From assembly GCF_000455205.1 (NCBI RefSeq), contig NZ_AUWQ01000065.1, positions 1-64,000 of the forward strand: DNA of 64,000 nucleotides, in the 5' to 3' direction. The translations under genes and the position numbers were made by a program. The notes beneath the pieces were generated by a model, which did no database searches, was not told the origin of the DNA, and worked only from the letters and a program-made list of their open reading frames with translations. Source of the DNA: Mycobacterium sp. UM_CSW. Lineage in GTDB: Bacteria > Actinomycetota > Actinomycetes > Mycobacteriales > Mycobacteriaceae. Shown here piece by piece: positions 1 through 64,000 of the stretch; positions within the stretch are counted from its first letter, which is position 1, and the number at the start of each line of letters is the position of its first letter.

Positions 1-9
1 GTCGCCACC

Positions 10-891
10 ATGATCAAGCGCACACGCGTTGTCAGCGGTCACCGGGGCTTGCCGCAACGTCGTGACACCCTCAGACTGGTTGATATGCGCGATCGGGAGG
101 CGATCGACCAAGAGCTGAGGCGCATAGCCCTTGGGCGCCAATCGATGGGTGAGCACAGTGGTCGGCCGTCGATCCGGGACATCGACGCGCTGCTCGACGA
201 GCGCCTGGGCCACCCCGTCGAGGTCGTCGAACCCGAGGCGGTTGACGAGGTTCCGGTCCTCACAGCGACCTCATCGCCGCGCAACGGGCCCCACGGCCGC
301 AAGCGTCGCCGTCGCCGCTTCGTTCCCCTCACTGCGGCGTTGCCGTTGTCTTTACTGGCCGTCGCCGCGGCCGTGGTGGCGGTCATGTTCGCCGCGCACA
401 GATCGGACCCGGCGCCGTCGGCCGACCCAGCATCACCGTCGGCCGCCCCGCCCCCGGCGGCCGTCCCGCCGCCGCCGGCCGCTGCACCCAGTCCGGCCGC
501 GCCGGCAGCACACGCCCCCACGCTGGAGATCGTCGACAGGGCGTTCATCGGCGCGCTCAAGCAGGATGGCGTGCCGGTTCCCAGCAACGAGTACGTGACG
601 ACCCATGGGCACGCGGTCTGCGAGTTCCTAGCGAACCAGCCAGACTTCGCCGAGGCCGTCCGCGTCCTGCAGCAATCGTCGGTGTGGGATGCGAATCAAA
701 GCGCCAGCGTCGCGGCCGGCGCCGTCGTCGCGTATTGCCCTCAGTACCAGCCGTCCGGCCAGGAGCACCTCCAGACCGGCTTCCAAGATGCCCTGTCCGG
801 ACTGCAGGCCATCGAACGTGATCTGCAGGGCATCAATGGCAATTTGCAAGACATCCGGGATGGCCTGCCGCCAATCCCGGGCCAGCAGTAG
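10..891 (+). CDS. DUF732-domain membrane-anchored protein
   Basis: Mycobacterial protein of unknown function. The N-terminal ~100 residues are charged and end in an Arg/Lys-rich run. One TM helix follows (about residues 106-128, LPLSLLAVAAAVVAVMFAAH), then an Ala/Pro-rich linker, then a DUF732 domain (about 175-245) with the usual two Cys (AVCEFL and AYCPQ) that probably form a disulfide outside the membrane. The C-terminal tail is Gln/Asp/Leu-rich and may be helical. ATG at 10 and ATG at 85 are both possible starts; neither has a clear Shine-Dalgarno. It lies left of the catabolic block and seems unrelated to it. Confidence 0.75.
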   Translation: MIKRTRVVSGHRGLPQRRDTLRLVDMRDREAIDQELRRIALGRQSMGEHSGRPSIRDIDALLDERLGHPVEVVEPEAVDEVPVLTATSSPRNGPHGRKRRRRRFVPLTAALPLSLLAVAAAVVAVMFAAHRSDPAPSADPASPSAAPPPAAVPPPPAAAPSPAAPAAHAPTLEIVDRAFIGALKQDGVPVPSNEYVTTHGHAVCEFLANQPDFAEAVRVLQQSSVWDANQSASVAAGAVVAYCPQYQPSGQEHLQTGFQDALSGLQAIERDLQGINGNLQDIRDGLPPIPGQQ

Positions 892-1151
892 CGTTCGCTA
901 TCACCTGGGGCGAACCACATCCGATCTGTTTGCAGCAGTCCATATTTGGCTCGACCAGACCCAGCGCGGCGGTACGCGTCGGGATGCGCCGCCTAGCTTC
1001 GTGAAGGGTCTGTCGAGGTCGTCCCGATCGCAGCCGGGCCGCAGTGGGTCGGCGAGGCTGTCTACGCCGCCATCCGCGACGAAATCTCGCGACCGCGTCT
1101 CCTGTGGCGACGCGGAAGAACCGCCCTTACGATCCGACGACCGACATCGTC

Positions 1152-2531
1152 CTAGTCACTCGAGCCGAAAAGGAACCTGTCAGCGATCGCATGCTCATTG
1201 CGAATTGACATCTCTTGCGCGGTGTTGAGCCAAAGTCCGTCAAACCCGGCCGAGTGCATGCCGGCGTGGACGGCGCCGATGTTTCTCAGGTCCTGTGACG
1301 GCAGCTCACCCCAGCCGTCGTGGTCCTGCCACCGCTCGAAGACCTGCCATTGCGTCTCGGGCACCTCGCCGGGCGCAAAATGCTCAAGAGAGAACATTTC
1401 GAACGTGCACCGATTCGGATCCTCCGCGTCGGGCAGCATGCGGTATCCGAGCAGACAGGACTTCTCGACCAGGATGACCATGGTAGGAAACACGTGCCAG
1501 TCGCCGTTCCCGGCGAAGTACTGCTCCATCGACATCTGTGGAAAGTCAACGCCCTCGGCGCGTGCGAGTTCCTCGCACATCTGGTGGTACAGAACAAACG
1601 GCGGGACGTCGCTGGGTTCCATCGCGGCCAGCTTCTGCGCGGCCCGATAGTCACGTTCGGTGACCAGCGATCCCACTTCCAGGTATTGGTACTTCATCGA
1701 ATTGGCGAACACCTCGGGTCGGGCTGCCTGTTCTTGGCGGCCCCTGTCGCGACCGGCATGCTCGGGGCGTTGCGTATAGACGAACCGGGAGTGGTTCTTA
1801 TACGTGATGGTTGGGGTGTAGGGGGCGTAGACATACTCCTGCGGCGAAGCGGGCTCGGCCGACGGCCGCGGGCCCTCCGCCGATCGCATGGTCTGCGGAT
1901 GGGTGCCGGGAGTGTGGTAGCCCTCGATGAACGCGTCGATAACGGTCTTGTAGTTCGCCGGCAAGAAGGTGCGCTTGCGCCAGCGGTAGCGCATGTCCTG
2001 CAACCGAAACGGCGCCAGCGCGGTCGGCAGCGGGTCAAGCCACTCGAGCAGATCGGGTGGATTCTCGGCCATGCTGACGAACACCCATCCACCCCACGTG
2101 CCGACAGCGACCGGCCGTAAGCCCCACTGCTCGCCTGGGCGGGGAGCAAATTCGTCACGACACGGGACGAAGGACGACCGGCCGTCTAACCCGTAGCGCC
2201 ATCCGTGAAACTCACAGCGCAAGTCCCTGTCGCCCGAGCAGCCGCTGCCCCGAATAACTTTCATCCCGCGGTGGGCGCAGGTGTTGTGGAATGCCTTGAT
2301 GCTGCCTTCCTTCTGGCGCACGACGGCGATGGACTGCCGGCCGATCGTGTACTCGTAGAAGCAGCCGGCGTCCGGGATTTCTTCTTCGCGACACGCGGGC
2401 TGCCAGACCCGGGTGAACAATCGCTCGAGCTCGAGGTTCAAGAATTCGGGGTCGATGTACCGGCTCTTGGGCACGAAAGTCTCGCGGCAGGCGAACTTCT
2501 GGGGCACCCGCTCGGTGGCAAGCTCGGTCAT
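1152..2531 (-). CDS. Rieske [2Fe-2S] ring-hydroxylating oxygenase, alpha subunit
   Basis: Terminal oxygenase component that would hydroxylate a ring substrate using electrons from a separate reductase; no reductase or ferredoxin gene lies nearby. The Rieske ligands are CAHRG and CEFHGW (about C85/H87 and C106/H109). The mononuclear-iron facial triad segment EGYHTPGTH (E..H....H) is near residue 203-211. Length (459 aa) is normal for the alpha subunit. ATG 2531 is preferred over GTG 2537 because GAAGAG lies 7 nt before it. It is 19 nt downstream of the SDR at 2551-3462 and shares its promoter. Substrate unknown. Confidence 0.88.
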   Translation of the reverse strand: MTELATERVPQKFACRETFVPKSRYIDPEFLNLELERLFTRVWQPACREEEIPDAGCFYEYTIGRQSIAVVRQKEGSIKAFHNTCAHRGMKVIRGSGCSGDRDLRCEFHGWRYGLDGRSSFVPCRDEFAPRPGEQWGLRPVAVGTWGGWVFVSMAENPPDLLEWLDPLPTALAPFRLQDMRYRWRKRTFLPANYKTVIDAFIEGYHTPGTHPQTMRSAEGPRPSAEPASPQEYVYAPYTPTITYKNHSRFVYTQRPEHAGRDRGRQEQAARPEVFANSMKYQYLEVGSLVTERDYRAAQKLAAMEPSDVPPFVLYHQMCEELARAEGVDFPQMSMEQYFAGNGDWHVFPTMVILVEKSCLLGYRMLPDAEDPNRCTFEMFSLEHFAPGEVPETQWQVFERWQDHDGWGELPSQDLRNIGAVHAGMHSAGFDGLWLNTAQEMSIRNEHAIADRFLFGSSD

Positions 2532-2550
2532 TGTCACACTCTTCGTCGGC

Positions 2551-3462
2551 TCAGCTGGACGGTGGCTTGTCGAAGATGTTGGGATACAGCACCGCTTCCT
2601 TGAACGACGTTTCGATCTCGGCGAATGCGGTCGGGATGTCCCACGTCCCAGATGCCGACACGATCTCCCGTTCGACGACGGGATTGGACATCAGGCTGAT
2701 CCGGCCATTGCCGGCGAAGATGACGCGGCGATTGAGCCATTCGGACTGCTCGCTGGCCAGATATACGACCGGCGGCACACAATTCTTGGGCGACAGGCGA
2801 ACGTTGGCGTCCGAGTAATCCATGCTGCCGCCGCCCTTGATGCCCTGCGTCATCCGGGTGCCCGCGATCGGCGCGATGGCGTTGCAGCGCACCCCATAGT
2901 TGCGCAGCGCGTTGGCGCACGAGAACGTCAGGCCGACGATGCCCATCTTGGCCGCGGCATAGTTCGGCTGGCTCGGCGCGCCCTGCAACCCGGACATCGA
3001 TGTGAAGGTGATCAGCCGGTACTGCCCGCCCCGGTTCTCCCGCCACCAGGCCGCCGCGTGGCGCGTGACGTTGAACGTTCCTTTGAGGTGCACGGACACC
3101 ACTGCGTCCCAGTCCTGCTCGCTCATCTTGAAGACCATGCCGTCCCGAAGGATCCCCGCGGCGTTCACCACGACGTCCAAGCCGCCGAGCGTCTCGGCGG
3201 CGCGGCCGATGAGGTCCGCGCACGCGTTGAAGTCGGTGATGTCGGTGGTATCGGCGAACGCCTTGCCGCCACGGCTCGTTATTGCCGCCGCGACGCTTTC
3301 CGCCGGGGTGGAGTCGTGTCCGGTCCCGTCGACGCTGACGCCCGCATCGGACACCAGGACCGTAGCGCCCTCGGCGGCCAAGCCCTCGGCCACCGCGGCG
3401 CCGATACCTCGCCCGGCGCCGGTGACCAGCGCGGTACGTCCGTCAAGCACACCCATCGTCAC
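2551..3462 (-). CDS. SDR family NAD(P)-dependent dehydrogenase (hydroxysteroid-dehydrogenase-like)
   Basis: Classical short-chain dehydrogenase, 303 aa, longer at the C-terminus than the usual ~250. TGAGRGIG (14-21) binds the cofactor dinucleotide; NAAG is at 100-103, the catalytic Ser near 155 and YAAAK at 168-172. It would oxidise a hydroxyacyl-CoA or ring alcohol. The GTG at 3462 follows GAGGAG by 4 nt; an ATG at 3456 is the alternative. It is first gene of a two-gene unit with the Rieske oxygenase. The 27-bp operator at 3502-3528 sits 40 nt upstream. The long form resembles multifunctional-enzyme-type hydroxyacyl-CoA dehydrogenases such as those near mycobacterial cholesterol genes. Confidence 0.85.
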   Translation of the reverse strand: MTMGVLDGRTALVTGAGRGIGAAVAEGLAAEGATVLVSDAGVSVDGTGHDSTPAESVAAAITSRGGKAFADTTDITDFNACADLIGRAAETLGGLDVVVNAAGILRDGMVFKMSEQDWDAVVSVHLKGTFNVTRHAAAWWRENRGGQYRLITFTSMSGLQGAPSQPNYAAAKMGIVGLTFSCANALRNYGVRCNAIAPIAGTRMTQGIKGGGSMDYSDANVRLSPKNCVPPVVYLASEQSEWLNRRVIFAGNGRISLMSNPVVEREIVSASGTWDIPTAFAEIETSFKEAVLYPNIFDKPPSS

Positions 3463-3501
3463 TCAGCTCCTCGTGGTTTCGCGCTAGTACGAGCATACAG
3501 A

Positions 3502-3528
3502 ACACCCATACATTATCTGTATAGCTGT
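3502..3528. promoter_or_regulatory. Candidate operator, site 1 (best match)
   Basis: Four triplets at exact 8-bp spacing: ACA, ACA, TGT, TGT, each separated by 5 nt. This is a fully symmetric match to the shared consensus. It lies 40 nt upstream of the SDR/Rieske unit and downstream of the crotonase stop at 3539. Confidence 0.7.
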
Positions 3529-3538
3529 ATAGTCTGCG

Positions 3539-4435
3539 TTACTCGAACCCCCACTCCGCGTAGCGGCGTTCGAGCTCGGCCATCGCCTCTCGGCCGCCGC
3601 GGGTACTGCGTTCCTTCATGAAGTTGAACTCGTCGTCGCGCCATACGAGGTTGCTGAACACCGTGTGGCCCATCGGAACCCAGTCACCGAACTGCGCCAT
3701 GCCGACGGCGTGCCAGAACGCGATCAAGGCGTGCTTTCCCACCATCAGGCCGTCGGCCGAGTGGTGAGCGATCGCGCGGGCGTACCGCAACGCCTCGTCG
3801 CGGAGCCCGTCGGCGGGCACCACGGACGCGGCCACCCCCCACTCGCGCAGTTCGGTTGCGGTCACCCTGCGGCCGGTGATCATCGCCTCGTAGCCGCGGT
3901 TGGGCCCCAGCTTGAGCAGCGCGAGCGGCATGGCGGTGGAGAATCCGGCGAACCCGATGCGCGCCTGAGGGCGGGCAAGGTACATGTCATCGGAGACCAG
4001 CAGAATGTCGGCGGCCAGGGCCAGATTCATCCCGGCGCCCAGCGTGGCGCCCTGGCAGCCGGCGATCACGGTCTTTGGAAACTCCAACCAATTGGTCAGG
4101 TGCCGGTGCAGGCGCCGGGCGTTGCCCAACCGCGCGGTCTGCGGCAATCGTTCCCCCTTGCGCAGTCCCGCCTCTTCCACCGGGAGTCGGCGCACGTCGT
4201 CGCCACTGCAGAAGTCCTTGCCCTCGGCCAGCAACATGACGACCTTGACTTCGTCGTCGTCTTCGGCCCGGTCCAGCCGTTGCTTGAAGAGTCGATGCAT
4301 TCCGGGCGACAGGATGGCGTTGCGCCGTTCTGGCCGGTTGATGGTGATCTGGGCGATGTGCGGTTCGACAACCTCGTAGCCGACCCAGTCCTCATCGACC
4401 TCGAATTCGCCTTCAGCGGCGGCGTCAGTGCCCAT
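3539..4435 (-). CDS. Enoyl-CoA hydratase/isomerase (crotonase) family protein
   Basis: Crotonase-fold enzyme, 298 aa, acting on an acyl-CoA thioester. The oxyanion-hole segments are visible (HRLFKQRL..GKDFCSGDDV and CQGATLGAGMNLALAADI), followed by the usual C-terminal helices. I chose ATG 4435 because AAGGAGGG lies just before it; the open frame runs on to 4489 but that would cover the operator. It is divergent from the SRPBCC gene at 4511, with operator site 2 placed symmetrically about 25 nt from both starts. The precise reaction (hydration, isomerisation, hydrolysis) cannot be told from sequence. Confidence 0.85.
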   Translation of the reverse strand: MGTDAAAEGEFEVDEDWVGYEVVEPHIAQITINRPERRNAILSPGMHRLFKQRLDRAEDDDEVKVVMLLAEGKDFCSGDDVRRLPVEEAGLRKGERLPQTARLGNARRLHRHLTNWLEFPKTVIAGCQGATLGAGMNLALAADILLVSDDMYLARPQARIGFAGFSTAMPLALLKLGPNRGYEAMITGRRVTATELREWGVAASVVPADGLRDEALRYARAIAHHSADGLMVGKHALIAFWHAVGMAQFGDWVPMGHTVFSNLVWRDDEFNFMKERSTRGGREAMAELERRYAEWGFE

Positions 4436-4459
4436 CCGCCCTCCTTCGCGCGTCGCGGT

Positions 4460-4486
4460 ACATAAGTACAGTAGTCGATCAATTGT
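4460..4486. promoter_or_regulatory. Candidate operator, site 2
   Basis: Triplets ACA, ACA, CGA, TGT at 8-bp spacing, between the divergent crotonase (start 4435) and SRPBCC gene (start 4511). It is centred so that each start codon is about 25 nt away. Confidence 0.6.
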
Positions 4487-4510
4487 CACATCTGGTGATA
4501 CGGTCAGCGA

Positions 4511-4942
4511 ATGCCAACATTCACGGTCACCAAGCGCCTCGCGGCGCCACCGGAGGCGGTATGGGCCGTTCTTGCCGACTTCGGCAACGTGGACTGGATC
4601 CCCGGACCCAGCGACGTCAAAGTCGAGGGCGAAGGGCCCGGCATGCGGCGGTTCATCGCCGCGAGCACCGAGAAGCCGGTCATCGAGACCCTCATCTGGA
4701 TTAAGCCCGACGAGCGCGCACTGTCGTATGAGATCACCAACAATCCGATGCCGGTCAGCCGCTTCGTGGCCGTGAACACCGTAACCGGGAGCGCGGATGC
4801 CGCCGGGGAGTCAATCGTGGTCTGGGACATCGACTATGAGCCCATCGGTGACGATGCCGCCGCACGCGATGCCATGGAGTCGGTGTACGGCTTGATGGCG
4901 GGGTGGGTGCAGGACTTCGCGTTAGCCCGCGAACCCAAATAG
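4511..4942 (+). CDS. SRPBCC (START/polyketide-cyclase-like) family protein
   Basis: Small 143-aa protein opening with the typical SRPBCC strand (TVTKRLAAPPEAVWAVLADF) and continuing through alternating strands to a long C-terminal helix. The fold makes a hydrophobic cavity and may bind, cyclise or hydrolyse a pathway intermediate. No catalytic residues are diagnostic. It is expressed away from the crotonase at 3539-4435 from the shared operator region. Its stop is 2 nt from operator site 3, so the amidohydrolase operon downstream has its own promoter. Confidence 0.75.
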   Translation: MPTFTVTKRLAAPPEAVWAVLADFGNVDWIPGPSDVKVEGEGPGMRRFIAASTEKPVIETLIWIKPDERALSYEITNNPMPVSRFVAVNTVTGSADAAGESIVVWDIDYEPIGDDAAARDAMESVYGLMAGWVQDFALAREPK

Positions 4943-4943
4943 A

Positions 4944-4970
4944 ACACTTAGACAGAAAGTGTCTATTAGT
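4944..4970. promoter_or_regulatory. Candidate operator, site 3
   Basis: Triplets ACA, ACA, TGT, AGT at 8-bp spacing. The inner part is also a perfect inverted repeat TAGACA-N5-TGTCTA. It ends 14 nt before the GTG start of the amidohydrolase at 4985. Confidence 0.65.
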
Positions 4971-4984
4971 TTAGGATTATTCAA

Positions 4985-6295
4985 GTGATTGATCCTCTCG
5001 ATCTGGTACTGATCAGCGTCGACGACCACACCGTGGAACCGCCCGACATGTTCGTCGGCCGGGTGCCCAGCCGCTTCGCCGACGACGCGCCGCGCATCGT
5101 AGAGGACGCCGACGGCGTGTGTTTCTGGGTGTACGACGGTCTGCAGCTGCCGAACATCGGGCTCAACGCGGTCGCGGGGCGGCCCAACGACGAATGGGGA
5201 TTCGAGCCGTCGCGGTTCACCGACATGCGGGCCGGGTGCTACGACGTCGACGCACGGGTGAACGACATGGACGCCTCCGGTGTGCTTGCCTCCCTGTGCT
5301 TTCCCTCGTTCCCCACCATCTCGGGCGCGCTGTTCACCTATCGCGGAGACCGCGACGTGTCGGAGGCGATGGTGCGTGCCTACAACGACTGGCACATCGA
5401 GGATTGGTGCGGCCGGCATCCCGACCGGTTCATCCCGATGGGGATCCTGCCGTTGTGGGACCCGGCCCTGGCCGCTGGTGAAGTGCGGCGCCTGGCGGGG
5501 CGGGGCTGTCGCGCGGTGACGGCGCCTCAGCACATCGGCAATTACGGGCAGCCCCCCTGGCAGGATCCGCACTGGGACCCACTGTGGGAGGCGCTGTGCG
5601 AGGAAAACACCGTGGTGAACATTCACATCGGCACGGGCGGCGGGATGCCGGTGCCGTCCGACCTGACCACCTACCTCGCGTACAACGCGATGATCCCCCT
5701 GGACACCCAGCGGTTCACCGCCGATCTGTTGTTCTCCCCGGTGCTAACCAAGTTTCCGTCCATCAAGTTCTCGCTGTCCGAAGGCGGCATCGGCTGGATC
5801 CCATTCCTGTTGGAACGGTTCGAGGACATCTACTCGCGCCAACGGGCGTGGACGGGCGACGACCTCGGCGCCGGGCTGACCCCGACGGACGTCTACCGCC
5901 GCAACTTCATGTCGTGCTTCATCCGCGACCGGGTCGGCATCGAGATGCGGGAGCGCATCGGGGTGGAGACCATCTGCTGGGAGATGGATTACCCGCATTC
6001 GGACAGCAGCTGGCCGGATGCCCCCGAGCAGCTCGCCGCCCAGCTGGAGGGCTGCACGCCCGACGAGGTGGAGGCCATCACCTGGCGTAATGCGGCTCGC
6101 GCCTTCGGCTACACCGGCGTCGAGCGACGCGGCAGGGAAAACTGCACCGTCGCGGCGCTGCGGCGACGGATCGCCGGCCTTGATCTCTCGGCGCCGAAGG
6201 TGGATGCCGGACGCGCACCGAAAGCCGGCGCCACGGCAATCACCTACGGCGACATGAAGATACGGATGGCGTCGATACTTCGCGGTGGGGCGTGA
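4985..6295 (+). CDS. Amidohydrolase family protein (COG2159-type metal hydrolase/decarboxylase)
   Basis: TIM-barrel metal-dependent hydrolase, 436 aa. The N-terminal metal motif is SVDDHTVEPP (about 12-21); NIHIGTGGG, SEGGIGWIPFLLERFE and WEMDYPHSDS supply the later metal and active-site residues. The family includes decarboxylases and ring-opening hydrolases acting on beta-keto or cyclic substrates. It starts at GTG 4985 and heads an operon through 12030 (possibly 13307): two acyl-CoA dehydrogenases, a double CoA transferase, an OB-fold protein and a thiolase-like protein, nearly all with overlapping starts and stops. A second homolog is at 24160-25455. Confidence 0.85.
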   Translation: MIDPLDLVLISVDDHTVEPPDMFVGRVPSRFADDAPRIVEDADGVCFWVYDGLQLPNIGLNAVAGRPNDEWGFEPSRFTDMRAGCYDVDARVNDMDASGVLASLCFPSFPTISGALFTYRGDRDVSEAMVRAYNDWHIEDWCGRHPDRFIPMGILPLWDPALAAGEVRRLAGRGCRAVTAPQHIGNYGQPPWQDPHWDPLWEALCEENTVVNIHIGTGGGMPVPSDLTTYLAYNAMIPLDTQRFTADLLFSPVLTKFPSIKFSLSEGGIGWIPFLLERFEDIYSRQRAWTGDDLGAGLTPTDVYRRNFMSCFIRDRVGIEMRERIGVETICWEMDYPHSDSSWPDAPEQLAAQLEGCTPDEVEAITWRNAARAFGYTGVERRGRENCTVAALRRRIAGLDLSAPKVDAGRAPKAGATAITYGDMKIRMASILRGGA

Positions 6296-7485
6296 CCGAA
6301 CCGGATTACGGGGTCGCCCTCACCGAGGCCGATCGACAATTCCGCGACGAGGTCCGCGCCTTCCTGTCATCGGCACTGACGGACGACGTCCGCGGTTCCG
6401 CGCGCGACGAGGCCGACCGGTTGCAGCGAATGCGCCTGTGGCAGAGTCGGCTTCACGACGCCGGCCTGGCCGCGATCTCCTGGCCCGTGCAGTTCGGCGG
6501 ACGCGCCGCCACCCCCGTGCAGCAACTCGTCTTCAACGCCGAGATGGCCGCAGCGCACGCCCCGGAGCCCATCAACCGCAGTGCCGTCAATCAGCTCGGC
6601 CCCACCATCATTCAGTGGGGCACCGACGAGCAACGCCATCGCTACCTGCCGAAGATCCTTTCGGGCGAAGAAGTCTGGTGTCAGGGCTTCAGCGAGCCCG
6701 ACGCGGGCAGTGATCTCGCCGCTCTGAAGACCAGGGCCGAACTGTGCGACGACGAGTTGGTCATCAACGGCCAGAAGATCTGGACCTCCAAGGCCCAGTA
6801 CGCCGACTGGATCTACATCCTGGCGCGCACCGATCCGGCAGCGGACAAGCATCGAGGGATCAGTTACATCCTCGTGCCCCTGAACACGAGCGGCATCGAG
6901 GTGCGCCCCATCCGCCAGATCACCGGGCAGGCCGAGTTCAACGAGGTGTTCTTCGATTCGGTGCGGGTGCCGCTCGCGAATGTGCTCGGGCCACTGCACG
7001 GCGGTTGGCAGGTGGCCAAATCCACGCTGGGCTACGAGCGCGTCGGGCAGAGCCGCACCCACCGCATCGAACGGCGGCTGGCGATTCTCGTCCGGATGGC
7101 GCAGGAGCAGGGGGCGCTGGGGCGCGAGGGCCGCGATGACGGCTACGTGGCCGATCGTCTCGTGGGGTTCGCCGCGCGAGTGGAGGCGTTGCGTCAAATT
7201 GCGGCGCAGGCAACGGCCGCCGGTGTCCGGGGTGTCAGTCCCGGACCCGAAGCGTCGGTGGCCAAGCTGATGACCTCGGAGGTCGACCAGGCGATGGCCG
7301 ATTTCGGGCTGGAAATCGCCGGCTGCGCGGGAACCCTGGAGCGCGGCTCGGTAGGGGCGACGAAGAATGGCAACGTCGCACAGAGCTACCTGCTGATGCG
7401 GGCCGCAACATTCGGCGCGGGCACATCGGAGATTCAGCGCAACGTGATCGCCGAGAAGCTGTTGGGGTTGCCGCGTGACACCTGA
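6292..7485 (+). CDS. Acyl-CoA dehydrogenase, large-type subunit (FadE)
   Basis: Flavin enzyme introducing a 2,3-double bond into an acyl-CoA, 397 aa. The FAD/substrate segment CQGFSEPDAGSDLAALKTRA and the KIWTSKAQYADW strand are conserved, and the C-terminal GTSEIQRNVIAEKLLGLP is typical. It overlaps the amidohydrolase stop (GTGA) and is overlapped by a second, shorter acyl-CoA dehydrogenase at 7475. Such adjacent pairs in mycobacteria form alpha2beta2 enzymes for bulky side chains (FadE26-FadE27 type), so I infer a heteromeric enzyme. Confidence 0.88.
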   Translation: MTEPDYGVALTEADRQFRDEVRAFLSSALTDDVRGSARDEADRLQRMRLWQSRLHDAGLAAISWPVQFGGRAATPVQQLVFNAEMAAAHAPEPINRSAVNQLGPTIIQWGTDEQRHRYLPKILSGEEVWCQGFSEPDAGSDLAALKTRAELCDDELVINGQKIWTSKAQYADWIYILARTDPAADKHRGISYILVPLNTSGIEVRPIRQITGQAEFNEVFFDSVRVPLANVLGPLHGGWQVAKSTLGYERVGQSRTHRIERRLAILVRMAQEQGALGREGRDDGYVADRLVGFAARVEALRQIAAQATAAGVRGVSPGPEASVAKLMTSEVDQAMADFGLEIAGCAGTLERGSVGATKNGNVAQSYLLMRAATFGAGTSEIQRNVIAEKLLGLPRDT

Positions 7486-8560
7486 CGGCCTGTCATCGTT
7501 GAGCGACATCGCCCAGAGCGCAGAAGAACTGGCCCGGCTGCGCGCGTCGGCCGATGACATCCTGCGAAGGGCTTGGTCGCCTCAGGCGTTTCGGGCTTTG
7601 CTCGACCGCCCGGGCGCGGTGTTCGACCCCAAGCTGTGGCACACCATCACCGAAGCGGGTTGGGCCGACGTCTTGGTGAGCGAGACCGCCGGTGGGGGCG
7701 GGGGTGGCGTTCGCGAACTGTGTGCCCTGGCCGAGGCCGCCGGCGCCGCGTCGGCACCCGTCCCGCTCACCTGCGCGGCGGCGGCGGGCTGGTGTGCGGA
7801 CCGCTGCGCCGACGGCGTCAGCCTGTTGCTGCCCGAGCGCGGTGAGCGCACCGAAGAGGGCGTCTCAGGGCTATGGCCCCTCGTGCCCTACGGCGCGGTC
7901 GCGACCAGGCTGCTGGTCTGCGCGGGCACGGGTGACGCGACGGTTCTGGGCGTGGTCGAACCCAGCGCACCGGGCGTGCTCTGTGAACCGGTGACCCCGC
8001 TCGACCACAACCCCGCGGCACGAATCACGTTGCATAACACGCCCATTCAGGTCATCGAGTCGGGCGAGCGCGCCGGACTTCGCCACCGTGAGGCGGGTTT
8101 GCGGAGTCGCGTTGCTCAGGTAGCCGAACTGGTCGGCATCGCGTCGGCCGCCAACGACGCCGCAACCGCGTACGCGAAGTTGCGCGTCGCTTTCGACCGC
8201 CCGATCGGCGCCTTCCAGGCGATCAAACACCGCCTGGTCGACCAGCGGTGCGCGATCGAAGTTGGGCGTGCGCTCGTCAACCGGGCCGCCGACGCCTGCC
8301 AGCAACAGCATGCCGATGCCGCGGCGCTGGTATCGCTCGCCGCCTACTGGGGCATCGACGCGCTGCGGGCCGTGCCGGAGGGCGCCACCCAGGTATTCGG
8401 CGGCATCGCCTACACCTGGGAACACGACGCGCATATCTACCTGCGCCGCGCGGCGACCGTAACGGCGAACCTGGGCACGCGCGCCTACCACCGCGACGCG
8501 GTCACGCGGTGGCTAACCGCACGCCATCCGGCCGCCGGCGCAGGACGGGGCACCACATGA
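7475..8560 (+). CDS. Acyl-CoA dehydrogenase, small-type subunit (FadE)
   Basis: 361-aa partner of the gene before it. The N-terminal half is diverged and Ala-rich. The C-terminal half keeps FDRPIGAFQAIKHRL and QVFGGIAYTWEHDAHIYLRR, which are characteristic of the second subunit of heteromeric mycobacterial acyl-CoA dehydrogenases. It starts at GTG 7475, 11 nt inside the previous gene, and ends in an ATGA overlap with the CoA transferase at 8557. This tight coupling fits a stoichiometric complex. Confidence 0.85.
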   Translation: MTPDGLSSLSDIAQSAEELARLRASADDILRRAWSPQAFRALLDRPGAVFDPKLWHTITEAGWADVLVSETAGGGGGGVRELCALAEAAGAASAPVPLTCAAAAGWCADRCADGVSLLLPERGERTEEGVSGLWPLVPYGAVATRLLVCAGTGDATVLGVVEPSAPGVLCEPVTPLDHNPAARITLHNTPIQVIESGERAGLRHREAGLRSRVAQVAELVGIASAANDAATAYAKLRVAFDRPIGAFQAIKHRLVDQRCAIEVGRALVNRAADACQQQHADAAALVSLAAYWGIDALRAVPEGATQVFGGIAYTWEHDAHIYLRRAATVTANLGTRAYHRDAVTRWLTARHPAAGAGRGTT

Positions 8561-10695
8561 CCGCCGCCGGCCGCGCGACATTCCTGTCGGGCATCAGGGT
8601 TCTCCAACTGGGCGACGGGATCGCCGGCTCGGCCGCCGTGGCCCTGCTGGCTGACCTCGGAGCCGAGGCCACGAAGGTGGCAGGAGGGGCTGCGCCCGCC
8701 CGCGTGGGACCGGCGATCGCCACTGCGGCCGGTCCCGTCGCGGCGATCGACCTCACCCTCGACCGGAGAAAACGAGTCATCGAATCTCATTATTATTCAA
8801 GGGCATTGATCGACGAACACGACATCGTGATCGTCGACCACGGCACCGCCGCCGTCGCACCACCCGCCGCCGAGAACGCGGTTGTCGTGACGGTCAACCC
8901 GTTCGGCATTGACGGGCCGCGCTCGTCGCACCCCGGCGGCGAGCTCGTCGCGCAGGCCGCCGGCGGCATGCTCGCCACCATCGAGGGGTCGGACGGGGCA
9001 CCGGTCCCGGCGCCCGGTTACGTCGCGCTGAAGACGGCGGGAGCCGTAACCGCGCTCGCGGCATTGCATGGCCTCGATCGGCGCAACGACAGCCACGGTT
9101 CGGTGCTCGTTGACGTGTCGGTGCAGGAGGCGGTCGCGTTCACCGCTGCGCTGCCGGAATGCGCCCACGTGCTGTACGGGTGTCCCGGGCGGGCGGGCAG
9201 TGGCCGTTACCTCGCGCCGTCGGGACTGTTTCCCTGCCGCGACGGTCTGGTCCGCATCACGGCGGTCGAGAATCACCAGTGGCGGGGTTTGCTTGCGGCG
9301 CTGGGCCATCCGGACTGGGCCACCGGTCTCGACGAACGCCAGGCCCGCATCGACCACGCCGATGTGATCAACCAACACGTAACAGCCTGGGCGGCAACGC
9401 ATGACAAGGAAGAGTGCGCGGCAACACTACAAGCCAACGGCGTGCCGTCCACACCGGTGAATGCCGCCAAAGAGATTTTGGCATCACCGCAATTCGCCTT
9501 CCGCGGCACTTTCTCGACGACACAGCTCTGCGGTGTCGAAGTCCCCGTGCTTGAGTCGCCGTGGCTCACCTATGTCGGACAACGGTCGGATCACCGTCGC
9601 ACTGGCCGTCTGAGCGACTTGCGGATAGCCGAACTGACCCACGTCTTAGCCGGGCCGATCGTCGGTGCGCTGCTCGGTGCAATGGGCGCAAAGGTGTTGC
9701 GGCTCGAAGATCCTCAGCGCCTGGACATTTACCGGCGTACTGGTCCCTTCGCCCGGGGTAAGCCCGGCGTCAACCGCGGTGCGTATTTCGCGGTGGCCAA
9801 TCACTCCAAGCAAAGCCTGCTGATCGACCCGGCCCGCGCGGTGGATGACGTCGCCGCGGCGCTGTCCGACGCTGATGTCCTCATCGAAAACGTCGGCAGC
9901 GCGCGACTCGCCAGGCTCAAGGTGGAGCCCTCCGCCGTGGCCGGTTCGGGGAGGCTCGCCCTGCGGGTCTCCGGATTCGGCTCCGAAGGCCCCATGGCCG
10001 GATATCGGGTGTACGCCAACAACGTTCAGGCTTATGGTGGGTTGGCCGGATTGACGCTCGGACCGGATGGAGCTCCGGCACGGCTCGGCACCGTGATCGC
10101 TGACCCGCTGTCCTCGGTCGTGGCCGCCGCGGTGATCGCGGCGTGGGCCGTCGGGCCGGCACGTGACACCGGTGCGGTCATCGATCTCTCCATGGCCGAG
10201 GTCGTCGCGTCCACCGTGGCCGAGTTCGTCGCCGCAGCCGCGGCTGCGGGTAGCGCCGACGCCGGCGATTGCGGGCATCGCGGCGTCTATCGCGCCGCCG
10301 ACGGCCGCTGGGTCGCCATTGAAGTCGTGGACTCCGATGAGTGGAAATGCCTGGCAGAAATCTTTGGAGTATCGAATGATTCGGAACATCCCGCGATCCT
10401 GGAGAAGCTGGCGGGCCTGGTTGCCGCCGCGTCGGCCGACGAGGTGGCCGCGCGCCTGAGCGGGTCGGGTTTGCGCGCCGCGGCGGTGCAGCGGGCAGAG
10501 GACCTGGTTTCGGACCCGCACCTGGCGATTCGCGGATTCTTCCCGGAGATCGCTTACCCGGACCCGGACATCGGTACCGCACGTCTAGTCGGGCTGCCAT
10601 GGCGATTCGTCGGTCACGGCCCCATCCCGCTCATGCCGCCGCCGGCCCTGGGCAACGTGAACGCGCGCGAAGGAGGCATGACCAATGTCGGATGA
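8557..10695 (+). CDS. Tandem CaiB/BaiF (family III) CoA transferase fusion
   Basis: 712 aa, about twice the usual ~400, containing two class III CoA-transferase domains. The first begins GIRVLQLGDGIAGSAAVALLADLGAE; the second begins near residue 350 with LRIAELTHVLAGPIVGALLGAMGAK. Each keeps the Asp region that forms the acyl-enzyme (VLVDVS and AVIDLS). A fused intramolecular dimer is the likely form. It would move CoA between a donor thioester and a pathway acid. The ATG at 8557 overlaps the preceding stop; the longer open frame upstream is spurious. Confidence 0.85.
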   Translation: MTAAGRATFLSGIRVLQLGDGIAGSAAVALLADLGAEATKVAGGAAPARVGPAIATAAGPVAAIDLTLDRRKRVIESHYYSRALIDEHDIVIVDHGTAAVAPPAAENAVVVTVNPFGIDGPRSSHPGGELVAQAAGGMLATIEGSDGAPVPAPGYVALKTAGAVTALAALHGLDRRNDSHGSVLVDVSVQEAVAFTAALPECAHVLYGCPGRAGSGRYLAPSGLFPCRDGLVRITAVENHQWRGLLAALGHPDWATGLDERQARIDHADVINQHVTAWAATHDKEECAATLQANGVPSTPVNAAKEILASPQFAFRGTFSTTQLCGVEVPVLESPWLTYVGQRSDHRRTGRLSDLRIAELTHVLAGPIVGALLGAMGAKVLRLEDPQRLDIYRRTGPFARGKPGVNRGAYFAVANHSKQSLLIDPARAVDDVAAALSDADVLIENVGSARLARLKVEPSAVAGSGRLALRVSGFGSEGPMAGYRVYANNVQAYGGLAGLTLGPDGAPARLGTVIADPLSSVVAAAVIAAWAVGPARDTGAVIDLSMAEVVASTVAEFVAAAAAAGSADAGDCGHRGVYRAADGRWVAIEVVDSDEWKCLAEIFGVSNDSEHPAILEKLAGLVAAASADEVAARLSGSGLRAAAVQRAEDLVSDPHLAIRGFFPEIAYPDPDIGTARLVGLPWRFVGHGPIPLMPPPALGNVNAREGGMTNVG

Positions 10696-10915
10696 TCGCC
10701 GCGCGACTGTGTGGGCGTCGACCTTCGTTCCCGGGAAGTCACCGATCCCCGGCTACGGCCAGGACGGCTACAGCGTCGCCTGGGTCGACACCTCCGACGG
10801 GCGGCTGCAGATCTTGGTGTCCGGGCCGCGTCCGGTGCCCGGCACCGCCGGCCGAGTCGTCGAAAAGACAGTGGGGGACGACACCATCATCCTGTTCGAG
10901 GCGGAATCGGAATGA
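10685..10915 (+). CDS. Small OB-fold (DUF35-type) partner protein
   Basis: 76 aa, with strands matching the OB-fold half of DUF35 proteins (GYSVAWVDTSDGRLQILVSG .. VVEKTVGDDTIILFEA) but no zinc-ribbon cysteines. It overlaps the CoA transferase by 11 nt and the thiolase-like gene by 4 nt. DUF35 proteins next to thiolase-like genes act as binding partners in acyltransferase or retro-aldolase complexes (ChsH2/Ltp2 precedent), so this is probably the minimal accessory subunit of the protein at 10912. Confidence 0.7.
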   Translation: MSDDRRATVWASTFVPGKSPIPGYGQDGYSVAWVDTSDGRLQILVSGPRPVPGTAGRVVEKTVGDDTIILFEAESE

Positions 10916-12030
10916 CGGGCGCGCACATCGCCGGTATCGGCGTCACACCGTTCGGTAGGCATGCTGACACCGCGCTCGCCGCGCTCGGCGTCGCGGCCGC
11001 CGAGGCGGCACTCGCCGACGCGGGCATCGGTTACGACGCTGTGGGCGAGGTGTTCACGTCCTCCTCGATGGCGCCGCCCCAGACCGGACTCAAAGTCGCA
11101 CTTCGCTTGGGCCGCACCGGTGTTCCGGTGACCGCCATCGAGAGTGCCTCGGCGGGAGGCATGGTCGCCCTGCGGCACGCCGTGTGGGCGGTGGCATCCG
11201 GTCGCTGCGACACCGCGCTGGCGATCGGCTACGAGAAAACCACGGCGCTGGAACCCGGCGGCGTGGTGCCGGCGGCGGTCGACTTCTGGGATTCCTTTCC
11301 GCCGCAGATCCACTACGCCATCGAGGCGAATCGGTGGCTGTATGAGACAGGTTGCGCACCGGAGGTTTTCGGAGCCGTCGCGGCAAAGTCGTACAACCAG
11401 GCTCGTCTCAATCCATTGGCGGCGCGGCGCAATGACGACGAGGTCACCGTTGAGCAGGTGATGTCGGCGCGGATGGTGGCCGAGCCGCTCACCAAGATGA
11501 TGTGTCACGCGTCCGTCGACGGCGGCGCGGCGATCGTCGTGACCTCCGGGCAGCGGCCCCGATCCGTGGCGATCAACGCGATCGAGCAGAGCAGCTGGCC
11601 GCGGGACCCGGCCTGGCCACTGGCCGGTCCGTGTGTCGGCCCGCCGTCACAGATCGCGCTGACCGCTCGGCGCGCGTTCGAAGCGGCGCAGGCGGCGCCG
11701 GCCGACATCGGGGTGGTCTCCCTGCATGACATGTGCGCCAGCGAGGAGGTCACCGCGTTGATCGCGCTCGGCCTGGTCGAGGGCCGGGAGGTGGCCGAGC
11801 TCGCGTACTCAGGCGGGCTGGGATCCAAAGGCGAGCTGCCGACCAACACCGACGGCGGCTGCCTTGCACGCGGTCACGCGTTCGGTGCGACCGGCCTGGC
11901 GCAGGTCGCCGAGGTCGTCGGTCAGCTTCGGGGAGAGGCGGATTCGCGGCAAGTTGCCGATCCCCGCGTCGGGCTGGCGCAGGCGATGGGCGGCGGCGGG
12001 TCCTGCGTCGTGGCAGTGCTGGGCCGGTGA
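10912..12030 (+). CDS. Thiolase-like / lipid-transfer-type protein lacking the thiolase nucleophile
   Basis: 372-aa SCP2-thiolase-fold protein. Where catalytic thiolases have a nucleophilic Cys, it reads AIESASAGGMVAL, so no Cys is present. The C-terminal GHAFGATGLAQ motif (His) is kept. Together with the adjoining OB-fold protein this matches the Ltp2-DUF35 class, which performs retro-aldol cleavage of beta-hydroxyacyl-CoAs instead of thiolysis; other non-thiolytic roles are possible. ATG 10912 overlaps the previous stop. Two other such pairs occur at 41367-42925 and 57501-59101. Confidence 0.8.
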   Translation: MTGAHIAGIGVTPFGRHADTALAALGVAAAEAALADAGIGYDAVGEVFTSSSMAPPQTGLKVALRLGRTGVPVTAIESASAGGMVALRHAVWAVASGRCDTALAIGYEKTTALEPGGVVPAAVDFWDSFPPQIHYAIEANRWLYETGCAPEVFGAVAAKSYNQARLNPLAARRNDDEVTVEQVMSARMVAEPLTKMMCHASVDGGAAIVVTSGQRPRSVAINAIEQSSWPRDPAWPLAGPCVGPPSQIALTARRAFEAAQAAPADIGVVSLHDMCASEEVTALIALGLVEGREVAELAYSGGLGSKGELPTNTDGGCLARGHAFGATGLAQVAEVVGQLRGEADSRQVADPRVGLAQAMGGGGSCVVAVLGR

Positions 12031-12092
12031 TTGGCGGGCATGTCGATGGGTTGGTCGCGACGCAGATTCGATTACCGGAGTGAGGTAGATCG

Positions 12093-13307
12093 ATGATGGT
12101 TCTTGATGATCCGGTGCAGTTCTTCGGGCCCGAGGCGCTCCAGGATCCGTATCCGTTGTATGACCGGATGCGTGCCGAGGCGCCGGTGCATCGCATCGGG
12201 AGCTCGGCGTTCTACGCGGTGTGCGGGTGGGATGCCGTGCTGGATGCCGTCGAACGTGTGGACGATTTTTCGTCGAACCTCACCGCGACCATGGTCTATC
12301 ACGACGACGGGACGGTCGCCCCGTTCGAGATGGGTCCGCCCGGCGACCCCTCTCACGCGTTGGCCACCGCGGATGATCCGGTGCACGCCATGCACCGAAA
12401 GATCCTGCTACCGCACCTGTCCGCGAAGAGGGTCCGCATCATCGAGGAGTTCGCCGCCCATACCGCCGACCGGTTGTGGAGCGAGCATCTGCGCGGCGAC
12501 CGGATCGAATGGATGAGCGCGATGGCCAACCGGCTCCCGATGATGGTGGTGGCCAGACTGCTGGGTCTCCCCGACGGTGACGTCGACACGCTCATTCGCC
12601 TCGGTTACGCCACCACGACCCTGCTCGACGGGATCGTCACGCAGACACAGCTCGAAGCCGCCGGAGCCGCGGCGATGGAACTGTCCGGCTATGTAGTGGA
12701 ACATTTCGAAAAGGCAAGTGTTGAAGCCGAACACGGCCTGATGGCGGACCTGGCGCAGCGCTGTGCGGCCGGCGAGCTGGAGCGCCACCCGGCGCTGACG
12801 ATTATGCTCACCCTGTTCAGCGCCGCCGGCGAATCCACTGCATCACTGTTGGGAAGCGCGGCATGGATTCTCACCGACCGCCCCGAAATCCAAAGCCGGG
12901 TTCGTGACAATCCCGAGCTGCTGGGCGCCTTCATCGAAGAGGTATTGCGCTACGAGGCGCCGTTTCGGGGCCACTACCGCCACGTGATGCGCGATACCAC
13001 GCTCGGCGGCGTCGAGGTGCCCGCCGATTCCCATCTGCTGCTGATGTGGGGAGCGGCCAATCGCGATCCCGCGCACTTCGAGGCGCCAGACGAATTCCGC
13101 CTCGACCGCAGCAACGCCAAGGGACACGTGACCTTCGGCAGGGGAGTGCACTTCTGCCTGGGGGCCGCGTTGGCCCGCCTGGAGGCCAAGATCGTGTTGG
13201 GGATGCTGGTCGAGCGCACCAAGTGGGTGGAGGCCACTGACGTCGGAGAGTGGTTGCCCAGCATTCTCGTTCGGCGACGGGAGCATCTGGAGTTGGCCGC
13301 CCGTTAG
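12093..13307 (+). CDS. Cytochrome P450
   Basis: Soluble bacterial P450, 404 aa. The heme loop FGRGVHFCLGAAL places the Cys ligand near residue 355. The I-helix oxygen-activation motif AAGEST and the K-helix EEVLRY (ExxR) are present. It is 62 nt downstream of the thiolase-like gene on the same strand. No 27-bp operator copy was found between them, so it is probably the last gene of the 4985 operon. No redox partner is encoded beside it. Confidence 0.9.
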   Translation: MMVLDDPVQFFGPEALQDPYPLYDRMRAEAPVHRIGSSAFYAVCGWDAVLDAVERVDDFSSNLTATMVYHDDGTVAPFEMGPPGDPSHALATADDPVHAMHRKILLPHLSAKRVRIIEEFAAHTADRLWSEHLRGDRIEWMSAMANRLPMMVVARLLGLPDGDVDTLIRLGYATTTLLDGIVTQTQLEAAGAAAMELSGYVVEHFEKASVEAEHGLMADLAQRCAAGELERHPALTIMLTLFSAAGESTASLLGSAAWILTDRPEIQSRVRDNPELLGAFIEEVLRYEAPFRGHYRHVMRDTTLGGVEVPADSHLLLMWGAANRDPAHFEAPDEFRLDRSNAKGHVTFGRGVHFCLGAALARLEAKIVLGMLVERTKWVEATDVGEWLPSILVRRREHLELAAR

Positions 13308-13313
13308 CGGCTT

Positions 13314-13468
13314 TCAGCCGATGGCGCCGCTGTCTTTGAGCGCGGCGATTCGCTCCCACTCGCCACCGAGTTCCATGAGCGCCACGGCGTGTTCGGCGAA
13401 CGCATTGGGACAGTCCAGGAGCCTGTGTGGTTGGCGCGGTGGAAGGCGATGAGCGGGTTGTGCGGTGT
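13314..13468 (-). pseudogene. Remnant of a CaiB/BaiF CoA transferase
   Basis: Read on the minus strand, one end encodes TPHNPLIAFHRAN and the other, after a frame change, AFAEHAVALMELGGEWERIA then LKDSGAIG and a stop. The intact transferase at 14956-16179 has TPHNPLTGFYRTSDN and EFAEHTEALLLELGKDWDDI then LKDSGTIA at the matching places. The sequence between (over 100 codons) is gone. It is therefore a deleted copy of the neighbouring gene, abutting the 3' end of the phosphotransferase-like gene. Confidence 0.75.
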
Positions 13469-14808
13469 CAGCGGCCGAGCAACTGCGCCAGGGGTATCAG
13501 CGGCTGCACGCCCCCACCGCGATTGAGAACTGGTTCTAGCAAACGCATTTGCCGCATGATGCGGCGGTGGAACAGCCGAATGAGTTCGGCGTCCATGTTC
13601 TCGGGAGCCCGCAACACAAATGCCTCCAAGGCCTCATCGCCCGCACGCCAGTCGGCGCACCGGGAGCCAAGCAGATGCTCAATATCGTCAAGGTTTTCGG
13701 ATTCGATCGCGGAATCGTGCCGACAGCAATCGGCAACGTAGCGTGCGGTTTGCGCGGTTTGACGCCGGCGAAAGCGCTCAACTTCGGTCTCGGCGGGCAA
13801 ATCCTCGATGATGGGCGCCAATGCGTCGATAAGGCCGCCGTGCCGGACATCTGCCGGCGGCGGAAGTCGGTAATCGCCGAGGGCGAGGCCCTCGACGGCG
13901 GCCATTGCTTCGACGGCGTTGAGCGAGCATTGCTGAAACCACTCCTCATATTGCAGCAAGTCACTCATCGGAAAAGGGTTGTGCAAGACCATCACCAACG
14001 AGAGAGGTGTGGTGAGTGAGAACTGCGCGGTGTGGAACTCGACCACCGGCAGGTCCAGTTCTACGCCGGAGACCTCCTCATAGCGCCGAAACGCGCGCTC
14101 GAGGTCGCCGAAGGGCTCCGAGATGTCGCGCAGGCGCAGTCCTGCCAGGTCATGCGCGGTGTCGCCGAGGTAGGCCAGTTCGACGTCGAGCAGTCCGGTC
14201 ACGCGCCCATCGGCGAACATGAACTGCCCTGGATCGCCCAGGACGAAGCGAGGGTCGAACCGATGCGCGGGAATGTGGCGGCGGATCCAGCCGATGCCGA
14301 ACTCGAGAAACGGTTCGGGGCGCTTTTTGGTAGACCGGTACCGCGCGACGGACTCTTCGAAGCTCGACAACGCTTGCTGCTGAGGGTCTTTGGGTAACTT
14401 AAGTCCGACGGCGGAGAATTCACCTGGATCCAGCCGATGGATCCGCGCAAGGATTTCCATGTATTCGTCGATGACCGAGTTGCGCTCTGTTGCGCTCGGT
14501 GAGGTTGACAGATTGCTGGCGCCGGACAAGCGATCCATCACGATGGCCGGTGGCGCGTCAATCCGACCGTGAATGTGTGGAACTGGGATTCCTTGCTTCT
14601 CCAGAGCTTCAAGGACTTCCGCTTCCCGATAGGTGGACATCGAGAACTCCATGCCCACGCGGTCGCCACGCACATACAGCGGCATGACTGTGCCGTCACG
14701 TTCGACGTCGGCGAACCAGGCTGGACGCCAACGTGGTTGACGCTCGAAGGCTCGCACGGGCCCGAGGTTACTCTCGAGCCAGCTTCGTACCGCCTCATCG
14801 GGTGTCAT
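13468..14808 (-). CDS. Aminoglycoside-phosphotransferase-fold (APH) family protein
   Basis: 446 aa. The kinase-like C-lobe is recognisable: LGDPGQFMFADGRVTGLLD, then VELAYLGDTAHDLAGLRLRD, corresponding to the catalytic loop and the metal-binding D-x-E region. The catalytic loop is altered: the usual HGD start is LGD and the canonical Asn is replaced in a shortened DPGQF. Activity is therefore uncertain. APH-fold proteins in mycobacterial acyl-CoA clusters (related to the ACAD10 N-terminal domain) may phosphorylate hydroxyacyl groups; drug resistance is not implied. ATG 14808 lies 1 nt after the stop of a 32-codon SDR remnant. Confidence 0.75.
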   Translation of the reverse strand: MTPDEAVRSWLESNLGPVRAFERQPRWRPAWFADVERDGTVMPLYVRGDRVGMEFSMSTYREAEVLEALEKQGIPVPHIHGRIDAPPAIVMDRLSGASNLSTSPSATERNSVIDEYMEILARIHRLDPGEFSAVGLKLPKDPQQQALSSFEESVARYRSTKKRPEPFLEFGIGWIRRHIPAHRFDPRFVLGDPGQFMFADGRVTGLLDVELAYLGDTAHDLAGLRLRDISEPFGDLERAFRRYEEVSGVELDLPVVEFHTAQFSLTTPLSLVMVLHNPFPMSDLLQYEEWFQQCSLNAVEAMAAVEGLALGDYRLPPPADVRHGGLIDALAPIIEDLPAETEVERFRRRQTAQTARYVADCCRHDSAIESENLDDIEHLLGSRCADWRAGDEALEAFVLRAPENMDAELIRLFHRRIMRQMRLLEPVLNRGGGVQPLIPLAQLLGR

Positions 14809-14809
14809 G

Positions 14810-14908
14810 TCAGCTGGTGCCCTCGTCGGCGAGATGGACTGCGTGACCGCGTCGTTGTCCGCGCGCGGCGCCCGTGACGACCGCTACTTTGCCGATAACG
14901 CGATTCAT
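14810..14908 (-). pseudogene. Truncated mycofactocin-type SDR N-terminus (32-codon ORF)
   Basis: ATG 14908 follows GGAGGAAGC. The ORF encodes an SDR nucleotide-binding start (GKVAVVTGAARGQ then HAVHLADEG) and stops at 14810, 1 nt before the ATG of the phosphotransferase-like gene. The intact SDR at 29435 has GKVAVITGAARGQ and HAIHLADEG. It is either a decayed gene or now serves as a translated leader that couples ribosomes into the downstream gene. Too short to fold as an enzyme. Confidence 0.75.
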
Positions 14909-14955
14909 GTGCTTCCTCCGTTGTTGGCTCTTTCGCCGTCAGGCCATGAAGGTCG

Positions 14956-16179
14956 TCACGCGATGGTTCCGCTGTCCTTGAGCACAATGATGTCGTCCCA
15001 GTCCTTGCCCAGTTCGAGTAACAGCGCTTCGGTATGTTCCGCGAACTCCGGCGACGGCCCGAGCCGCAGCGGGGTCTCGTCGAAGAGCACTGGGCTAGCC
15101 ACCAATTCGTACGACTCGGTATCACCATCAACGGATACGATGCCGCCGTTGGCACGCACCTGAGGGTCGGTTGCCACCTCGGCGGTGTTGAGCACCGGCG
15201 CCCACTGGCCGTCGAAATCCGCGAGCGCCTTGCGCCAGTGGTCGAGTGGCTCCGCAGCGATGACCTTGCGCAGCACGGCGATGGCTGCATCGGCGTTCTT
15301 GGCGAGCAGCTCATGGCTGGCGAACCGTTCGTCCGCCCCAAGTTCGGGAACCCCGACCCGCGCACAGAAGTCGGCGAAGTACCGAAAAGCCTGCAGCATG
15401 GACAACCCCAGGAACCTGTTGTCGCTGGTGCGGTAGAAGCCGGTGAGCGGGTTGTGCGGTGTCACGTTGGCGCCGGCCGGGTTCGCAACCCACGGCTCGC
15501 CGCTGACCAGGGCGGCGTTCACCGCGACGCCCATCGCCCAGACACCCACGCCGAGCAGTGAGATGTCCACCGTGCGCGGCACGCCGGTGCGCTCGCGTTG
15601 GAAGAGCGCGGCGGCAATGCCGCCCGCGATCGTCATGCCGCCAATCGAATCGCCGTAGGCCGGACCGGGTTGGGCAACAACGCCATTCAGATCACTGGGG
15701 GTGGTGCTGGCGGCCCCGGCGGCACGACTCCAGAACCCGGTCATGTCATAGCCGCCCTTCCGGCCATCATCCCCGAGGGGGCCGTAGGCGCTGCCGCGCG
15801 CGTAGATGATGTCGGGGTTGGCCGCACGCAGGTCGTCGACATCGATCTTGAGCTTCGCGCGCGCGTCCGGCAGGAAGTTGGTCAGGAAGACGTCACTGTT
15901 CCGGGCGATCTCCATCAACAGCTCATGGCCGTCGGGGGTCGAGATATCCAGCGCGACGGACCGCTTCCCCCGGTTGGCGTGTTCCATCACGGGGTTGCGC
16001 GGACCATCGATGGTGATCTTGCCGAGCTGCCGCAGGCCGCGCTGCGAATCGCCGGTGCGGGGATGCTCGATTTTCACGACGTCGGCGCCCCAGTCGGCCA
16101 GGACGGCTCCCGCGGCGGGGACGAACGTCCATTGCGCGACCTCCAGGACGCGCACGCCCGCCATCGGTCCGCCCATCAT
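14956..16179 (-). CDS. CaiB/BaiF family CoA transferase
   Basis: Single-domain class III CoA transferase, 407 aa. The N-terminus GVRVLEVAQWTFVPAAGAVLADWGADVVKIEHP is canonical, and the catalytic Asp is in PRTVDISLLG. It follows the P450 at 16188 by 8 nt in the same operon, suggesting CoA activation of an acid made by that P450. ATG 16179 has GAGGGG upstream. Its C-terminus is the template for recognising the remnant at 13314-13468. Confidence 0.87.
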   Translation of the reverse strand: MMGGPMAGVRVLEVAQWTFVPAAGAVLADWGADVVKIEHPRTGDSQRGLRQLGKITIDGPRNPVMEHANRGKRSVALDISTPDGHELLMEIARNSDVFLTNFLPDARAKLKIDVDDLRAANPDIIYARGSAYGPLGDDGRKGGYDMTGFWSRAAGAASTTPSDLNGVVAQPGPAYGDSIGGMTIAGGIAAALFQRERTGVPRTVDISLLGVGVWAMGVAVNAALVSGEPWVANPAGANVTPHNPLTGFYRTSDNRFLGLSMLQAFRYFADFCARVGVPELGADERFASHELLAKNADAAIAVLRKVIAAEPLDHWRKALADFDGQWAPVLNTAEVATDPQVRANGGIVSVDGDTESYELVASPVLFDETPLRLGPSPEFAEHTEALLLELGKDWDDIIVLKDSGTIA

Positions 16180-16187
16180 TAAGCCCC

Positions 16188-17393
16188 TCAGCGGTAGTCG
16201 AGTACGACAGGCAGGTGATCGTGCGTGTGCACCAATGTCGACACGCGGGGCACGCGGTCGCCGACCACGTGAATCCCCTTGGCACGCCGCGCCACTTCCT
16301 CCAGGAGCAGACGAGCTTCGCGTCGGGCCAGGGCGGCGCCCATGCAGAAGTGCTCGCCGACCCCGAAGCCGAGGTGATTGGCGGCGTCCTGGCGGTGGAT
16401 GTCGAACTGTTCGGCGGTCGGGCCCCAGTGCTCTTGGTCGCGGTTCGCGGAGGCGTAGGCGAGCAGCACCCCGTCGCCTTCCTTGATGTCCGAGCCGCGC
16501 AGGCGAACGTCGCGCGCCGCCTGCCGGGCCATGCTCATCACCGGCGTCCAGTAACGCAGCACCTCCTCGACCGCGTTGCCGCTGAGGTTCGGGTCGGCGA
16601 ACATTACTGCGGATTGGTCGGGATGCGCGTCGAGACAGTCCGCGATTCCCGCGATCAGGCTCTGCGTCGTCTCGCTGCCGGCGGCGAGCAAGGTGAGCGC
16701 GTAGATCATCACCTGCATCTCGTTGAAGGGTTCTCCGTCCACGGTCACCTCCGTGAGCAGCGTGAGCAGATCGTCCTGCGGACGTTCCTTGCGTTCGGCG
16801 ACGAGCCCCATCAGGTAGGGTCCGATGTGCTCGAAGATGAACGCGTAGTCCTCACCGCTCGCGGCTCCGCCACCGACGTTCGCGATCGTGGTCGCCCACC
16901 CGGCGACCTTGGACCAGTCCTCCTCGGGCACTCCCAGCAGGTAGGCGAACACATATACGGGGATGGGCTCGGCGACTCGTTGAATCCAGTCGAATTCACC
17001 GTCCGGCAGACCGTCGAGCACGTCGTTGACGACCTGGCGGACCCGCGCCTCCATCTTCGCGACCGCGGCCGGTGTGAACCGCACACCAACGGCTTTGCGG
17101 TGCACCCGGTGCACCGGCGGATCCATGAACATGATGCCGCGGTTCCCGTACCCCTGGGGTTCGCGGCCCTCCCGGTGCGCGATCAGGTCCATCATGATCC
17201 CGATGCGCTCCGACTTGAACTTCTCGGGTCGAGCGGAGATGTTTTTGATGTCGTCATATTTGGTGATCACCCAGAACTTGCCCTCGACGTACCAGTGCAC
17301 GGGATCGTGTTCGCGCAACTGCGCGAACGTGGCGTTCGGGTCGCCCAGATAGAACGCCGGCTCGTCGAAGCGGGCCGCTGTGATCGTCACCAT
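16188..17393 (-). CDS. Cytochrome P450
   Basis: 401 aa. The heme loop GFGVGEHFCMGAAL puts the Cys ligand near residue 350; the I-helix has AAGSETT and the K-helix EEVLRYWTP. It starts at ATG 17393 (a TTG further upstream would lie inside the operator). No strong Shine-Dalgarno precedes it. Operator site 4 begins 9 nt upstream of the start. It leads the leftward operon P450, CoA transferase, SDR remnant, APH-like gene. Confidence 0.9.
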   Translation of the reverse strand: MVTITAARFDEPAFYLGDPNATFAQLREHDPVHWYVEGKFWVITKYDDIKNISARPEKFKSERIGIMMDLIAHREGREPQGYGNRGIMFMDPPVHRVHRKAVGVRFTPAAVAKMEARVRQVVNDVLDGLPDGEFDWIQRVAEPIPVYVFAYLLGVPEEDWSKVAGWATTIANVGGGAASGEDYAFIFEHIGPYLMGLVAERKERPQDDLLTLLTEVTVDGEPFNEMQVMIYALTLLAAGSETTQSLIAGIADCLDAHPDQSAVMFADPNLSGNAVEEVLRYWTPVMSMARQAARDVRLRGSDIKEGDGVLLAYASANRDQEHWGPTAEQFDIHRQDAANHLGFGVGEHFCMGAALARREARLLLEEVARRAKGIHVVGDRVPRVSTLVHTHDHLPVVLDYR

Positions 17394-17401
17394 AAGACTG
17401 A

Positions 17402-17428
17402 ACAATAGAACATCGACTGTTAATCTGC
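17402..17428. promoter_or_regulatory. Candidate operator, site 4
   Basis: Triplets ACA, ACA, TGT, TGC at 8-bp spacing, 9 nt upstream of the P450 start at 17393. Its left half GAACAATAG is identical to the left half of site 13. Confidence 0.65.
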
Positions 17429-17469
17429 GAGTAGCCCTCCGCTCAGCCGAGGCGCCCGCCCAGGCATTG

Positions 17470-17496
17470 GCAGAAGAACAAATTCTGTTTTATTGT
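17470..17496. promoter_or_regulatory. Candidate operator, site 5
   Basis: Triplets GCA, ACA, TGT, TGT at 8-bp spacing. It ends only 6 nt before the GTG start of the CoA transferase at 17503, so it would cover the promoter or even the transcription start of that gene. With site 4 it gives this divergent region two operators, one per gene. Confidence 0.65.
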
Positions 17497-17502
17497 TGCA
17501 TA

Positions 17503-18738
17503 GTGAGCGCCGGCCTATCGCATCTTCGGGTGTGCGATCTGGGCGGTCAACTGGCCGGCGCCGGGGCGACAAAGATCCTGGCGGCCTTCGGCGCCGAGGT
17601 CATTCGAGTCGAGGACCCCGTCACGCGCGGTATGTGGGACGCCCTGCGCGGCGTCGGCCCGTTCGTCGACGAACGTCGGGGCGTGAATCTGGGCGCGGGC
17701 TTCAACAACCACAACGTGGGCAAGCTCGGTGTGACCATCAACCTGCGCCTCGAGGCCGGCAAGGAGCTGCTGCGTGAGCTGATCGCCGTCTCCGACATCG
17801 TCTGCGAGAATTTTGCGGCCGGCGTGCTGGACAGGATGGGTTTCGGCTACGACGAGCTGCGCCGGATCAAGCCGGACATCATCTACGTCTCCAACTGCGG
17901 CTTCGGACACAGCGGCCCGTACCGCGATTTCAAGACCTGGGGTCCGATCGTTCAGGCGCTGAGTGGGCTGACCTTCACCGCCGGGTTGCCCGATCACGAG
18001 CCCGCGGGATGGGGCTACTCGTACATGGACCACGTTGCCGCCTACTACATGACGGTCGCGATCCTGGCGGCCCTGCATCAGCGTGAACGCACCGGCGAGG
18101 GCCAGCACATCGATTTGGCCACGGTGCCAGCGGGTATCGCGATGCTGCCCACCGAAGTGTTGGACTGGACCGTCAATAAGCGGCCCGAGCGCCGGCCGGG
18201 GCTCCCGGACGGTAACCACGCCGACTTCGGTGAGATGGCTCCGCATGGGATCTATCCGTGCCTGGGGGACGACCGGTGGATAGCCATCGCCTGCCGCGAC
18301 GACCGGGACGTCGCGCTGCTGTCCAAAGTCATCGACGAACCGCGCCTGATCGACGACCGGTTCGCCACCCTGGAGCAGCGGTTGGACGGCGCCGACGCAC
18401 TCGACGAACTCGTTAGCGCGTGCACCCGGACCCGCGAAGCCTCCACGCTGTCAAGCGAACTCAGCGCGGCCGGGGTTCCGGCGAGCGTCGTCAAATCACC
18501 CCGGGAGCGGATCGACGAAGACCCGGACCTCGCCGAGTGGGGACTCTTCCCGACCGTGGCGCACCCCGAAATCGGGACGGTGCGCGTCGAGGGCATTCCG
18601 CTGCGCATGTCGGCCTCGCCGTGGAGCATCTCGCGGGCCGCGCCGTGCCTGGGCGAACACAACCGGGACGTGCTGGGCGGGCTGCTCGGGCGCAGCGACC
18701 AGGAGTTGGACGACTTGACTAAGCACGGTGTGATCTGA
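17503..18738 (+). CDS. CaiB/BaiF family CoA transferase
   Basis: 411 aa class III CoA transferase. HLRVCDLGGQLAGAGATKILAAFGAEVIRVEDP is the canonical N-terminus, and GQHIDLA carries the nucleophilic Asp. The frame is open back to 17380, but homology begins at GTG 17503. No Shine-Dalgarno is visible and the operator ends 6 nt upstream, so a leaderless message is likely. It overlaps a second CoA transferase at 18735; such pairs may form heterodimers. Confidence 0.87.
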   Translation: MSAGLSHLRVCDLGGQLAGAGATKILAAFGAEVIRVEDPVTRGMWDALRGVGPFVDERRGVNLGAGFNNHNVGKLGVTINLRLEAGKELLRELIAVSDIVCENFAAGVLDRMGFGYDELRRIKPDIIYVSNCGFGHSGPYRDFKTWGPIVQALSGLTFTAGLPDHEPAGWGYSYMDHVAAYYMTVAILAALHQRERTGEGQHIDLATVPAGIAMLPTEVLDWTVNKRPERRPGLPDGNHADFGEMAPHGIYPCLGDDRWIAIACRDDRDVALLSKVIDEPRLIDDRFATLEQRLDGADALDELVSACTRTREASTLSSELSAAGVPASVVKSPRERIDEDPDLAEWGLFPTVAHPEIGTVRVEGIPLRMSASPWSISRAAPCLGEHNRDVLGGLLGRSDQELDDLTKHGVI

Positions 18739-19937
18739 ACGCGCTGAGCGGGATCCGCGTCGTCGAGATCAGCGGCCAGTTCACCCCCGTCGGGGGAAGG
18801 CTGCTCGCCGAACTCGGCGCGGAGGTCGTCGTCGTCGAACCCCTCGCCGGGTCCTCACATCGGTCGCGGCCGCCGTTCGCGCACAACAACATTGGGCCGG
18901 ACACCAGCCTGCGCTGGTGGGGCGGCAACGTGGGCAAGCGGTCGGTGACGCTCGATCTCGACACCGCGCAGGGCGTCAGCGCACTGGAGCGCCTGGTCTC
19001 CGGCGCCGACATCGTGATCTCCGACGCCGGCCCCGTCGGCGATGCCCGGCATCCGTCCCTGATCTGGGTGGCGGTCACCCCCTTCGGGCTCGACAGCGTG
19101 CGGGCCGACCAACCGGTCACCGACCTCACCATGCTCGCCGGCGGCGGTCCGGTCTGGAACTGCGGATACGACGACCACTCCGTGCCGCCGATCCGCGGCG
19201 CCGGCGAGCAGTCGGCCAACATCGCCGGCTTGTATTGCGCCATCGGAGCGCTGGTCGCCCTGGCGCACCGCGACCAGACCGGCGAGGGTCAGCTTGTCGA
19301 CGTCAGCGTCAACGCCGCCTGCAATGTCAGCTCCGAACAGACGACATACCACTGGCTGGTCAACAACGAGACGTGCGTCCGGCAGACCGGCCGTCACGCG
19401 TACTTCACGCCGAGCCAACCGACCCAGGTTCGATGCGCCGACGGCGCCTACGCCACCACCGGCGTGCTGCCGCGCAAGCCGCCGGAATTCGCGAAGCTGC
19501 TGGGTTGGCTCGCGGACCTCCGCCTGACCGACGACCTTCCCGAGGCGGTGTTCTTGGAAATGGCCGCCTCTCGCGACGAGCCGGTCGACATCGCGAAGAT
19601 CGGTGCCGACGACGAGACCACCGCGATACTGACGGCGGCCCGCGACGCGATCACCTTGATCGCTTCCCGGATGCCGGCCAACGAGTACTTCCTGGAAAGC
19701 CAGCGACGCGGATTCCCCGCCGGAGCGGTGCTGTCACCCGACGAGGCCTTCGAGAACGAACACATAGCCGCCCGCGGGTTTCATGTTCCGGTTGACCACC
19801 CCGAACTGGGGGAGACCTTCCGCTACCCGGGCACGCCATACCTGTTCGGCGCCAATCCAGCAGTCGGCCGCGCACGGCCTCCCCTGCTCGGGGAACACAA
19901 CGCGCTGCTCGACGAACTCGCCGACGACACCGCATGA
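18735..19937 (+). CDS. CaiB/BaiF family CoA transferase with apparent CTG start
   Basis: 400 aa if it begins at CTG 18735. The family N-terminus (LSGIRVVEISGQFTPVGGRL, LAELGAEVVVVEPLAG) is encoded right after this point. In-frame upstream there is a TAA, and no ATG, GTG or TTG lies between. The CTG overlaps the previous TGA as CTGA, the same geometry as the ATGA/GTGA couplings elsewhere in the block. The first ordinary start (GTG 18930) would remove the CoA-binding N-terminus. The Asp motif is QLVDVS. It overlaps the VOC gene at 19934. Confidence 0.82.
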   Translation: MNALSGIRVVEISGQFTPVGGRLLAELGAEVVVVEPLAGSSHRSRPPFAHNNIGPDTSLRWWGGNVGKRSVTLDLDTAQGVSALERLVSGADIVISDAGPVGDARHPSLIWVAVTPFGLDSVRADQPVTDLTMLAGGGPVWNCGYDDHSVPPIRGAGEQSANIAGLYCAIGALVALAHRDQTGEGQLVDVSVNAACNVSSEQTTYHWLVNNETCVRQTGRHAYFTPSQPTQVRCADGAYATTGVLPRKPPEFAKLLGWLADLRLTDDLPEAVFLEMAASRDEPVDIAKIGADDETTAILTAARDAITLIASRMPANEYFLESQRRGFPAGAVLSPDEAFENEHIAARGFHVPVDHPELGETFRYPGTPYLFGANPAVGRARPPLLGEHNALLDELADDTA

Positions 19938-20383
19938 GCTCCGGTGCCCGCCTCACCCATATCGGGCTGTGCGTCAGCGATCTGGAAAGGTCAGTCCAGT
20001 TCTATTGCCTGGCATTGGGATTCGACGAATGTGGTCGACTGCGGGTCGACGGTACCGAGACGGCGCGGCTGCTCGGTGTGCCCGGGCTGGTGCTCGACCT
20101 CGTCTACCTGCAGCGCGACGGGTTCCGCCTCGAGTTGCTCAGCTACCCGGCGCCCGGGGTTCGGAAGAAGCGCCGGCCCCGCCGGATGAACGCGGTGGGC
20201 TTTACGCATCTTTCGTTCCGCGTCGACGACCCGAACGCGTTCGTCGCGGGTATCGAGCGCCTGGGTGGCCAGGCTCGACCGGAGCGGACGGTGACGTTCG
20301 AGGGGGGCAATCGGGGACTGATGGCCACCGACCCCGACGGCAACTGGATCGAGTTGATCGAACGCACACCGCCAAGCAACTGA
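19934..20383 (+). CDS. VOC-superfamily (glyoxalase/methylmalonyl-CoA-epimerase-like) protein
   Basis: 149 aa with two beta-alpha-beta-beta-beta modules: THIGLCVSDLERSVQFYCLALGF, and THLSFRVDDPNAFVAGIERLG ending in DPDGNWIELIE. The His and Glu positions fit a metal site. Family members epimerise acyl-CoAs, open rings as dioxygenases or act as lyases. It is the last gene of the three-gene unit with two CoA transferases, so a CoA-ester epimerase is plausible but not proven. Confidence 0.8.
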   Translation: MSSGARLTHIGLCVSDLERSVQFYCLALGFDECGRLRVDGTETARLLGVPGLVLDLVYLQRDGFRLELLSYPAPGVRKKRRPRRMNAVGFTHLSFRVDDPNAFVAGIERLGGQARPERTVTFEGGNRGLMATDPDGNWIELIERTPPSN

Positions 20384-20410
20384 GCAGTTAGTCACTCAAC
20401 GTCCGATTGT
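20384..20410. promoter_or_regulatory. Candidate operator, site 15
   Basis: Triplets GCA, TCA, CGT, TGT at 8-bp spacing, starting directly after the VOC stop and ending 19 nt before the P450 ATG at 20430. It is one of the more degenerate copies but correctly placed. Confidence 0.5.
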
Positions 20411-20429
20411 TCATCGGGATGATAGAGTC

Positions 20430-21629
20430 ATGGCTGTGCCAGCGACCAGCGAGTTGATGTATTCGCCGTTCTCCAAGGCGATCTTCGACGATCCCTACCC
20501 GGTGTACCGGAGATTGCGCGACGAAGCGCCCGTCTACCGGGATCCCGAAAACCGCTGGTGGGTCCTGTCCAGGTTCGACGACGTGTCGCAGGCACTGCGG
20601 GACTGGGAGACGTTCTCGTCCAAGCGCGGTCCGGCGCCGGAGAACCCGGACAACGACGGACGCAAGTACTCAGTGATCTCGATGGACCCGCCCCGTCACG
20701 ACCGCATTCGCGGCGTCCTCAAGGGTTTCTTCACGCCAAAAGCGGTCGCCGCCATGGAATCTGCCCTGCGGGCGGTGGTCGACACGCACCTGGGCCGGCT
20801 GCGACCGGGTACCACCATCGACGCGATGCAGGCCTTCGCGTTCTCGGTGCCCACGGACGTGATCGGTGATCTCCTCGGCGTGCCGCACAGCGACCGTGCG
20901 CAGCTGCGCGTCTGGTGGGAGGCCTTCCTCACGCGGGAGGAGGGGCAGGTCGCGATGCCGGCCCAAGCCATCGAGGCCAACCGCCTAATCAGCCAGTACA
21001 TCGGTGACCTGATCGAACGGCGCCGCACCGACCCGGGTGACGACTTGATCAGCATCGTGCTGCAAGCCACGTTCGACGACCCCGAAGCCGGCAAGCAGCG
21101 CGCACTGACCCCGCACGAGGTGCTGATGTTCTGCAATCTCCTGTCGGCGGCCGGCTCGGAAACCACTCAGAAGCTGATCTCCAACGGCCTCGTCGCGCTC
21201 GCCGAGCACCCCGACGAGTGGCAGCGCATCGTCAAGGACCGCAAGCTGATTCCGGCGGCGGTGAACGAGGCGCTGCGCTACGACACGCCGAGCCACTGGG
21301 TGGCGCGCACCTTGACCCGGCCCATCGAGCGGCACGGCGTCACCATGGACGCCGGCGACTGGGTCCTGCTGCTCCTGGGTAGCGCCAACCGCGACGAACG
21401 GCGCTACCACGATCCGGACCGCTTCATCATGGGCCGACCGCGCGGCACCGACGTGTACTTCGGGTGGGGAATCCACATCTGTCTCGGGCAATGGCTGGCG
21501 CGCCGGGAGGCCCAGCTGGTGTTCGACTACATCGCCGACAAGTTCCCCGACTACGCCATCGGGGCACGCGAACGGGTGCTCACCGCGACGGTGCGCGGAT
21601 ACACCAGCGTGGAGATGACCCTGCGCTGA
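20430..21629 (+). CDS. Cytochrome P450
   Basis: 399 aa. The heme loop FGWGIHICLGQWLARRE has its Cys near residue 351; AAGSETTQ and NEALRYDTP supply the I- and K-helix motifs. It heads a three-gene unit with two acyl-CoA dehydrogenases, as expected if the P450 oxidises a terminal methyl before CoA activation and beta-oxidation. ATG 20430 is the first good start after the operator. Confidence 0.9.
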   Translation: MAVPATSELMYSPFSKAIFDDPYPVYRRLRDEAPVYRDPENRWWVLSRFDDVSQALRDWETFSSKRGPAPENPDNDGRKYSVISMDPPRHDRIRGVLKGFFTPKAVAAMESALRAVVDTHLGRLRPGTTIDAMQAFAFSVPTDVIGDLLGVPHSDRAQLRVWWEAFLTREEGQVAMPAQAIEANRLISQYIGDLIERRRTDPGDDLISIVLQATFDDPEAGKQRALTPHEVLMFCNLLSAAGSETTQKLISNGLVALAEHPDEWQRIVKDRKLIPAAVNEALRYDTPSHWVARTLTRPIERHGVTMDAGDWVLLLLGSANRDERRYHDPDRFIMGRPRGTDVYFGWGIHICLGQWLARREAQLVFDYIADKFPDYAIGARERVLTATVRGYTSVEMTLR

Positions 21630-21631
21630 CC

Positions 21632-22675
21632 ATGGAGATCGCCTTCACCGACGAGCAGCAACTGCTCCGCGACACCGCCGCGCAGCTGGGGGAGAGCGTG
21701 GGCGTCACCAGCGCGGACGAGATCCCGACCGGCGAGGCGCTCGCCGCCCAGTGGCGCCGCCTGGTGGATCTCGGTGTGCCAACGCTGCGTTCGCCCCGCC
21801 TGTGCGGCCTAGAGGCGAGCGGCGTGGAAACCGTGATCGTCATCGAAGAACTCGCCAGAACCCTCAGCGCCGTTCCGGTGGTGGGCCAGGCGGTGCTGGC
21901 CACCGAGCTCCTGGAGGCGGCCGAAGCCGAGAAGGAACTGGAGCTCGTCGCGGAAGGCAGCCTTCGGCTGGCGCCTGTGCTGGGCCCCGACCTGATGGGT
22001 TTCGGCTCGGCTCACCGACCGGGGGTGGCATTCGACGCCGCGGGCGCCACCCACGGATTACTGGCCGCCCATACCGACGGACAACGCCGGCTTGTGTGCG
22101 CACCGCTGGGCGGCGCCGAGCACCGCGCGCTCGACCTGACGCGTGAATTCCGTTGCTTTGCAGCCGATGCGGCCGCGTCGGCGGTGGTGACCGGAGAACC
22201 CATCGATGACGAACGGTGGCGGCGGGTCGAGTCGTTGGCTTTGACCGCAGTCGCCGCCGACCTGGTCGGCGTCATGCAGGGTGCCCTCGACGACGCGGTC
22301 CGCTACGCGGGCGAGCGGGCTCAATTCGGGGTGAAGATCGGCTCGTTTCAGGCCGTGGGCCACCTGCTCGCGGATGCCCTGGTGCGAGTGGAAGGCGCCC
22401 GGAGTTGCCTCTGGCACGCCGCGTGGGCGATCGACCACTTGCCGGCCGACGAGGCGCGCCTTGCGGCGATGACGGCCAAGGCATACGCCTCGGCCGCGGG
22501 CCGGGAGGTGGTGGAGACCACGGTTCAGGTCTTCGGTGGCATCGCGATCACCTGGGAGCACGTGTCGCACCTGAGGCTGCGCCGGACCCTGTTGGACCGG
22601 CGGTTGTTCGGTGACGAGACGGTGCACTACGAGGCCATCGCCGCGCTGCGGCTGGCCAACCGGGAGCTCGCTTAA
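21632..22675 (+). CDS. Acyl-CoA dehydrogenase, small-type subunit (FadE)
   Basis: 347 aa, second-subunit type: AQFGVKIGSFQAVGHLLAD and VQVFGGIAITWEHVSHLRLRR are conserved, while the N-terminal half is weakly conserved. ATG 21632 is 2 nt after the P450 stop; the open frame begins earlier but that part is antifunctional overlap. Immediately followed (2 nt) by a large-type FadE at 22678, forming the second putative heteromeric acyl-CoA dehydrogenase of the window. Confidence 0.85.
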   Translation: MEIAFTDEQQLLRDTAAQLGESVGVTSADEIPTGEALAAQWRRLVDLGVPTLRSPRLCGLEASGVETVIVIEELARTLSAVPVVGQAVLATELLEAAEAEKELELVAEGSLRLAPVLGPDLMGFGSAHRPGVAFDAAGATHGLLAAHTDGQRRLVCAPLGGAEHRALDLTREFRCFAADAAASAVVTGEPIDDERWRRVESLALTAVAADLVGVMQGALDDAVRYAGERAQFGVKIGSFQAVGHLLADALVRVEGARSCLWHAAWAIDHLPADEARLAAMTAKAYASAAGREVVETTVQVFGGIAITWEHVSHLRLRRTLLDRRLFGDETVHYEAIAALRLANRELA

Positions 22676-22677
22676 CG

Positions 22678-23817
22678 ATGGACTTCAACGACAGCGCACC
22701 CGAAGCGCGGTTCCGCGCCGAGCTCAGGCAGTGGCTGTCCGACCACGCCCCCGACGCCGCGATCCCCGACGACCCGGCCGCCCGGGCGGATGCGCAAAAT
22801 GCCTGGCACCAAACGCTTTACGAAGCCGGATACATCGGGTTGTCCTTCCCCGTCGAGTACGGGGGACATGGTAAGGCGCCGGTCTACGAGGCGATCCTCA
22901 ACGACGAGCTCGGGCGGGCCGGCGCCGCGCCCATCGAGGGCGTTGGTCACCTCAGCAACGCATTGCGGCTGTTCGGGACCGACGAGCAGCGCGACACGCT
23001 GTTACCCGGCCTGTTGTCCGGCCGCGTGCGCTGGTGCCAGGGGTTTTCCGAACCCGAGGCGGGATCCGACCTCGCCGGCCTCAAGACGCGGGCCGATTTG
23101 GTCGACACCGCCGGGCGTGAAATGTTTCGCGTCAACGGCCGCAAGATCTGGACGAGCTTCGGTGCGGTCGCCGACTGGTGCTTCCTGCTGTGCCGCACAG
23201 AGCCTGACGCGCCGAAGCACGCGGGCATCTCCGTGTTGCTGGTGCCGATGTCGACGCCCGGCATCGAGGTGCGCCCCATCGTCAACGCCGCACGCAACCG
23301 CGAGTTCACCGAGATCACCTTCGACAACGTGGACGTCCCCGCGAGCAACCTGCTCGGCAAGCGCGGGGATGGCTGGTCCATTGCCAACCAGTTGCTTGCC
23401 TACGAGCGCGGTCCCAGCGACATCAACTGGATCGGCCGCCTCAAGACGCAGCTGCGGCGGCTCGAGGAGGACGTGCGCGTCGGCTGGCTCGAAGACTCCC
23501 CGTCGGCTCGGGCCCGGCTCGGGCAGGCCTATGTCGAGCTGCGCGCGCTGCAGATCAAGGTCATGAGATCCCTCACGGAGCGCCAAAACGGCAAGCTTCC
23601 CGGGCCCGAGGGGTCGGTGGACAAGTTGCTCATGACGCGCGCGGACCAGTTCTTCGCCCACGCCATGATGGACCTGTCTGCCAGTGGCCCGCTGCTCACC
23701 GAAGGCCTGGAATGGGACATCTACGTGTGGTCGCGCGCCGCCGGCATCTACGGCGGGACCGCCCAAATCCAGCGCAACATCGTCGCGCAACGGGTGCTGG
23801 GATTGCCGCGGGCCTGA
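22678..23817 (+). CDS. Acyl-CoA dehydrogenase, large-type subunit (FadE)
   Basis: 379 aa. CQGFSEPEAGSDLAGLKTRA and KIWTSFGAVADW form the FAD-binding middle domain; the C-terminus GGTAQIQRNIVAQRVLGLP is typical, with Ala-Gln in place of the frequent Ser-Glu. That substitution suggests that a catalytic residue may be supplied by the partner subunit encoded at 21632. The gene ends 6 nt before the convergent small gene at 23824. Confidence 0.87.
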   Translation: MDFNDSAPEARFRAELRQWLSDHAPDAAIPDDPAARADAQNAWHQTLYEAGYIGLSFPVEYGGHGKAPVYEAILNDELGRAGAAPIEGVGHLSNALRLFGTDEQRDTLLPGLLSGRVRWCQGFSEPEAGSDLAGLKTRADLVDTAGREMFRVNGRKIWTSFGAVADWCFLLCRTEPDAPKHAGISVLLVPMSTPGIEVRPIVNAARNREFTEITFDNVDVPASNLLGKRGDGWSIANQLLAYERGPSDINWIGRLKTQLRRLEEDVRVGWLEDSPSARARLGQAYVELRALQIKVMRSLTERQNGKLPGPEGSVDKLLMTRADQFFAHAMMDLSASGPLLTEGLEWDIYVWSRAAGIYGGTAQIQRNIVAQRVLGLPRA

Positions 23818-23823
23818 GCCCAA

Positions 23824-24042
23824 TCAGCCGTGCCGGTCCGCCGTCAGGTGCTTGTAAGCCTCTTCGAGTCCTTTGAGTCGTCGAATCAGGGTCTCGTCCT
23901 TTCCATCCGACGTGGCGAGTTTGGCTTTGACCTCGGCTATTTCGGCGGCGAGGCGTTCGGCCGCCTCACCCTTGGTGAGCAGGTCCTGGTCGGCCCAGTC
24001 GTCGTGCGGGATGCGCGACGGTGGCGTTTCGGGTGGTGTCAT
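23824..24042 (-). CDS. Small predicted coiled-coil protein
   Basis: 72 aa, unrecognised family. After a Pro-rich start it is almost wholly helical with heptad-like Leu/Ile/Ala spacing (EAAERLAAEIAEVKAKLA, then DETLIRRLKGLEEAYKHL). ATG 24042 has AAGGAG 4 nt upstream, which supports translation. It is divergent from the amidohydrolase at 24160 and shares operator site 6. It could be a small adaptor or regulator; no enzymatic motif is seen. Confidence 0.65.
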   Translation of the reverse strand: MTPPETPPSRIPHDDWADQDLLTKGEAAERLAAEIAEVKAKLATSDGKDETLIRRLKGLEEAYKHLTADRHG

Positions 24043-24097
24043 GGTTCTCCTTGGTGCGGCCTGTTCGTTTGAGCTCCGGCCGCGATCGGCGCTATAG

Positions 24098-24124
24098 TCA
24101 ACTAGTCACAATCTGTTCACTTGT
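24098..24124. promoter_or_regulatory. Candidate operator, site 6
   Basis: Triplets TCA, TCA, TGT, TGT at 8-bp spacing, between the divergent coiled-coil gene (start 24042) and amidohydrolase (start 24160). Confidence 0.55.
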
Positions 24125-24159
24125 ACCGTATCGCACGACTTCGAGAGACGATTCCCACA

Positions 24160-25455
24160 ATGCCGCTGCAACCTTCGATGAAGCTCCTGTCCGTCGACGA
24201 CCACCTGATCGAGCCACCGCAGGTCTGGGCGGACAGGCTCCCGAAGAAATTCCTCGACGACGGTCCCCGCATCGTCGACTTTCCGCGCGAAGGGGCCCCA
24301 CCGGTGCAGCAGTGGGTGTACGAGGGCAGGGCCTACCCCAACATCGGGCTCAATGCGGTCGCCGGCAAATCGCCGGAGGAGTTCGGCGTCGATCCGATCC
24401 GCTACGCCGACATGATTCCCGGGTGCTACGACCCGAAAGCCCGGCTGGCGGACATGGACATCGACGGAGTGCACGCGATGCTGTGCTTTCCGTCCTTCCC
24501 GCGCTTCTGTGGCACCGTATTCCTGGAAGGCGAGGACAAGGAACTCGCGCACCTGTCCGTCCAGGCGTGGAACGACTTCTCGCTCGACGAGTGGTGCGCC
24601 ACCGACCCCGCCCGGTTCATCCCGATGGCGATCACGCCGCTGTGGGACCCGGCCCTGATCGTGGCCGAGATCGAGCGGGTAGCGGCCAACGGGGCGCGGG
24701 CGATCGGGCTGCCGGACAATCCGACCAACCTGAAGCTGCCCAGCTACCACACCGCGTACTGGGAGCCGGTGTGGTCGGCGCTCGAAGAGACCAACCTGAC
24801 CGCGGTGATGCACTTCGGTAGTGGCGGATTCCCACCCCAGACCGCACCCGAGGCGCCGTTCGCGGTGATGATCACGTTGATGGGTACCACGTCCATGGCC
24901 GCGGCGACCGAGCTCATCTTCTCGCCGGTGTTCCACAAGCACCCGAACCTCAAGGTCGCGTTCTCCGAAGGCGGCGTCGGCTGGATGCCGTACCTCGTCG
25001 AGCGCGCGGACTACGTCTGGCGCAAGCACAAGTACTACCAGAACATCCATCCCACGGTGGCGCCGTCGGAATTGTTCCGGCGCAACATCTCCGGATGCTT
25101 CATCGAGGACGAAGTCGGCATGTCGATGCGCCACCAGATAGGAATCGACAACATCACCTGGGAATGCGACTACCCCCACTCGGACTCGTTCTGGCCCAAG
25201 AGCCGCGCGCGCGCCGAGGAGATGCTCGCCGACGTGCCCGACGAGGAGGCCGCCAAGATCGTCGAACTCAACACACGGCGTTGGTACGCCTTCCCCGAGG
25301 ATGGCTTCAAATCCTGCACTGCGGATGCCGGATGGCGCCCCAACGGCGGCAACCCGCCGGAGTACGACTACGACGAGGTCATGGCCGACCACGGCGGCAT
25401 CGGATTGGAGGGCTTCCTGAACAAGATGGAAGAGCAGAAGTCGCACAAGGTTTGA
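24160..25455 (+). CDS. Amidohydrolase family protein (COG2159-type)
   Basis: 431 aa homolog of the 4985 gene with the same landmarks: SVDDHLIEPPQVW, VMHFGSGG, SEGGVGWMPYLVER and WECDYPHSDSFW. It would hydrolyse or decarboxylate a cyclic or beta-keto intermediate with a divalent metal. ATG 24160 fits the homolog's N-terminus better than a TTG at 24121, which would lie in the operator. It is monocistronic and ends close to the convergent adenylate cyclase. Confidence 0.85.
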   Translation: MPLQPSMKLLSVDDHLIEPPQVWADRLPKKFLDDGPRIVDFPREGAPPVQQWVYEGRAYPNIGLNAVAGKSPEEFGVDPIRYADMIPGCYDPKARLADMDIDGVHAMLCFPSFPRFCGTVFLEGEDKELAHLSVQAWNDFSLDEWCATDPARFIPMAITPLWDPALIVAEIERVAANGARAIGLPDNPTNLKLPSYHTAYWEPVWSALEETNLTAVMHFGSGGFPPQTAPEAPFAVMITLMGTTSMAAATELIFSPVFHKHPNLKVAFSEGGVGWMPYLVERADYVWRKHKYYQNIHPTVAPSELFRRNISGCFIEDEVGMSMRHQIGIDNITWECDYPHSDSFWPKSRARAEEMLADVPDEEAAKIVELNTRRWYAFPEDGFKSCTADAGWRPNGGNPPEYDYDEVMADHGGIGLEGFLNKMEEQKSHKV

Positions 25456-25476
25456 TCTGGCTCCCGCACCTGCACG

Positions 25477-26970
25477 TCAATCGACCGGGACGGCGATATC
25501 GGTCGGGCTGGCGCGCCCACGAAGCACTTTGGAGTCGACGACCCGCCACCGCCCCGACTCCTGACCGGCCCTGGCCAGTGCCGCGGCCGAGGCCGCGACG
25601 CCACCCGACAGCTTGGCGACCTCGGTCAGCCGCGCCGCCTCGTTCACCGGGTCGCCGATCACCGTGTACTCGTAGCGGCCAGGGTGACCGACGTTGCCGG
25701 CCACGGCCATGCCGGCCGACACGCCGATGCCGGCCCTGATTGGGGCGCCGGGCGGATTCAGCAGCCTGTTGAGTTCACGCGCGGTCGCCAGCGCGTGCGA
25801 GGCGCAGTCGACGTCGTCGACGGGAGCGCCGAAAATCGCCAGTGCGGCGTCCCCTTCGAACTTGTTGACAAGACCCCGGTTTTGTTCGACGACGTTCACC
25901 ACTGCCGCGAAAAACTCGTTGAGCGTAGCGAGCAATTCGTGGGGCTCCACTGTGATGGCCAGTCGGGTCGAGCCGACCAGATCCACGAACAACACCGCGA
26001 CGTCGCGGTTGACCCCGTCGAACTCGATCCGGTCACCCGCGCCGGCGAGTTGCTCCGCCCGACGGGCCACCTCACGGCCGACGTGGCGGCCGAACAGGTC
26101 GCGGACTCGCTCGCGGTCACGCAACCCGGTCGCCATCGTGTTGAAGCCGGCCTGCAGCAGGCCCAGCTCGGACGCGTCGAAAACGGGCACGGACACATCG
26201 AATTCGCCGCGCTGAACCGACTGCATGCCGTCCCTGACCTCGTCGATGGGACCGGCGATGGTTGACGCGTTGAATGCGGCGACCACCAGACCACAGGCCA
26301 TGGCGCAACCCCCGAGTACCAGAACAACCAGCGCAAGCCGATGCGCGGAGTACTCGACGAAGAGGGCGCTCGCGGCGACGAGCATGACCATCAGCGTCGG
26401 AATACCGGTTCCGATCACCCAGGCGCTCACCGCGCGCAGCCGAAGACCCGGCCCCAATGGCCGTGTCGGCGGGTCTTCGGTGAGCAACCTGGCCGCCGTC
26501 GGGCGCAGCGCGATCTTGCACATCCAGTAAGACAGCGCGGTTGTCACGATGGCGCCCAGGATCATCGACACGCCCAGCGTTGCCGCCAGCCACGGTCTGC
26601 CGAGATTGATGAGCACGAAAACTGCGCTGGCCGTTGACCACACCGCCCCGTGGAGGACGGCCATTCTCCTGGGTATGGCCAAGACGACGTGCCGCGCGGT
26701 ACCGTCGCTCGCGCCCGCCGGCAGGCTCATCCACAGGTAGCCGCAGATCACCGCAAAGGGCAGGCTGATAACGCAATAGCACAGCGCCACAACGACGTTG
26801 AGCCTCAGCACATGGTGTTGGGCGAGCGCCGTGCCGGTCGGGAGACCCCACAGTGCCAGCGCGGCGATCACCGCCGCGCCGACGAGGGTCGGGATGACCG
26901 CACCGGATATGAGCAGTGGTCTTCCGGCGGGAGCAAACGGTGAACGCAGGCGGCGTGGGACCAGCCTCAC
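25477..26970 (-). CDS. Membrane class III adenylate cyclase with HAMP domain
   Basis: 497 aa. The N-terminal ~300 residues hold about six TM helices; a HAMP segment follows (AAFNASTIAGPIDEVRDGM), then the cyclase domain. FVDLVGSTRLA and FEGDAALAIFGAP carry the two metal-binding Asp, KFEGD the substrate Lys, and IGDPVNEAARL the adenine-specifying Asp and the Asn/Arg of the transition state. All canonical residues are present, so it should make cAMP. It resembles the Rv1318c-1320c/Rv3645 architecture. The GTG start overlaps the SMP-30 stop, tying it to a catabolic operon. Confidence 0.88.
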   Translation of the reverse strand: MRLVPRRLRSPFAPAGRPLLISGAVIPTLVGAAVIAALALWGLPTGTALAQHHVLRLNVVVALCYCVISLPFAVICGYLWMSLPAGASDGTARHVVLAIPRRMAVLHGAVWSTASAVFVLINLGRPWLAATLGVSMILGAIVTTALSYWMCKIALRPTAARLLTEDPPTRPLGPGLRLRAVSAWVIGTGIPTLMVMLVAASALFVEYSAHRLALVVLVLGGCAMACGLVVAAFNASTIAGPIDEVRDGMQSVQRGEFDVSVPVFDASELGLLQAGFNTMATGLRDRERVRDLFGRHVGREVARRAEQLAGAGDRIEFDGVNRDVAVLFVDLVGSTRLAITVEPHELLATLNEFFAAVVNVVEQNRGLVNKFEGDAALAIFGAPVDDVDCASHALATARELNRLLNPPGAPIRAGIGVSAGMAVAGNVGHPGRYEYTVIGDPVNEAARLTEVAKLSGGVAASAAALARAGQESGRWRVVDSKVLRGRASPTDIAVPVD

Positions 26971-27914
26971 GGCGACGCCCGGGCAGCGCCTAGGTGTTCC
27001 CGCCAGTCCTCCACCATGACCAGTCGCCCCGATGAGGCGAGCGTCATGAACAACGTGTCGCCATCGGCGCTCAAGGCGACGTTGGTGGTCATCGGGTCGT
27101 CGGCCGGAATAGCGCCCAGCAGTTCGCCGTTGGGCGAGAAGACGGTGACACCCCCCGTCCCGAGGGTCGCGACGAGGATCCGGCCGGCCGCGTCGACGCA
27201 GAGCCCGTCGGCCCCTCCGACATTCAGCGGACCGCCGCTGGGCACGGTTGTTAAACCGCGCGCCCGGGACACCACACCGGGCCCGTCCAGTGTGAATTCC
27301 CAGACCCGGCGCGTGCGCGTCTCGGCCACGTAAAGCAACGCCCCATCCGGGGACAGCGCAACGCCGTTGGGCATCTCGAGCGGGTAGACGATCTCGCGAA
27401 GCCCACCGTCGACGGTGCCGTAGAGCAGTCCCGTCATGCCGCGGTTGCGGTTGCGCACGGCTCCGCCGTCGGTGACATAGAAACCACCATCGCCGTCGAT
27501 GCAGATGTCGCTGGGCCGCATCAGCGCCAACGTGGTGCCGGAGCGCGTGGCGAATTCGGTGTACAGGGTTCTGACCTGGCCGTCGGATTCGACCAGCTGC
27601 AGCGCGGGAACGACGGGATGGTCGGGCGGGCCGACCGGCCGGAAAAGCGTTGCGCAACCGGCGAAGTCGTACGGCCACGGCCCTTGCCCGAAGGTGGAAC
27701 CGCCGTTCTGGCAGACCACCAGCCGACCGTCCGGAAGCCGGGCCACCCCGTTGGGGCCGCCGCCGGTCTCGGCGACCGTTTCGGCGACGCCGTCCGGGCG
27801 GACGCGGGTGATCTTGCCGGCCGCCATCTCCGACAACACGACGGAACCGTCGTCCAAGACGACCGGGCTTTCGGGAAACAAAAGCCCATTGGCCAGGCAA
27901 CGGCCAGCGCTCAC
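26967..27914 (-). CDS. SMP-30/gluconolactonase-like beta-propeller hydrolase
   Basis: 315 aa. Repeated blades with GVARLPDGRLVV, DICIDGDGGFYVTD, NGVALSPDGALLYVAET and DGLCVDAAGRILVAT match the SMP-30/lactonase family, in which Glu, Asn and Asp from different blades bind a divalent metal. A lactone-opening step, for example after ring oxygenation, would fit the cluster. GTG 27914 overlaps the SnoaL stop; the open frame continues to 27962 without support. Confidence 0.82.
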   Translation of the reverse strand: MSAGRCLANGLLFPESPVVLDDGSVVLSEMAAGKITRVRPDGVAETVAETGGGPNGVARLPDGRLVVCQNGGSTFGQGPWPYDFAGCATLFRPVGPPDHPVVPALQLVESDGQVRTLYTEFATRSGTTLALMRPSDICIDGDGGFYVTDGGAVRNRNRGMTGLLYGTVDGGLREIVYPLEMPNGVALSPDGALLYVAETRTRRVWEFTLDGPGVVSRARGLTTVPSGGPLNVGGADGLCVDAAGRILVATLGTGGVTVFSPNGELLGAIPADDPMTTNVALSADGDTLFMTLASSGRLVMVEDWREHLGAARASP

Positions 27915-28459
27915 AGCCGCTGTTCCCCCTCGCTCCGCGCCGCCGCGTTGGTCTGCCACCACGCCGTGAAGACCGGATCGGTCAGCGGCAGGTCACCGAC
28001 CCCGGTCTGATTTCGGGGCCAGGAGGCGGCTTCTTGAGTCAGCGGCGACGTTCGGCGGCTTACGCCGTAGAACAGCCGATGCCTTCGGTGCAGGAAAAGC
28101 CAACGCCCGCCGTGGCGTTCGTAGCGGTCCTCGTACTTGATGAGCTGTTCGACGAACCCGTCGGTGTGGGTCTGGGCGAAGCACTGGGCCCAGACCTGCC
28201 CGTGGGCGCGGTCCTCGGCGTCCAGCTCGATGAGGTGGTTAGCGACGAGGATGACGGCGAACAAGCTGGCGTCGACGCTGGCCGACATCAGCCGGCGCAG
28301 CGCCTCTCGGCCCTCACCGTGGTCGCCGAAGCGGGCGTGCGGGGCGAACAGTTCGGCCATCGCGTCGACATCCCGCGTTTCGATCGCGGCGGCGTAACGG
28401 TAGGGCAGTTGACGAATCTCCTCCTTCGCCAACAGTTCCCGGACTTGCGCGTCATGCAT
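27911..28459 (-). CDS. SnoaL/NTF2-like family protein
   Basis: 182 aa. The N-terminal helix region LLAKEEIRQLPYRYAAAIETRD and the cone-forming strands match the NTF2-like/SnoaL_4 family, which includes dehydratases, isomerases and hydrolases of small ring compounds. It lies 5 nt after an SDR and overlaps the SMP-30 gene. It has a sister at 50292-50933 with the same EEIRQLAARYAVALDMRD start. Confidence 0.78.
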   Translation of the reverse strand: MHDAQVRELLAKEEIRQLPYRYAAAIETRDVDAMAELFAPHARFGDHGEGREALRRLMSASVDASLFAVILVANHLIELDAEDRAHGQVWAQCFAQTHTDGFVEQLIKYEDRYERHGGRWLFLHRRHRLFYGVSRRTSPLTQEAASWPRNQTGVGDLPLTDPVFTAWWQTNAAARSEGEQRL

Positions 28460-28464
28460 CGGGG

Positions 28465-29280
28465 CTAGGGCACCGAGGTCGGCGGGCCTAGTATGTAGCG
28501 CCCGGATTGCGGATGGTGATACCAGCCGCCGGCCGCCGATGTCCCGCCGTCGACGTGTAGCGTCTGCCCGGTCACGTAGGCGCTTAGGTGGGTGGCGAGA
28601 AATATTGCAGCTCCGGCCATCTCGTCAACGTGTCCGGCGCGACCCATTGGCACCATCAGTTTGGCGTTCTCGGTGCCGTTGGGCGCCATCGTCGCCAGAC
28701 TTTCGGTGAGCGTGAAGTCGGGCGCCAGCCCGTTGACGCGGATGTTGTGCGGCGCCAGTTCGAGTGCCGCGGTCTTGGTGAAGTTGACCACCCCCGCTTT
28801 GGCCGCGGCATAGGCGGCAAACCCGGGCGCGGCCCGTACCGCCTCAATGGTGCTGATGTTGATGACGCTGCCACCCCGCCCCGCCTCCACCAGGGCCCGC
28901 GCGATGCGCTGAGTACAGAGCAGAACCTGAGTCAAATTGATCCGGATCAGGGCATCCCAGCCATTGGGAGAGGTGTCGAGCAGTCCGGACCAGAAGACCC
29001 CGCCGGCATTGTTGACCAGAATGGACGGCACTCCGAGTTCGTCGACGGTGGTGGCCAGCGCCGCGTCGACCTGTTCGGCGTCGCGTACATCGGTGACGCA
29101 CGCGAGGCCGCCGACGCGCGCGGCCACCGCCGTGGCACTCCGCGGGTCTTTTTCCCAGATGGCCACCCGCGCGCCGAATTCGGTGAAGGCCGCGGCGATG
29201 GCGCTTCCGATCCCCCCGCCGCCGCCCGTGACGACCGCGACCTGGCCGTCGAGCGATGCGGCGTTCCGGTGCAGCGTCAT
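28465..29280 (-). CDS. SDR family oxidoreductase
   Basis: 271 aa classical SDR. TGGGGGIG near the N-terminus, NNAGG, the Ser of NISTIEAV and YAAAK are all in place, and the C-terminal LHVDGGTSAAGG is typical. It is first gene of the leftward unit SDR, SnoaL, SMP-30 lactonase, adenylate cyclase, divergent from the mycofactocin-type SDR at 29435. The two starts sit about 63 nt on each side of operator site 7. Confidence 0.87.
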   Translation of the reverse strand: MTLHRNAASLDGQVAVVTGGGGGIGSAIAAAFTEFGARVAIWEKDPRSATAVAARVGGLACVTDVRDAEQVDAALATTVDELGVPSILVNNAGGVFWSGLLDTSPNGWDALIRINLTQVLLCTQRIARALVEAGRGGSVINISTIEAVRAAPGFAAYAAAKAGVVNFTKTAALELAPHNIRVNGLAPDFTLTESLATMAPNGTENAKLMVPMGRAGHVDEMAGAAIFLATHLSAYVTGQTLHVDGGTSAAGGWYHHPQSGRYILGPPTSVP

Positions 29281-29343
29281 TCGCTTCTCCTCACGCCCAT
29301 CGGACCGCGTCGGGGAGGGGCCTTCACCAGCTCACCGCGAGTG

Positions 29344-29370
29344 ACAGATTAACACTGAGTGTTCTATTAT
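29344..29370. promoter_or_regulatory. Candidate operator, site 7
   Basis: Triplets ACA, ACA, TGT, TAT at 8-bp spacing. The core AACA-N5-TGTT is perfectly symmetric. It lies midway between two divergent SDR starts (29280 and 29435). Confidence 0.65.
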
Positions 29371-29434
29371 CCAATCAGTGGCGGCTGCCACGGTGGCGCG
29401 GAGCGTGCCGCCGAATCGGACGATGGAGGACCAG

Positions 29435-30292
29435 ATGCAGCGTCTGAGCGGCAAGGTCGCCGTGATCACCGGCGCGGCGCGCGGACAGGGCCGCAGTCAC
29501 GCCATCCACCTCGCGGACGAGGGCGCCGACATCATTGCGCTGGACATCTGTGCCGACATCGACACCAACGGATACCCGCTGGCGACGCGCGCCGACCTGG
29601 ACGAGACGGTCAACCTGGTCGAAAAGTCGGGCCGGCGCGCGGTGTCCGCGGTCGTCGATGTTCGCGATCGCGCCGCGCTGAAGAAGGCGATCGACGAGGC
29701 GGTCGCGGAGTTGGGCGGTCTGCACGTGGTCGTGGCCAACGCCGGCATCTGTCCACTGGGCAACGACGTTCCGTCGCGCGGTTTCACCGACGCGTTCGAC
29801 GTCGACTTCATCGGCGTCGTCAACGCCGTCCACGTATGCCTGGAGCACCTCCGGGCGGGCGCCTCGATAATCGTCACCGGATCCATCGCCGGCCTGGTCG
29901 ACCAGAAGGATCTGGCCAGCGGCGGTGGCCCGCAAGGTCCGGGCGGTGCCGGCTACGGGCTGGCCAAGAAGATGCTGCGCGAGTACACAAAGGGATTGGC
30001 CCTGTCGCTGGCTCCGGAACAGATCCGAATCAACACCGTGCACCCGACGAACGTCAACACCGATATGCTGCACAATCTTCCGATGTACCGGACGTTTCGC
30101 CCGGACTTGCCCGAACCGACCCGCGCGGACGCCGAGATCGTCTTTCCGGTGCTGCAGGCGATGCCCGTGCCGTGGATCGAGCCGGAGGACGTCTCCTATC
30201 TCGTGGTGTACCTCGCCTCCGACGAATCGCGCTACGTCACCGGACAGCAAATGTTCGTCGACGCGGGTGCGGGTCTCAAACTAGGTCTGTAG
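29435..30292 (+). CDS. Mycofactocin-coupled SDR family oxidoreductase
   Basis: 285 aa. The signature TGAARGQGRSHA, the extra insert after the second strand (DICADIDTNGYPLATRADLDET) and YGLAKK are those of the SDR subfamily in which NAD stays bound and electrons pass to mycofactocin. The family oxidises secondary alcohols in mycobacterial catabolism. ATG 29435 has GGAGG 5 nt upstream, better than GTG 29378. It is the only intact member here; the remnant at 14810-14908 is a second copy of its N-terminus. Confidence 0.87.
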   Translation: MQRLSGKVAVITGAARGQGRSHAIHLADEGADIIALDICADIDTNGYPLATRADLDETVNLVEKSGRRAVSAVVDVRDRAALKKAIDEAVAELGGLHVVVANAGICPLGNDVPSRGFTDAFDVDFIGVVNAVHVCLEHLRAGASIIVTGSIAGLVDQKDLASGGGPQGPGGAGYGLAKKMLREYTKGLALSLAPEQIRINTVHPTNVNTDMLHNLPMYRTFRPDLPEPTRADAEIVFPVLQAMPVPWIEPEDVSYLVVYLASDESRYVTGQQMFVDAGAGLKLGL

Positions 30293-30313
30293 CGATCGAG
30301 CAACAGCGGCAGT

Positions 30314-31111
30314 TCAGCGTCCACGAAAGTCCGGGTTGCGTCGCTCGGTGAAGGCCGCCATGCCCTCGGCGACGTCGTCGGTCGCGGCGACCTGCTCCAC
30401 CAACAGCGCCTCGGTGCGAAACGCGGCATCGCGGTCGACGTCGAACGCCTGATTCAGCATCGCCTTGGCCGCCGCCAGCGCACGGGTGGGCCCATCAGCG
30501 AGCCGCTGGGCCCAGGCCGCCGTCTCAGCTTCCAGGTCATCGGCTGCGACGACCTTGTTGACCAAGCCGAGGCGCTCGGCCTCCGCAGCGGACAGCTCCT
30601 CGCCGAAGAACAACAGCTGCTTTGCCACGTTGAACGGGACCTTGCGTGCCAGCAGATAGGCGGCACCCCCGTCGGGTGCGAGCCCCCGCCGCGCGAAAAG
30701 CTCAATGATCCGGGCACTTTCAGAGGCCACAATGAGGTCGCAGGCCAGCACCATGCTGGCGCCCACCCCGGCGGCAATGCCGTTGAGCGAGCACAGCACC
30801 GGCTTCTCGCAATCGAGCAACGCTGACACCACCGCCTGAGACCCGGTGCGCAAGATGCGGGCGGCGTCGCCCGCAACCCGATCTTTCTTGGGCTGCATTC
30901 CCGGGTCCCGGAGATTCGGTCCCGTACAGAAATGCTTGTCACCGTGGCCGGTGAGCACCACCGCCCTGACGCCTGGCTCGTCGGATGCCGACCGCAGGTT
31001 TTCGATCAGGGCCTGCTGCACCGCCCGCGTCACCGAATTGCCGGCCTCGGGGCGGTCCAAGACCAACCAGAGCACCGCGCCGTCGGTGCGGACGGCAAGG
31101 CCGGGGGTCAC
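30314..31111 (-). CDS. Enoyl-CoA hydratase/isomerase family protein
   Basis: 265 aa crotonase. The oxyanion-hole pieces are KHFCTGPNLRD and LNGIAAGVGASMVLACDLIV; RRGLAPDGGAAYLLAR follows, as in PaaG-like isomerases. The GTG start overlaps the P450 stop (31108) in a GTGA, so it is co-translated with that P450. The reaction is not determinable. Confidence 0.87.
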   Translation of the reverse strand: MTPGLAVRTDGAVLWLVLDRPEAGNSVTRAVQQALIENLRSASDEPGVRAVVLTGHGDKHFCTGPNLRDPGMQPKKDRVAGDAARILRTGSQAVVSALLDCEKPVLCSLNGIAAGVGASMVLACDLIVASESARIIELFARRGLAPDGGAAYLLARKVPFNVAKQLLFFGEELSAAEAERLGLVNKVVAADDLEAETAAWAQRLADGPTRALAAAKAMLNQAFDVDRDAAFRTEALLVEQVAATDDVAEGMAAFTERRNPDFRGR

Positions 31112-32304
31112 AGCCGCATCGGCACGCTGGCCGGACCGCGTACGGAATTGGTGTGCACGTAGGTCACCGCGCCTTCGTCGACATCCCAGGTGGGGAAACG
31201 CTTCAGCGTCTCTTCGAGGGCAACCCGGGCCTCCAGGCGGGCCAGTGCCGCACCCAGACAGAAGTGCGAGCCGTGGCCGAAGCTGACGTGGCGAATTCCC
31301 GTGCGCTCGACGTCGACGACGTCGGGGTTCTCGTATTGGCGTTCGTCACGGCCCGCCGACCCCGTCAGCAGCGCAACGCGCGAACCCGCCGGGATGAGCG
31401 TCCCGTTGTAGGTGACGTCGCGTTCCGTGTAGCGGCCCTGCACTGGCGACGGCGCGTCGTAGCGCAGCAGTTCCTCGACGGCGTTGCCGATGAGGTCCGG
31501 CCGGTCGACCAGCTTGGCCCGCTGGTCGGGGTACTGCGCCAGTGTCAGCGCGGCCCATCCCAGCAGACGCGCAACGGTCTCATTGCCGGCGACGTTGATC
31601 ATGGCGATGAACATCAACACTTCGCCATCGTCCAGGCGACGGGTCTCGCGGCCCGCCTGGATCAGGTCGGAAGTCATCAGGTTGCCGACGATGTCGTCGG
31701 TCGGCGCGGCCCGCCGTCGCTGAATCTGGTCGGCGTAGTAGCCCAGCAGCTTCGCGTTGGCCTGCTGGCCCTCCTCATTCAGCTCGGTCGTGCCCTCGTC
31801 GCGATGTAGCTGGGCATCCGACCACTCGCGCAGGTTGTCGTGGTCGTCCTCAGGGAAACCCAGCAGCGAGCTGATCACCATCACCGGGAGCTTCATCGAG
31901 AAGTCGCGCACGTAGTCAAAGCCGTCGGTGCCGACGAAAGCATCGAGGTAGGCGCAGCACAGCGAGCGGACCCGGTCCTCAAGCTGGGCGATCTGGGTGC
32001 GAAAGAACGTGCGATTGACCATCTTTCGCAGTGCGGTGTGGTCGGGTGGGTCCATCATGATCATGGCCCGGGGCGGCGGCCACGGCTCGTCGGTGATTGC
32101 ATCCAGGGTGATCCCGTGCGACGACGAGAACGTTTCGGTGTCGAGCGACGCTTCCAACACGTCGGCAAACCGGCTCAACGCATAGAAATCGTACTGGTCG
32201 TTGTAGTACGTTGGCGCTTCGTCGCGCAGCCGCTTCCAGACTCCGTACGGATTCTGGTGCAGCGCGCGGTCGAACGGATCCCAACGTAACTCGATCGTCG
32301 TCAT
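31108..32304 (-). CDS. Cytochrome P450
   Basis: 398 aa. The heme loop GHGSHFCLGAAL has its Cys near residue 349; EELLRYDAP is the K-helix motif. The I-helix reads NVAGNETVA, with Asn for the common acidic/Ser residue, still compatible with AGxxT. ATG 32304 is preceded by GAGAGGA; the longer frame to 32331 would run into the operator. It pairs with the crotonase at 30314 and is divergent from a crotonase/FadE unit. Confidence 0.9.
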   Translation of the reverse strand: MTTIELRWDPFDRALHQNPYGVWKRLRDEAPTYYNDQYDFYALSRFADVLEASLDTETFSSSHGITLDAITDEPWPPPRAMIMMDPPDHTALRKMVNRTFFRTQIAQLEDRVRSLCCAYLDAFVGTDGFDYVRDFSMKLPVMVISSLLGFPEDDHDNLREWSDAQLHRDEGTTELNEEGQQANAKLLGYYADQIQRRRAAPTDDIVGNLMTSDLIQAGRETRRLDDGEVLMFIAMINVAGNETVARLLGWAALTLAQYPDQRAKLVDRPDLIGNAVEELLRYDAPSPVQGRYTERDVTYNGTLIPAGSRVALLTGSAGRDERQYENPDVVDVERTGIRHVSFGHGSHFCLGAALARLEARVALEETLKRFPTWDVDEGAVTYVHTNSVRGPASVPMRL

Positions 32305-32327
32305 CGGCACCGTCCTCTCGCCAAAGA

Positions 32328-32354
32328 ACATTAATACATAATCTGTATAGTTGC
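32328..32354. promoter_or_regulatory. Candidate operator, site 8
   Basis: Triplets ACA, ACA, TGT, TGC at 8-bp spacing, 24 nt upstream of the P450 start (32304) and 51 nt upstream of the crotonase start (32406). The core ATACA-N5-TGTAT is the same as in site 1. Confidence 0.68.
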
Positions 32355-32405
32355 ACCATGCTGACGGCGTGGTGATCGCCCGCCCGGTGTTGAGGAGGAC
32401 GAACG

Positions 32406-33218
32406 ATGGAAACCCGAGAACTCGAGCACGTGGTCTACGAGAAGGATGGCCCGATCGCGCGGATCATCCTGAACAACCCGGATGCCGCCAACGCTCAGAG
32501 CTCGGAAATGGTCCACAGCGTCAACGAGGCGCTGGACGATGCGCAGTACGACTACGACATCAAGGTCGTCATCATCAAGGCCAACGGCAAGGGGTTTTGC
32601 TCCGGTCACATCCCTACCGGCGCGTACCCCGAGTTCATGGCCGAACTGCAGGCTTCCGGGAAGGTCTGGCGTTCCGCCGCGCAGTTGTTTCTGTGGCCGG
32701 TGCTGAAGCTGTGGGAATTTCCCAAACCCGTGATCGCTCAGGTGCACGGGTATGCGATCGGCGGGGGCACCACGTGGGCGCTGATCCCCGAGATCACCGT
32801 CTGCTCCGAGGACGCGTGGTTTCAGATGCCCCTGGTGCCGGGTTTCGGGCTGCCGGGCGCCGAGACCATGTTCGAGCCGTGGGTCTTCATGAACTACAAG
32901 CGGGCCGCCGAGTACCTCTACACCGCTCAGCGGTTGAGCGCGGCCGAAGCGCTCGAGTTCGGCCTCGTGAACCGGGTGGTCCCCGCCGACCAGCTCGAGG
33001 CCACCGTCGAGGAACTGGCCGCACAGATCGCCAAGGCGCCCCTGATCACGTTGCAGGCCGTCAAGTCCGGCATCATCCGCGCGTGGGAGACGATGGGCTT
33101 TCGGACCCACCAACAGACGACCAATGACCTGCAGGCGATGGTGACCGGCAGCAAAGAGTTCCAGGAGTTCATGGCGGAGCTGATGAAGAAGGGCTCCAAA
33201 CCCACCGAGCGCATTTAG
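32406..33218 (+). CDS. Enoyl-CoA hydratase/isomerase family protein
   Basis: 270 aa crotonase with GKGFCSGHIPTGAYPEF and VHGYAIGGGTTWALIPEITV as the two oxyanion-hole loops. A strong GAGGAGGA lies before ATG 32406. It is followed after 2 nt by a FadE at 33221, a common dehydrogenation-hydration pair. A larger insertion after the first loop (MAELQASGKVWRSAAQLFLW) suggests a bulky substrate. Confidence 0.87.
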   Translation: METRELEHVVYEKDGPIARIILNNPDAANAQSSEMVHSVNEALDDAQYDYDIKVVIIKANGKGFCSGHIPTGAYPEFMAELQASGKVWRSAAQLFLWPVLKLWEFPKPVIAQVHGYAIGGGTTWALIPEITVCSEDAWFQMPLVPGFGLPGAETMFEPWVFMNYKRAAEYLYTAQRLSAAEALEFGLVNRVVPADQLEATVEELAAQIAKAPLITLQAVKSGIIRAWETMGFRTHQQTTNDLQAMVTGSKEFQEFMAELMKKGSKPTERI

Positions 33219-33220
33219 CC

Positions 33221-34423
33221 ATGCCTTTGAAACCGATCATTCGCTTCGGCTGTGATGAGAGCGCCGAGTCACTGCGGGCCTCAATCCGCGAGTGGCTGGC
33301 AGCCAATCTCCCGGACGAATTCCGGCGCACCGCGGCCAATCCCGACTACCTACCGCGCGACGCCCACGAGCGTGCGGTCGCATTCTGCAAGAAGCTGCAC
33401 GCGCGGGGCTGGTTTGTGCCGCATTGGCCCGCCGAGTACGAGGGCGGCGGACGCGGGATCGTCGAGCAGGTGATCATTCGCGAGGAGCTAGCCTATGCGG
33501 GCGCCCCGCTGGTGAACACCAACGGGGTCAACATGCTCGCGCCGGTGCTGTTCAAATACGGGACACCCGAACAGAAGGCGGAGCACCTGCCCGCCATTGC
33601 GCGTTCGGAACGCATGTGGGCGCAGGGTTATTCGGAGCCGGAGGCCGGCTCGGACCTGGCGTCGCTGCGCATGACGGCCCGCCGAGACGGCGACGAGTAC
33701 GTCTTGGACGGCCAGAAGACCTGGACCAGCAATGGCGTGCTCGCCGACTGGATCTTCGTGCTGGCCCGCACCTCGCCCGTGGCGGACAAGCGCCAGTCCG
33801 GCATCTCGTTCTTCCTCGTCGACCTAGAAAGTCACGGGATCACCCGTCGGCCCATCCGGTCCATGACCGGTTACCCGACCTTCGCCGAGGAGTTCTTCGA
33901 CGGTGTGCGCGTGCCCGCCGCCAACCTCGTCGGGGCCGAGGGGGAGGGGTGGAAAGTCGGTAAGGCGCTGCTTGACGCCGAACGGTCGAACATCACCAGG
34001 GCGGCCCAGGCGCAGCGCTATCTCGATGAGCTCGTCGACTGGTGCCACGCGCAGAAGGGCTCGGCGCACGACCCCCTGTCCGATCCGGCCAACCGCATCG
34101 CGCTGGCCCGCGCCGTCGAACGCGTCGAGGTGGGCCGCGCCCTGTCGTACCGCGTGGCGCACCTGCAGGCGGCCGGGGCGCTTGACCCCACGCTGCCGTC
34201 GTTGTCGAAGTTGTACCACTCCGAACTGACGGCCGAGTTGCGCGGGCTCGGAGCCCAAATCCTCGGTCCGGCAGGCGGACTCATGCCGGATGACCCCGGC
34301 GCCGTGCTCGACGGGCACTTTTCGGAAGGCCTCTTGCTGTCCCTGCTTCACACGATCGGCGGCGGTACCAGCGAGATTCAGCGCGACCTGATTTCGACGG
34401 TCGGTCTGGGGATGCCGCGCTGA
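33221..34423 (+). CDS. Acyl-CoA dehydrogenase (FadE), large type
   Basis: 400 aa. AQGYSEPEAGSDLASLRMTA and KTWTSNGVLADWIFVLARTS are the FAD/substrate strands; the C-terminus GGGTSEIQRDLISTVGLGMP is canonical. No small-type partner is adjacent. It may work as a homotetramer or pair with the lone small-type subunit at 50935. It converges on the crotonase at 34426 with a 2-nt gap. Confidence 0.87.
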   Translation: MPLKPIIRFGCDESAESLRASIREWLAANLPDEFRRTAANPDYLPRDAHERAVAFCKKLHARGWFVPHWPAEYEGGGRGIVEQVIIREELAYAGAPLVNTNGVNMLAPVLFKYGTPEQKAEHLPAIARSERMWAQGYSEPEAGSDLASLRMTARRDGDEYVLDGQKTWTSNGVLADWIFVLARTSPVADKRQSGISFFLVDLESHGITRRPIRSMTGYPTFAEEFFDGVRVPAANLVGAEGEGWKVGKALLDAERSNITRAAQAQRYLDELVDWCHAQKGSAHDPLSDPANRIALARAVERVEVGRALSYRVAHLQAAGALDPTLPSLSKLYHSELTAELRGLGAQILGPAGGLMPDDPGAVLDGHFSEGLLLSLLHTIGGGTSEIQRDLISTVGLGMPR

Positions 34424-34425
34424 TG

Positions 34426-35184
34426 TCAGGAGTAGGCGGCCCGTCCGTCGGCGGCCGCCGAACGTTGTTGCGCCACGGTCGCCATCGCCAGCTCGAGCGG
34501 ATGAAAGGCGGCGAGCTGAGCGGCCTCGGCCGAATTGATCAGCCGCTTGGTCATTTCGACCGCCCCGGCGTCGGCTCGGCCGAGCTCATCGGCGATGAAG
34601 ACCGCCCGCGCGATCGCCGAACCCGGCTCCACCACATCGGTGACCAGCCCCAGCCGCTCGGCGTCTCCCGCCGAGAGGCGGATTCCGCGTAGCAGCAACG
34701 ACGCCGCGCGGTGCCGCCCGAGCTGCTGGGTCAGGCGCCACGCCAGCCCGCCGTCTGGGACCACGGCGCGGGCCACGAACGGCGCGGCGAAGTAGGCGTC
34801 GGACGCGCACACCACGAGGTCGCACGACAGGGCCAGGCTCCACCCGAGGCCGATGGCCGCGCCCTCGACCGCGGCAAGGGTCGGCACCGGCACCGCTCGA
34901 ATCTGCTCCATCACCCGTTGCGCGTGTTCGACGCGCCCCGCCGGGCCCAGCGGGCCGCTGCCATGTGCCGGCCCGGTCTTCAAATCGCCACCCGCGCAGA
35001 AGAACCCGTCCGCACCCGCGAGCACAACGCCGCGAACGTCATCCGCGACGACGCCGTCAAGCACCTCCGACAGTTCGGTCCACGACTCGTAGCGCAGAGC
35101 GTTGCGCTGTCGCGGCCGGTTGAGCAGCAGGAGGGCTATGCCGTCGCGGTCCTCGCGGCGGATCAACGGATCGTTTGCTGTCAC
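34426..35184 (-). CDS. Enoyl-CoA hydratase/isomerase family protein
   Basis: 252 aa crotonase, last gene of the E1/lipoyl/crotonase operon. The oxyanion loops are DGFFCAGGDLKTG and VEGAAIGLGWSLALSCDLVV. GTG 35184 overlaps the stop of the preceding crotonase (GTGA); the frame upstream to 35238 is unsupported. Three consecutive crotonases (34426, 35181, 35988) suggest successive or alternative hydration, isomerisation or C-C hydrolysis steps. Confidence 0.85.
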   Translation of the reverse strand: MTANDPLIRREDRDGIALLLLNRPRQRNALRYESWTELSEVLDGVVADDVRGVVLAGADGFFCAGGDLKTGPAHGSGPLGPAGRVEHAQRVMEQIRAVPVPTLAAVEGAAIGLGWSLALSCDLVVCASDAYFAAPFVARAVVPDGGLAWRLTQQLGRHRAASLLLRGIRLSAGDAERLGLVTDVVEPGSAIARAVFIADELGRADAGAVEMTKRLINSAEAAQLAAFHPLELAMATVAQQRSAAADGRAAYS

Positions 35185-35981
35185 TTGCGGCCGAGGAAGT
35201 TGTCGATGGCGGCCCGGTGTTCCGGCGTGGTGAAACACTCAGTCTCTGCGGAGATCCCGTATTCGAGGATGCCGGTGATCGCGCGCTGGGCGTGCAGGTT
35301 CAACGTCCGCTTCGTATCCTGCACGGCCCGTGGTGGTAACGCGGCCAGACGGTTTGCAATCGACAGCCCCTCCTGCTTGATCTCCGCGTGCGGCACGACC
35401 CGGTTGGCCAGGCCCAACTCGACGGCCTTGTCGGCCTTGATGCGTTCGCCGAGCATCAGGTACTCCTTGGCCTTCAGCAGGCTCATCAGCAGCGGCCAGA
35501 GCACCGACCCGCCATCGCCGGCCACCAGCCCGCTCGCGACATGTGTATCGGCGAAGAACGCCCGGTCGGACATCAGGACGATGTCGCACAAGACCGCGAT
35601 GCTGCACCCGAAGCCGACCGCGGGCCCGTTGACGGCGGCGACGACGGGCAGCGGAAAGTCGATCATGTCGCGCACGATGCGTCGGGCGTCGCGCATCCCG
35701 GCACGGCGAGTGACCGGATTGTTGACGTGGGTTTCCAGCCACTCCACCAGGTTTCCGCCGGCGGAGAAGTAGTCACCGGTGCCGGTGATCAGCACCGCCC
35801 GCGCGTCGGCATCCTCAGCGAGGTCCGCCCACAGTCTGGTAAATGCCGTGTGCATCGTGTTGTTGACCGCGTTGGCGTCGTCGGGGTTGTTCAGCGTCAC
35901 GATCCGGACGGGACCGTCGGCGGCCACGAGGATCTCCTCGCACCCGGTCAGTTCCGACGTGCCCTGCGGTAGCTCGGTCAT
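35181..35981 (-). CDS. Enoyl-CoA hydratase/isomerase family protein
   Basis: 266 aa crotonase. TGDYFSAGGNLVEWLE and VNGPAVGFGCSIAVLCDIVL are the substrate-binding loops. It sits 6 nt after the crotonase at 35988 and overlaps the one at 34426. The DGGSVLWPLL segment in the active-site helix is typical of hydratase/isomerase members. Confidence 0.87.
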   Translation of the reverse strand: MTELPQGTSELTGCEEILVAADGPVRIVTLNNPDDANAVNNTMHTAFTRLWADLAEDADARAVLITGTGDYFSAGGNLVEWLETHVNNPVTRRAGMRDARRIVRDMIDFPLPVVAAVNGPAVGFGCSIAVLCDIVLMSDRAFFADTHVASGLVAGDGGSVLWPLLMSLLKAKEYLMLGERIKADKAVELGLANRVVPHAEIKQEGLSIANRLAALPPRAVQDTKRTLNLHAQRAITGILEYGISAETECFTTPEHRAAIDNFLGRK

Positions 35982-35987
35982 GGGCAG

Positions 35988-36839
35988 TCAGCCATCCTCG
36001 TGCGGCGCCAGCCACGCCGACCGTCGGGTCTCAACGAACGCGTCCCGATCGCGGTTGACCGCCCAATCAGGAGATCGCTTCTGCAGGAACGCCGTGAAGG
36101 CCTCGATCTGTTCGGCGGTTCCTATTGAAGACCAGTAGCCCGTCACGTCGACGGGTGGTAGCGCGCGCGCCATCTCGCGTTTGACGGCCGCGCGGGCGGT
36201 GGGGCCGGTCTTACGGACACGCTCGAGCAACGCATCGACTTCCGACCCAAGGGAGTCGTGCGCGACGACCTTGCCGACCAGTCCGAGACGCTCGGCCTCT
36301 TGCGCGTCGATCCAATCATTGCCGTAGATAAGGTGATTAGCCCTCAGCGTGCCCAGCCGCTGTGGCAAGCGCGCCGCGACGAACGCCTCGTACACGCCGC
36401 GGGTGAGGTCCGGGACCCGAAACCGGGCGCGATCGGAGGCAACAACCAGATCGGCGAACAGGGTCATCACTAACCCGCCACCCATGGCGATGCCGTTGAC
36501 GGCGCAGACGACGAGTTTCGGTATCTTGCCGAGTGTTTCGAACGGCGTGCCGTCGTAGGACTCGGTGAACGCATCCCACCCGCGATCGGCATTCTGCACG
36601 GCGTTCATGTCGCCGCCCGCGCAGAACACGTCGCCCGTGCCGGTGATCACCAGGAAGTTCAGGTCCGGTTCGTCGGCGACGATCATCGCCGCCCTTTTGA
36701 TCCCGTGATAGCCGTCGGCGGTGACGGCGTTCTTTTTCTCCGGTCGGTTGATGGTGACGGTCAGCGTGTCGCCGTCGATCCTGCCGTGGAGCTCGGCGGC
36801 ACTGAGGTCGACATCGACGGACTTCGGGAGCGTGCTCAC
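35988..36839 (-). CDS. Enoyl-CoA hydratase/isomerase family protein
   Basis: 283 aa crotonase with TGDVFCAGGDMNAVQ and VNGIAMGGGLVMTLFADLVV. The C-terminal part has extra length and a Trp-rich end. GTG 36839 overlaps the lipoyl-domain stop in a GTGA, linking it to the 2-oxoacid dehydrogenase genes; its product may feed or use the acyl-CoA that complex makes. Confidence 0.86.
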   Translation of the reverse strand: MSTLPKSVDVDLSAAELHGRIDGDTLTVTINRPEKKNAVTADGYHGIKRAAMIVADEPDLNFLVITGTGDVFCAGGDMNAVQNADRGWDAFTESYDGTPFETLGKIPKLVVCAVNGIAMGGGLVMTLFADLVVASDRARFRVPDLTRGVYEAFVAARLPQRLGTLRANHLIYGNDWIDAQEAERLGLVGKVVAHDSLGSEVDALLERVRKTGPTARAAVKREMARALPPVDVTGYWSSIGTAEQIEAFTAFLQKRSPDWAVNRDRDAFVETRRSAWLAPHEDG

Positions 36840-37069
36840 CGTGCCTCGATCACGGCGAGCAGTTCACCGACGTCATAGCTTGCCCCGGCGCTGATTTTCC
36901 AGGTGACGATGCCACTGGCGGGCGCCTCGACGTCCATCTCGACCTTGTCGGTGGCGATCTGGTAGAGCGCATCGCCCTCGGAGACGTGGGCGCCGTCCGC
37001 CACGTAGATCTCGGTGACCTCCGCTTCGGTGATCGCGTCACCCGGCTTCGGCATCCGCACCTCCGTCAC
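36836..37069 (-). CDS. Stand-alone lipoyl/biotinyl carrier domain
   Basis: 77 aa, a single lipoyl domain and nothing else. The lipoylation hairpin ATDKVEMDV has the modified Lys at about residue 42. An E2 protein would normally continue with a subunit-binding and a large acyltransferase domain; both are absent. It overlaps the fused E1 gene before it and the crotonase after it, so it is presumably the acyl carrier of that E1. Confidence 0.85.
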   Translation of the reverse strand: MTEVRMPKPGDAITEAEVTEIYVADGAHVSEGDALYQIATDKVEMDVEAPASGIVTWKISAGASYDVGELLAVIEAR

Positions 37070-39084
37070 ACGATCCCCCTGACCGCTTCGACGAGTCGCG
37101 CGGCGTCCGGGCGGCAGGCGGCTTCCAGTGTCGCCGCCCGCGGCACCGGTGTGTAGGTGCCGGCCACCCGCTGGATGGGACTCGCCAGCACGCCGAAAAG
37201 CTCCGTCCCGACGGCTGCGGCGATTTCGGCTCCCGGGCCGCAGAATCCGACGGACTCGTGTGCGACGACCAGACGGCGGGTTTTGCGGACTGATTCGAGG
37301 ATGGTGGCCAGATCCAGCGGCACCAGGGTGCGCAGGTCGACCACCTCCACCGAAACACCCTCGGCTGCAAGCTGTTCAGCGGCGGCCAGGGCGGCATGCA
37401 CCAGGCTGCCGTAGGTGCAGATCGTGACGTCGGTGCCGGCGCGTTTGATGTCGGCCTGGCCGAGCGGGATCAGGTAGTCGGCCGTCGGCACCGGTCCCTT
37501 GCCGCCGCCGTAGTACAGCTTCATCGACTCGATGAACAAGCATGGATCCTGTTCTGCCAGGCAGGCATTGAGCAACCCGGCCGCGTCGGCGGCGGTGCTG
37601 GGCCACACGACCTTGATGCCCGGTGTGTGCATCGCCCAGACCTCGAAGGCCTGGGAGTGTTGCGGGCCGGCCGCTGTGCCCACCATGGCGCGGATGACCA
37701 TCGGGGCGCCCTGCCGGCCACCGGACATGTAGCGGATCTTGGCTGCGTGGTTGGCGATCTGGTCCATGGCCACACCGAGAAAGTCCACGAACATCAGCTC
37801 CGCAACCGGCCGCAGCCCGCCCAACGCCGCACCCACGGCGGCGCCGATGATCGAGGACTCGGCGATCGGAGTGTCGCGCACCCGGTGGCTGCCGTACTTC
37901 GTCGACAGCCCGGCGGTGATCTTGAACATGCCGCCCGACGGGTCGGCGATGTCCTCCCCGAGGAGCACGATCGAATCGTCGGCCGCCATCGCGCGGTCCA
38001 GCGTGCGGTGAATCGCCTGCACGAGGCCGAGGGTCTCCGTTTCGCCCTCGGGAATCGCGGCACGTTCTGTCACCGGTGCCGCGATCTCGACGCCGTGCGC
38101 GGCGAACACGTCGCGGGTCAGTTCGTCGGCGTCGGGGAACTCGGCGTCGCGCGCGGCGGTGAAGGCTGCGTCGATCTCGGCAATGAGATCCGCGTCGATG
38201 CGATCGAGGTCGGCCTCATCGGCCAGACCCGCGTCGATGAGCTGCCGCCGATACCGGGCGAAGGGCGGGTCGGCGCGCTTGGCGGCCAGTTCGTCGGGGT
38301 CGGCGTAGGGCATCTGGTCGCCGAAGTAGTGCCCCTGCAATCGGTAGGCGACCGCTTCGACGAACGACGGGCCCGCTCCGGACCGTGCGCGCCCGGCGGC
38401 CTCGGCCACGGCCCGGTACACCGCGTGCGGGTCCGTGCCGTCGACCGTGACGCCGGGCATCGCGTAGCCCGCGGCCCGGTCGGACAATTGCGTCGTGCGG
38501 GTGTAGCCGGCGACGGGTGTGCATTCGGCCCACGCGTTGTTCTGGCAGAAGAACACCACCGGAAGCGCCCACAGCGCCGCCATGTTCATTGCCTCGTGGA
38601 CGTAGCCGATGCTGGTCGCCCCGTCGCCGAAGCTCACCAGAACCACGCGGTCACTGCCCTTGATGGCCTCCGCCAATGCGATCCCGTTCGCGATCAGCGG
38701 GCCCGCGCCGACGATGCCGGTTGTCCACGCGATCCCGTGCTCGGGGTCGTAGATGCCCATGGCGCCGGCCTTGCCCTTCGACAGACCGGTGCCGCGGCCC
38801 AAGATCTCGGCGAAATACCCGGGCAGGTCGATGCCCTTGGCCACCACGTCGCCGAGTCCGCGATAGGTGGTGACCAGTTGGTCGCTGCTTGACAGGGCGA
38901 GCGCGGCCCCGGCCGACATCGCCTCCTGGCCGTCCACCGGCCAGTAGCTCATCGCGATTTCACCGGAAGACAGGCCCTTTCGGACGCGCTGGTCGCTGTG
39001 GTGCACCTTGCTCATCAGTCGGTACAACTCGACGGCATGGTCGCTGCTCAGGGCCCGGGTTCCAGTGTCTACTTGCGTGGCCAT
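37066..39084 (-). CDS. Fused alpha-beta E1 component of a 2-oxoacid dehydrogenase (TPP-dependent)
   Basis: 672 aa. The N-terminal half is an E1-alpha with the thiamine-diphosphate motif FGDGATSIGYVHEAMNMAAL ending in NN; the C-terminal half (from about 345) is an E1-beta with LLGEDIADPSGGMF, RDTPIAESSI and PQHSQAFEVW. Branched-chain or acetoin-type dehydrogenases often split these into two genes. It would decarboxylate a 2-oxoacid and load the acyl group on the lipoyl protein at 36836. No E3 or E2 catalytic gene is present. ATG 39084 has AAGGAG 5 nt upstream. Confidence 0.87.
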   Translation of the reverse strand: MATQVDTGTRALSSDHAVELYRLMSKVHHSDQRVRKGLSSGEIAMSYWPVDGQEAMSAGAALALSSSDQLVTTYRGLGDVVAKGIDLPGYFAEILGRGTGLSKGKAGAMGIYDPEHGIAWTTGIVGAGPLIANGIALAEAIKGSDRVVLVSFGDGATSIGYVHEAMNMAALWALPVVFFCQNNAWAECTPVAGYTRTTQLSDRAAGYAMPGVTVDGTDPHAVYRAVAEAAGRARSGAGPSFVEAVAYRLQGHYFGDQMPYADPDELAAKRADPPFARYRRQLIDAGLADEADLDRIDADLIAEIDAAFTAARDAEFPDADELTRDVFAAHGVEIAAPVTERAAIPEGETETLGLVQAIHRTLDRAMAADDSIVLLGEDIADPSGGMFKITAGLSTKYGSHRVRDTPIAESSIIGAAVGAALGGLRPVAELMFVDFLGVAMDQIANHAAKIRYMSGGRQGAPMVIRAMVGTAAGPQHSQAFEVWAMHTPGIKVVWPSTAADAAGLLNACLAEQDPCLFIESMKLYYGGGKGPVPTADYLIPLGQADIKRAGTDVTICTYGSLVHAALAAAEQLAAEGVSVEVVDLRTLVPLDLATILESVRKTRRLVVAHESVGFCGPGAEIAAAVGTELFGVLASPIQRVAGTYTPVPRAATLEAACRPDAARLVEAVRGIV

Positions 39085-39127
39085 CACCACTCCTTCGCGA
39101 TGTGCACTCCGCCGACGAGCATACAAT

Positions 39128-39154
39128 ACAATATGACGATATCTGTTCAGTCGT
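39128..39154. promoter_or_regulatory. Candidate operator, site 9
   Basis: Triplets ACA, ACG, TGT, CGT at 8-bp spacing, about 45 nt from both divergent starts (39084 and 39200). Its inverse strand shares 15 of 17 bases with site 10 around the GAACA/CGTCA core. Confidence 0.62.
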
Positions 39155-39199
39155 CCGATGGGGCGACTCAAGCGCCAGTTGAGGAGAACTTCGACCGCG

Positions 39200-40474
39200 A
39201 TGCCCGAGCGACCAGCCCTGCGGGCCGGTGATGATCTGCCCACCCACGTGCACGGTGCCGCCGACCCTCGATTTGCCTGCGCCGTGAAAACCTTCGCCAC
39301 GCTGTTTCCCGGCCCACGCTATGGCGGCGGGGCGCTGTCCGTCTATGTCGATGGACAACCCGTAGTCGACGTGTGGACCGGCTGGTCGGATCGCGAGGGG
39401 CGGGTGCCCTGGTCTGCGGACACCGGCGCGATGGTCTTCTCCGCGGGCAAGGGCGTGGCGTCGACGGTCCTGCACCGGCTCGCCGACCGTGGGTTGCTGT
39501 CCTACGACGACCCCATCGCCCACTACTGGCCCGAGTTCGGCGCCAACGGTAAGGCCGACATCGCCGTGCGTGACATGATGCGTCACACGACGGGCCTGTC
39601 CCGGCTCGGGACAATCACCACCGAGCAGTTGCTCGATCACCGGTTCATGGAAGAGCGGCTGGCCGCGGCGCCGGTTGACCGCCTCGCCGGCCGGGCGGCG
39701 TATCACGCGTTTACGTTCGGATGGTTGGCATCCGGATTGGCCCGCGCGATCACCGGCAAGGGCATGCGGGAGCTGTTCCGCACGGAGATCGCGGGACCAC
39801 TGGACACCGACGGCATTCACCTGGGGCGGCCGCCGGCCGACGCTCCCACGAAGGCCGCGCAAACGATGTTCCCGCAACGCTTCTCGGGCGGCCCGGTGCT
39901 CGGCCGGCTCATCTCGCTGATGGCCAGACTGCCGGTTCCGGGCCCGCTCGGTGCGACCTACGTACCCGGTATCACCTCGCTGGTGCAGGGCGACATGGCG
40001 TTGCTGGACAGCGAGATTCCCGCCGTGAACGCGGTGGTGACCGCGCGGGGGCTGGCCAAGATGTACGGAGCGCTCAGCAACGGTGGAAATATCGACGGGC
40101 AGCGGTTCCTCTCGGAGGAATTGGTCGCGTCGCTCACGGCCAGGCGCAGCTTGCGGCCGGACCTCAACGTCTTCTTCCCGATGTCATTTCACCTGGGCTA
40201 CCACGGATCACCGGTGCCGGGCTTACTGCGGGGCTTTGGACATGCCGGCCTGGGCGGGACCATCGGCTGGGCCGACCCGGTTACCAAGAGCTCTTTCGCT
40301 TTCGTGCACAACCGGCTGCTGACGCCGATGGTTGCCGACCAACTCCTCTTCGTGCCGCTGCTGATACCGCTGCAGCGTGCCGTCAACGAGGCACACGGCA
40401 GTGATCTCGTCACCGTGCCACGCTTCGGCGCACGAATCTCCGGCGAGGCGCGCACCGAAACCGCCGGCCGCTGA
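39200..40474 (+). CDS. Beta-lactamase-fold serine esterase (LipE/EstB-like)
   Basis: 424 aa class C beta-lactamase fold. The catalytic SxxK is in FSAGKGVAST; DMMRHTTGLSRL and FGHAGLGGTIGW are typical of the esterase branch (LipD/LipE type), not of true beta-lactamases. No signal peptide is seen, so it is cytosolic. ATG 39200 (MPERPALRAG) fits family N-termini; ATG 39158 is the alternative and directly abuts the operator. A role in hydrolysing an ester or lactone intermediate is plausible. Confidence 0.82.
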   Translation: MPERPALRAGDDLPTHVHGAADPRFACAVKTFATLFPGPRYGGGALSVYVDGQPVVDVWTGWSDREGRVPWSADTGAMVFSAGKGVASTVLHRLADRGLLSYDDPIAHYWPEFGANGKADIAVRDMMRHTTGLSRLGTITTEQLLDHRFMEERLAAAPVDRLAGRAAYHAFTFGWLASGLARAITGKGMRELFRTEIAGPLDTDGIHLGRPPADAPTKAAQTMFPQRFSGGPVLGRLISLMARLPVPGPLGATYVPGITSLVQGDMALLDSEIPAVNAVVTARGLAKMYGALSNGGNIDGQRFLSEELVASLTARRSLRPDLNVFFPMSFHLGYHGSPVPGLLRGFGHAGLGGTIGWADPVTKSSFAFVHNRLLTPMVADQLLFVPLLIPLQRAVNEAHGSDLVTVPRFGARISGEARTETAGR

Positions 40475-40531
40475 GCCGACAACGCCGGGCGGTATCGTCT
40501 GGGGTCTCTATCCGACCGGCACGGGAAGCAG

Positions 40532-40975
40532 ATGGATATCTCGCGCGCAGTTCCCCATGCGGAACTCGAAGCGCTGTCCCGCAAGTACGCGGCGGCGGTC
40601 GATCGCCGAGACCGCGACGCGCTCCTGGCGGTGTTCGCGCCCAACGCTTCCATGCTCGTCGAAAGGCCCGGGCGCGAACCGGGCACGCTGACCGGTCACG
40701 ACGAGATCCAACGGATAATCGGCATCGTCGCGCGGTGGCCGCGCACGGCCCACCTCATCGGCCAGGGCCTGTATGTCATCGAGGGGAAGTCTGCGGTCGG
40801 CGAAATTTACTGCACTGCCAATCACTTTCGTGGTGGCGAGCCGGACGGTCGAAACCACGTCATGCACATCCGCTACCTGGACAAGTATTCGCTCGACGGT
40901 GAGGGGCGGTGGCGGATCGTGCACCGCAGGGTCGTCGTCGATGCGACCGAAGACCGGCGCGCGTCGATCGGCTAG
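40532..40975 (+). CDS. SnoaL-like/NTF2-fold protein
   Basis: 147 aa. HAELEALSRKYAAAVDRRD at the N-terminus, then HDEIQRIIGIVARW and the C-terminal strand WRIVHRRVVVDATEDR fit the SnoaL_4 family. It is 57 nt downstream of the esterase on the same strand and overlaps tail-to-tail by 4 nt with another NTF2-like gene. Possible isomerase/dehydratase; no definite active site. Confidence 0.75.
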   Translation: MDISRAVPHAELEALSRKYAAAVDRRDRDALLAVFAPNASMLVERPGREPGTLTGHDEIQRIIGIVARWPRTAHLIGQGLYVIEGKSAVGEIYCTANHFRGGEPDGRNHVMHIRYLDKYSLDGEGRWRIVHRRVVVDATEDRRASIG

Positions 40976-41370
40976 GGCGCGCGGACCGCATCGAGCTGCG
41001 CAGCGAGCAGCATCCGGTCGAAATAGCAACGTTCCAGAACCAGATCCGGCCCGCGGAAGCCGAAGAGGTTGACGCTCAACATGTCGAGCGGTGTGCCGGG
41101 TGCGCTCGTTCTGGTCTCCACGGCCAGACCGTTGTCCCCGTGGTAGATCGCCTCCGCGGCATATCGCAGCATGGGGAGATCCGCCCACTGTTGCAACAAC
41201 ATTGCGCGGACCGCCTCGTCCCCGTCGAAAACGGTTCCCGTAGGGATGATCTCGTAGCGGGGACGGGTGAAGGTAGCCATCGCCGCCTCCAGGTCTCGCG
41301 CATTCTCGGCCGCCACGTGTCGTAGCACGAGCTCTTCGCGGGTGCGCCGCAGGGCGCTATCGGGACTCAC
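40972..41370 (-). CDS. SnoaL-like/NTF2-fold protein
   Basis: 132 aa, ester-cyclase-like form: HVAAENARDLEAAMATF, then a tail with LSVNLFGFRGPDLVLERCYFDRMLL. The GTG start overlaps the stop of the DUF35 gene. It is the last gene of the leftward unit starting with the luciferase-like monooxygenase at 45482. Confidence 0.76.
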   Translation of the reverse strand: MSPDSALRRTREELVLRHVAAENARDLEAAMATFTRPRYEIIPTGTVFDGDEAVRAMLLQQWADLPMLRYAAEAIYHGDNGLAVETRTSAPGTPLDMLSVNLFGFRGPDLVLERCYFDRMLLAAQLDAVRAP

Positions 41371-41762
41371 TTCGGCTCGAAGACAGCGAGGTTACGGCCG
41401 TCCGCGAGCGGCACCCACGCCACGGCGACACGATCACCGACCGCGGGAGGGCGACCGAACACGTTCGACATCATGCGGACGCCTTCGTCCAGATCGACGA
41501 GCACCACTGAATACGGCACCTTGTCGGCGAGTGCGGGGAGCGCGGCGCGGTGGTGCACGCTTACCGCGTAGACGACCCCGTCACCGCTCAACTTCTCCCA
41601 CACCAGCGACGACCCGCCGCAGCGCGGGCAGACGAACCGCGGGTACCAGACCAGCCGCGCGCACGACTCGCATCGTTGGACGGTCAGCTCGTGACGACGG
41701 GTCGCGTCCCAGAAGGGTGCGGACGCCGGGCTGGGCTCGGGGACCGGCAGCGTATCAGTCAC
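41367..41762 (-). CDS. DUF35 protein: zinc ribbon plus OB-fold
   Basis: 131 aa. QRCESCARLVWYPRFVCPRC is an intact Cys4 zinc ribbon (about residues 27-46), followed by the OB-fold (GDGVVYAVSVHHRAALP, PYSVVLVDLDEGVRMMSNVF). Such proteins bind thiolase-like partners and are needed for their activity or substrate handling. GTG 41762 overlaps the thiolase-like stop by 4 nt, so the two are co-translated. This is the only one of the three DUF35 proteins here with all four cysteines. Confidence 0.84.
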   Translation of the reverse strand: MTDTLPVPEPSPASAPFWDATRRHELTVQRCESCARLVWYPRFVCPRCGGSSLVWEKLSGDGVVYAVSVHHRAALPALADKVPYSVVLVDLDEGVRMMSNVFGRPPAVGDRVAVAWVPLADGRNLAVFEPK

Positions 41763-42925
41763 AGCGTGGCCCCCGTTCCCAGAATCACGGTCGACGTGGC
41801 CGAGAGAACCCCGCCGGTGCCGTGCGCGACAGCCGTTTTCGCTTCCGGGACCTGACGTTCGCCGCATTCGCCGCGCAACTGGCGCGTGGCCTCGACGAGC
41901 AGGAAGGCCCCGAACGCCCCGGGGTGGGTGTAGGCGAGGCCGCCGCCCGACGTCTGGCCGGGCAGGGCACCGCCGGGTCCCAATGCGCCGTCCGCGACGA
42001 AAGCGCCGCCTTCGCCCTTTCCGCAGAAGCCCAGATCTTCGAGCGCCAGCAACACCGTGATGGTGAACGAGTCGTAGAGCTCGACCACGTCGATGTCGAC
42101 CGGTTTGAGGCCGGCGGTCCTGAACGCGGCGGGCCCGGAAACCGCCCCGGGCGTGACGGTGAGATCGGGCATCTGGGAGATCATCGCGTGCGAGGCCGCC
42201 GACGCCGCACCCAGAACGAATGCCGGCGGCTTGGCCAGGTCGCGGGCGCGCTCGGCGCTCGTGACCACCAGCGCCGCGGCGCCGTCGGTGACCAAACAGC
42301 ACTCGAGTTTGTGCAACGGTTCGGCGAGGAAGCCTGAGTTCAGCACGTCCTGCACGCTGATCGCCTCGCGCAGGTGAGCCCGCTCGTTCAGCGCGGCCCA
42401 CCGCCGGGTGTCGACGGCGATCTGCGCCAGTTGTTCGGCCGTCGTCCCGTACGTCGCCATGTGCCGGTTGGCGGCTAGCGCGTAGGCGCTGATCGGGAGC
42501 ATCACCCCGAACGGCGTCTCCCATTCGAGTCGCTCGGGGGTGGCGAACACTCCGAGGCCTTTTTCGCCACGCTTGCGCGCGGCACGCGGGGTCGAGGCGT
42601 AGACGATCACCACGGTCTCGGCCTCGCCGGCCGCGATCGCCGCGGCGGCGTGCTCGACGTACAACCCGTAGCTGGCGCCGCCGGTCTGCGTCGCGTCGGT
42701 GAAGCGGGGGGCTATGCCCAGGTACTCGGCCAGCTCCACCGAATGCATCAGCGTTCCGCCGGTGCAGGTGCACAGCCCGTCGACGTCGCGCAGCGACAAA
42801 CCCGCATCGGCCAGGGCGGCGGTGATGACGCGCGCCTCGAGCTCGCGCAGGGGAACGTCGATCACCCCGCTCGCCGAAACCTCGTCGGCCACACCGACAA
42901 TCGCGGCCACACCTCGGGTCGTCAA
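41759..42925 (-). CDS. Thiolase-like / lipid-transfer-type protein without nucleophilic Cys
   Basis: 388 aa thiolase fold. The nucleophile loop reads QTGGASYGLYVEHAAAAI, with no Cys. LPGQTSGGGLAYTHPGAFGAF near the C-terminus keeps the Tyr/His-containing loop. With its DUF35 partner it fits the Ltp2-type retro-aldolase class (inference). TTG 42925 overlaps the ligase stop; GTG 42910 is an alternative. Confidence 0.82.
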   Translation of the reverse strand: MTTRGVAAIVGVADEVSASGVIDVPLRELEARVITAALADAGLSLRDVDGLCTCTGGTLMHSVELAEYLGIAPRFTDATQTGGASYGLYVEHAAAAIAAGEAETVVIVYASTPRAARKRGEKGLGVFATPERLEWETPFGVMLPISAYALAANRHMATYGTTAEQLAQIAVDTRRWAALNERAHLREAISVQDVLNSGFLAEPLHKLECCLVTDGAAALVVTSAERARDLAKPPAFVLGAASAASHAMISQMPDLTVTPGAVSGPAAFRTAGLKPVDIDVVELYDSFTITVLLALEDLGFCGKGEGGAFVADGALGPGGALPGQTSGGGLAYTHPGAFGAFLLVEATRQLRGECGERQVPEAKTAVAHGTGGVLSATSTVILGTGATL

Positions 42926-44412
42926 ATTCCTGTCCCTTCGAAGATTTCGCGCAGCGCGGGTTGACTGACCTTGAGCGACGGCGTGCGGGGCAACTCCTCA
43001 ACGATGACCAGGCGGGCCGGGACGTAGTACCGGCTCAATCGTTCGCGCGCGTACGCGAGCAGGTCCTCCGGCGTGGCGCGCGCGCCCTCGGTCAACTCGA
43101 CCGCCGCGACCGGCACCTGGCCGAGCCGTTCATCGGGCAGGCCGATCACGCCGGCATCGCGGACCGCCGGATGGCTCCGGAGCACACCGACGATCTCGGC
43201 CGGATTGACCTTGAAACCCCCGCGAATGATGACGTCGTCCGTGCGCCCGTCGATGAACACGAAACCGTCGGCGTCGACCCGGCCGAGGTCGGTGGTCCGC
43301 ACCCAGTCCCCGCCCGTGGTGCGAACCTCGATGCGGCCCTGCTCACCGGGCGGCATCTCCGTGTCGTCCTCGAGGGACATGACACGGATCTCCCGGCCGC
43401 GCTGCGGGCGCCCCACGCTTCCGCGTTTAAGGGTGGCCCACTGCCGGTGCAACTGGAGGTTCCACCCGGCCACGCCGCCGGCGAATTCCGTTGCCCCGTA
43501 GGACGGCAGCACCGCGACGCCGTAGCGACACTCGAACCTGGTCTGCACGTCGACCGGCAGATGCGCGGTACCCGAGGTCACCACCTCGATGCTCGAGAAG
43601 GCATCCGGATCCACCCCGGCGTCGAGCACCATCGCCATCGCCGACGGCACCAGGCTCACGGCCTTCGGGCGGTGCCGGAGTAGCAAATCGACGAAGTCGG
43701 GAACCCGGAATCGCTCCAGGAGCGCGATCTTTCTTCCCTCGCAAATGTTGAGCAGGGTGCGGAACAGCCCGGACATGTGCACCAGGGGAGAGGAGACGAT
43801 GGCGACACCCGAACGCAGTCTCAGTTCGGCGTCCTGCCCGGCGCCAACACTGTAATGCGCGCCCGCCGCTGCGACGGTGTGCTTGAAAGAGCTGTAGGAC
43901 AGCGGTATTCGCTTCGGCGGACCCGTGGTGCCACTCGTCAGCATCTCGACGGCGACGCCTTCGCGGGGCGGTCGAAACGGGCCCGGTCCGGGATGTTCCA
44001 GCCCGTCCACAACGGCCACGTCACTCGATACCCGAACGCCCAGCGATCCGGTGGCGGCGTCGACGACTCCGGCGCGCTCCCAGTCAGCCTGCAACGCCAC
44101 CACCGCGGGCAACCGCAGCCCCCGGATGTCCGCGCAGAGCCCGGCGTCGCCCTGTGACGGGTTGATCGTGACCACGCAACCGCCGGTCAGCAGCACGCCG
44201 AGCAGGGCCCCGACCATCGCGGGATGATTGCGCAGCACCAGCCCGACGGGGGATCCCTCCCCCAAACCAGCTCGCCTCAAAGACGTTTGAACGCCCGCGG
44301 CGATGTCCGACAAATGCTGCCAATCCACCCACCGGCCCTCGTACTCGATCGCGGGCGCTCGCGGGTCGAGGGCGAGGACCGCGCGGATGCGGTCGGCGAG
44401 TTGCTGGCTCAA
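42922..44412 (-). CDS. Acyl-CoA synthetase (AMP-forming, ANL superfamily)
   Basis: 496 aa. MLTSGTTGPPKRIPLS is the ATP-binding loop, TTDLGRVDADGFVFIDGRTDD the hinge region and RTPSLKVSQPAL carries the catalytic Lys. It activates a carboxylic acid to its CoA thioester through an acyl-adenylate. TTG 44412 overlaps the monooxygenase stop. Compared with classic long-chain FadD proteins it is short, which suggests a small or ring-type acid. Confidence 0.87.
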   Translation of the reverse strand: MSQQLADRIRAVLALDPRAPAIEYEGRWVDWQHLSDIAAGVQTSLRRAGLGEGSPVGLVLRNHPAMVGALLGVLLTGGCVVTINPSQGDAGLCADIRGLRLPAVVALQADWERAGVVDAATGSLGVRVSSDVAVVDGLEHPGPGPFRPPREGVAVEMLTSGTTGPPKRIPLSYSSFKHTVAAAGAHYSVGAGQDAELRLRSGVAIVSSPLVHMSGLFRTLLNICEGRKIALLERFRVPDFVDLLLRHRPKAVSLVPSAMAMVLDAGVDPDAFSSIEVVTSGTAHLPVDVQTRFECRYGVAVLPSYGATEFAGGVAGWNLQLHRQWATLKRGSVGRPQRGREIRVMSLEDDTEMPPGEQGRIEVRTTGGDWVRTTDLGRVDADGFVFIDGRTDDVIIRGGFKVNPAEIVGVLRSHPAVRDAGVIGLPDERLGQVPVAAVELTEGARATPEDLLAYARERLSRYYVPARLVIVEELPRTPSLKVSQPALREIFEGTGI

Positions 44413-45482
44413 GCCGCGGCTGCCGCGAGCTCGGTCGCCGCGGGGATCACCTCTTGGGCGAACAACTTCATCGACTCGTATACCTTTGTGCGATCCATGG
44501 CGCCGCCGCGCGACATGCGCAAAATGATGTTGCGCCAGCCCATGTCGATGACGGTGCGCATCTTCTCGACGATGCGGTCCGGGTCACCCATCAGCGTGAG
44601 GTGCGAATTCAGCACCTGTTCGTAGCTTTGCTTGTCGTGTTTTTCGAACCAGTCCGAATAGGCCTTGTAGTCGGCCGGTATCTCGCCGCCGCGCTCGAAC
44701 GGGCTCGAATACTTTCGATGGGTCTGAATGGAGAGCTCGACGCTTTCCCGCGGGTAGCTCCGGGCGAACGCGTCGTCCTGGTGGCAGAAGGCGTTGAGCA
44801 GCGCCCACACGTGGCCGGTGGCGGCGTCGAGTCCCTTTTCCGACTGCACCTTCAGGTAGATGTCCAGGGCCCCCTGCAGATCGGGGTCGACCTGATAGGG
44901 GTTTCCGATGATCGCGCCGAACCCCTTCTCGGCGAGCCATTCGAAGCTGGACGGCGTCTTCATCACGGTGCCCCACACGGGGATCGGCTGCTGCGCCGGC
45001 CGCGGATAGATCGTGACGTCCTCGAGATGGAAGTACTTGCCGTGGAAGCTGACGTTCTCTTCGGTCAGGAGGCGGCTGACGATCTCCACGCACTCCTGGT
45101 ATCGGCCGGTGGCCTCCTCCATCGAGATGCCGAAGCCCTTGAACTCGTGCGCCTGATAGCCGCGCCCAAAGCCGGCGTCGAAGCGCCCGCCGGACAGGAC
45201 GTCGACCAAGGCGATCCGTTCGGCCAACTGAATCGGCTCGTGGAAGGGCGCCACCATGCAGGCCGTACCGATGCGGATGCGCTCGGTCTGCGCGGCGATG
45301 GCGGTCGCCACTTGGGGCAGGTCCGGGAGCATGCCGTAGGGGGAGAAGTGGTGTTCGGCCAGCCAGATCTCGTCGTAGCCGAGTTCCTCCGCCCAGCGCG
45401 CCTCCTCGAGCACGTTGGCCAGCACCTCCCGCTCGCTGAGGTGGTTGGGCTTGTCGCCGAGGATGAACACGCCGAACTTCAT
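44409..45482 (-). CDS. Luciferase-like (LLM) flavin-dependent monooxygenase
   Basis: 357 aa bacterial luciferase-type TIM barrel. The start MKFGVFILGDKPNH, EARWAEELGYDEIWLAEHHF and GFGRGYQAHEFKGFG are characteristic. ATG 45482 has GGGAGGG 6 nt upstream; the frame upstream is spurious. Members use reduced flavin (FMN or F420) for Baeyer-Villiger or hydroxylation chemistry. It heads the unit LLM, ligase, thiolase-like, DUF35, SnoaL. Confidence 0.86.
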   Translation of the reverse strand: MKFGVFILGDKPNHLSEREVLANVLEEARWAEELGYDEIWLAEHHFSPYGMLPDLPQVATAIAAQTERIRIGTACMVAPFHEPIQLAERIALVDVLSGGRFDAGFGRGYQAHEFKGFGISMEEATGRYQECVEIVSRLLTEENVSFHGKYFHLEDVTIYPRPAQQPIPVWGTVMKTPSSFEWLAEKGFGAIIGNPYQVDPDLQGALDIYLKVQSEKGLDAATGHVWALLNAFCHQDDAFARSYPRESVELSIQTHRKYSSPFERGGEIPADYKAYSDWFEKHDKQSYEQVLNSHLTLMGDPDRIVEKMRTVIDMGWRNIILRMSRGGAMDRTKVYESMKLFAQEVIPAATELAAAAA

Positions 45483-45540
45483 GTCGGTCCCTCCCGCTGT
45501 CCGTCGATAAAAGTAGTTGCACTGACTGCCACAATAATGC

Positions 45541-45567
45541 ACGATTGAACACATATCGTCAATCCGT
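45541..45567. promoter_or_regulatory. Candidate operator, site 10
   Basis: Triplets ACG, ACA, CGT, CGT at 8-bp spacing, between the divergent monooxygenase (start 45482) and hydratase (start 45583) genes. The latter leads an operon containing a TetR gene. Confidence 0.62.
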
Positions 45568-45582
45568 TTAGTAGGGAGTGCC

Positions 45583-46410
45583 GTGGCTCTGTTCGACTCC
45601 GCGGTCGGAACCGCGTTGCCGCCGAGCACCTTCCGCTGGTGCGAGACCGACGTGATCCTGTACGCCTTGGGGGTGGGCGCCCGTCCGCCGTCCGAGCTGG
45701 GGCTGCTCAACGAGGCTTGCGGTCCCGATGTGCTGCCGACGTTCGCCCTGGTGGCCAACTGGTGGGCGGTCAAGGACCTGCGCAGTGTGCTCGATCTGGG
45801 CACGTATCCGATCGTGCACTCCGCGCAATCGCTGGAGCTGCGTCGGCCGATCGGCGCCGGCGGGGAAATGTCGGTGCAGGCCGAGGTGTCGGCGGTGTGG
45901 GACAAGGGCAAGCACGCGGCCGTCGAGTTGACCAGCCGGGGCGCCGATCCGGACGGGACCGTGTTCGTCGCCAAGTCCCAGACCATGGTCCTCGGTGCGG
46001 GGGGATTCGGCGGCGACCGTGGGCCCGCCGCCGAACCGGACCCCGACGGGCCGCCGGACGCGATATTCGACGACGTCGTCCGGCCCGAGCAGGCCGCCCT
46101 CTACCGCCTCTCGGGTGACCGCAACCAGCTGCACATCGACCCGGAGGCGGCCCGCAGGTACGGCTTCGACGACGTCTTCCTGCACGGGCTGTGCACGCTC
46201 GGGTTCGCCGCGCGGGCGGTGATCGACCGGATCGGTGACGGGGACCCCCGGTCGCTGACATCCTTGGGCTGCCGGTTCTCCAAGCAGGTGAAGCTCGATG
46301 CCCCGCTGCGGACGGAGATCTGGCGAGCCGAAGGTTCGGTGCGTTTCCGGACGTTGCAGGGTGACGCCGTCGCCCTGAGCTCCGGAACCGCCACGCTGGC
46401 AGGGGCGTGA
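45583..46410 (+). CDS. MaoC-like double-hotdog (R)-specific enoyl-CoA hydratase
   Basis: 275 aa, two hotdog domains. The second carries the hydratase-2 motif YRLSGDRNQLHIDPEAARRY (catalytic Asp and His) near residues 170-185, followed by FLHGLCTLGF. This is the 17-beta-HSD4 hydratase type used on bulky enoyl-CoAs. GTG 45583 has AGGGAG 4 nt upstream. It overlaps a TetR gene by 4 nt. Confidence 0.87.
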   Translation: MALFDSAVGTALPPSTFRWCETDVILYALGVGARPPSELGLLNEACGPDVLPTFALVANWWAVKDLRSVLDLGTYPIVHSAQSLELRRPIGAGGEMSVQAEVSAVWDKGKHAAVELTSRGADPDGTVFVAKSQTMVLGAGGFGGDRGPAAEPDPDGPPDAIFDDVVRPEQAALYRLSGDRNQLHIDPEAARRYGFDDVFLHGLCTLGFAARAVIDRIGDGDPRSLTSLGCRFSKQVKLDAPLRTEIWRAEGSVRFRTLQGDAVALSSGTATLAGA

Positions 46411-47051
46411 GCATGGACCAACGACGGGCCCGCGGATTGCGCAACAGGCAGGCGCTCATCCATGCCGCGATCGAGCTGTTCACCACTCAGGGCTACGAGG
46501 GGACCACCGTCGACCAGATCTCGGCGGCGGCCGGGGTCGCGCCGCGCACGTTCTTCCATCACTTCGCCAGCAAGGAAGACATCCTGTTCGACGGCTACGC
46601 CGAGCGGCTGCAGGAGGCGATCCGCCGCTTCCGCGCCGCGCGATCGGACTCGTTGTGCGACGCCCTCGCCGAGACGTCGATGGCGGTAGCGCAAGCGATA
46701 GTCGATCAGCCCGACATGTTTTTGGTCCGCGCGCGGATGTATCACAGCCTGCCGGCGCTGCGCGCGACCATGCTGCGGATCAACGAGGACTGGATCGATC
46801 AGCTCACCGCCGAGGTGGCGCGCTGGCTGGGCAGCGAAACCCAACCGGACTTGCGGCCTCGGCTGGCCGCCACGCTGATCAACGCCGCCAACCGCGCCGC
46901 GATCGATTCGTGGGTCGCCGCCGGTGGCCGGGGTGAGTTGTCGCAATTGATGGCCGAATCCGTGGAGTTGGTGCGGCCCTCGATCGCCGCGATCGAGCGC
47001 ACCGTCGCAACGTCCGGACCGGGGCGGGGAGGTGGCAAGCGTGTCGGGTGA
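46407..47051 (+). CDS. TetR family transcriptional regulator
   Basis: 214 aa. The N-terminal HTH is TTVDQISAAAGVAPRTFFHHFASKEDIL with the typical start RNRQALIHAAIELFTTQGYEG. The C-terminal ligand domain is unrelated in sequence to the other two TetR proteins here. It sits between a MaoC hydratase and an SDR in one overlapping transcription unit behind operator site 10, so it is probably autoregulated. It is one of three candidates for the regulator of the 27-bp sites. Confidence 0.88.
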   Translation: MSMDQRRARGLRNRQALIHAAIELFTTQGYEGTTVDQISAAAGVAPRTFFHHFASKEDILFDGYAERLQEAIRRFRAARSDSLCDALAETSMAVAQAIVDQPDMFLVRARMYHSLPALRATMLRINEDWIDQLTAEVARWLGSETQPDLRPRLAATLINAANRAAIDSWVAAGGRGELSQLMAESVELVRPSIAAIERTVATSGPGRGGGKRVG

Positions 47052-47790
47052 TTCCCGTCCGCTCGCGGTCGTCACCGGGGGAGCGCGAGGCATCGGTGAA
47101 TCGATTGTGGCCGCGCTCATGTGCAGCGGGTACCGGGTGGCCGCGATCGATGTGAACGCGAAGGCCATTGCGCGCGCGGCGGATTCGGATGAGGCGAAAT
47201 CGGGATTGCTCGTCCCGATGAACCTGTCGATCACGGACCGTAGCGCGGTCGAGGACGCGCTGAGCGGGTTGGCCGACCGGTACGGGCCCGTCCGGGCGTT
47301 GGTCAACAACGCGGGTATGACGCTGCCCGGCACTTTTCTCGAACAGACGGACGAGGACTGGGACCGCATCGTCGACGTCAATCTCAAGGGCACCTTCGTC
47401 ATGGCGCAGGTCGCCGCCCGGCAGATGGTCGCCCACGGCGGCGGGGCCATCGTGAACGTTAGCTCGGTGTCGGCCCACGGGGTGCGCACCGGGCCGCCGG
47501 CCTACGCGGCCGCCAAGGCCGGTGTTGAAGGGCTGAGCCGGCTGATGGCCGTTCAGCTCGGTGTGCATGGGATCCGGGTCAACACTGTGGTGGTCGGCAC
47601 CACCGCGACGCCGTGGCTGTTGTCGCGTAAGACGTCCGACGAGCTGGCGCAGATGCGCCAGACGACAGTGACCGGAAAAATCGGTGAGCCGGAGGACGTG
47701 GCCGGGGTGGTGGCCTTTCTGTGTTCGCCCGCCGCCAAACATGTCACCGGCCAGCTCATTTCGGTGTCGGGCGGGCAGTGGATGCCATGA
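47041..47790 (+). CDS. SDR family oxidoreductase
   Basis: 249 aa classical SDR. VVTGGARGIGESI, VNNAGM, SSVSAHG and YAAAKAG are all present, with the C-terminal end SVSGGQWMP. GTG 47041 has GGAGG 8 nt before it and lies within the end of the TetR gene. Likely a 3-hydroxyacyl-CoA dehydrogenase acting after the MaoC hydratase of the same unit. Confidence 0.87.
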   Translation: MSGDSRPLAVVTGGARGIGESIVAALMCSGYRVAAIDVNAKAIARAADSDEAKSGLLVPMNLSITDRSAVEDALSGLADRYGPVRALVNNAGMTLPGTFLEQTDEDWDRIVDVNLKGTFVMAQVAARQMVAHGGGAIVNVSSVSAHGVRTGPPAYAAAKAGVEGLSRLMAVQLGVHGIRVNTVVVGTTATPWLLSRKTSDELAQMRQTTVTGKIGEPEDVAGVVAFLCSPAAKHVTGQLISVSGGQWMP

Positions 47791-47802
47791 CGTCGATGCG
47801 GA

Positions 47803-47829
47803 ACGACAAGACACATGCTGATGTAGTGT
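47803..47829. promoter_or_regulatory. Candidate operator, site 11
   Basis: Triplets ACG, ACA, TGA, TGT at 8-bp spacing, ending 16 nt before the ATG of the crotonase at 47846. Confidence 0.55.
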
Positions 47830-47845
47830 TTACTGCTACGAAACG

Positions 47846-48628
47846 ATGCCAGGGGATGTCGTGGAACTGAAGAGAATCCTGTTCGACGTCAGCGAGCAGG
47901 TCGCGACCATCACGATCAATAGACCGGAACGGCTCAACGCCACCGACGACCTGACCCGCACCGAACTCGGCATCGCGTGGGCACGGGTGCGGGAGGACCC
48001 GAACATCCGGGTCGCCATCATCACCGGAGCCGGCGACCGCGCATTCTCCGCGGGTCAGGACATCCGGGCAACGGCCGAGGGCGGCATCCGCAATAAGGTT
48101 CCTGGTTCGCGGTTGCACCACAACGTGTGGAAGCCGGTCATCTGCGCCCTCAACGGAATGGTCGTCGGCGGCGGCCTGCATCAGGTCGCCGACGCCGACC
48201 TCATCATCGCGGCCGAGCACGCGGAGCTGATCGACACGCATCTGGCCGTGGGCAACGTGTTCGCGCTCGAGCCCGCGGTGCTGCTGCGCAGAATGCCGCT
48301 GTCGATGGTGATGCAGCTCGGGTTGATGACCAAGCAGGGCCGGATCAGCGCGCAGCGCGGCTACGAGATCGGCCTGATCAACGAGGTCGTGCCCGCGGAT
48401 CGGCTACAACAGCGGGCGCGCGAAATCGCCTTGGACATAGCGAAGCTCTCGCCGGCGACGGTCCAGGCATCGATCAAGGCGATGTGGAGCAGCCTCGATG
48501 TCGGGCTGCGCGCGGCCAACGACGTCGCGTATCGCTATGTGCTGCAACACCAGCTGACCCATCCCGACTACCGGGAAGGGATGCTCGCATTCGCGGAAAA
48601 GCGCGAACCGCGGTGGGTCGTGGAATGA
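47846..48628 (+). CDS. Enoyl-CoA hydratase/isomerase family protein
   Basis: 260 aa crotonase. TGAGDRAFSAGQDIRAT and LNGMVVGGGLHQVADADLII are the oxyanion loops. GTG 47861 has AGGGG 5 nt upstream and may be the true start instead of ATG 47846. It begins a unit with an acyl-CoA synthetase, a SnoaL-like protein and a FadE. Confidence 0.86.
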   Translation: MPGDVVELKRILFDVSEQVATITINRPERLNATDDLTRTELGIAWARVREDPNIRVAIITGAGDRAFSAGQDIRATAEGGIRNKVPGSRLHHNVWKPVICALNGMVVGGGLHQVADADLIIAAEHAELIDTHLAVGNVFALEPAVLLRRMPLSMVMQLGLMTKQGRISAQRGYEIGLINEVVPADRLQQRAREIALDIAKLSPATVQASIKAMWSSLDVGLRAANDVAYRYVLQHQLTHPDYREGMLAFAEKREPRWVVE

Positions 48629-48654
48629 GTCGATGAGTTCTGGAATGACACGCA

Positions 48655-50295
48655 ATGGGTGAATCCGCACGAACGTTCAGCTACGACCCGCTGCCCTACG
48701 CGCCCGTCGTCCCGTCGATGCTGGCCGACCTGGTCGCCGCGTACGGAGAGAACGACTTCGTCGTCAGCTCGGCCGGCGGGGGGGCCATCGAGCGGATCAG
48801 CTACGGCCAGGCGGCTATTCGGTCTGCCGAGATGGCGCGGCGGCTGCTCGGAGCCGGGGTCACCAAAGGCGTTCGGGTCGGAATCCTGGCGCCCAATGGA
48901 CCCGACTTTGTGATCGCCTTCCTGGCTGCCACCCGGATCGGCGCGGTCGCGGTGCCCATCAACACCTTCTTTCAGCCGCCGGAGTTGAGGTGGCTGCTTC
49001 GCGACGCCGACATCCACACCCTGCTATCGGTCGACGCGCTGCTCGGCAAGGACATGCTGGCGCGGGTCGCCGATGCTGCGGGTGAGTTTCCGGCCCCGGG
49101 TCCGCCCCTGAATCTCGAGCGACTGCCACAGCTGCGCAACGTTTTCGGGCTCGGCGACACCGAGCGGCCCTGGCCGAGTGTGTGGCCGGAACCTGCGCCC
49201 GAAGCGTTTCTGCGAGCGTGCGAATCCACCGTCCGCCCGTCCGACGACCTGGTCGTCATCTACACATCGGGAAGCACCTCGGACCCTAAGGGCGTCATCC
49301 ACACGCACGGCACCGCGATCACACACTCTCGCTTCGTCGCCACGCAGCACGAGTGGAAACCCGACGACCGGGTGTACATCCCGATGGTGTTCTTCTGGGT
49401 CGCCGGGTTGGTCTTCGGTCTGCTCGGACCGATGCAGACCGGCGCCACCATCATCACCGAGCACAAGTTCGACGCCGGCGACGTGCTGCGCCTGCTCGAA
49501 TCCGAACGGGCCACCTACGCAACGGGATTCCCCCACGTGGGCCGGGCCCTGGCGAATCATCCCGACTACGCGTCCACCGATCTGTCGAGTCTGCGCGCGG
49601 GATACCACCAGGTCCTGCTGCCGCCGGAACTGCGCGCGGCCGATCCGTCGCTGCTGGTTACACAATTGGGCATGACCGAGACGTGCAGTTCGCACACCTG
49701 GTGGCCACCACACGAACCGGTGCCGGAAAGCAAGCGCGGTTCGCTCGGGGTTGCGGCACCCGGCTATCAGCACAAGATCGTCGATGAAACGGGCGTGGAG
49801 CTGCCCAACGGGACGGTAGGGGAAATCTGCGTGCGGGGCACGGCCATGATGCGCGGCATGGTCGGGCGGCAGCGCAGCGACCTGTTCGACGACGACGGCT
49901 GGTATCACACGAAGGACGCCGGATACCTGGACGACGACGGCTTTCTGTTCTTCACCGGACGCACCGACGACATGATCAAGACGTCGGGCGCGAACGTCGC
50001 GCCGGTGGAGGTCGAGGCGGTGATCGGCGGCGTCGATGGCGTCCGGATCGCCTATGTCGTCGGCGTTCCGGACACGGACAAGGGCGCGCTCGTCTGCGCC
50101 GTGGTCGTGCTCAATCAGGGGCGGTGCACATCGCAGGATGAGCTCGCGGCGGCTTGCCGGAAGGAACTGGCCGCGTACAAGGTCCCCAAGCGGTGGGTGA
50201 TCCTCCCCGACGCCGATGGGCTGCCCTACACAACCACGAACAAGATCGACAAGCCCCGGCTGGTGCAGTTACTGAGGTCGGGGGAGCTGGCATGA
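48655..50295 (+). CDS. Acyl-CoA synthetase (AMP-forming, ANL superfamily)
   Basis: 546 aa. IYTSGSTSDPKGVIHTHG is the P-loop, MTETCSSHTWW the substrate segment, GYLDDDGFLFFTGRTDDMIK the hinge, and YTTTNKIDKPRL carries the C-terminal catalytic Lys. It forms an acyl-CoA from a free acid. It overlaps the SnoaL gene at 50292 by 4 nt (ATGA). Confidence 0.88.
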   Translation: MGESARTFSYDPLPYAPVVPSMLADLVAAYGENDFVVSSAGGGAIERISYGQAAIRSAEMARRLLGAGVTKGVRVGILAPNGPDFVIAFLAATRIGAVAVPINTFFQPPELRWLLRDADIHTLLSVDALLGKDMLARVADAAGEFPAPGPPLNLERLPQLRNVFGLGDTERPWPSVWPEPAPEAFLRACESTVRPSDDLVVIYTSGSTSDPKGVIHTHGTAITHSRFVATQHEWKPDDRVYIPMVFFWVAGLVFGLLGPMQTGATIITEHKFDAGDVLRLLESERATYATGFPHVGRALANHPDYASTDLSSLRAGYHQVLLPPELRAADPSLLVTQLGMTETCSSHTWWPPHEPVPESKRGSLGVAAPGYQHKIVDETGVELPNGTVGEICVRGTAMMRGMVGRQRSDLFDDDGWYHTKDAGYLDDDGFLFFTGRTDDMIKTSGANVAPVEVEAVIGGVDGVRIAYVVGVPDTDKGALVCAVVVLNQGRCTSQDELAAACRKELAAYKVPKRWVILPDADGLPYTTTNKIDKPRLVQLLRSGELA

Positions 50296-50933
50296 CCGGG
50301 TTGGAGGCGCGGGTCGCCCGACTGGAGGCCATCGAGGAAATTCGGCAGCTGGCGGCGCGTTACGCGGTGGCGTTGGACATGCGCGACTTCGATTCCCTGG
50401 CAAATCTTTTCGTTGACGACGTCGGTGTGCCGGGCAAGCGCCGTGGGCGCGACGCGATGCGCCAATGGTACGACGCAGAGGTTCGTCCGACGCTACTGGG
50501 CAGCGCGCACGGCGTCCTCGGCCACGTCATCGACGTCCACGACGCCAACACCGCGAGCGGACTTGTCTACTCGCGCAACGACTTGGAAACCGAGACCGCG
50601 TGGTTCATCGAGATGCTGGCCTATCTCGACCGCTACGAACGGCGCGCCGGCCGTTGGTATTTCGCGCGTCGCACCCCGCTGTTCTGGTACCGCAGCGACA
50701 TCACCGACCCGCCGATCGGTCCGCGGAAGGTGCGCTGGCCCGGCGGCCCGAGCCAGGACGGCTCTTTCCACGACGCCTTCCCGTCGTGGGACGCATTCTG
50801 GGCCGCCGACCCGGGACGCTTCGACGCGCCGGTCCCCGCCCCCGCCGCCGTCGGTGACTGGCTGCGCAGTTTGCGCCGGGGGGCTGAGGCTCCGCGGGTG
50901 AGCCAGACTGGACGCGGAACCGCGGGGCCCTGA
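50292..50933 (+). CDS. SnoaL/NTF2-like family protein
   Basis: 213 aa, longer than the usual SnoaL protein because of a ~60-residue Pro/Trp-rich C-terminus. The family part is ARLEAIEEIRQLAARYAVALDMRD through WYFARRTPLFWYRSD. Similar to the 27911 gene. ATG 50292 overlaps the ligase stop; the following FadE starts 1 nt after its stop. Confidence 0.77.
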   Translation: MTGLEARVARLEAIEEIRQLAARYAVALDMRDFDSLANLFVDDVGVPGKRRGRDAMRQWYDAEVRPTLLGSAHGVLGHVIDVHDANTASGLVYSRNDLETETAWFIEMLAYLDRYERRAGRWYFARRTPLFWYRSDITDPPIGPRKVRWPGGPSQDGSFHDAFPSWDAFWAADPGRFDAPVPAPAAVGDWLRSLRRGAEAPRVSQTGRGTAGP

Positions 50934-50934
50934 A

Positions 50935-52062
50935 ATGTCGTACCAAGCAACGAGTTTCGCATTCACCAACGAGCAGGACGAGCTGCGTCGCGTCGTGCGC
51001 TCCTTCCTCGAAAGCAAGGCCGACGAGGCGCAGGTGCGCCGCCACATGGAATCACCGCTGGGGTACGACCCGTTGTTGTGGGCGCAGATGTCCGACGAAC
51101 TGGCCTTAGTGGGGCTCGCAATTCCCGAGGAATTCGGCGGTCAGGGGTACACCTTCGTCGAACTCGGCATCGTCGCCGAGGAGCTGGGACGGGCGCTTGC
51201 TCCCTCCCCGTTCTTCGCGTCGGCGGTGCTGGCGTCCAGCGCGCTGCTTGAGTCGGGCGACTACGATGCCCAGCGACGATTCCTGCCGGGCATCGCGTCC
51301 GGAGCGACGATCGCCAGCCTGGCGGTGACCGAGGAGTCGGGCCGCTGGGAGGCCGGGGCGATCCACACGCGGGCGCGAGAAACGGCCCACGCGTGGGTGC
51401 TGGACGGGGCGAAAACCTACGTCCTCGACGGCTGTAGCGCCGATGTGCTTTTGGTAGCCGCCCAGAGTGACTCCGGATTGTCGCTGTTCGCGGTCGACCG
51501 CTTCGACAACATCGCCCGGCGCGCGCTGTCCACCCTGGACCAGACCCGAAAACAGGCCCGTATCGAATTCACCGCAACGCCGGCGTCGCTCGTCGGTCGT
51601 GAAGGCGGCGCCGTGTCGGTGCTGCGGCGGACCCTCGCGCTCGGCTGTGCCGCGCTGGCCGCCGAACAGGTCGGTGGCGCGCAGCGCTGTCTCGAGATGG
51701 CCGTCGCGTACGCGAAGGCACGCAGGCAGTTCGGCAGGCCCATCGGCTCATTCCAGGCCATCCGCCACAAGTGCGCCGATGTCTTCTTGGACATCGAATG
51801 TGCCCGCGGGGCGGCCTATTACGCGGTGCGGGCCGCGGCCCAACGCTCTGCGGAATTGCCGGCTGTGGCGTCATTGGCCAAGGCGTGCAGTTCCGAGGCG
51901 TTTGCTCGGGCCGCCGCCGCCAACATCCAGATCCACGGCGGCATCGGATTCACCTGGGAACATCCCGCCCATTTGTACTTCAAGCGTGCTCAATCGTCGG
52001 GGCACCTGCTCGGCGACGCCTCCTATCACCGGCGACTGCTCGCCGACGAGATCGGGATCTGA
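50935..52062 (+). CDS. Acyl-CoA dehydrogenase (FadE), small type
   Basis: 375 aa. RRQFGRPIGSFQAIRHKCAD and IQIHGGIGFTWEHPAHLYFKR are hallmarks of the smaller subunit of heteromeric mycobacterial acyl-CoA dehydrogenases. No large subunit is next to it. It closes the unit begun at 47846 and converges on the SDR at 52068. Confidence 0.86.
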   Translation: MSYQATSFAFTNEQDELRRVVRSFLESKADEAQVRRHMESPLGYDPLLWAQMSDELALVGLAIPEEFGGQGYTFVELGIVAEELGRALAPSPFFASAVLASSALLESGDYDAQRRFLPGIASGATIASLAVTEESGRWEAGAIHTRARETAHAWVLDGAKTYVLDGCSADVLLVAAQSDSGLSLFAVDRFDNIARRALSTLDQTRKQARIEFTATPASLVGREGGAVSVLRRTLALGCAALAAEQVGGAQRCLEMAVAYAKARRQFGRPIGSFQAIRHKCADVFLDIECARGAAYYAVRAAAQRSAELPAVASLAKACSSEAFARAAAANIQIHGGIGFTWEHPAHLYFKRAQSSGHLLGDASYHRRLLADEIGI

Positions 52063-52067
52063 GCGGG

Positions 52068-52877
52068 TCAGAAGTCCGTGCCTCCGTCGATGTTGACGGC
52101 AGCGCCGGTCATGAACGCCGCCCTGTCGCTCAGCAGGAAGGCGATCAGCTCGCCCGCCTCCTCGGGACGTCCGCCGCGACCGAGGGCGACGCGCATGTTC
52201 CAGTCCGGGTTGCTCGCCAGGTGCGTATAGATCGCGTCCTGAAGCGCCACGCCATATTGCGCTGCCCGCTGGGCGCGGATGAAGTCGTTCACCTCGGTGT
52301 CGAACAGCCCAGGGCACACGGTGTTCACCCGGATGCCGTCCGGGCCATGCGTTTTGGCGAGAATCTTGGACAACGTCAACACCGCGGCCTTCAGCGCGTT
52401 ATACGGCGGAATGAGGACCTTCGGCGCCCGAACGGAATACGCGGCCGTCGTCACGATGGTTCCGCCCCCATTGCGTTGCAGGTGCGGGATGACCGCGCGG
52501 CAGGAGCGCACGGTCCCCATCAGAATCAATTGGTAGTACCAGTCCCACGACTCGTCGCCGTGTTCGAGGAACGGCCCCTGTTGATTCATCGGTCCGGCGG
52601 TGACGGCCAGGCCGCGCAGCGGTCCCAGGCTTGCTACCGCGCGGTCGACGGCACGGTCCACGCCATCACCGGCGGCGGCGGCGTCGACCGCGATGCCGAC
52701 CGCACCCACCCCGTAGTCCGCAGTCAATCGCTCCGCACGCGCCTGGGCGCGGTCGCCGTCACGAGCGAGCAGCGCCACGTTGGCACCGTTGGCGGCGAGC
52801 TGCTCGGCGGCGGCGAACCCGATGCCGGTCGTCCCGCCAACCAGAACGAAGTTGTGTCCCGCCACACCAAGCTCCAC
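52068..52877 (-). CDS. SDR family oxidoreductase
   Basis: 269 aa. The cofactor loop is VGGTTGIGFAAAE (variant TTGIG), the second motif is the unusual VTAGP instead of NNAG, and YNALK is the catalytic pair. The C-terminus VNIDGGTDF is typical. The GTG start at 52877 follows GAGGG. Divergent from the TetR gene at 53033, with site 12 between them. Confidence 0.84.
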   Translation of the reverse strand: MELGVAGHNFVLVGGTTGIGFAAAEQLAANGANVALLARDGDRAQARAERLTADYGVGAVGIAVDAAAAGDGVDRAVDRAVASLGPLRGLAVTAGPMNQQGPFLEHGDESWDWYYQLILMGTVRSCRAVIPHLQRNGGGTIVTTAAYSVRAPKVLIPPYNALKAAVLTLSKILAKTHGPDGIRVNTVCPGLFDTEVNDFIRAQRAAQYGVALQDAIYTHLASNPDWNMRVALGRGGRPEEAGELIAFLLSDRAAFMTGAAVNIDGGTDF

Positions 52878-52923
52878 GCGCTGCCCTCGTTTCTGGCGTC
52901 ACCGCCGACGACAGCCATACTAA

Positions 52924-52950
52924 ACAGAAGTACGCCAAGTGTTGCAATGA
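52924..52950. promoter_or_regulatory. Candidate operator, site 12
   Basis: Triplets ACA, ACG, TGT, TGA at 8-bp spacing, 46 nt upstream of the SDR (start 52877) and 82 nt upstream of the TetR gene (start 53033). Confidence 0.58.
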
Positions 52951-53004
52951 CCACTTTGGGGCCACCGTCCAGCGGCTTCACGGCCCCCCGACGGAACACA
53001 ATGC

Positions 53005-53014
53005 ACAAATTTGT
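53005..53014. promoter_or_regulatory. Palindrome ACAAATTTGT before a TetR gene
   Basis: Perfect 10-bp palindrome 18 nt upstream of the TetR ATG at 53033. It does not follow the 8-bp triplet spacing of the other sites, so if it is an operator it may serve autoregulation. Confidence 0.35.
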
Positions 53015-53032
53015 CGCGTAGCATAGGGCGGC

Positions 53033-53644
53033 ATGTCGACGAAACCAGCCCCCACCGAACTCGAGTCGGACGGGGAATTCGATCGCCGCGACCAGATCCT
53101 TGAGGCGGCGAACGAATGTTTCACCCAACTCGGCATTCAGCGCACCAGCGTCCAGGACGTCGCGCGAAAGGCCAACGTGTCGCGGGGCACGGTGTACCGG
53201 TACTTCGAAGACCGCAACGTGCTCATCGACGCCGCCATCGAATTCGGCGCGCAGCGGTTCTATCGCGAGGTCGCCTCGGCGATGGCCAAGAAGAACACGC
53301 TGGCGGAGCAGGTCGGCGCGATGGCGGAAACCCACGCCAGGATCCTCCTCGACCATCGGACAAGGAACCGTTTGATGGCCGACGACGCCGAACTGATGCG
53401 GCACATGATCTCCGACGGTGACACGGCGGTCCGGCGTACCACGCAATTTCTCGAACCGTATGTGCGGGCCGCGCGCGAGCGTGGCGAGGTGGGCACCGGT
53501 GTCGACGTTGCTGCTGCGAGCGAATGGCTGGCCCGAATCATCTGGTCGTTTTCTACCGTCAACGAGGCCCAAACGTTCGACATGTCCAAGCCGGACACTG
53601 TCCGGCGCTATGTGGAGGCGTTCGCGATCAATGGGCTCCGCTGA
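53033..53644 (+). CDS. TetR family transcriptional regulator (paralog of 55836-56447)
   Basis: 203 aa. HTH: TSVQDVARKANVSRGTVYRYFEDRNVLI. By hand count about 85% of the last 187 residues are identical to the TetR encoded at 55836, with the HTH recognition helix nearly the same (RMAKVSRGTIYRYF there). Equal length points to a recent duplication. It is flanked by operator sites 12 and 13. Best candidate, with its paralog, for reading the 27-bp sites. Confidence 0.9.
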   Translation: MSTKPAPTELESDGEFDRRDQILEAANECFTQLGIQRTSVQDVARKANVSRGTVYRYFEDRNVLIDAAIEFGAQRFYREVASAMAKKNTLAEQVGAMAETHARILLDHRTRNRLMADDAELMRHMISDGDTAVRRTTQFLEPYVRAARERGEVGTGVDVAAASEWLARIIWSFSTVNEAQTFDMSKPDTVRRYVEAFAINGLR

Positions 53645-53663
53645 CGGACCATGCGGAAGCCGC

Positions 53664-53690
53664 TCAACTGAACAATAGATGTACTATTGT
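53664..53690. promoter_or_regulatory. Candidate operator, site 13
   Basis: Triplets TCA, ACA, TGT, TGT at 8-bp spacing. The core GAACAATAG-N5-CTATTGTTC is a perfect 9-bp inverted repeat, the longest palindrome among the sites. It is 53 nt upstream of the SDR at 53744. Confidence 0.7.
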
Positions 53691-53743
53691 TCTCCATTGT
53701 CGGACGGCTTTGAACGCGTGGATTATCGATCGGTGGTCAGCAC

Positions 53744-54511
53744 ATGGGCGAACGGACGTTGGCCGGCAAGCGGGTCGTGGTGATCGGGGCATCGGCCGGG
53801 ATCGGGCGGGCATTCGCGGTGCGTGCCGGCAAGGAGGGTGCCGACCTGCTCATCGCGGCGCGCCGTCAAGACCGTCTGGACGAGGTTGCCGCGGAAGCCG
53901 GGTGCTCCGCCGCCATCAGCGTGGATGTGCGTAACGCTGACGACTGCGTGCGGCTTGCCGATATGGCCCGCCGGACCGTTGGCGAAATCGACCTGCTGTT
54001 CATCTCGGTGGGTTACGCGCCGCTGAGAATGTTCGCCGACACCTCCGTCGACGATTGGATGGACGTGATGCGGACGAATGTGGTTGGTGTACATAACGTC
54101 GTCCGGTCCTGTCTGCCAGTTCTCGCTCCCGCGGCGATCGTCAGCGCCATGTCCTCCGAGACCGTCGGACAACCACGAGCCGCGCTGGGCGCCTATTCCT
54201 CCAGTAAGGCCGCGCTGTCGGAAAGCCTCAATGCTTGGCGCACAGAGCATCCCGGGTTTCGCTACTGCTGTGTCACCGTGGGCGGCACCGTTCCGACCGA
54301 GTTCACCGCCGCATTCGACCCCGAACTGCTCGGCACGGTCGTTCAGGATTGGGTCGCGCGCGGCCTCCTGCAGGAGACATTGATGTCGCCGGACGACGTG
54401 GCCGACATGCTGGCAGGAACGTTCGCCAGCGCAATGAATTTTCCCACGGTCGGCCTCGAGCAGCTTGTCATTCGTCCACCGTCACCACCCCGTCGTGGGC
54501 TGACGGTATGA
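53744..54511 (+). CDS. SDR family oxidoreductase
   Basis: 255 aa. IGASAGIGRAFAV is the cofactor loop and YSSSKAALSES the catalytic pair. The usual NNAG is ISVGYAP, a diverged second motif. The C-terminal third is not the typical IDGG end, so this is an atypical SDR. It overlaps or lies 20 nt before the DUF427/TesB gene and follows site 13. Confidence 0.82.
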   Translation: MGERTLAGKRVVVIGASAGIGRAFAVRAGKEGADLLIAARRQDRLDEVAAEAGCSAAISVDVRNADDCVRLADMARRTVGEIDLLFISVGYAPLRMFADTSVDDWMDVMRTNVVGVHNVVRSCLPVLAPAAIVSAMSSETVGQPRAALGAYSSSKAALSESLNAWRTEHPGFRYCCVTVGGTVPTEFTAAFDPELLGTVVQDWVARGLLQETLMSPDDVADMLAGTFASAMNFPTVGLEQLVIRPPSPPRRGLTV

Positions 54512-54531
54512 GGCCGGATGAAAGGGCAGTG

Positions 54532-55812
54532 ATGACAACACAAGTCGAATCGGCGTGGCCCGATTACCCCGATTACCGCATCGACGCGACCCTGTGCCCA
54601 TATCGGGGCGAGGTGTGGTTCGGTGACGTGCTCGTCGCCCAGAGCGACCGGTGTCTCGTGGTGACCGAGACCGACCACGAGGACCGCTTGTACTTTCCCG
54701 AGTCCGCGGTGCGGTGGCAGCTGTTCCGCCCGTCGGATCACAGCAGCGTGTGCCCGTTCAAGGGTCGGGCCAGTTATTGGAGCCTTGACGGGGCAGGTTC
54801 TGGCGTTGAAAACGTGGTGTGGACCTACCGCACCCCGCTGCCAGAGGTCGCGGCGATCGCGGGACACGTCTCGTTCTACGGCGACGCGCTACGTGTAGTC
54901 GTCGTCGAAGTCTGGCCGGACGGCTCAGAGGTTGCCGTGAGATTCCCGCTGTGGGGAGACGCCGACGAACTGTCGAGGATTATCGACGTCCAGGAGGTGG
55001 CCGATAACCGGTTCATCGGGCCCGCACATGGGCCGACTCATCGCAATGTCGTCGAGGGCGGCCAGCTGCTCGGGGAGGCGATCGTGGCCGCGTCAAAAGC
55101 GCTTCCAGGACAGAGAGTCACGTCGGCATCGATGATCTTCGCCAAAGCGGCCTCGTTCGACGCGCCCGTAGACCTGTCCGTCGACGTGCTTCGCCGGGGT
55201 AGATCGTTCTCGACGGCCGAAATTCGCATCAGTCAGCGGGGCGTATTGCGCAGCGCAGGTGTGGTGCTTGCAGCCTCCGGAGCGGCCGACGTGATGCGGC
55301 ACGGCGAGCCGATGCCGGACGTTCCGGGACCCGAGTCGGCGGTGCCGTTTGCGGGCTTCGGTATGACGGGCCGCGAGATTCGGGTCGTGGATGGTGCGTA
55401 CGACCCGGATCCCGATCGGGTGGGCCCGCCGATCATCAACGCGTGGGTGCGATTCCGCGATGCGCCGCCGACCCCCTACCTGAACGCCGCGTTGCTGGCC
55501 CAGTCGACGACGCATTGGACGATCGCCGCGGGCATGTTGCCGCATCCCGGCCTGGGTGAGGCGCGCGCGCATGCCACCTTATCGACCGGGATCATGAAGG
55601 CCACCATCGCGTTTCACGACGACGTCGACGTCGCGGACTGGCTGCTCTACACCAATCACGCGTTCTGGTCAGGACGCGGGCTCGTGCAGGGCGACGGCCG
55701 AGTCTTCACCCGAGATGGACGGCTCGCCGCGTCCTACACCATCCAGGCGATGGTGCGTGAGTTCTCGACGGACCCCGCGGCGATGGGCCGCGACAGCCGG
55801 ACGGCGATGTAA
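54532..55812 (+). CDS. DUF427 - TesB-like acyl-CoA thioesterase fusion
   Basis: 426 aa. Residues ~15-115 form a DUF427 domain (CPYRGEVWFGDVLVAQSDRC, RLYFPESAVRW, CPFKGRASYWSL). The rest is a double-hotdog thioesterase II/acyl-CoA thioesterase module (VEGGQLLGEAIVAASKALPG; ATLSTGIMKATIAFHDDVDV ending DWLLYTNHAFWSGRG). It would release a free acid from CoA. ATG 54532 has AAGGG 5 nt upstream; ATG 54508, overlapping the SDR stop, is the alternative. Confidence 0.8.
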   Translation: MTTQVESAWPDYPDYRIDATLCPYRGEVWFGDVLVAQSDRCLVVTETDHEDRLYFPESAVRWQLFRPSDHSSVCPFKGRASYWSLDGAGSGVENVVWTYRTPLPEVAAIAGHVSFYGDALRVVVVEVWPDGSEVAVRFPLWGDADELSRIIDVQEVADNRFIGPAHGPTHRNVVEGGQLLGEAIVAASKALPGQRVTSASMIFAKAASFDAPVDLSVDVLRRGRSFSTAEIRISQRGVLRSAGVVLAASGAADVMRHGEPMPDVPGPESAVPFAGFGMTGREIRVVDGAYDPDPDRVGPPIINAWVRFRDAPPTPYLNAALLAQSTTHWTIAAGMLPHPGLGEARAHATLSTGIMKATIAFHDDVDVADWLLYTNHAFWSGRGLVQGDGRVFTRDGRLAASYTIQAMVREFSTDPAAMGRDSRTAM

Positions 55813-55835
55813 GGCCGTCCCGTCATTTCAATGCG

Positions 55836-56447
55836 TCAGCGCAGACCGTTGATGGCGAATTTTTCGACATAGCGGCGGACGGTGGCCGGTTTGCTCATAT
55901 CAAAGGTCAGACCCTGATTGACGGTCGAGAACGAATAGATGATGCGGGCCAGCCATTCGCTACCTGCCGTCACGTCGACCCCGGCGCCGACCTCGCCGCG
56001 TTTCTGGGCATCGCGAACGTAGGGCTCCAGAAACTTCGTGGTGCGCCGGACGGCGGCGTCGCCGTCGGCCACCATATGACGCATCAACTCCGCGTCGTCG
56101 GCCATCAGCCGGTTGCGAGTCCGGTGGTCGAGCAGGATCTTCGCGTGCGTCTCGGCCATCGCGCCCAGTTGCTCGGCCAAAGTCGATTTCTTGGCCATCG
56201 CCGTGGCGACTTCGCGGTAGAAGCGTTGGGCGCCATGCTCGATCGCGGCCTCGATCAGGACATCGCGGTCGACGAAGTACCGGTAGATGGTGCCCCGGGA
56301 GACCTTGGCCATGCGCGCCACGTCCTGCACACTGGTGCGCTGGATGCCCAGCTGCGTGAAGCACTCGTTTGCCGCGTCAAGAATTTGGTCACGGCGGTCA
56401 GCCTCGGCGGCGACCTCCGCCTCGCCGGCGACTGGGTCGGTCAACAT
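55836..56447 (-). CDS. TetR family transcriptional regulator (paralog of 53033-53644)
   Basis: 203 aa, same length as and about 85% identical to the TetR at 53033. HTH: TSVQDVARMAKVSRGTIYRYF. ATG 56447 with AGGAG 4 nt upstream matches the paralog's N-terminus; the open frame to 56624 is spurious. It is divergent from the SDR operon at 56681, whose operator (site 14) lies 185 nt upstream of this start. Confidence 0.9.
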   Translation of the reverse strand: MLTDPVAGEAEVAAEADRRDQILDAANECFTQLGIQRTSVQDVARMAKVSRGTIYRYFVDRDVLIEAAIEHGAQRFYREVATAMAKKSTLAEQLGAMAETHAKILLDHRTRNRLMADDAELMRHMVADGDAAVRRTTKFLEPYVRDAQKRGEVGAGVDVTAGSEWLARIIYSFSTVNQGLTFDMSKPATVRRYVEKFAINGLR

Positions 56448-56631
56448 CACACTCCTATGCGCCCAACGGCAGTGATCCCGGTTATTCATGGTACGCGACG
56501 TGCGGCGTTGCGCCCGGGAGCCGGACCGGTCCGCGAGGCCGGCTGCACCCCTGCGGATGCGCGTCTTCGTCGCGGCAGGAGGGCTCGCGAGGGGTGCACT
56601 AGGCACCGCCGCGGCGATCTGCAATTATTGG

Positions 56632-56658
56632 ATAATTGAACGTTGGATGTTCCATTGT
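56632..56658. promoter_or_regulatory. Candidate operator, site 14
   Basis: Triplets ATA, ACG, TGT, TGT at 8-bp spacing, ending 22 nt before the SDR start at 56681. It aligns with site 13 over most of its central 23 bp. Confidence 0.58.
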
Positions 56659-56680
56659 TACATAGCAGCAAGGAGTGGTC

Positions 56681-57478
56681 TTGGCTCGTCTGGAGGGCAG
56701 ATACGCGCTGGTTACTGGCGGAGCTCAGGGGTTGGGCGGGGCCATTGCCGAGGAGTTGGCCGGCCTGGGTGCCCACGTCACTATCGTCGATCTGAACGGG
56801 GAGAAGGGCCTTGAGCGCGTCGAGCGCATTCGTGGCAATTCCGGGCGAGCCTCCTTCATCAGGGCAAATGTGGCCCACCGCGATGCGATTGAAGCCGCCG
56901 TGCGCGAGGCGGCGGAAACCGGAGGTGGCCGCATCGACGTCTTGGTCAACGCGGCCCAGTTCTTCGCGATGCCGAAGGCGCTCGAACTGGTCACCGATAA
57001 GGACTGGGAGCTCTCGGAGGCCACCGGGCCCAAGGCGACCTTCCGGTTCATGCAGATCTGTTTTCCGTTCCTCCGCGAGTCGGGGCGCGCGTCGGTGATC
57101 AACTTCGTGTCGGGCTCCGCCCTCGCCGGCATCGCCTACACCGCTCCTTACTCGGCGGCCAAGGGCGCGGTGGCGGCGCTGACCAAGGTCGCCGCCAACG
57201 AGTGGGCTCGCCACCGCATCCGAGTGAATGCGGTGTGTCCGTTTGCCCTTACGGAGGCACAGGAAAAGCTGATCGGCACCGAGTGGGACAACTACACGAG
57301 GACAGCGGCGGCGTCTCCCATGAAGCGCGGCGCTAGCCCCGTGGAGATCGCGCCCGCCGTAGCGTTCTTGGCAGGAGACGATGCGGCTTTCGTGACCGGC
57401 ACGGTGCTCCACGTCGATGGCGGCATGACCGAGCTGTCGACGGTGGACTACTCGCAATCGCCGGGAGTGTTTGGCTAG
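56681..57478 (+). CDS. SDR family oxidoreductase
   Basis: 265 aa. TGGAQGLGGAIAEE binds the cofactor; NAAQ and YSAAKGA follow, and the C-terminus has LHVDGGMTEL. TTG 56681 is preferred because AAGGAG lies 5 nt upstream; GTG 56675 overlaps that Shine-Dalgarno. First gene of a unit with a DUF35 protein, a thiolase-like protein and a hydroxyisobutyrate-type dehydrogenase. Confidence 0.86.
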   Translation: MARLEGRYALVTGGAQGLGGAIAEELAGLGAHVTIVDLNGEKGLERVERIRGNSGRASFIRANVAHRDAIEAAVREAAETGGGRIDVLVNAAQFFAMPKALELVTDKDWELSEATGPKATFRFMQICFPFLRESGRASVINFVSGSALAGIAYTAPYSAAKGAVAALTKVAANEWARHRIRVNAVCPFALTEAQEKLIGTEWDNYTRTAAASPMKRGASPVEIAPAVAFLAGDDAAFVTGTVLHVDGGMTELSTVDYSQSPGVFG

Positions 57479-57500
57479 CAGTCGAATTCACCCATAGCGC

Positions 57501-57926
57501 ATGACTCACATTGCAGACCTTCACCGCCCGGTTCCGGCGCTGACCGCGCTGAATCGGCCCTTCTGGACCGCTGGCGCCGACGGAGTGCTGCGCATGCAAC
57601 GCTGCACCAACTGTGGGCGGCTGTGTCACCCGGCCGCGCTGCTTTGTCCCGTCGACCACGCGGCCACCGAGTATGTCGACCTCAGCGGTCGCGGATTCCT
57701 CGAATCCTGGACGGTGAACCGCCACCAATGGTTCCCGGGGTTCACGCCGCCCTACCTCATCGCATTCGTCAATCCGATTGAGGACAGGCGGGCGCGTCTG
57801 CTGACCAACCTGGTGAACGTCCGTCCCGACGAGATCACCCCGGACATGCGCGTTCGGGTCACATTTGATCGGTGCATCGACGGCGAAGACGAGGTGTTCA
57901 TTCCCTTGTTCGAGCCGGAGCGCTGA
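57501..57926 (+). CDS. DUF35 protein: partial zinc ribbon plus OB-fold
   Basis: 141 aa. MQRCTNCGRLCHPAALLCPVDH is the zinc-ribbon region, with three of the four expected Cys and an Asp-His where the last CxxC Cys would be. The OB-fold part follows (GRGFLESWTVNRHQWFPGF; PYLIAFVNPIEDRRARLLTN). It overlaps the thiolase-like gene by 1 nt (TGATG), forming the third DUF35/thiolase-like pair. Confidence 0.83.
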   Translation: MTHIADLHRPVPALTALNRPFWTAGADGVLRMQRCTNCGRLCHPAALLCPVDHAATEYVDLSGRGFLESWTVNRHQWFPGFTPPYLIAFVNPIEDRRARLLTNLVNVRPDEITPDMRVRVTFDRCIDGEDEVFIPLFEPER

Positions 57927-59101
57927 TGAGGACTTTGGTGACCGACCGGGCTGTCATCAGCGGCATCGGTCAGTCGGCAATCGGCCGCCGGTTGGGGCGG
58001 GACCCGCTGGAGCTCACCGCCGAAGCGTGTCTGGCCGCGGTTGCCGACGCGGGTCTGTCGTTGGCCGACATCGACGGCCTCACAACCTATCCCGGGTCGT
58101 CGCAACCCGGCGTCGGGTTCTCCGGGGCGTCGCTTCGCGACATCCACGACGCGTTGGGGATCAAGCCGAACTGGGTCGCCGGGGGAGTGGAATCGCCGGG
58201 ACAGCTCGGCGCCGTGGTGGACGCGATGCTCGCTGTGGCCAGCGGGCTTGCCAACCATGTCCTGTGCTGGCGCAGCATCTGGGAGGGCACCGCACAGGGT
58301 GCCGGCCGGCGCAGGGGCTATGGGTCCGGTGGTGGGCGGCCCGCCGGAATGCTGGGGTGGCAGATGCCGTTTGGCGTGACGGCGGCCAACCTGGCGGCGC
58401 TTCAAATCCGCGCGCGGATGCTGCGATACGGTCTGACCCGGGAGCAGCTCGCGTCGATAGCGATCGCGCAGCGAGCGCACGCCGCGCGCAACCCCGCAGC
58501 AATCTATCGCGAGCCACTCGACCTGGACGCGTATCTGAGCGCGCGGATGGTTTCCGACCCGCTATGCATGTTCGACTGTGATATCGCTTGCGACGGGGCC
58601 ACCGCGTTCGTCGTCTCGCGTCCCGAACATGTCGTCGCGCTGGATCACCCCGGCGTGGCCGTCGAGGCCCTCGACTGTGCTCACCACGACCGGTTCGCCT
58701 GGGAAGGAGGCGAAGACGTCACCCGCATCAGTTCGCGCTGGTCCACTATCTGGGAGCGCACCGATTTCACGATCGACGATGTGGACGTGGCTTCGTTGTA
58801 CGACGGGTTCAGTGTCTTCGTGCTTTGCTGGCTGGAGGACTTTGGTTTCTGCGCGGTCGGCGAATCCGGGGCGTGGGTCGCGGACCCGGCGCGGATCTCT
58901 CTGGGCGGACAATTGCCCATCAACACCGCGGGAGGACAGCTGTCCGGGGGACGCCTGCACGGCTTCGGGCATCTCCATGAAGCATGTCTGCAGATCCGCG
59001 GCGAGGCTGGCGCGCGACAGGTCGACGGCGCGACGCTGGCCGCCGTCGGCGTCGGAGCGGCCAACAGCGGCACCACAGCGATGCTGCTGCGGCGGGCGTG
59101 A
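57926..59101 (+). CDS. Thiolase-like / lipid-transfer-type protein without nucleophilic Cys
   Basis: 391 aa thiolase fold. The nucleophile region reads NWVAGGVESPGQLGAVVDAM, without Cys, and the C-terminal GGRLHGFGHLHEACLQ replaces the GHPxGATG loop but keeps His residues. This is the Ltp2-like pattern, where a DUF35 partner and Tyr/His residues perform aldol cleavage. ATG 57926 overlaps the DUF35 stop. Confidence 0.82.
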   Translation: MRTLVTDRAVISGIGQSAIGRRLGRDPLELTAEACLAAVADAGLSLADIDGLTTYPGSSQPGVGFSGASLRDIHDALGIKPNWVAGGVESPGQLGAVVDAMLAVASGLANHVLCWRSIWEGTAQGAGRRRGYGSGGGRPAGMLGWQMPFGVTAANLAALQIRARMLRYGLTREQLASIAIAQRAHAARNPAAIYREPLDLDAYLSARMVSDPLCMFDCDIACDGATAFVVSRPEHVVALDHPGVAVEALDCAHHDRFAWEGGEDVTRISSRWSTIWERTDFTIDDVDVASLYDGFSVFVLCWLEDFGFCAVGESGAWVADPARISLGGQLPINTAGGQLSGGRLHGFGHLHEACLQIRGEAGARQVDGATLAAVGVGAANSGTTAMLLRRA

Positions 59102-59147
59102 GAATGCCGTCGTGCACAATGATCATGCGACCCGGAGGAGGATATCC

Positions 59148-60020
59148 ATGGCCGACGATCACGCGCCGATGTTGGGCTTCATCGGGCTGGGCAATCTGGG
59201 CGCACCGATGGCCAAGCAATTGGTCGACTGGCCGGGCGGGTTGATCGTCTTCGATGTACGGCCCGATGCCGCAACGTCGTTCGCCGACGCCGGAGTGCGG
59301 GTCGCCGACACCGTGGACGACGTGGCGGCGGCCGACATCATCAGTGTCATGGTGCTCAACGACGAGCAAGTGCGCGACGTGGTGGCGCGGCTCGCCCCGC
59401 GGGCCAAGCGCGGTACCGTCATCGCGATCCACTCGACGATCGACCACCGGACCGCAGTCGAACTGGCTGCGGAACTGGGGCCCAACGGCATTCACGTTAT
59501 CGATGCCCCGGTCAGCGGTGGCGTGGAAGCGGTGAAGACGGGTGATCTAGCTGTCATGGTGGGTGCCGAACGCCAGGTCTACGAGCGCGTCAAGCCGGCG
59601 TTCAAACAGTGGGCGTCTATGGTGGTTCACGCCGGAGAACCCGGCGCGGGGACCCGGATGAAGCTGGCGCGCAACATGCTAACTTTCACATCTTTTGCGG
59701 CTGCCTGCGAAGCAATGAAGCTCGCCGAGTTGGCAGGTCTTGATGTGCAAGCATTCGGCAGGGTCGTGCGCCACACCGATGCACACAGCGGCGGCACCGG
59801 AGCGATGATGTTCCGCGACGACATGAGCAAGCCGCTCGCCCCCGACCACTTCCTCTACCAACCCTTCCTGCACACCCGCGAATTGGGAGAAAAGGATCTC
59901 AGCCTGGCGCTGGGGCTCGGCGGGGAAGTGGGAGTGGACCTGCCGCTGGCGAGGATCGCTTTGCAAAACCTTGCCGAAGGACTGGGGGTACCCCATGCCA
60001 CTGCGACCGAATCTGGTTGA
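59148..60020 (+). CDS. 3-hydroxyisobutyrate dehydrogenase-like NAD(P)-dependent oxidoreductase
   Basis: 290 aa beta-hydroxyacid dehydrogenase. GFIGLGNLGAPMAKQL is the N-terminal dinucleotide fold, DAPVSGGVEAVKTGDLAVMV the substrate loop and GTRMKLARNML contains the catalytic Lys and Asn. ATG 59148 follows GGAGGAGG. It is the last gene of the block before IS-like repeats. It would oxidise a 3-hydroxyacid or reduce a semialdehyde. Confidence 0.86.
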   Translation: MADDHAPMLGFIGLGNLGAPMAKQLVDWPGGLIVFDVRPDAATSFADAGVRVADTVDDVAAADIISVMVLNDEQVRDVVARLAPRAKRGTVIAIHSTIDHRTAVELAAELGPNGIHVIDAPVSGGVEAVKTGDLAVMVGAERQVYERVKPAFKQWASMVVHAGEPGAGTRMKLARNMLTFTSFAAACEAMKLAELAGLDVQAFGRVVRHTDAHSGGTGAMMFRDDMSKPLAPDHFLYQPFLHTRELGEKDLSLALGLGGEVGVDLPLARIALQNLAEGLGVPHATATESG

Positions 60021-60190
60021 CAGGCAAGCATGGCAGACATCGCTGGAGCACTAACAGACAGTTTCTTCACCATCCACGGGCCACTGCCACCATCCGAGCA
60101 CTGAGCACCATTGCTCATCAGCCTAATTTCCCAACGCGCGCGGCACTTCGCACCACTCGCCATCCAATCGACGCAGTACGGCCACGCTCG

Positions 60191-60209
60191 ACTCCCTCAT
60201 CTAGGGAGT
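60191..60209. terminator. Short perfect hairpin (7-bp stem, 5-nt loop)
   Basis: ACTCCCT-N5-AGGGAGT about 170 nt downstream of the dehydrogenase stop. No T-tract follows, so it may be a factor-independent mycobacterial-type terminator or simply the edge of the IS-like repeat block that begins at its last base. Confidence 0.35.
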
Positions 60210-60298
60210 GTCAAGGATCAACCGAAACCGCTGTAAAGGATCAGCCGAAACACTGTCAACCATCACCCGAAACTGAATGCCAAGCATCAACCGAGGTC
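60209..60298. repeat. Four tandem 21-24-bp repeats resembling an IS21-family end
   Basis: Units start at 60209, 60232, 60254 and 60278, each TGTCAAGGATCA-like followed by CCGAAAC (the last is more diverged). IS21-family elements carry multiple such repeats at their ends. No istA/istB coding sequence is present, so this is a solo end or remnant. The rest of 60021-60208 shows no gene. It lies 15 bp from the tRNA gene. Confidence 0.55.
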
Positions 60299-60312
60299 AT
60301 ACACCACATCTG

Positions 60313-60385
60313 TGCCCCCGGCAGGATTCGAACCTGCGACACCGGCTTTAGGAGAGCCGTGCTCTATCCCCTGAGCTACGAGGGC
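60313..60385 (-). tRNA. tRNA-Arg (anticodon CCU)
   Basis: 73-nt cloverleaf on the minus strand. The acceptor stem GCCCTCG pairs with CGGGGGC plus discriminator A. The D-arm is AGCTCAGGGGATAGAGC, the anticodon arm CGGCT-CTCCTAA-AGCCG gives CCT, and the T-arm is CAGG-TTCGAAT-CCTG. CCA is not encoded. It marks the right border of the catabolic block; tRNA genes are common integration points, but I saw no integrase or duplicated 3' end. Confidence 0.95.
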
Positions 60386-60425
60386 GGACAGGGTGAGCTT
60401 ACCGGGGAGGGACTCCGCGGCGCCC

Positions 60426-61244
60426 TCACCGCAGTTCGGCAATGACCTTCGCGAACGCGTCGAGGTTGTTGTCCTGCACGGTGAAGCAGCTCAGGCCGTA
60501 CTTCTGGCGGAGGCCGACCAGCGTGTCCGCCATCTCGCGGGGTGACCCGCTGAGCACCGACGGCATCGACAGCAACTGCTCGTCGGACAGGTCGGGTGCG
60601 TATTGGCGGGTCATCCTCAAGTCGGGCGCGCTCTCACCCTCGCGCGGCATCGCGGTGATCACCATGTTCAGCTCGAGCGCGTCGAATCGCTCACCCGCCG
60701 CGTTGCGGACGAACTCGATGCGTTCGGCCAGCGGGTCGTCGACGTCGTGCACCCTGGCGCCGGTGAGCCCGATGATGTCGGCGTGCCGGGCGGCCAGCGT
60801 CAGCACCCGGTCGCCGTTGCCGGCGATGAGGATCGGCGTCGTCGGGTGATGTTCCTTCAGGTACGTCGTCATGTGTCCCAGGTAGTCGACCCGCGCGCCG
60901 GCGCTGGGGTACGGCAGCTCGGCGGCTTCGAATTCCTCGCGGACGTATCCGGTGCCGAGCCCGATCTCCAGACGGCCGTCGCTCAATACGTCGAGGGCCT
61001 GCAGGTCCCTGCTGAGCAGGGCCGGCTTGTAGAACGCGGCGTTGAGCACATACATGCTCAGCTTGATCCGGCTCGTCACCATCGCGACCGCGGTTAGCGT
61101 CGGCGACGGTGCCGCCGCGCCGAGATGGTCTGGCACGCACAAGATGTCGTATCCGAGATCTTCCGCTCGCTTCACCTTGTCGACCAACGCCGAGCGTGAC
61201 TTGAAGAACCGCATGCTCAACCCGAAGCGAAAATCCTTGCGCAC
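60426..61244 (-). CDS. LLM-class F420-dependent oxidoreductase
   Basis: 272 aa luciferase-like TIM barrel: FGLSMRFFKSRSALVDKVKRAEDLGYDILCVPDHLG at the N-terminus, then DGRLEIGLGTGYVREEF and PILIAGNGDRVLTLAARHADIIGL. These fit the TIGR03621-type family restricted to F420-making actinobacteria. GTG 61244 has GGAGG 6 nt upstream. It lies beyond the operator-bearing block and carries no copy of the site upstream. Confidence 0.82.
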   Translation of the reverse strand: MRKDFRFGLSMRFFKSRSALVDKVKRAEDLGYDILCVPDHLGAAAPSPTLTAVAMVTSRIKLSMYVLNAAFYKPALLSRDLQALDVLSDGRLEIGLGTGYVREEFEAAELPYPSAGARVDYLGHMTTYLKEHHPTTPILIAGNGDRVLTLAARHADIIGLTGARVHDVDDPLAERIEFVRNAAGERFDALELNMVITAMPREGESAPDLRMTRQYAPDLSDEQLLSMPSVLSGSPREMADTLVGLRQKYGLSCFTVQDNNLDAFAKVIAELR

Positions 61245-61276
61245 CAACAACCTCCGTTCAACGACCAAAAAAACAC

Positions 61277-62332
61277 TTACCAGGAACGCGCCGCGGCCGC
61301 CAGACTCCGCACCAGCTCAGAGGTGACCGGCGACAAGCCGTCGGCGCCCGGCAGCGGGCTGCGCGGACTGAGACCCCGCACGCGGACCGACAGTTCCAGC
61401 TGGGTCCCGCCGTCGCGAACCCGGTTCACCGGGTTGTTGGGATGCAGTCCCCGCAGTTCCGGTGGGATGTCGTCGATGTCGGTGACGACCTGATAGCCGG
61501 TCAGCCGGATGTGCCGCGCCAGGTGGGCCGCCAGCGTGCGGTTGCGTCCCCCGGCGAGCAGCTGGGTGCCGCGCCCGATTCGGCCGTAGCCGTGCAGCGA
61601 GACGGCGACGTCGACATGATCGAGAAACTCTGCCAGCCTTGGCGATTCGTCCGGGTCGTAGCGGGCTGACGGCAGGTGGTGCGGGTAACGAGCGGGATGA
61701 CGCACCACGTACACCGAGGCGTCGGCGGCCTCGGCGGCGCGTTCGGCGATGACGTCGGTCATCTCTTCCAGGCCGCCGCCGTGGATGGCGAGGAAACCGA
61801 AACGCGATCGCAGCTGGCTCTCCTCGGTCACGGCCGGCTCGCTCAATAGCGCCGAAAGTGATTGCGGTGCAGGGGTTGTCGCGGCGACGGGGCGGGGCCA
61901 GCGGGACGGGTCCCAGCGGTGCAGAAAGTCGATCCATCGTTGCGGTAGTCCGTGCTGCGCGGCGCCGTCGATGATCCTGGGCACATAGCCCGGCCGCGGC
62001 GGGCCCGGGATGACCCGGTGATCGATGTAGACCCAGGCCGGTGATGGCCCGTCGCCGGTGTGCACGGTCAGCCGGTCGCGCCGGTACCGCACCGGCACAC
62101 CCTCGGCGCTGTCCAGCGTCGCCAGGTCCTCGTCGGAGACTTGCCACAACACCCCGTGCACCTCGTTGCCGGCGAACGGCTCGACGGTGGCGACGCCGCG
62201 CTGGTTGATCAGCCAGTCGTGGTCGGCCAGCACCGCCGGCCGTGGATCCACGGCGTCGGGGCAGCGCAGCGCCATCTGCCTGACGCACAGATTCGACCCG
62301 TATGCGAAATAGGGGTGCCGGCGGGCCGGCAT
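61277..62332 (-). CDS. Gamma-glutamylcyclotransferase-like / poly-gamma-glutamate hydrolase-like fusion
   Basis: 351 aa, two domains. The N-terminal ~130 residues are a GGCT-like fold with YFAYGSNL and LDSAEGVPVRYRR, where the Glu is the usual acid/base. From about residue 175 there is a poly-gamma-glutamate-hydrolase-like zinc domain (FLAIHGGGLEEMTDVIAERAA; VSLHGYGRIGRGTQLLAGG). Both parts act on gamma-glutamyl bonds in known families, so a combined gamma-glutamyl peptide or polymer breakdown enzyme is a reasonable inference. No signal peptide. Confidence 0.78.
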   Translation of the reverse strand: MPARRHPYFAYGSNLCVRQMALRCPDAVDPRPAVLADHDWLINQRGVATVEPFAGNEVHGVLWQVSDEDLATLDSAEGVPVRYRRDRLTVHTGDGPSPAWVYIDHRVIPGPPRPGYVPRIIDGAAQHGLPQRWIDFLHRWDPSRWPRPVAATTPAPQSLSALLSEPAVTEESQLRSRFGFLAIHGGGLEEMTDVIAERAAEAADASVYVVRHPARYPHHLPSARYDPDESPRLAEFLDHVDVAVSLHGYGRIGRGTQLLAGGRNRTLAAHLARHIRLTGYQVVTDIDDIPPELRGLHPNNPVNRVRDGGTQLELSVRVRGLSPRSPLPGADGLSPVTSELVRSLAAAARSW

Positions 62333-62449
62333 CTAGGAAGTCACCGTCTGGGCGCTGAGAACTTCGACCAAGCTAACTCCCGCGAGCTTCTCCACGGACG
62401 ACGACGTTCTCATAGTGCCGTACGGGGCTACCCGGGCGCTACGTACCGG

Positions 62450-63985
62450 TCACCTGAGGATCGGGCCGGCCGGACTCGACGGCGGTGGTGACGGCGGCGG
62501 GTTCGGCTTAGGCGGAGGGAGCGGCCGAGGTGGAACCGGCGCCGGCGTCCCGGAGGGCGGAGGCGCCTTCGGGGGCGACGGCGGCGGATACCGCGGCGGC
62601 GACGGATGGGTTCCTGAGGGCGGCGGCGGCAGCACCACCGGCGGCGGGAGGATCACCGGCGGTGGCAGCACCACGACGGGCGGGGGCAGAACCACCGGCG
62701 GGGGCGGCGCGATCGGCGGGGGCGGCGCGACCGGCGGCGGGGGAGCCACCGGCGGTGGTGCGACCGGGGGCGCGACCACCGGCGGGGCCGGGGCGACCGG
62801 CGCCTGAACGGGCGGGGGCGAGAAAACGGGGGCCACCGGGTTCGCGGGCGGCGCCGGCGGGAGCTGGTTGGCGGCCGGCGGTGCGGGCGGCTTCATCATC
62901 GGCGCGGGCGCGAACCGACTCAATTCGGTCGGCGTGATGGCCGTTTTGTGGTGGTACAGGAAGCTGTACATCAGCCCCAGCGCGAGGATGAAGGTGCCCG
63001 CGAACAGCGCGATCCACGGGATGAACCGGCGCGCCCGGTGCGCTTGCGCGGTTTCGAGGTAGTCCCCGTCGTGCGGGTCCGCGGTGGCGGCCCACGATGC
63101 CGCGGTCGGCGCGTAGGCGGCGTCGTCCGACGAGCCGTGGCCGTCTCCGCCGTCGTCCGTGTTCATGTCGCTGTCGGCCGACGTCAGCCGGATCTGTCCC
63201 AGCGTTTGATCCCGCAACCAGCCGGGCGCGGGGATGAACACCGGCGCCGCACCGAGCAGCGCGACCGGGTTGACCAGGCGGCGCCGTTCTTCTTCGCAGA
63301 CGGAGCAGGACTCAATGTGGCGGGTGATGCGTTTGCGCATGAGCACGCTGAAGCGCCCGTCCCAGCCCGCGAGGATGGCGCCCAGCTCGGCGCATTTGTC
63401 GGCGGTGTGCTCGGCGCGCCTGGCCACCAGCAGCGCACCCAACGACGATTCGATGGTGGTGCGCAGCCGCGACACCATCTTGTTGGCGGTGCCGGGGCTG
63501 ACCTCCAACGCGTTGGCCAGCTCGGGCCCATCCAGGCCGTGGCGGTAAGCCAGCTCCAGCACCGCGCGGTCCCGGTCGACGAGCCCGCCGGCGGCCTCGG
63601 CGACGAGGGCGGCCAGCTCGTTGCGCGCGGCCAGGGTATCGGGTCCCGCGTCGTGCGACGCGGCCTCGGGCAGCTCATCGGAGACCTGTTCGCGGCGGCG
63701 GTCCCGGATGCAACGCAGCGCCTCGTTGCGGGCGATGGCGTACAGCCAGGGCCGGAGCCGCTCGGGGTCGCGCAGCTTGGGCAGTTGGGTCGCGGCGGAG
63801 CAGAAGACGTCCTGCACGCAGTCGGCCGCGGTGTCGCGATCGCGGACCATGCCGATGCAGAAGTCGTGCAACCGGTCGGCGTAACGGTCGTAGATCATGG
63901 CAAAGGCGCGTCGATCACCCGTCGCCGCCGCGCGGGCCAGCTCCCCGTCGCTGACGATGTCAAAGTTGGATAGTGCGGTCGTCAC
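62450..63985 (-). CDS. ECF sigma factor fused to zinc-binding anti-sigma-like segment, TM helix and Pro-rich tail
   Basis: 511 aa, far longer than an ECF sigma (~200). Region 2 spans about residues 24-97 (RRAFAMIYDRYADRLHDF; VQDVFCSAA) and region 4 about 133-188 (DRDRAVLELAYRHGL; GTANKMVSRLRTTI). A ZAS-like HxxxCxxC (H223, C227, C230) follows, then one TM helix (321-345) and a 150-residue tail of PP/APP/VLPPP repeats, probably outside the membrane. GTG 63985 has GGGGAG 5 nt upstream. It could be a membrane-tethered sigma released by signal. Confidence 0.85.
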   Translation of the reverse strand: MTTALSNFDIVSDGELARAAATGDRRAFAMIYDRYADRLHDFCIGMVRDRDTAADCVQDVFCSAATQLPKLRDPERLRPWLYAIARNEALRCIRDRRREQVSDELPEAASHDAGPDTLAARNELAALVAEAAGGLVDRDRAVLELAYRHGLDGPELANALEVSPGTANKMVSRLRTTIESSLGALLVARRAEHTADKCAELGAILAGWDGRFSVLMRKRITRHIESCSVCEEERRRLVNPVALLGAAPVFIPAPGWLRDQTLGQIRLTSADSDMNTDDGGDGHGSSDDAAYAPTAASWAATADPHDGDYLETAQAHRARRFIPWIALFAGTFILALGLMYSFLYHHKTAITPTELSRFAPAPMMKPPAPPAANQLPPAPPANPVAPVFSPPPVQAPVAPAPPVVAPPVAPPPVAPPPPVAPPPPIAPPPPVVLPPPVVVLPPPVILPPPVVLPPPPSGTHPSPPRYPPPSPPKAPPPSGTPAPVPPRPLPPPKPNPPPSPPPSSPAGPILR

Positions 63986-64000
63986 ATCGTCTCCCCAGCC

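Follow-up and report, generated by a model that had tools for sequence, protein, structure and literature searches.

A recurrent 27 bp operator with four half-sites and its probable TetR-family repressor in a mycobacterial catabolic block

The whole stretch of DNA analysed here (64,000 nucleotides; 'the window') contains a 59 kb catabolic block, the features of which are collected in Table 1. Its oxidative genes comprise four P450s, six acyl-CoA dehydrogenase ORFs, one Rieske oxygenase, an LLM monooxygenase and seven SDRs, and its CoA-related genes comprise seven enoyl-CoA hydratase (ECH) ORFs, four CoA-transferase ORFs, two CoA ligases and two thiolase-fold proteins; two ChsH2-type OB proteins, two amidohydrolases and an E1 dehydrogenase with a lipoyl protein are also present. 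This gene content suggests that the block serves oxidative, CoA-dependent catabolism. No partner subunit was identified for the Rieske oxygenase. Among the NCBIfam matches listed for 20 proteins, only those of the SDR at 29378 (a mycofactocin-coupled SDR) and of the LLM protein at 60426 pass the cut-off; the latter protein sits outside the block.

Table 1. Features of the window, with neighbouring genes and the basis of each assignment.
Feature	Position	Strand	Neighbouring genes or description	Basis or remark
Catabolic block	1152..60020			Pfam domains; orthologue conservation
Operator 1	3502..3528		5' of SDR 2551-3462 and Rieske 1152-2537 (both -)	conserved in 8/8 other genomes
Operator 2	4460..4486		at ECH 3539-4489 (-) and SRPBCC 4511-4942 (+)	matrix score, orthologue conservation
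Operator 3	4944..4970		ahead of amidohydrolase 4985 (+) and genes downstream	conserved in 6/8 other genomes
Operator 4	17402..17428		at P450 16188-17405 (-)	matrix score, orthologue conservation
Operator 5	17470..17496		ahead of CoA-transferase 17512-18738 (+)	matrix score, orthologue conservation
Operator 6	20384..20410		ahead of P450 20430 (+) and two acyl-CoA dehydrogenases	conserved in 7/8 other genomes
Operator 7	24098..24124		at amidohydrolase 24121-25455 (+)	matrix score, orthologue conservation
Operator 8	29344..29370		SDR 28465-29280 (-) / mycofactocin-type SDR 29378-30292 (+)	matrix score, orthologue conservation
Operator 9	32328..32354		P450 31108-32331 (-) / ECH 32406 (+)	matrix score, orthologue conservation; same pair and site also in contig C22
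Operator 10	39128..39154		ahead of E1 dehydrogenase/lipoyl/ECH genes (34426 to ~39069, -) and 39158 (+)	matrix score, orthologue conservation
Operator 11	45541..45567		LLM monooxygenase (start taken ~45491, -) / 45583 (+)	orthologue conservation; absent from R1 listing
Operator 12	47803..47829		ahead of ECH 47846 (+) and CoA ligase 48655	matrix score, orthologue conservation
Operator 13	52924..52950		SDR 52068-52877 (-) / TetR gene 53033 (+)	weakest of 15 (leave-one-out 16.5); absent from R1 listing
Operator 14	53664..53690		ahead of SDR 53744 (+)	matrix score, orthologue conservation
Operator 15	56632..56658		TetR 55836-56447 (-) / SDR 56675 (+)	matrix score, orthologue conservation
TetR-family protein	53033..53644	+	proposed operator reader	TetR_N domain; co-occurrence with sites
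Second TetR paralogue	55836..56447	-	81% identical to 53033	longest ORF extends to 56624
Third TetR, MftR-like	46407..47051	+	within block	not the required reader

A preliminary description of this DNA had reported a 27 bp pattern of four triplets (WCR, WCR, YGW and YGW, each 5 nt from the next) at 15 promoters, and all 15 sites read as described. Whether they are all intergenic, as stated there, depends on the starts chosen: with those used here the sites at 4460, 17402, 24098 and 32328 overlap first codons, and those at 17470, 39128 and 45541 also lie inside an ORF if the longest ORFs are taken. The statement that every operon head has a site is nearly correct, but several gaps of more than 40 nt with a possible head have none, namely those before 12093 (62 nt), 14808 on the minus strand (147 nt), 40532 (57 nt), 59151 (49 nt) and 50413 (117 nt; the ORF is doubtful); a site-less 66 nt gap at 26900 depends on a gene end that we set ourselves. 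The 191 nt gap at 18738–18930 is apparently coding, with the CoA-transferase frame open from ~18741. Apart from the gaps listed, the operon heads share the palindromic operator, the promoter of the TetR gene itself included, and operator 13, next to TetR gene 53033, would place this gene under autoregulation.

A symmetric 27 bp matrix was built from the 15 sites, with scores in bits. The sites are the 15 top-scoring places in the window (19.8–33.4 bits, or 16.5–31.4 on leave-one-out scoring); these sites read in a shifted register follow, with up to 12.0 bits, and the best place overlapping no site scores 7.5. As the window holds no additional site of at least 12 bits, there is none at 1–1151 or above 56658, which confirms the reported absence of sites from 1–1151 and 60386–64000. 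When the 120 bp around each site were dinucleotide-shuffled 1000 times, no shuffle equalled the leave-one-out score of 13 sites, and a single shuffle did so for each of 20384 and 56632. The top score in 60 whole-window shuffles was 18.4 with the full matrix; this is under all 15 full-matrix scores and exceeds the leave-one-out scores of 20384 (18.3) and 52924 (16.5), two weak sites whose support comes mainly from conservation. The 5/5/5 spacing, with up to two mismatches, was found at 13 of the 15 promoters and every other spacing tested at no more than two, making it the sole enriched one among those tested. Over the 6.39 Mb genome, 12 places have the pattern with at most one mismatch, seven of them in the window, and the reversed control has two. 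A whole-genome scan at E values up to 10 with a profile built from the sites of this genome (R1) recovers 13 of the 15, missing 45541 and 52924. The genome-wide and shuffle scans uphold the excess of sites; enrichment had been expected in this block alone, and while the block is indeed enriched, a second, smaller set lies on contig C22 of the same genome. Matches near 15 bits are unreliable, because six of seven unrelated loci gave one of 15.1–17.4 bits.

In other genomes, 159 of 169 orthologues of the site-flanking genes keep a match of at least 12 bits within −40 to 350 nt, and the other ten are without a site. Across 248 genomes of the same genus, site presence follows one TetR subfamily: R1 rows were found in 35/35 genomes with a TetR of the 53033 type (2–17 rows each, where one site can yield a row per strand) versus 4/213 without it (Fisher 1.7e-38, a value that ignores shared descent and uses a profile built from this genome's sites). 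When 60 genomes were considered, the nine with the TetR had 6–20 R1 rows each; four of the other 51 had one row and 47 had none. Four TetR-less genomes had one site each at E values up to 0.5, and a row at E values up to 1 was obtained for four other TetR-less genomes. Outside the genus, seven sites were found in the one Williamsia genome carrying the TetR, six of them on the same contig as its TetR gene; nine TetR-less genomes picked from 59 family members were also scanned and have no sites. Contig C22 and one locus of genome G063 carry their own TetR copies and sites. The genome scan, the orthologue conservation and the co-distribution with the TetR together support the earlier proposal of one shared operator and one large regulon concentrated in the block. 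In genome G180 a lone site built like these adjoins a TetR of 24% identity, and the single site of G087 has perfect 12 bp arms. Distant TetR homologues from Acetobacter and Komagataeibacter (27–28% identity) had a match of 15.1–17.4 bits just upstream in four of five loci; these were dropped, the letters being unconvincing. A plasmid origin was also discarded: the part of the window queried (20000–44000) has no near DNA match in 72,556 plasmid records, and among the same records the TetR has no match at 1e-15.

All three local TetR proteins had been named as proteins to test for binding, of which the pair 53033/55836 is supported and 46407 is unsupported as the reader of the sites. The pair matches PF00440 (TetR_N) at 3.9e-14 and 3.1e-14, and the HTH region hardly varies among 27 aligned homologues (25 of 43 loci plus the window pair). 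One of the 43 loci is from Mycobacterium aurum. The 46407 protein is below the cut-off of NCBIfam TIGR03968 (MftR), with 97.4 versus 224.9 bits. Genomes with a single copy of the TetR (G006, G030 and G031) have 16, 19 and 16 site matches, so one protein suffices. From these sequence comparisons, the 15 sites are very probably the operators of one TetR-family repressor, 53033 together with its paralogue 55836, that holds most of the 59 kb block off. The pair would bind directly to the four TGAACA-like half-sites and, as the operators are close to the operon start, the bound repressor would block transcription, acting by repression at the promoter rather than by activation. The pathway substrate or a CoA intermediate would serve as the inducer and, by releasing the repressor, would derepress the operons in concert, the TetR genes as well. 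Against this explanation, inheritance of the TetR and sites as one island would also give their co-occurrence, and the third TetR is likewise found in 33 of the 35 genomes, with few sites kept by the two that lack it.

This third, MftR-like TetR is an unlikely reader of the operators, whether on its own or jointly with the pair. Its gene does lie in the block behind operator 11 and its type does accompany the other TetR in those 33 genomes, yet G113 and G260 are without it and keep the other TetR plus one site (~1.2 kb from the TetR gene) and two sites (adjoining P450 genes), respectively. Contig C22, moreover, has eight matches, seven of at least 20 bits, and two copies of the 53033-type TetR, while its nearest protein to 46407 is just 26% identical. 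As direct binding by the TetR pair is something that we infer, the pair could instead be a regulated neighbour and the sites be read by a regulator encoded elsewhere; such a regulator would need the patchy distribution of the TetR (35 of 248 genomes), including G113, G260 and Williamsia, and we consider it very unlikely.

Across a set of 241 distinct sites, a TGAACA-like hexamer occurs twice in direct orientation within each arm, at an even pitch of 8 bp; the 27 bp core has four hexamer half-sites, two direct and two inverted. The set excludes a site on contig C35 located in a palindrome beside another TetR, and triplet-mismatch correlations were set aside because selection by total score itself creates correlations. 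The core has the length (at least ~22 bp) and the four half-sites of a QacR-type dimer-of-dimers operator, and two TetR dimers per operator are plausible. RNA hairpins in 5' leaders, which the inner inverted repeat and the nearness of the sites to start codons might bring to mind, are highly improbable: the 241 sites have no excess of complementary pairs between triplets (observed 0.25–0.39, expected 0.25–0.41), two inter-triplet positions are under the expected complementarity and the two genes of a divergent pair share one site. Chance matches in AT-richer promoters, called a real concern in the preliminary description and suggested by the degenerate triplets and the GC content of the 120 bp around the sites (47–62% versus 67% for the window), are effectively ruled out for the set by the local shuffles, the spacing grid, the whole-genome counts and the orthologue conservation.

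Passages of PMC4150764 give operator lengths of 28 bp for QacR, 32 bp for CgmR, 31 bp for MS6564 and 22 bp for CprB, and of 15–17 bp for single-dimer TetRs; likened by length alone, the 27 bp operator falls in the dimer-of-dimers class of QacR and CprB. MAB_4384 from M. abscessus, as described in parts of PMC5895659, is a mycobacterial TetR with a 27 bp operator of two degenerate 13 nt inverted repeats and a 1 nt spacer, and so resembles the present one in outline, although it controls an efflux pump. In mycobacteria, KstR2 has a 14 bp AnCAAGnnCTTGnT motif at three promoters and 15 genes (passages of PMC3068626). It resembles the present case as a local TetR-type repressor of a catabolic block whose palindromic operator lies at divergent promoters, among them that of the repressor gene itself, and differs in the 14 bp at three promoters compared with 27 bp, four half-sites and 15 sites here (passages of PMC3068626). 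The sites are not of the KstR or KstR2 type, as had been noted: neither motif occurs at any of the 15. The KstR2 motif has one match in the window at one mismatch (0.55 expected) and is not enriched; the KstR pattern has ten (5.5 expected; five of 100 shuffles reach ten), none of them on the 15 sites. KstR2 is absent among the 60 of 123 PDB matches listed for 53033, and KstR is a weak PDB match of 55836 (2.5e-5).

The substrate may be a terpenoid, which we treat as a lead only. For both amidohydrolases the best PDB match is a chain named DitZ (337 and 271 bits), which we take, by its name alone, to belong to the dit pathway. Relatives of the first amidohydrolase are found on 27 plasmid records of several genera, so DitZ-like amidohydrolases are not specific evidence; no particular substrate is indicated by the PDB matches for one thiolase, the Rieske oxygenase or two of the four P450s. 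Passages of PMC13063091 and PMC10710418 describe the dit clusters of proteobacteria for the catabolism of diterpene resin acids, which, like the block, are large and include genes for P450s, a ring-hydroxylating oxygenase and sterol-carrier-like proteins. Tentatively, one might picture a hitherto undescribed master repressor of mycobacteria, present in duplicate in some genomes, that controls a whole polycyclic isoprenoid (terpenoid/resin-acid type) pathway via 15–19 four-half-site operators, the same 8 bp-pitch operator class also being used by distant TetRs.

No account of this regulon was recognised among the titles and abstract starts searched, in a literature collection with few subscription papers. 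With the proposed repressor, ~50 catabolic ORFs would be united in a single regulon whose candidate regulator is named and whose operator can be tested, much like the cholesterol genes under KstR and KstR2. Loss of a single small gene, or of each copy where there are several, is predicted to turn the pathway on, and TetR deletion would thus provide a direct route to the substrate. Mycobacterium isolates using dehydroabietic and isopimaric acid are on record in PMC6891630, passages of which name no mycobacterial genes for resin-acid use; with such isolates on record, the terpenoid lead would be immediately checkable.

All fifteen 27-bp four-triplet sequences lie where the preliminary description placed them (starts from 3502 to 56632), and with a symmetric matrix they are the 15 top-scoring places in the window, at 19.8–33.4 bits (16.5–31.4 bits on leave-one-out scoring); the best place outside them reaches 7.5 bits. 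On leave-one-out scores, none of 1000 local 120-bp dinucleotide shuffles reached 13 of the 15 sites, and the other two, 20384 and 56632, were each equalled by one in 1000; with the full matrix, the top score in 60 whole-window shuffles was 18.4. The spacing test showed enrichment for 5/5/5 only. When no more than one mismatch is allowed, the pattern occurs at 12 places across the genome (6.39 Mb, 186 contigs), seven of them within the window, against two for the reversed control. R1, a profile built from the window sites in which one site may give a match on each strand, returned 18 genome-wide matches at E up to 10. Of these, 17 fall within the window and cover 13 sites, all but 45541 and 52924, and one lies on another contig, C22. 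The enrichment proposed earlier is thus borne out as an excess over controls, but its restriction to this block is not, given a smaller second set of sites on C22.

According to Pfam, the 59-kb block carrying the sites (1152–60020) reads as catabolic, with four P450s, six acyl-CoA dehydrogenase, seven enoyl-CoA hydratase (ECH) and four type III CoA-transferase ORFs, two CoA ligases, seven short-chain dehydrogenases (SDRs), two thiolase-fold proteins, two ChsH2-type OB proteins, one Rieske oxygenase, two amidohydrolases, an LLM monooxygenase and an E1 dehydrogenase with a lipoyl protein. The sites are placed at operon heads, frequently in divergent promoters; the claim that every head has one was nearly right, with a few gaps that hold a possible head without a site. 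An apparent 191-nt gap (18741–18930) looks coding, since a CoA-transferase frame is open upstream of its called start. Both amidohydrolases match DitZ best among PDB chains (E = 1.3e-99 and 2.4e-79), with PtmU3 second. The first has relatives on plasmids of several genera (36–43% identity among the 15 listed of 27 plasmid records), so the DitZ match is only a lead to the pathway. SDR 29378 scores above the cut-off for mycofactocin-coupled SDRs (339 versus 300 bits).

The TetR encoded at 53033 is 81% identical to its partner at 55836, and their subfamily is sharply bounded, with full-length matches of 69–100% identity inside and at most 39% outside. Nine of 60 same-genus genomes carry the TetR, and those same nine show 6–20 R1 matches each (E up to 1); among the 51 others, 47 have none and four have one. 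In a set of 248 genomes all 35 carriers have R1 matches (2–17 each, E up to 0.5), as do four of the 213 TetR-less genomes, each at a single place and different from the four found at E up to 1; weak sites are lost in such large runs because only part of the candidates is scored. No sites were found in nine further TetR-less genomes of the family, outside the genus, picked from 59. Named carriers include M. colombiense, M. scrofulaceum, M. intermedium, M. gordonae, M. asiaticum, M. shimoidei, M. iranicum, M. novocastrense, M. aurum, M. nonchromogenicus, M. tilburgii and, outside the genus, a Williamsia in which six of the seven distinct sites share a contig with the TetR. Each of 43 carrier loci, some sharing a genome or drawn from genomes in the other counts, has at least one site of at least 23 bits; six of seven unrelated loci from the same search gave a match of 15.1–17.4 bits, and none reached 18.

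The third TetR, MftR-like and encoded at 46407, was found in 33 of the 35 carriers. Records of M. tilburgii (G113) and M. asiaticum (G260) are without it and retain the other TetR, with one and two sites, respectively; these two genomes with few sites point to the 53033/55836 pair as the candidate reader. In the 3.2-Mb M. tilburgii genome the site is strong (38.2 bits), with the TetR gene roughly 1.2 kb away; apart from that gene and part of a thioesterase gene, the 20 kb retrieved showed no match to any window gene.

A site is kept for 159 of 169 orthologues of site-flanking genes in eight other genomes and the C22 locus (at least 50% identity within fetched stretches; match of at least 12 bits at −40 to 350 nt), cases that are not independent, as genes with a common site were counted separately and the TetR paralogues map to one gene in single-copy genomes. 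The ten misses include amidohydrolase 4985 (G030 and G031) and P450 20430 (G063). Some genes that are without a site in the window have one in certain relatives, among them CoA-transferase 14956, ECH 35181 and acyl-CoA dehydrogenase 21626 (in three, four and three relatives, respectively); these are probably changed operon heads.

Of eight operator-like matches on C22 (14.6–28.2 bits), seven score at least 20 bits, and the two further TetR copies there are 75% and 69% identical. The sites adjoin paralogues, at 73–87% identity, of two P450s, the Rieske protein, two ECHs and the thioesterase, E1 and lipoyl genes, interspersed with unrelated genes. G063 has a similar locus, where a single TetR is accompanied by four sites.

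Second locus and additional features
Feature	Location	Observation
Second locus	G000:C22:36897-79545 (L049-L051)	Two TetR copies and eight operator-like matches
Cyclase ORF in the block	25477-27900	HAMP and adenylate/guanylate cyclase; matched in only two of eight relatives (62-74%); longest ORF and the SMP-30 gene overlap in different frames
TetR genes resembling paralogue joins	L075:6150-6758; L055:2323-2931	Start resembles one paralogue, end the other; contigs in these genomes end inside TetR copies; look like gene conversion or assembly collapse
Lone same-form sites	L140:1501-1531; L144:1501-1530	One each in G180 and G087, genomes without the TetR subfamily
M. tilburgii site	L136:8946	Single site in G113

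The G180 site adjoins a TetR of 24% identity and that of G087 has perfect 12-bp arms; perhaps both belong to the same operator class, serving other TetRs.

We found no published description of the regulon in a literature search of incomplete coverage. A survey of mycobacterial TetRs lists motifs for 30 conserved divergent members under M. tuberculosis gene names (PMC4482099). The putative mode of working is like that of KstR2 (PMC3068626), whereas the motif and the number of operators are not.

The architecture was read from a pool of 241 distinct sites: nine genomes gave 142 (at least 15 bits) and carrier loci the rest (at least 18 bits), with the C35 site left out. The two triplets on the left each form the end of a TGAACA-like hexamer, the two hexamers being offset by 8 bp, and the column profiles reach a correlation of 0.89 at lag 8, against no more than 0.54 at lags 5–7 and 9–11. 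The hexamer is loose: all four half-sites match at four or more of six positions in 39 sites and at three or more in 202. Between the triplets, mirrored positions are complementary no more often than expected, which argues against an RNA hairpin. Beside the gene of the TetR itself the site is in many cases weak (52924 in the window; 12.7 bits in G006 and 15.7 bits in G007), although that in G030 is strong (31.1 bits). Operators are 22–32 bp for dimer-of-dimers TetRs and 15–17 bp for single-dimer ones (PMC4150764), the length here being closer to the former. Should the two inner hexamers make up a single dimer site, the centre-to-centre distance would be 11 bp.
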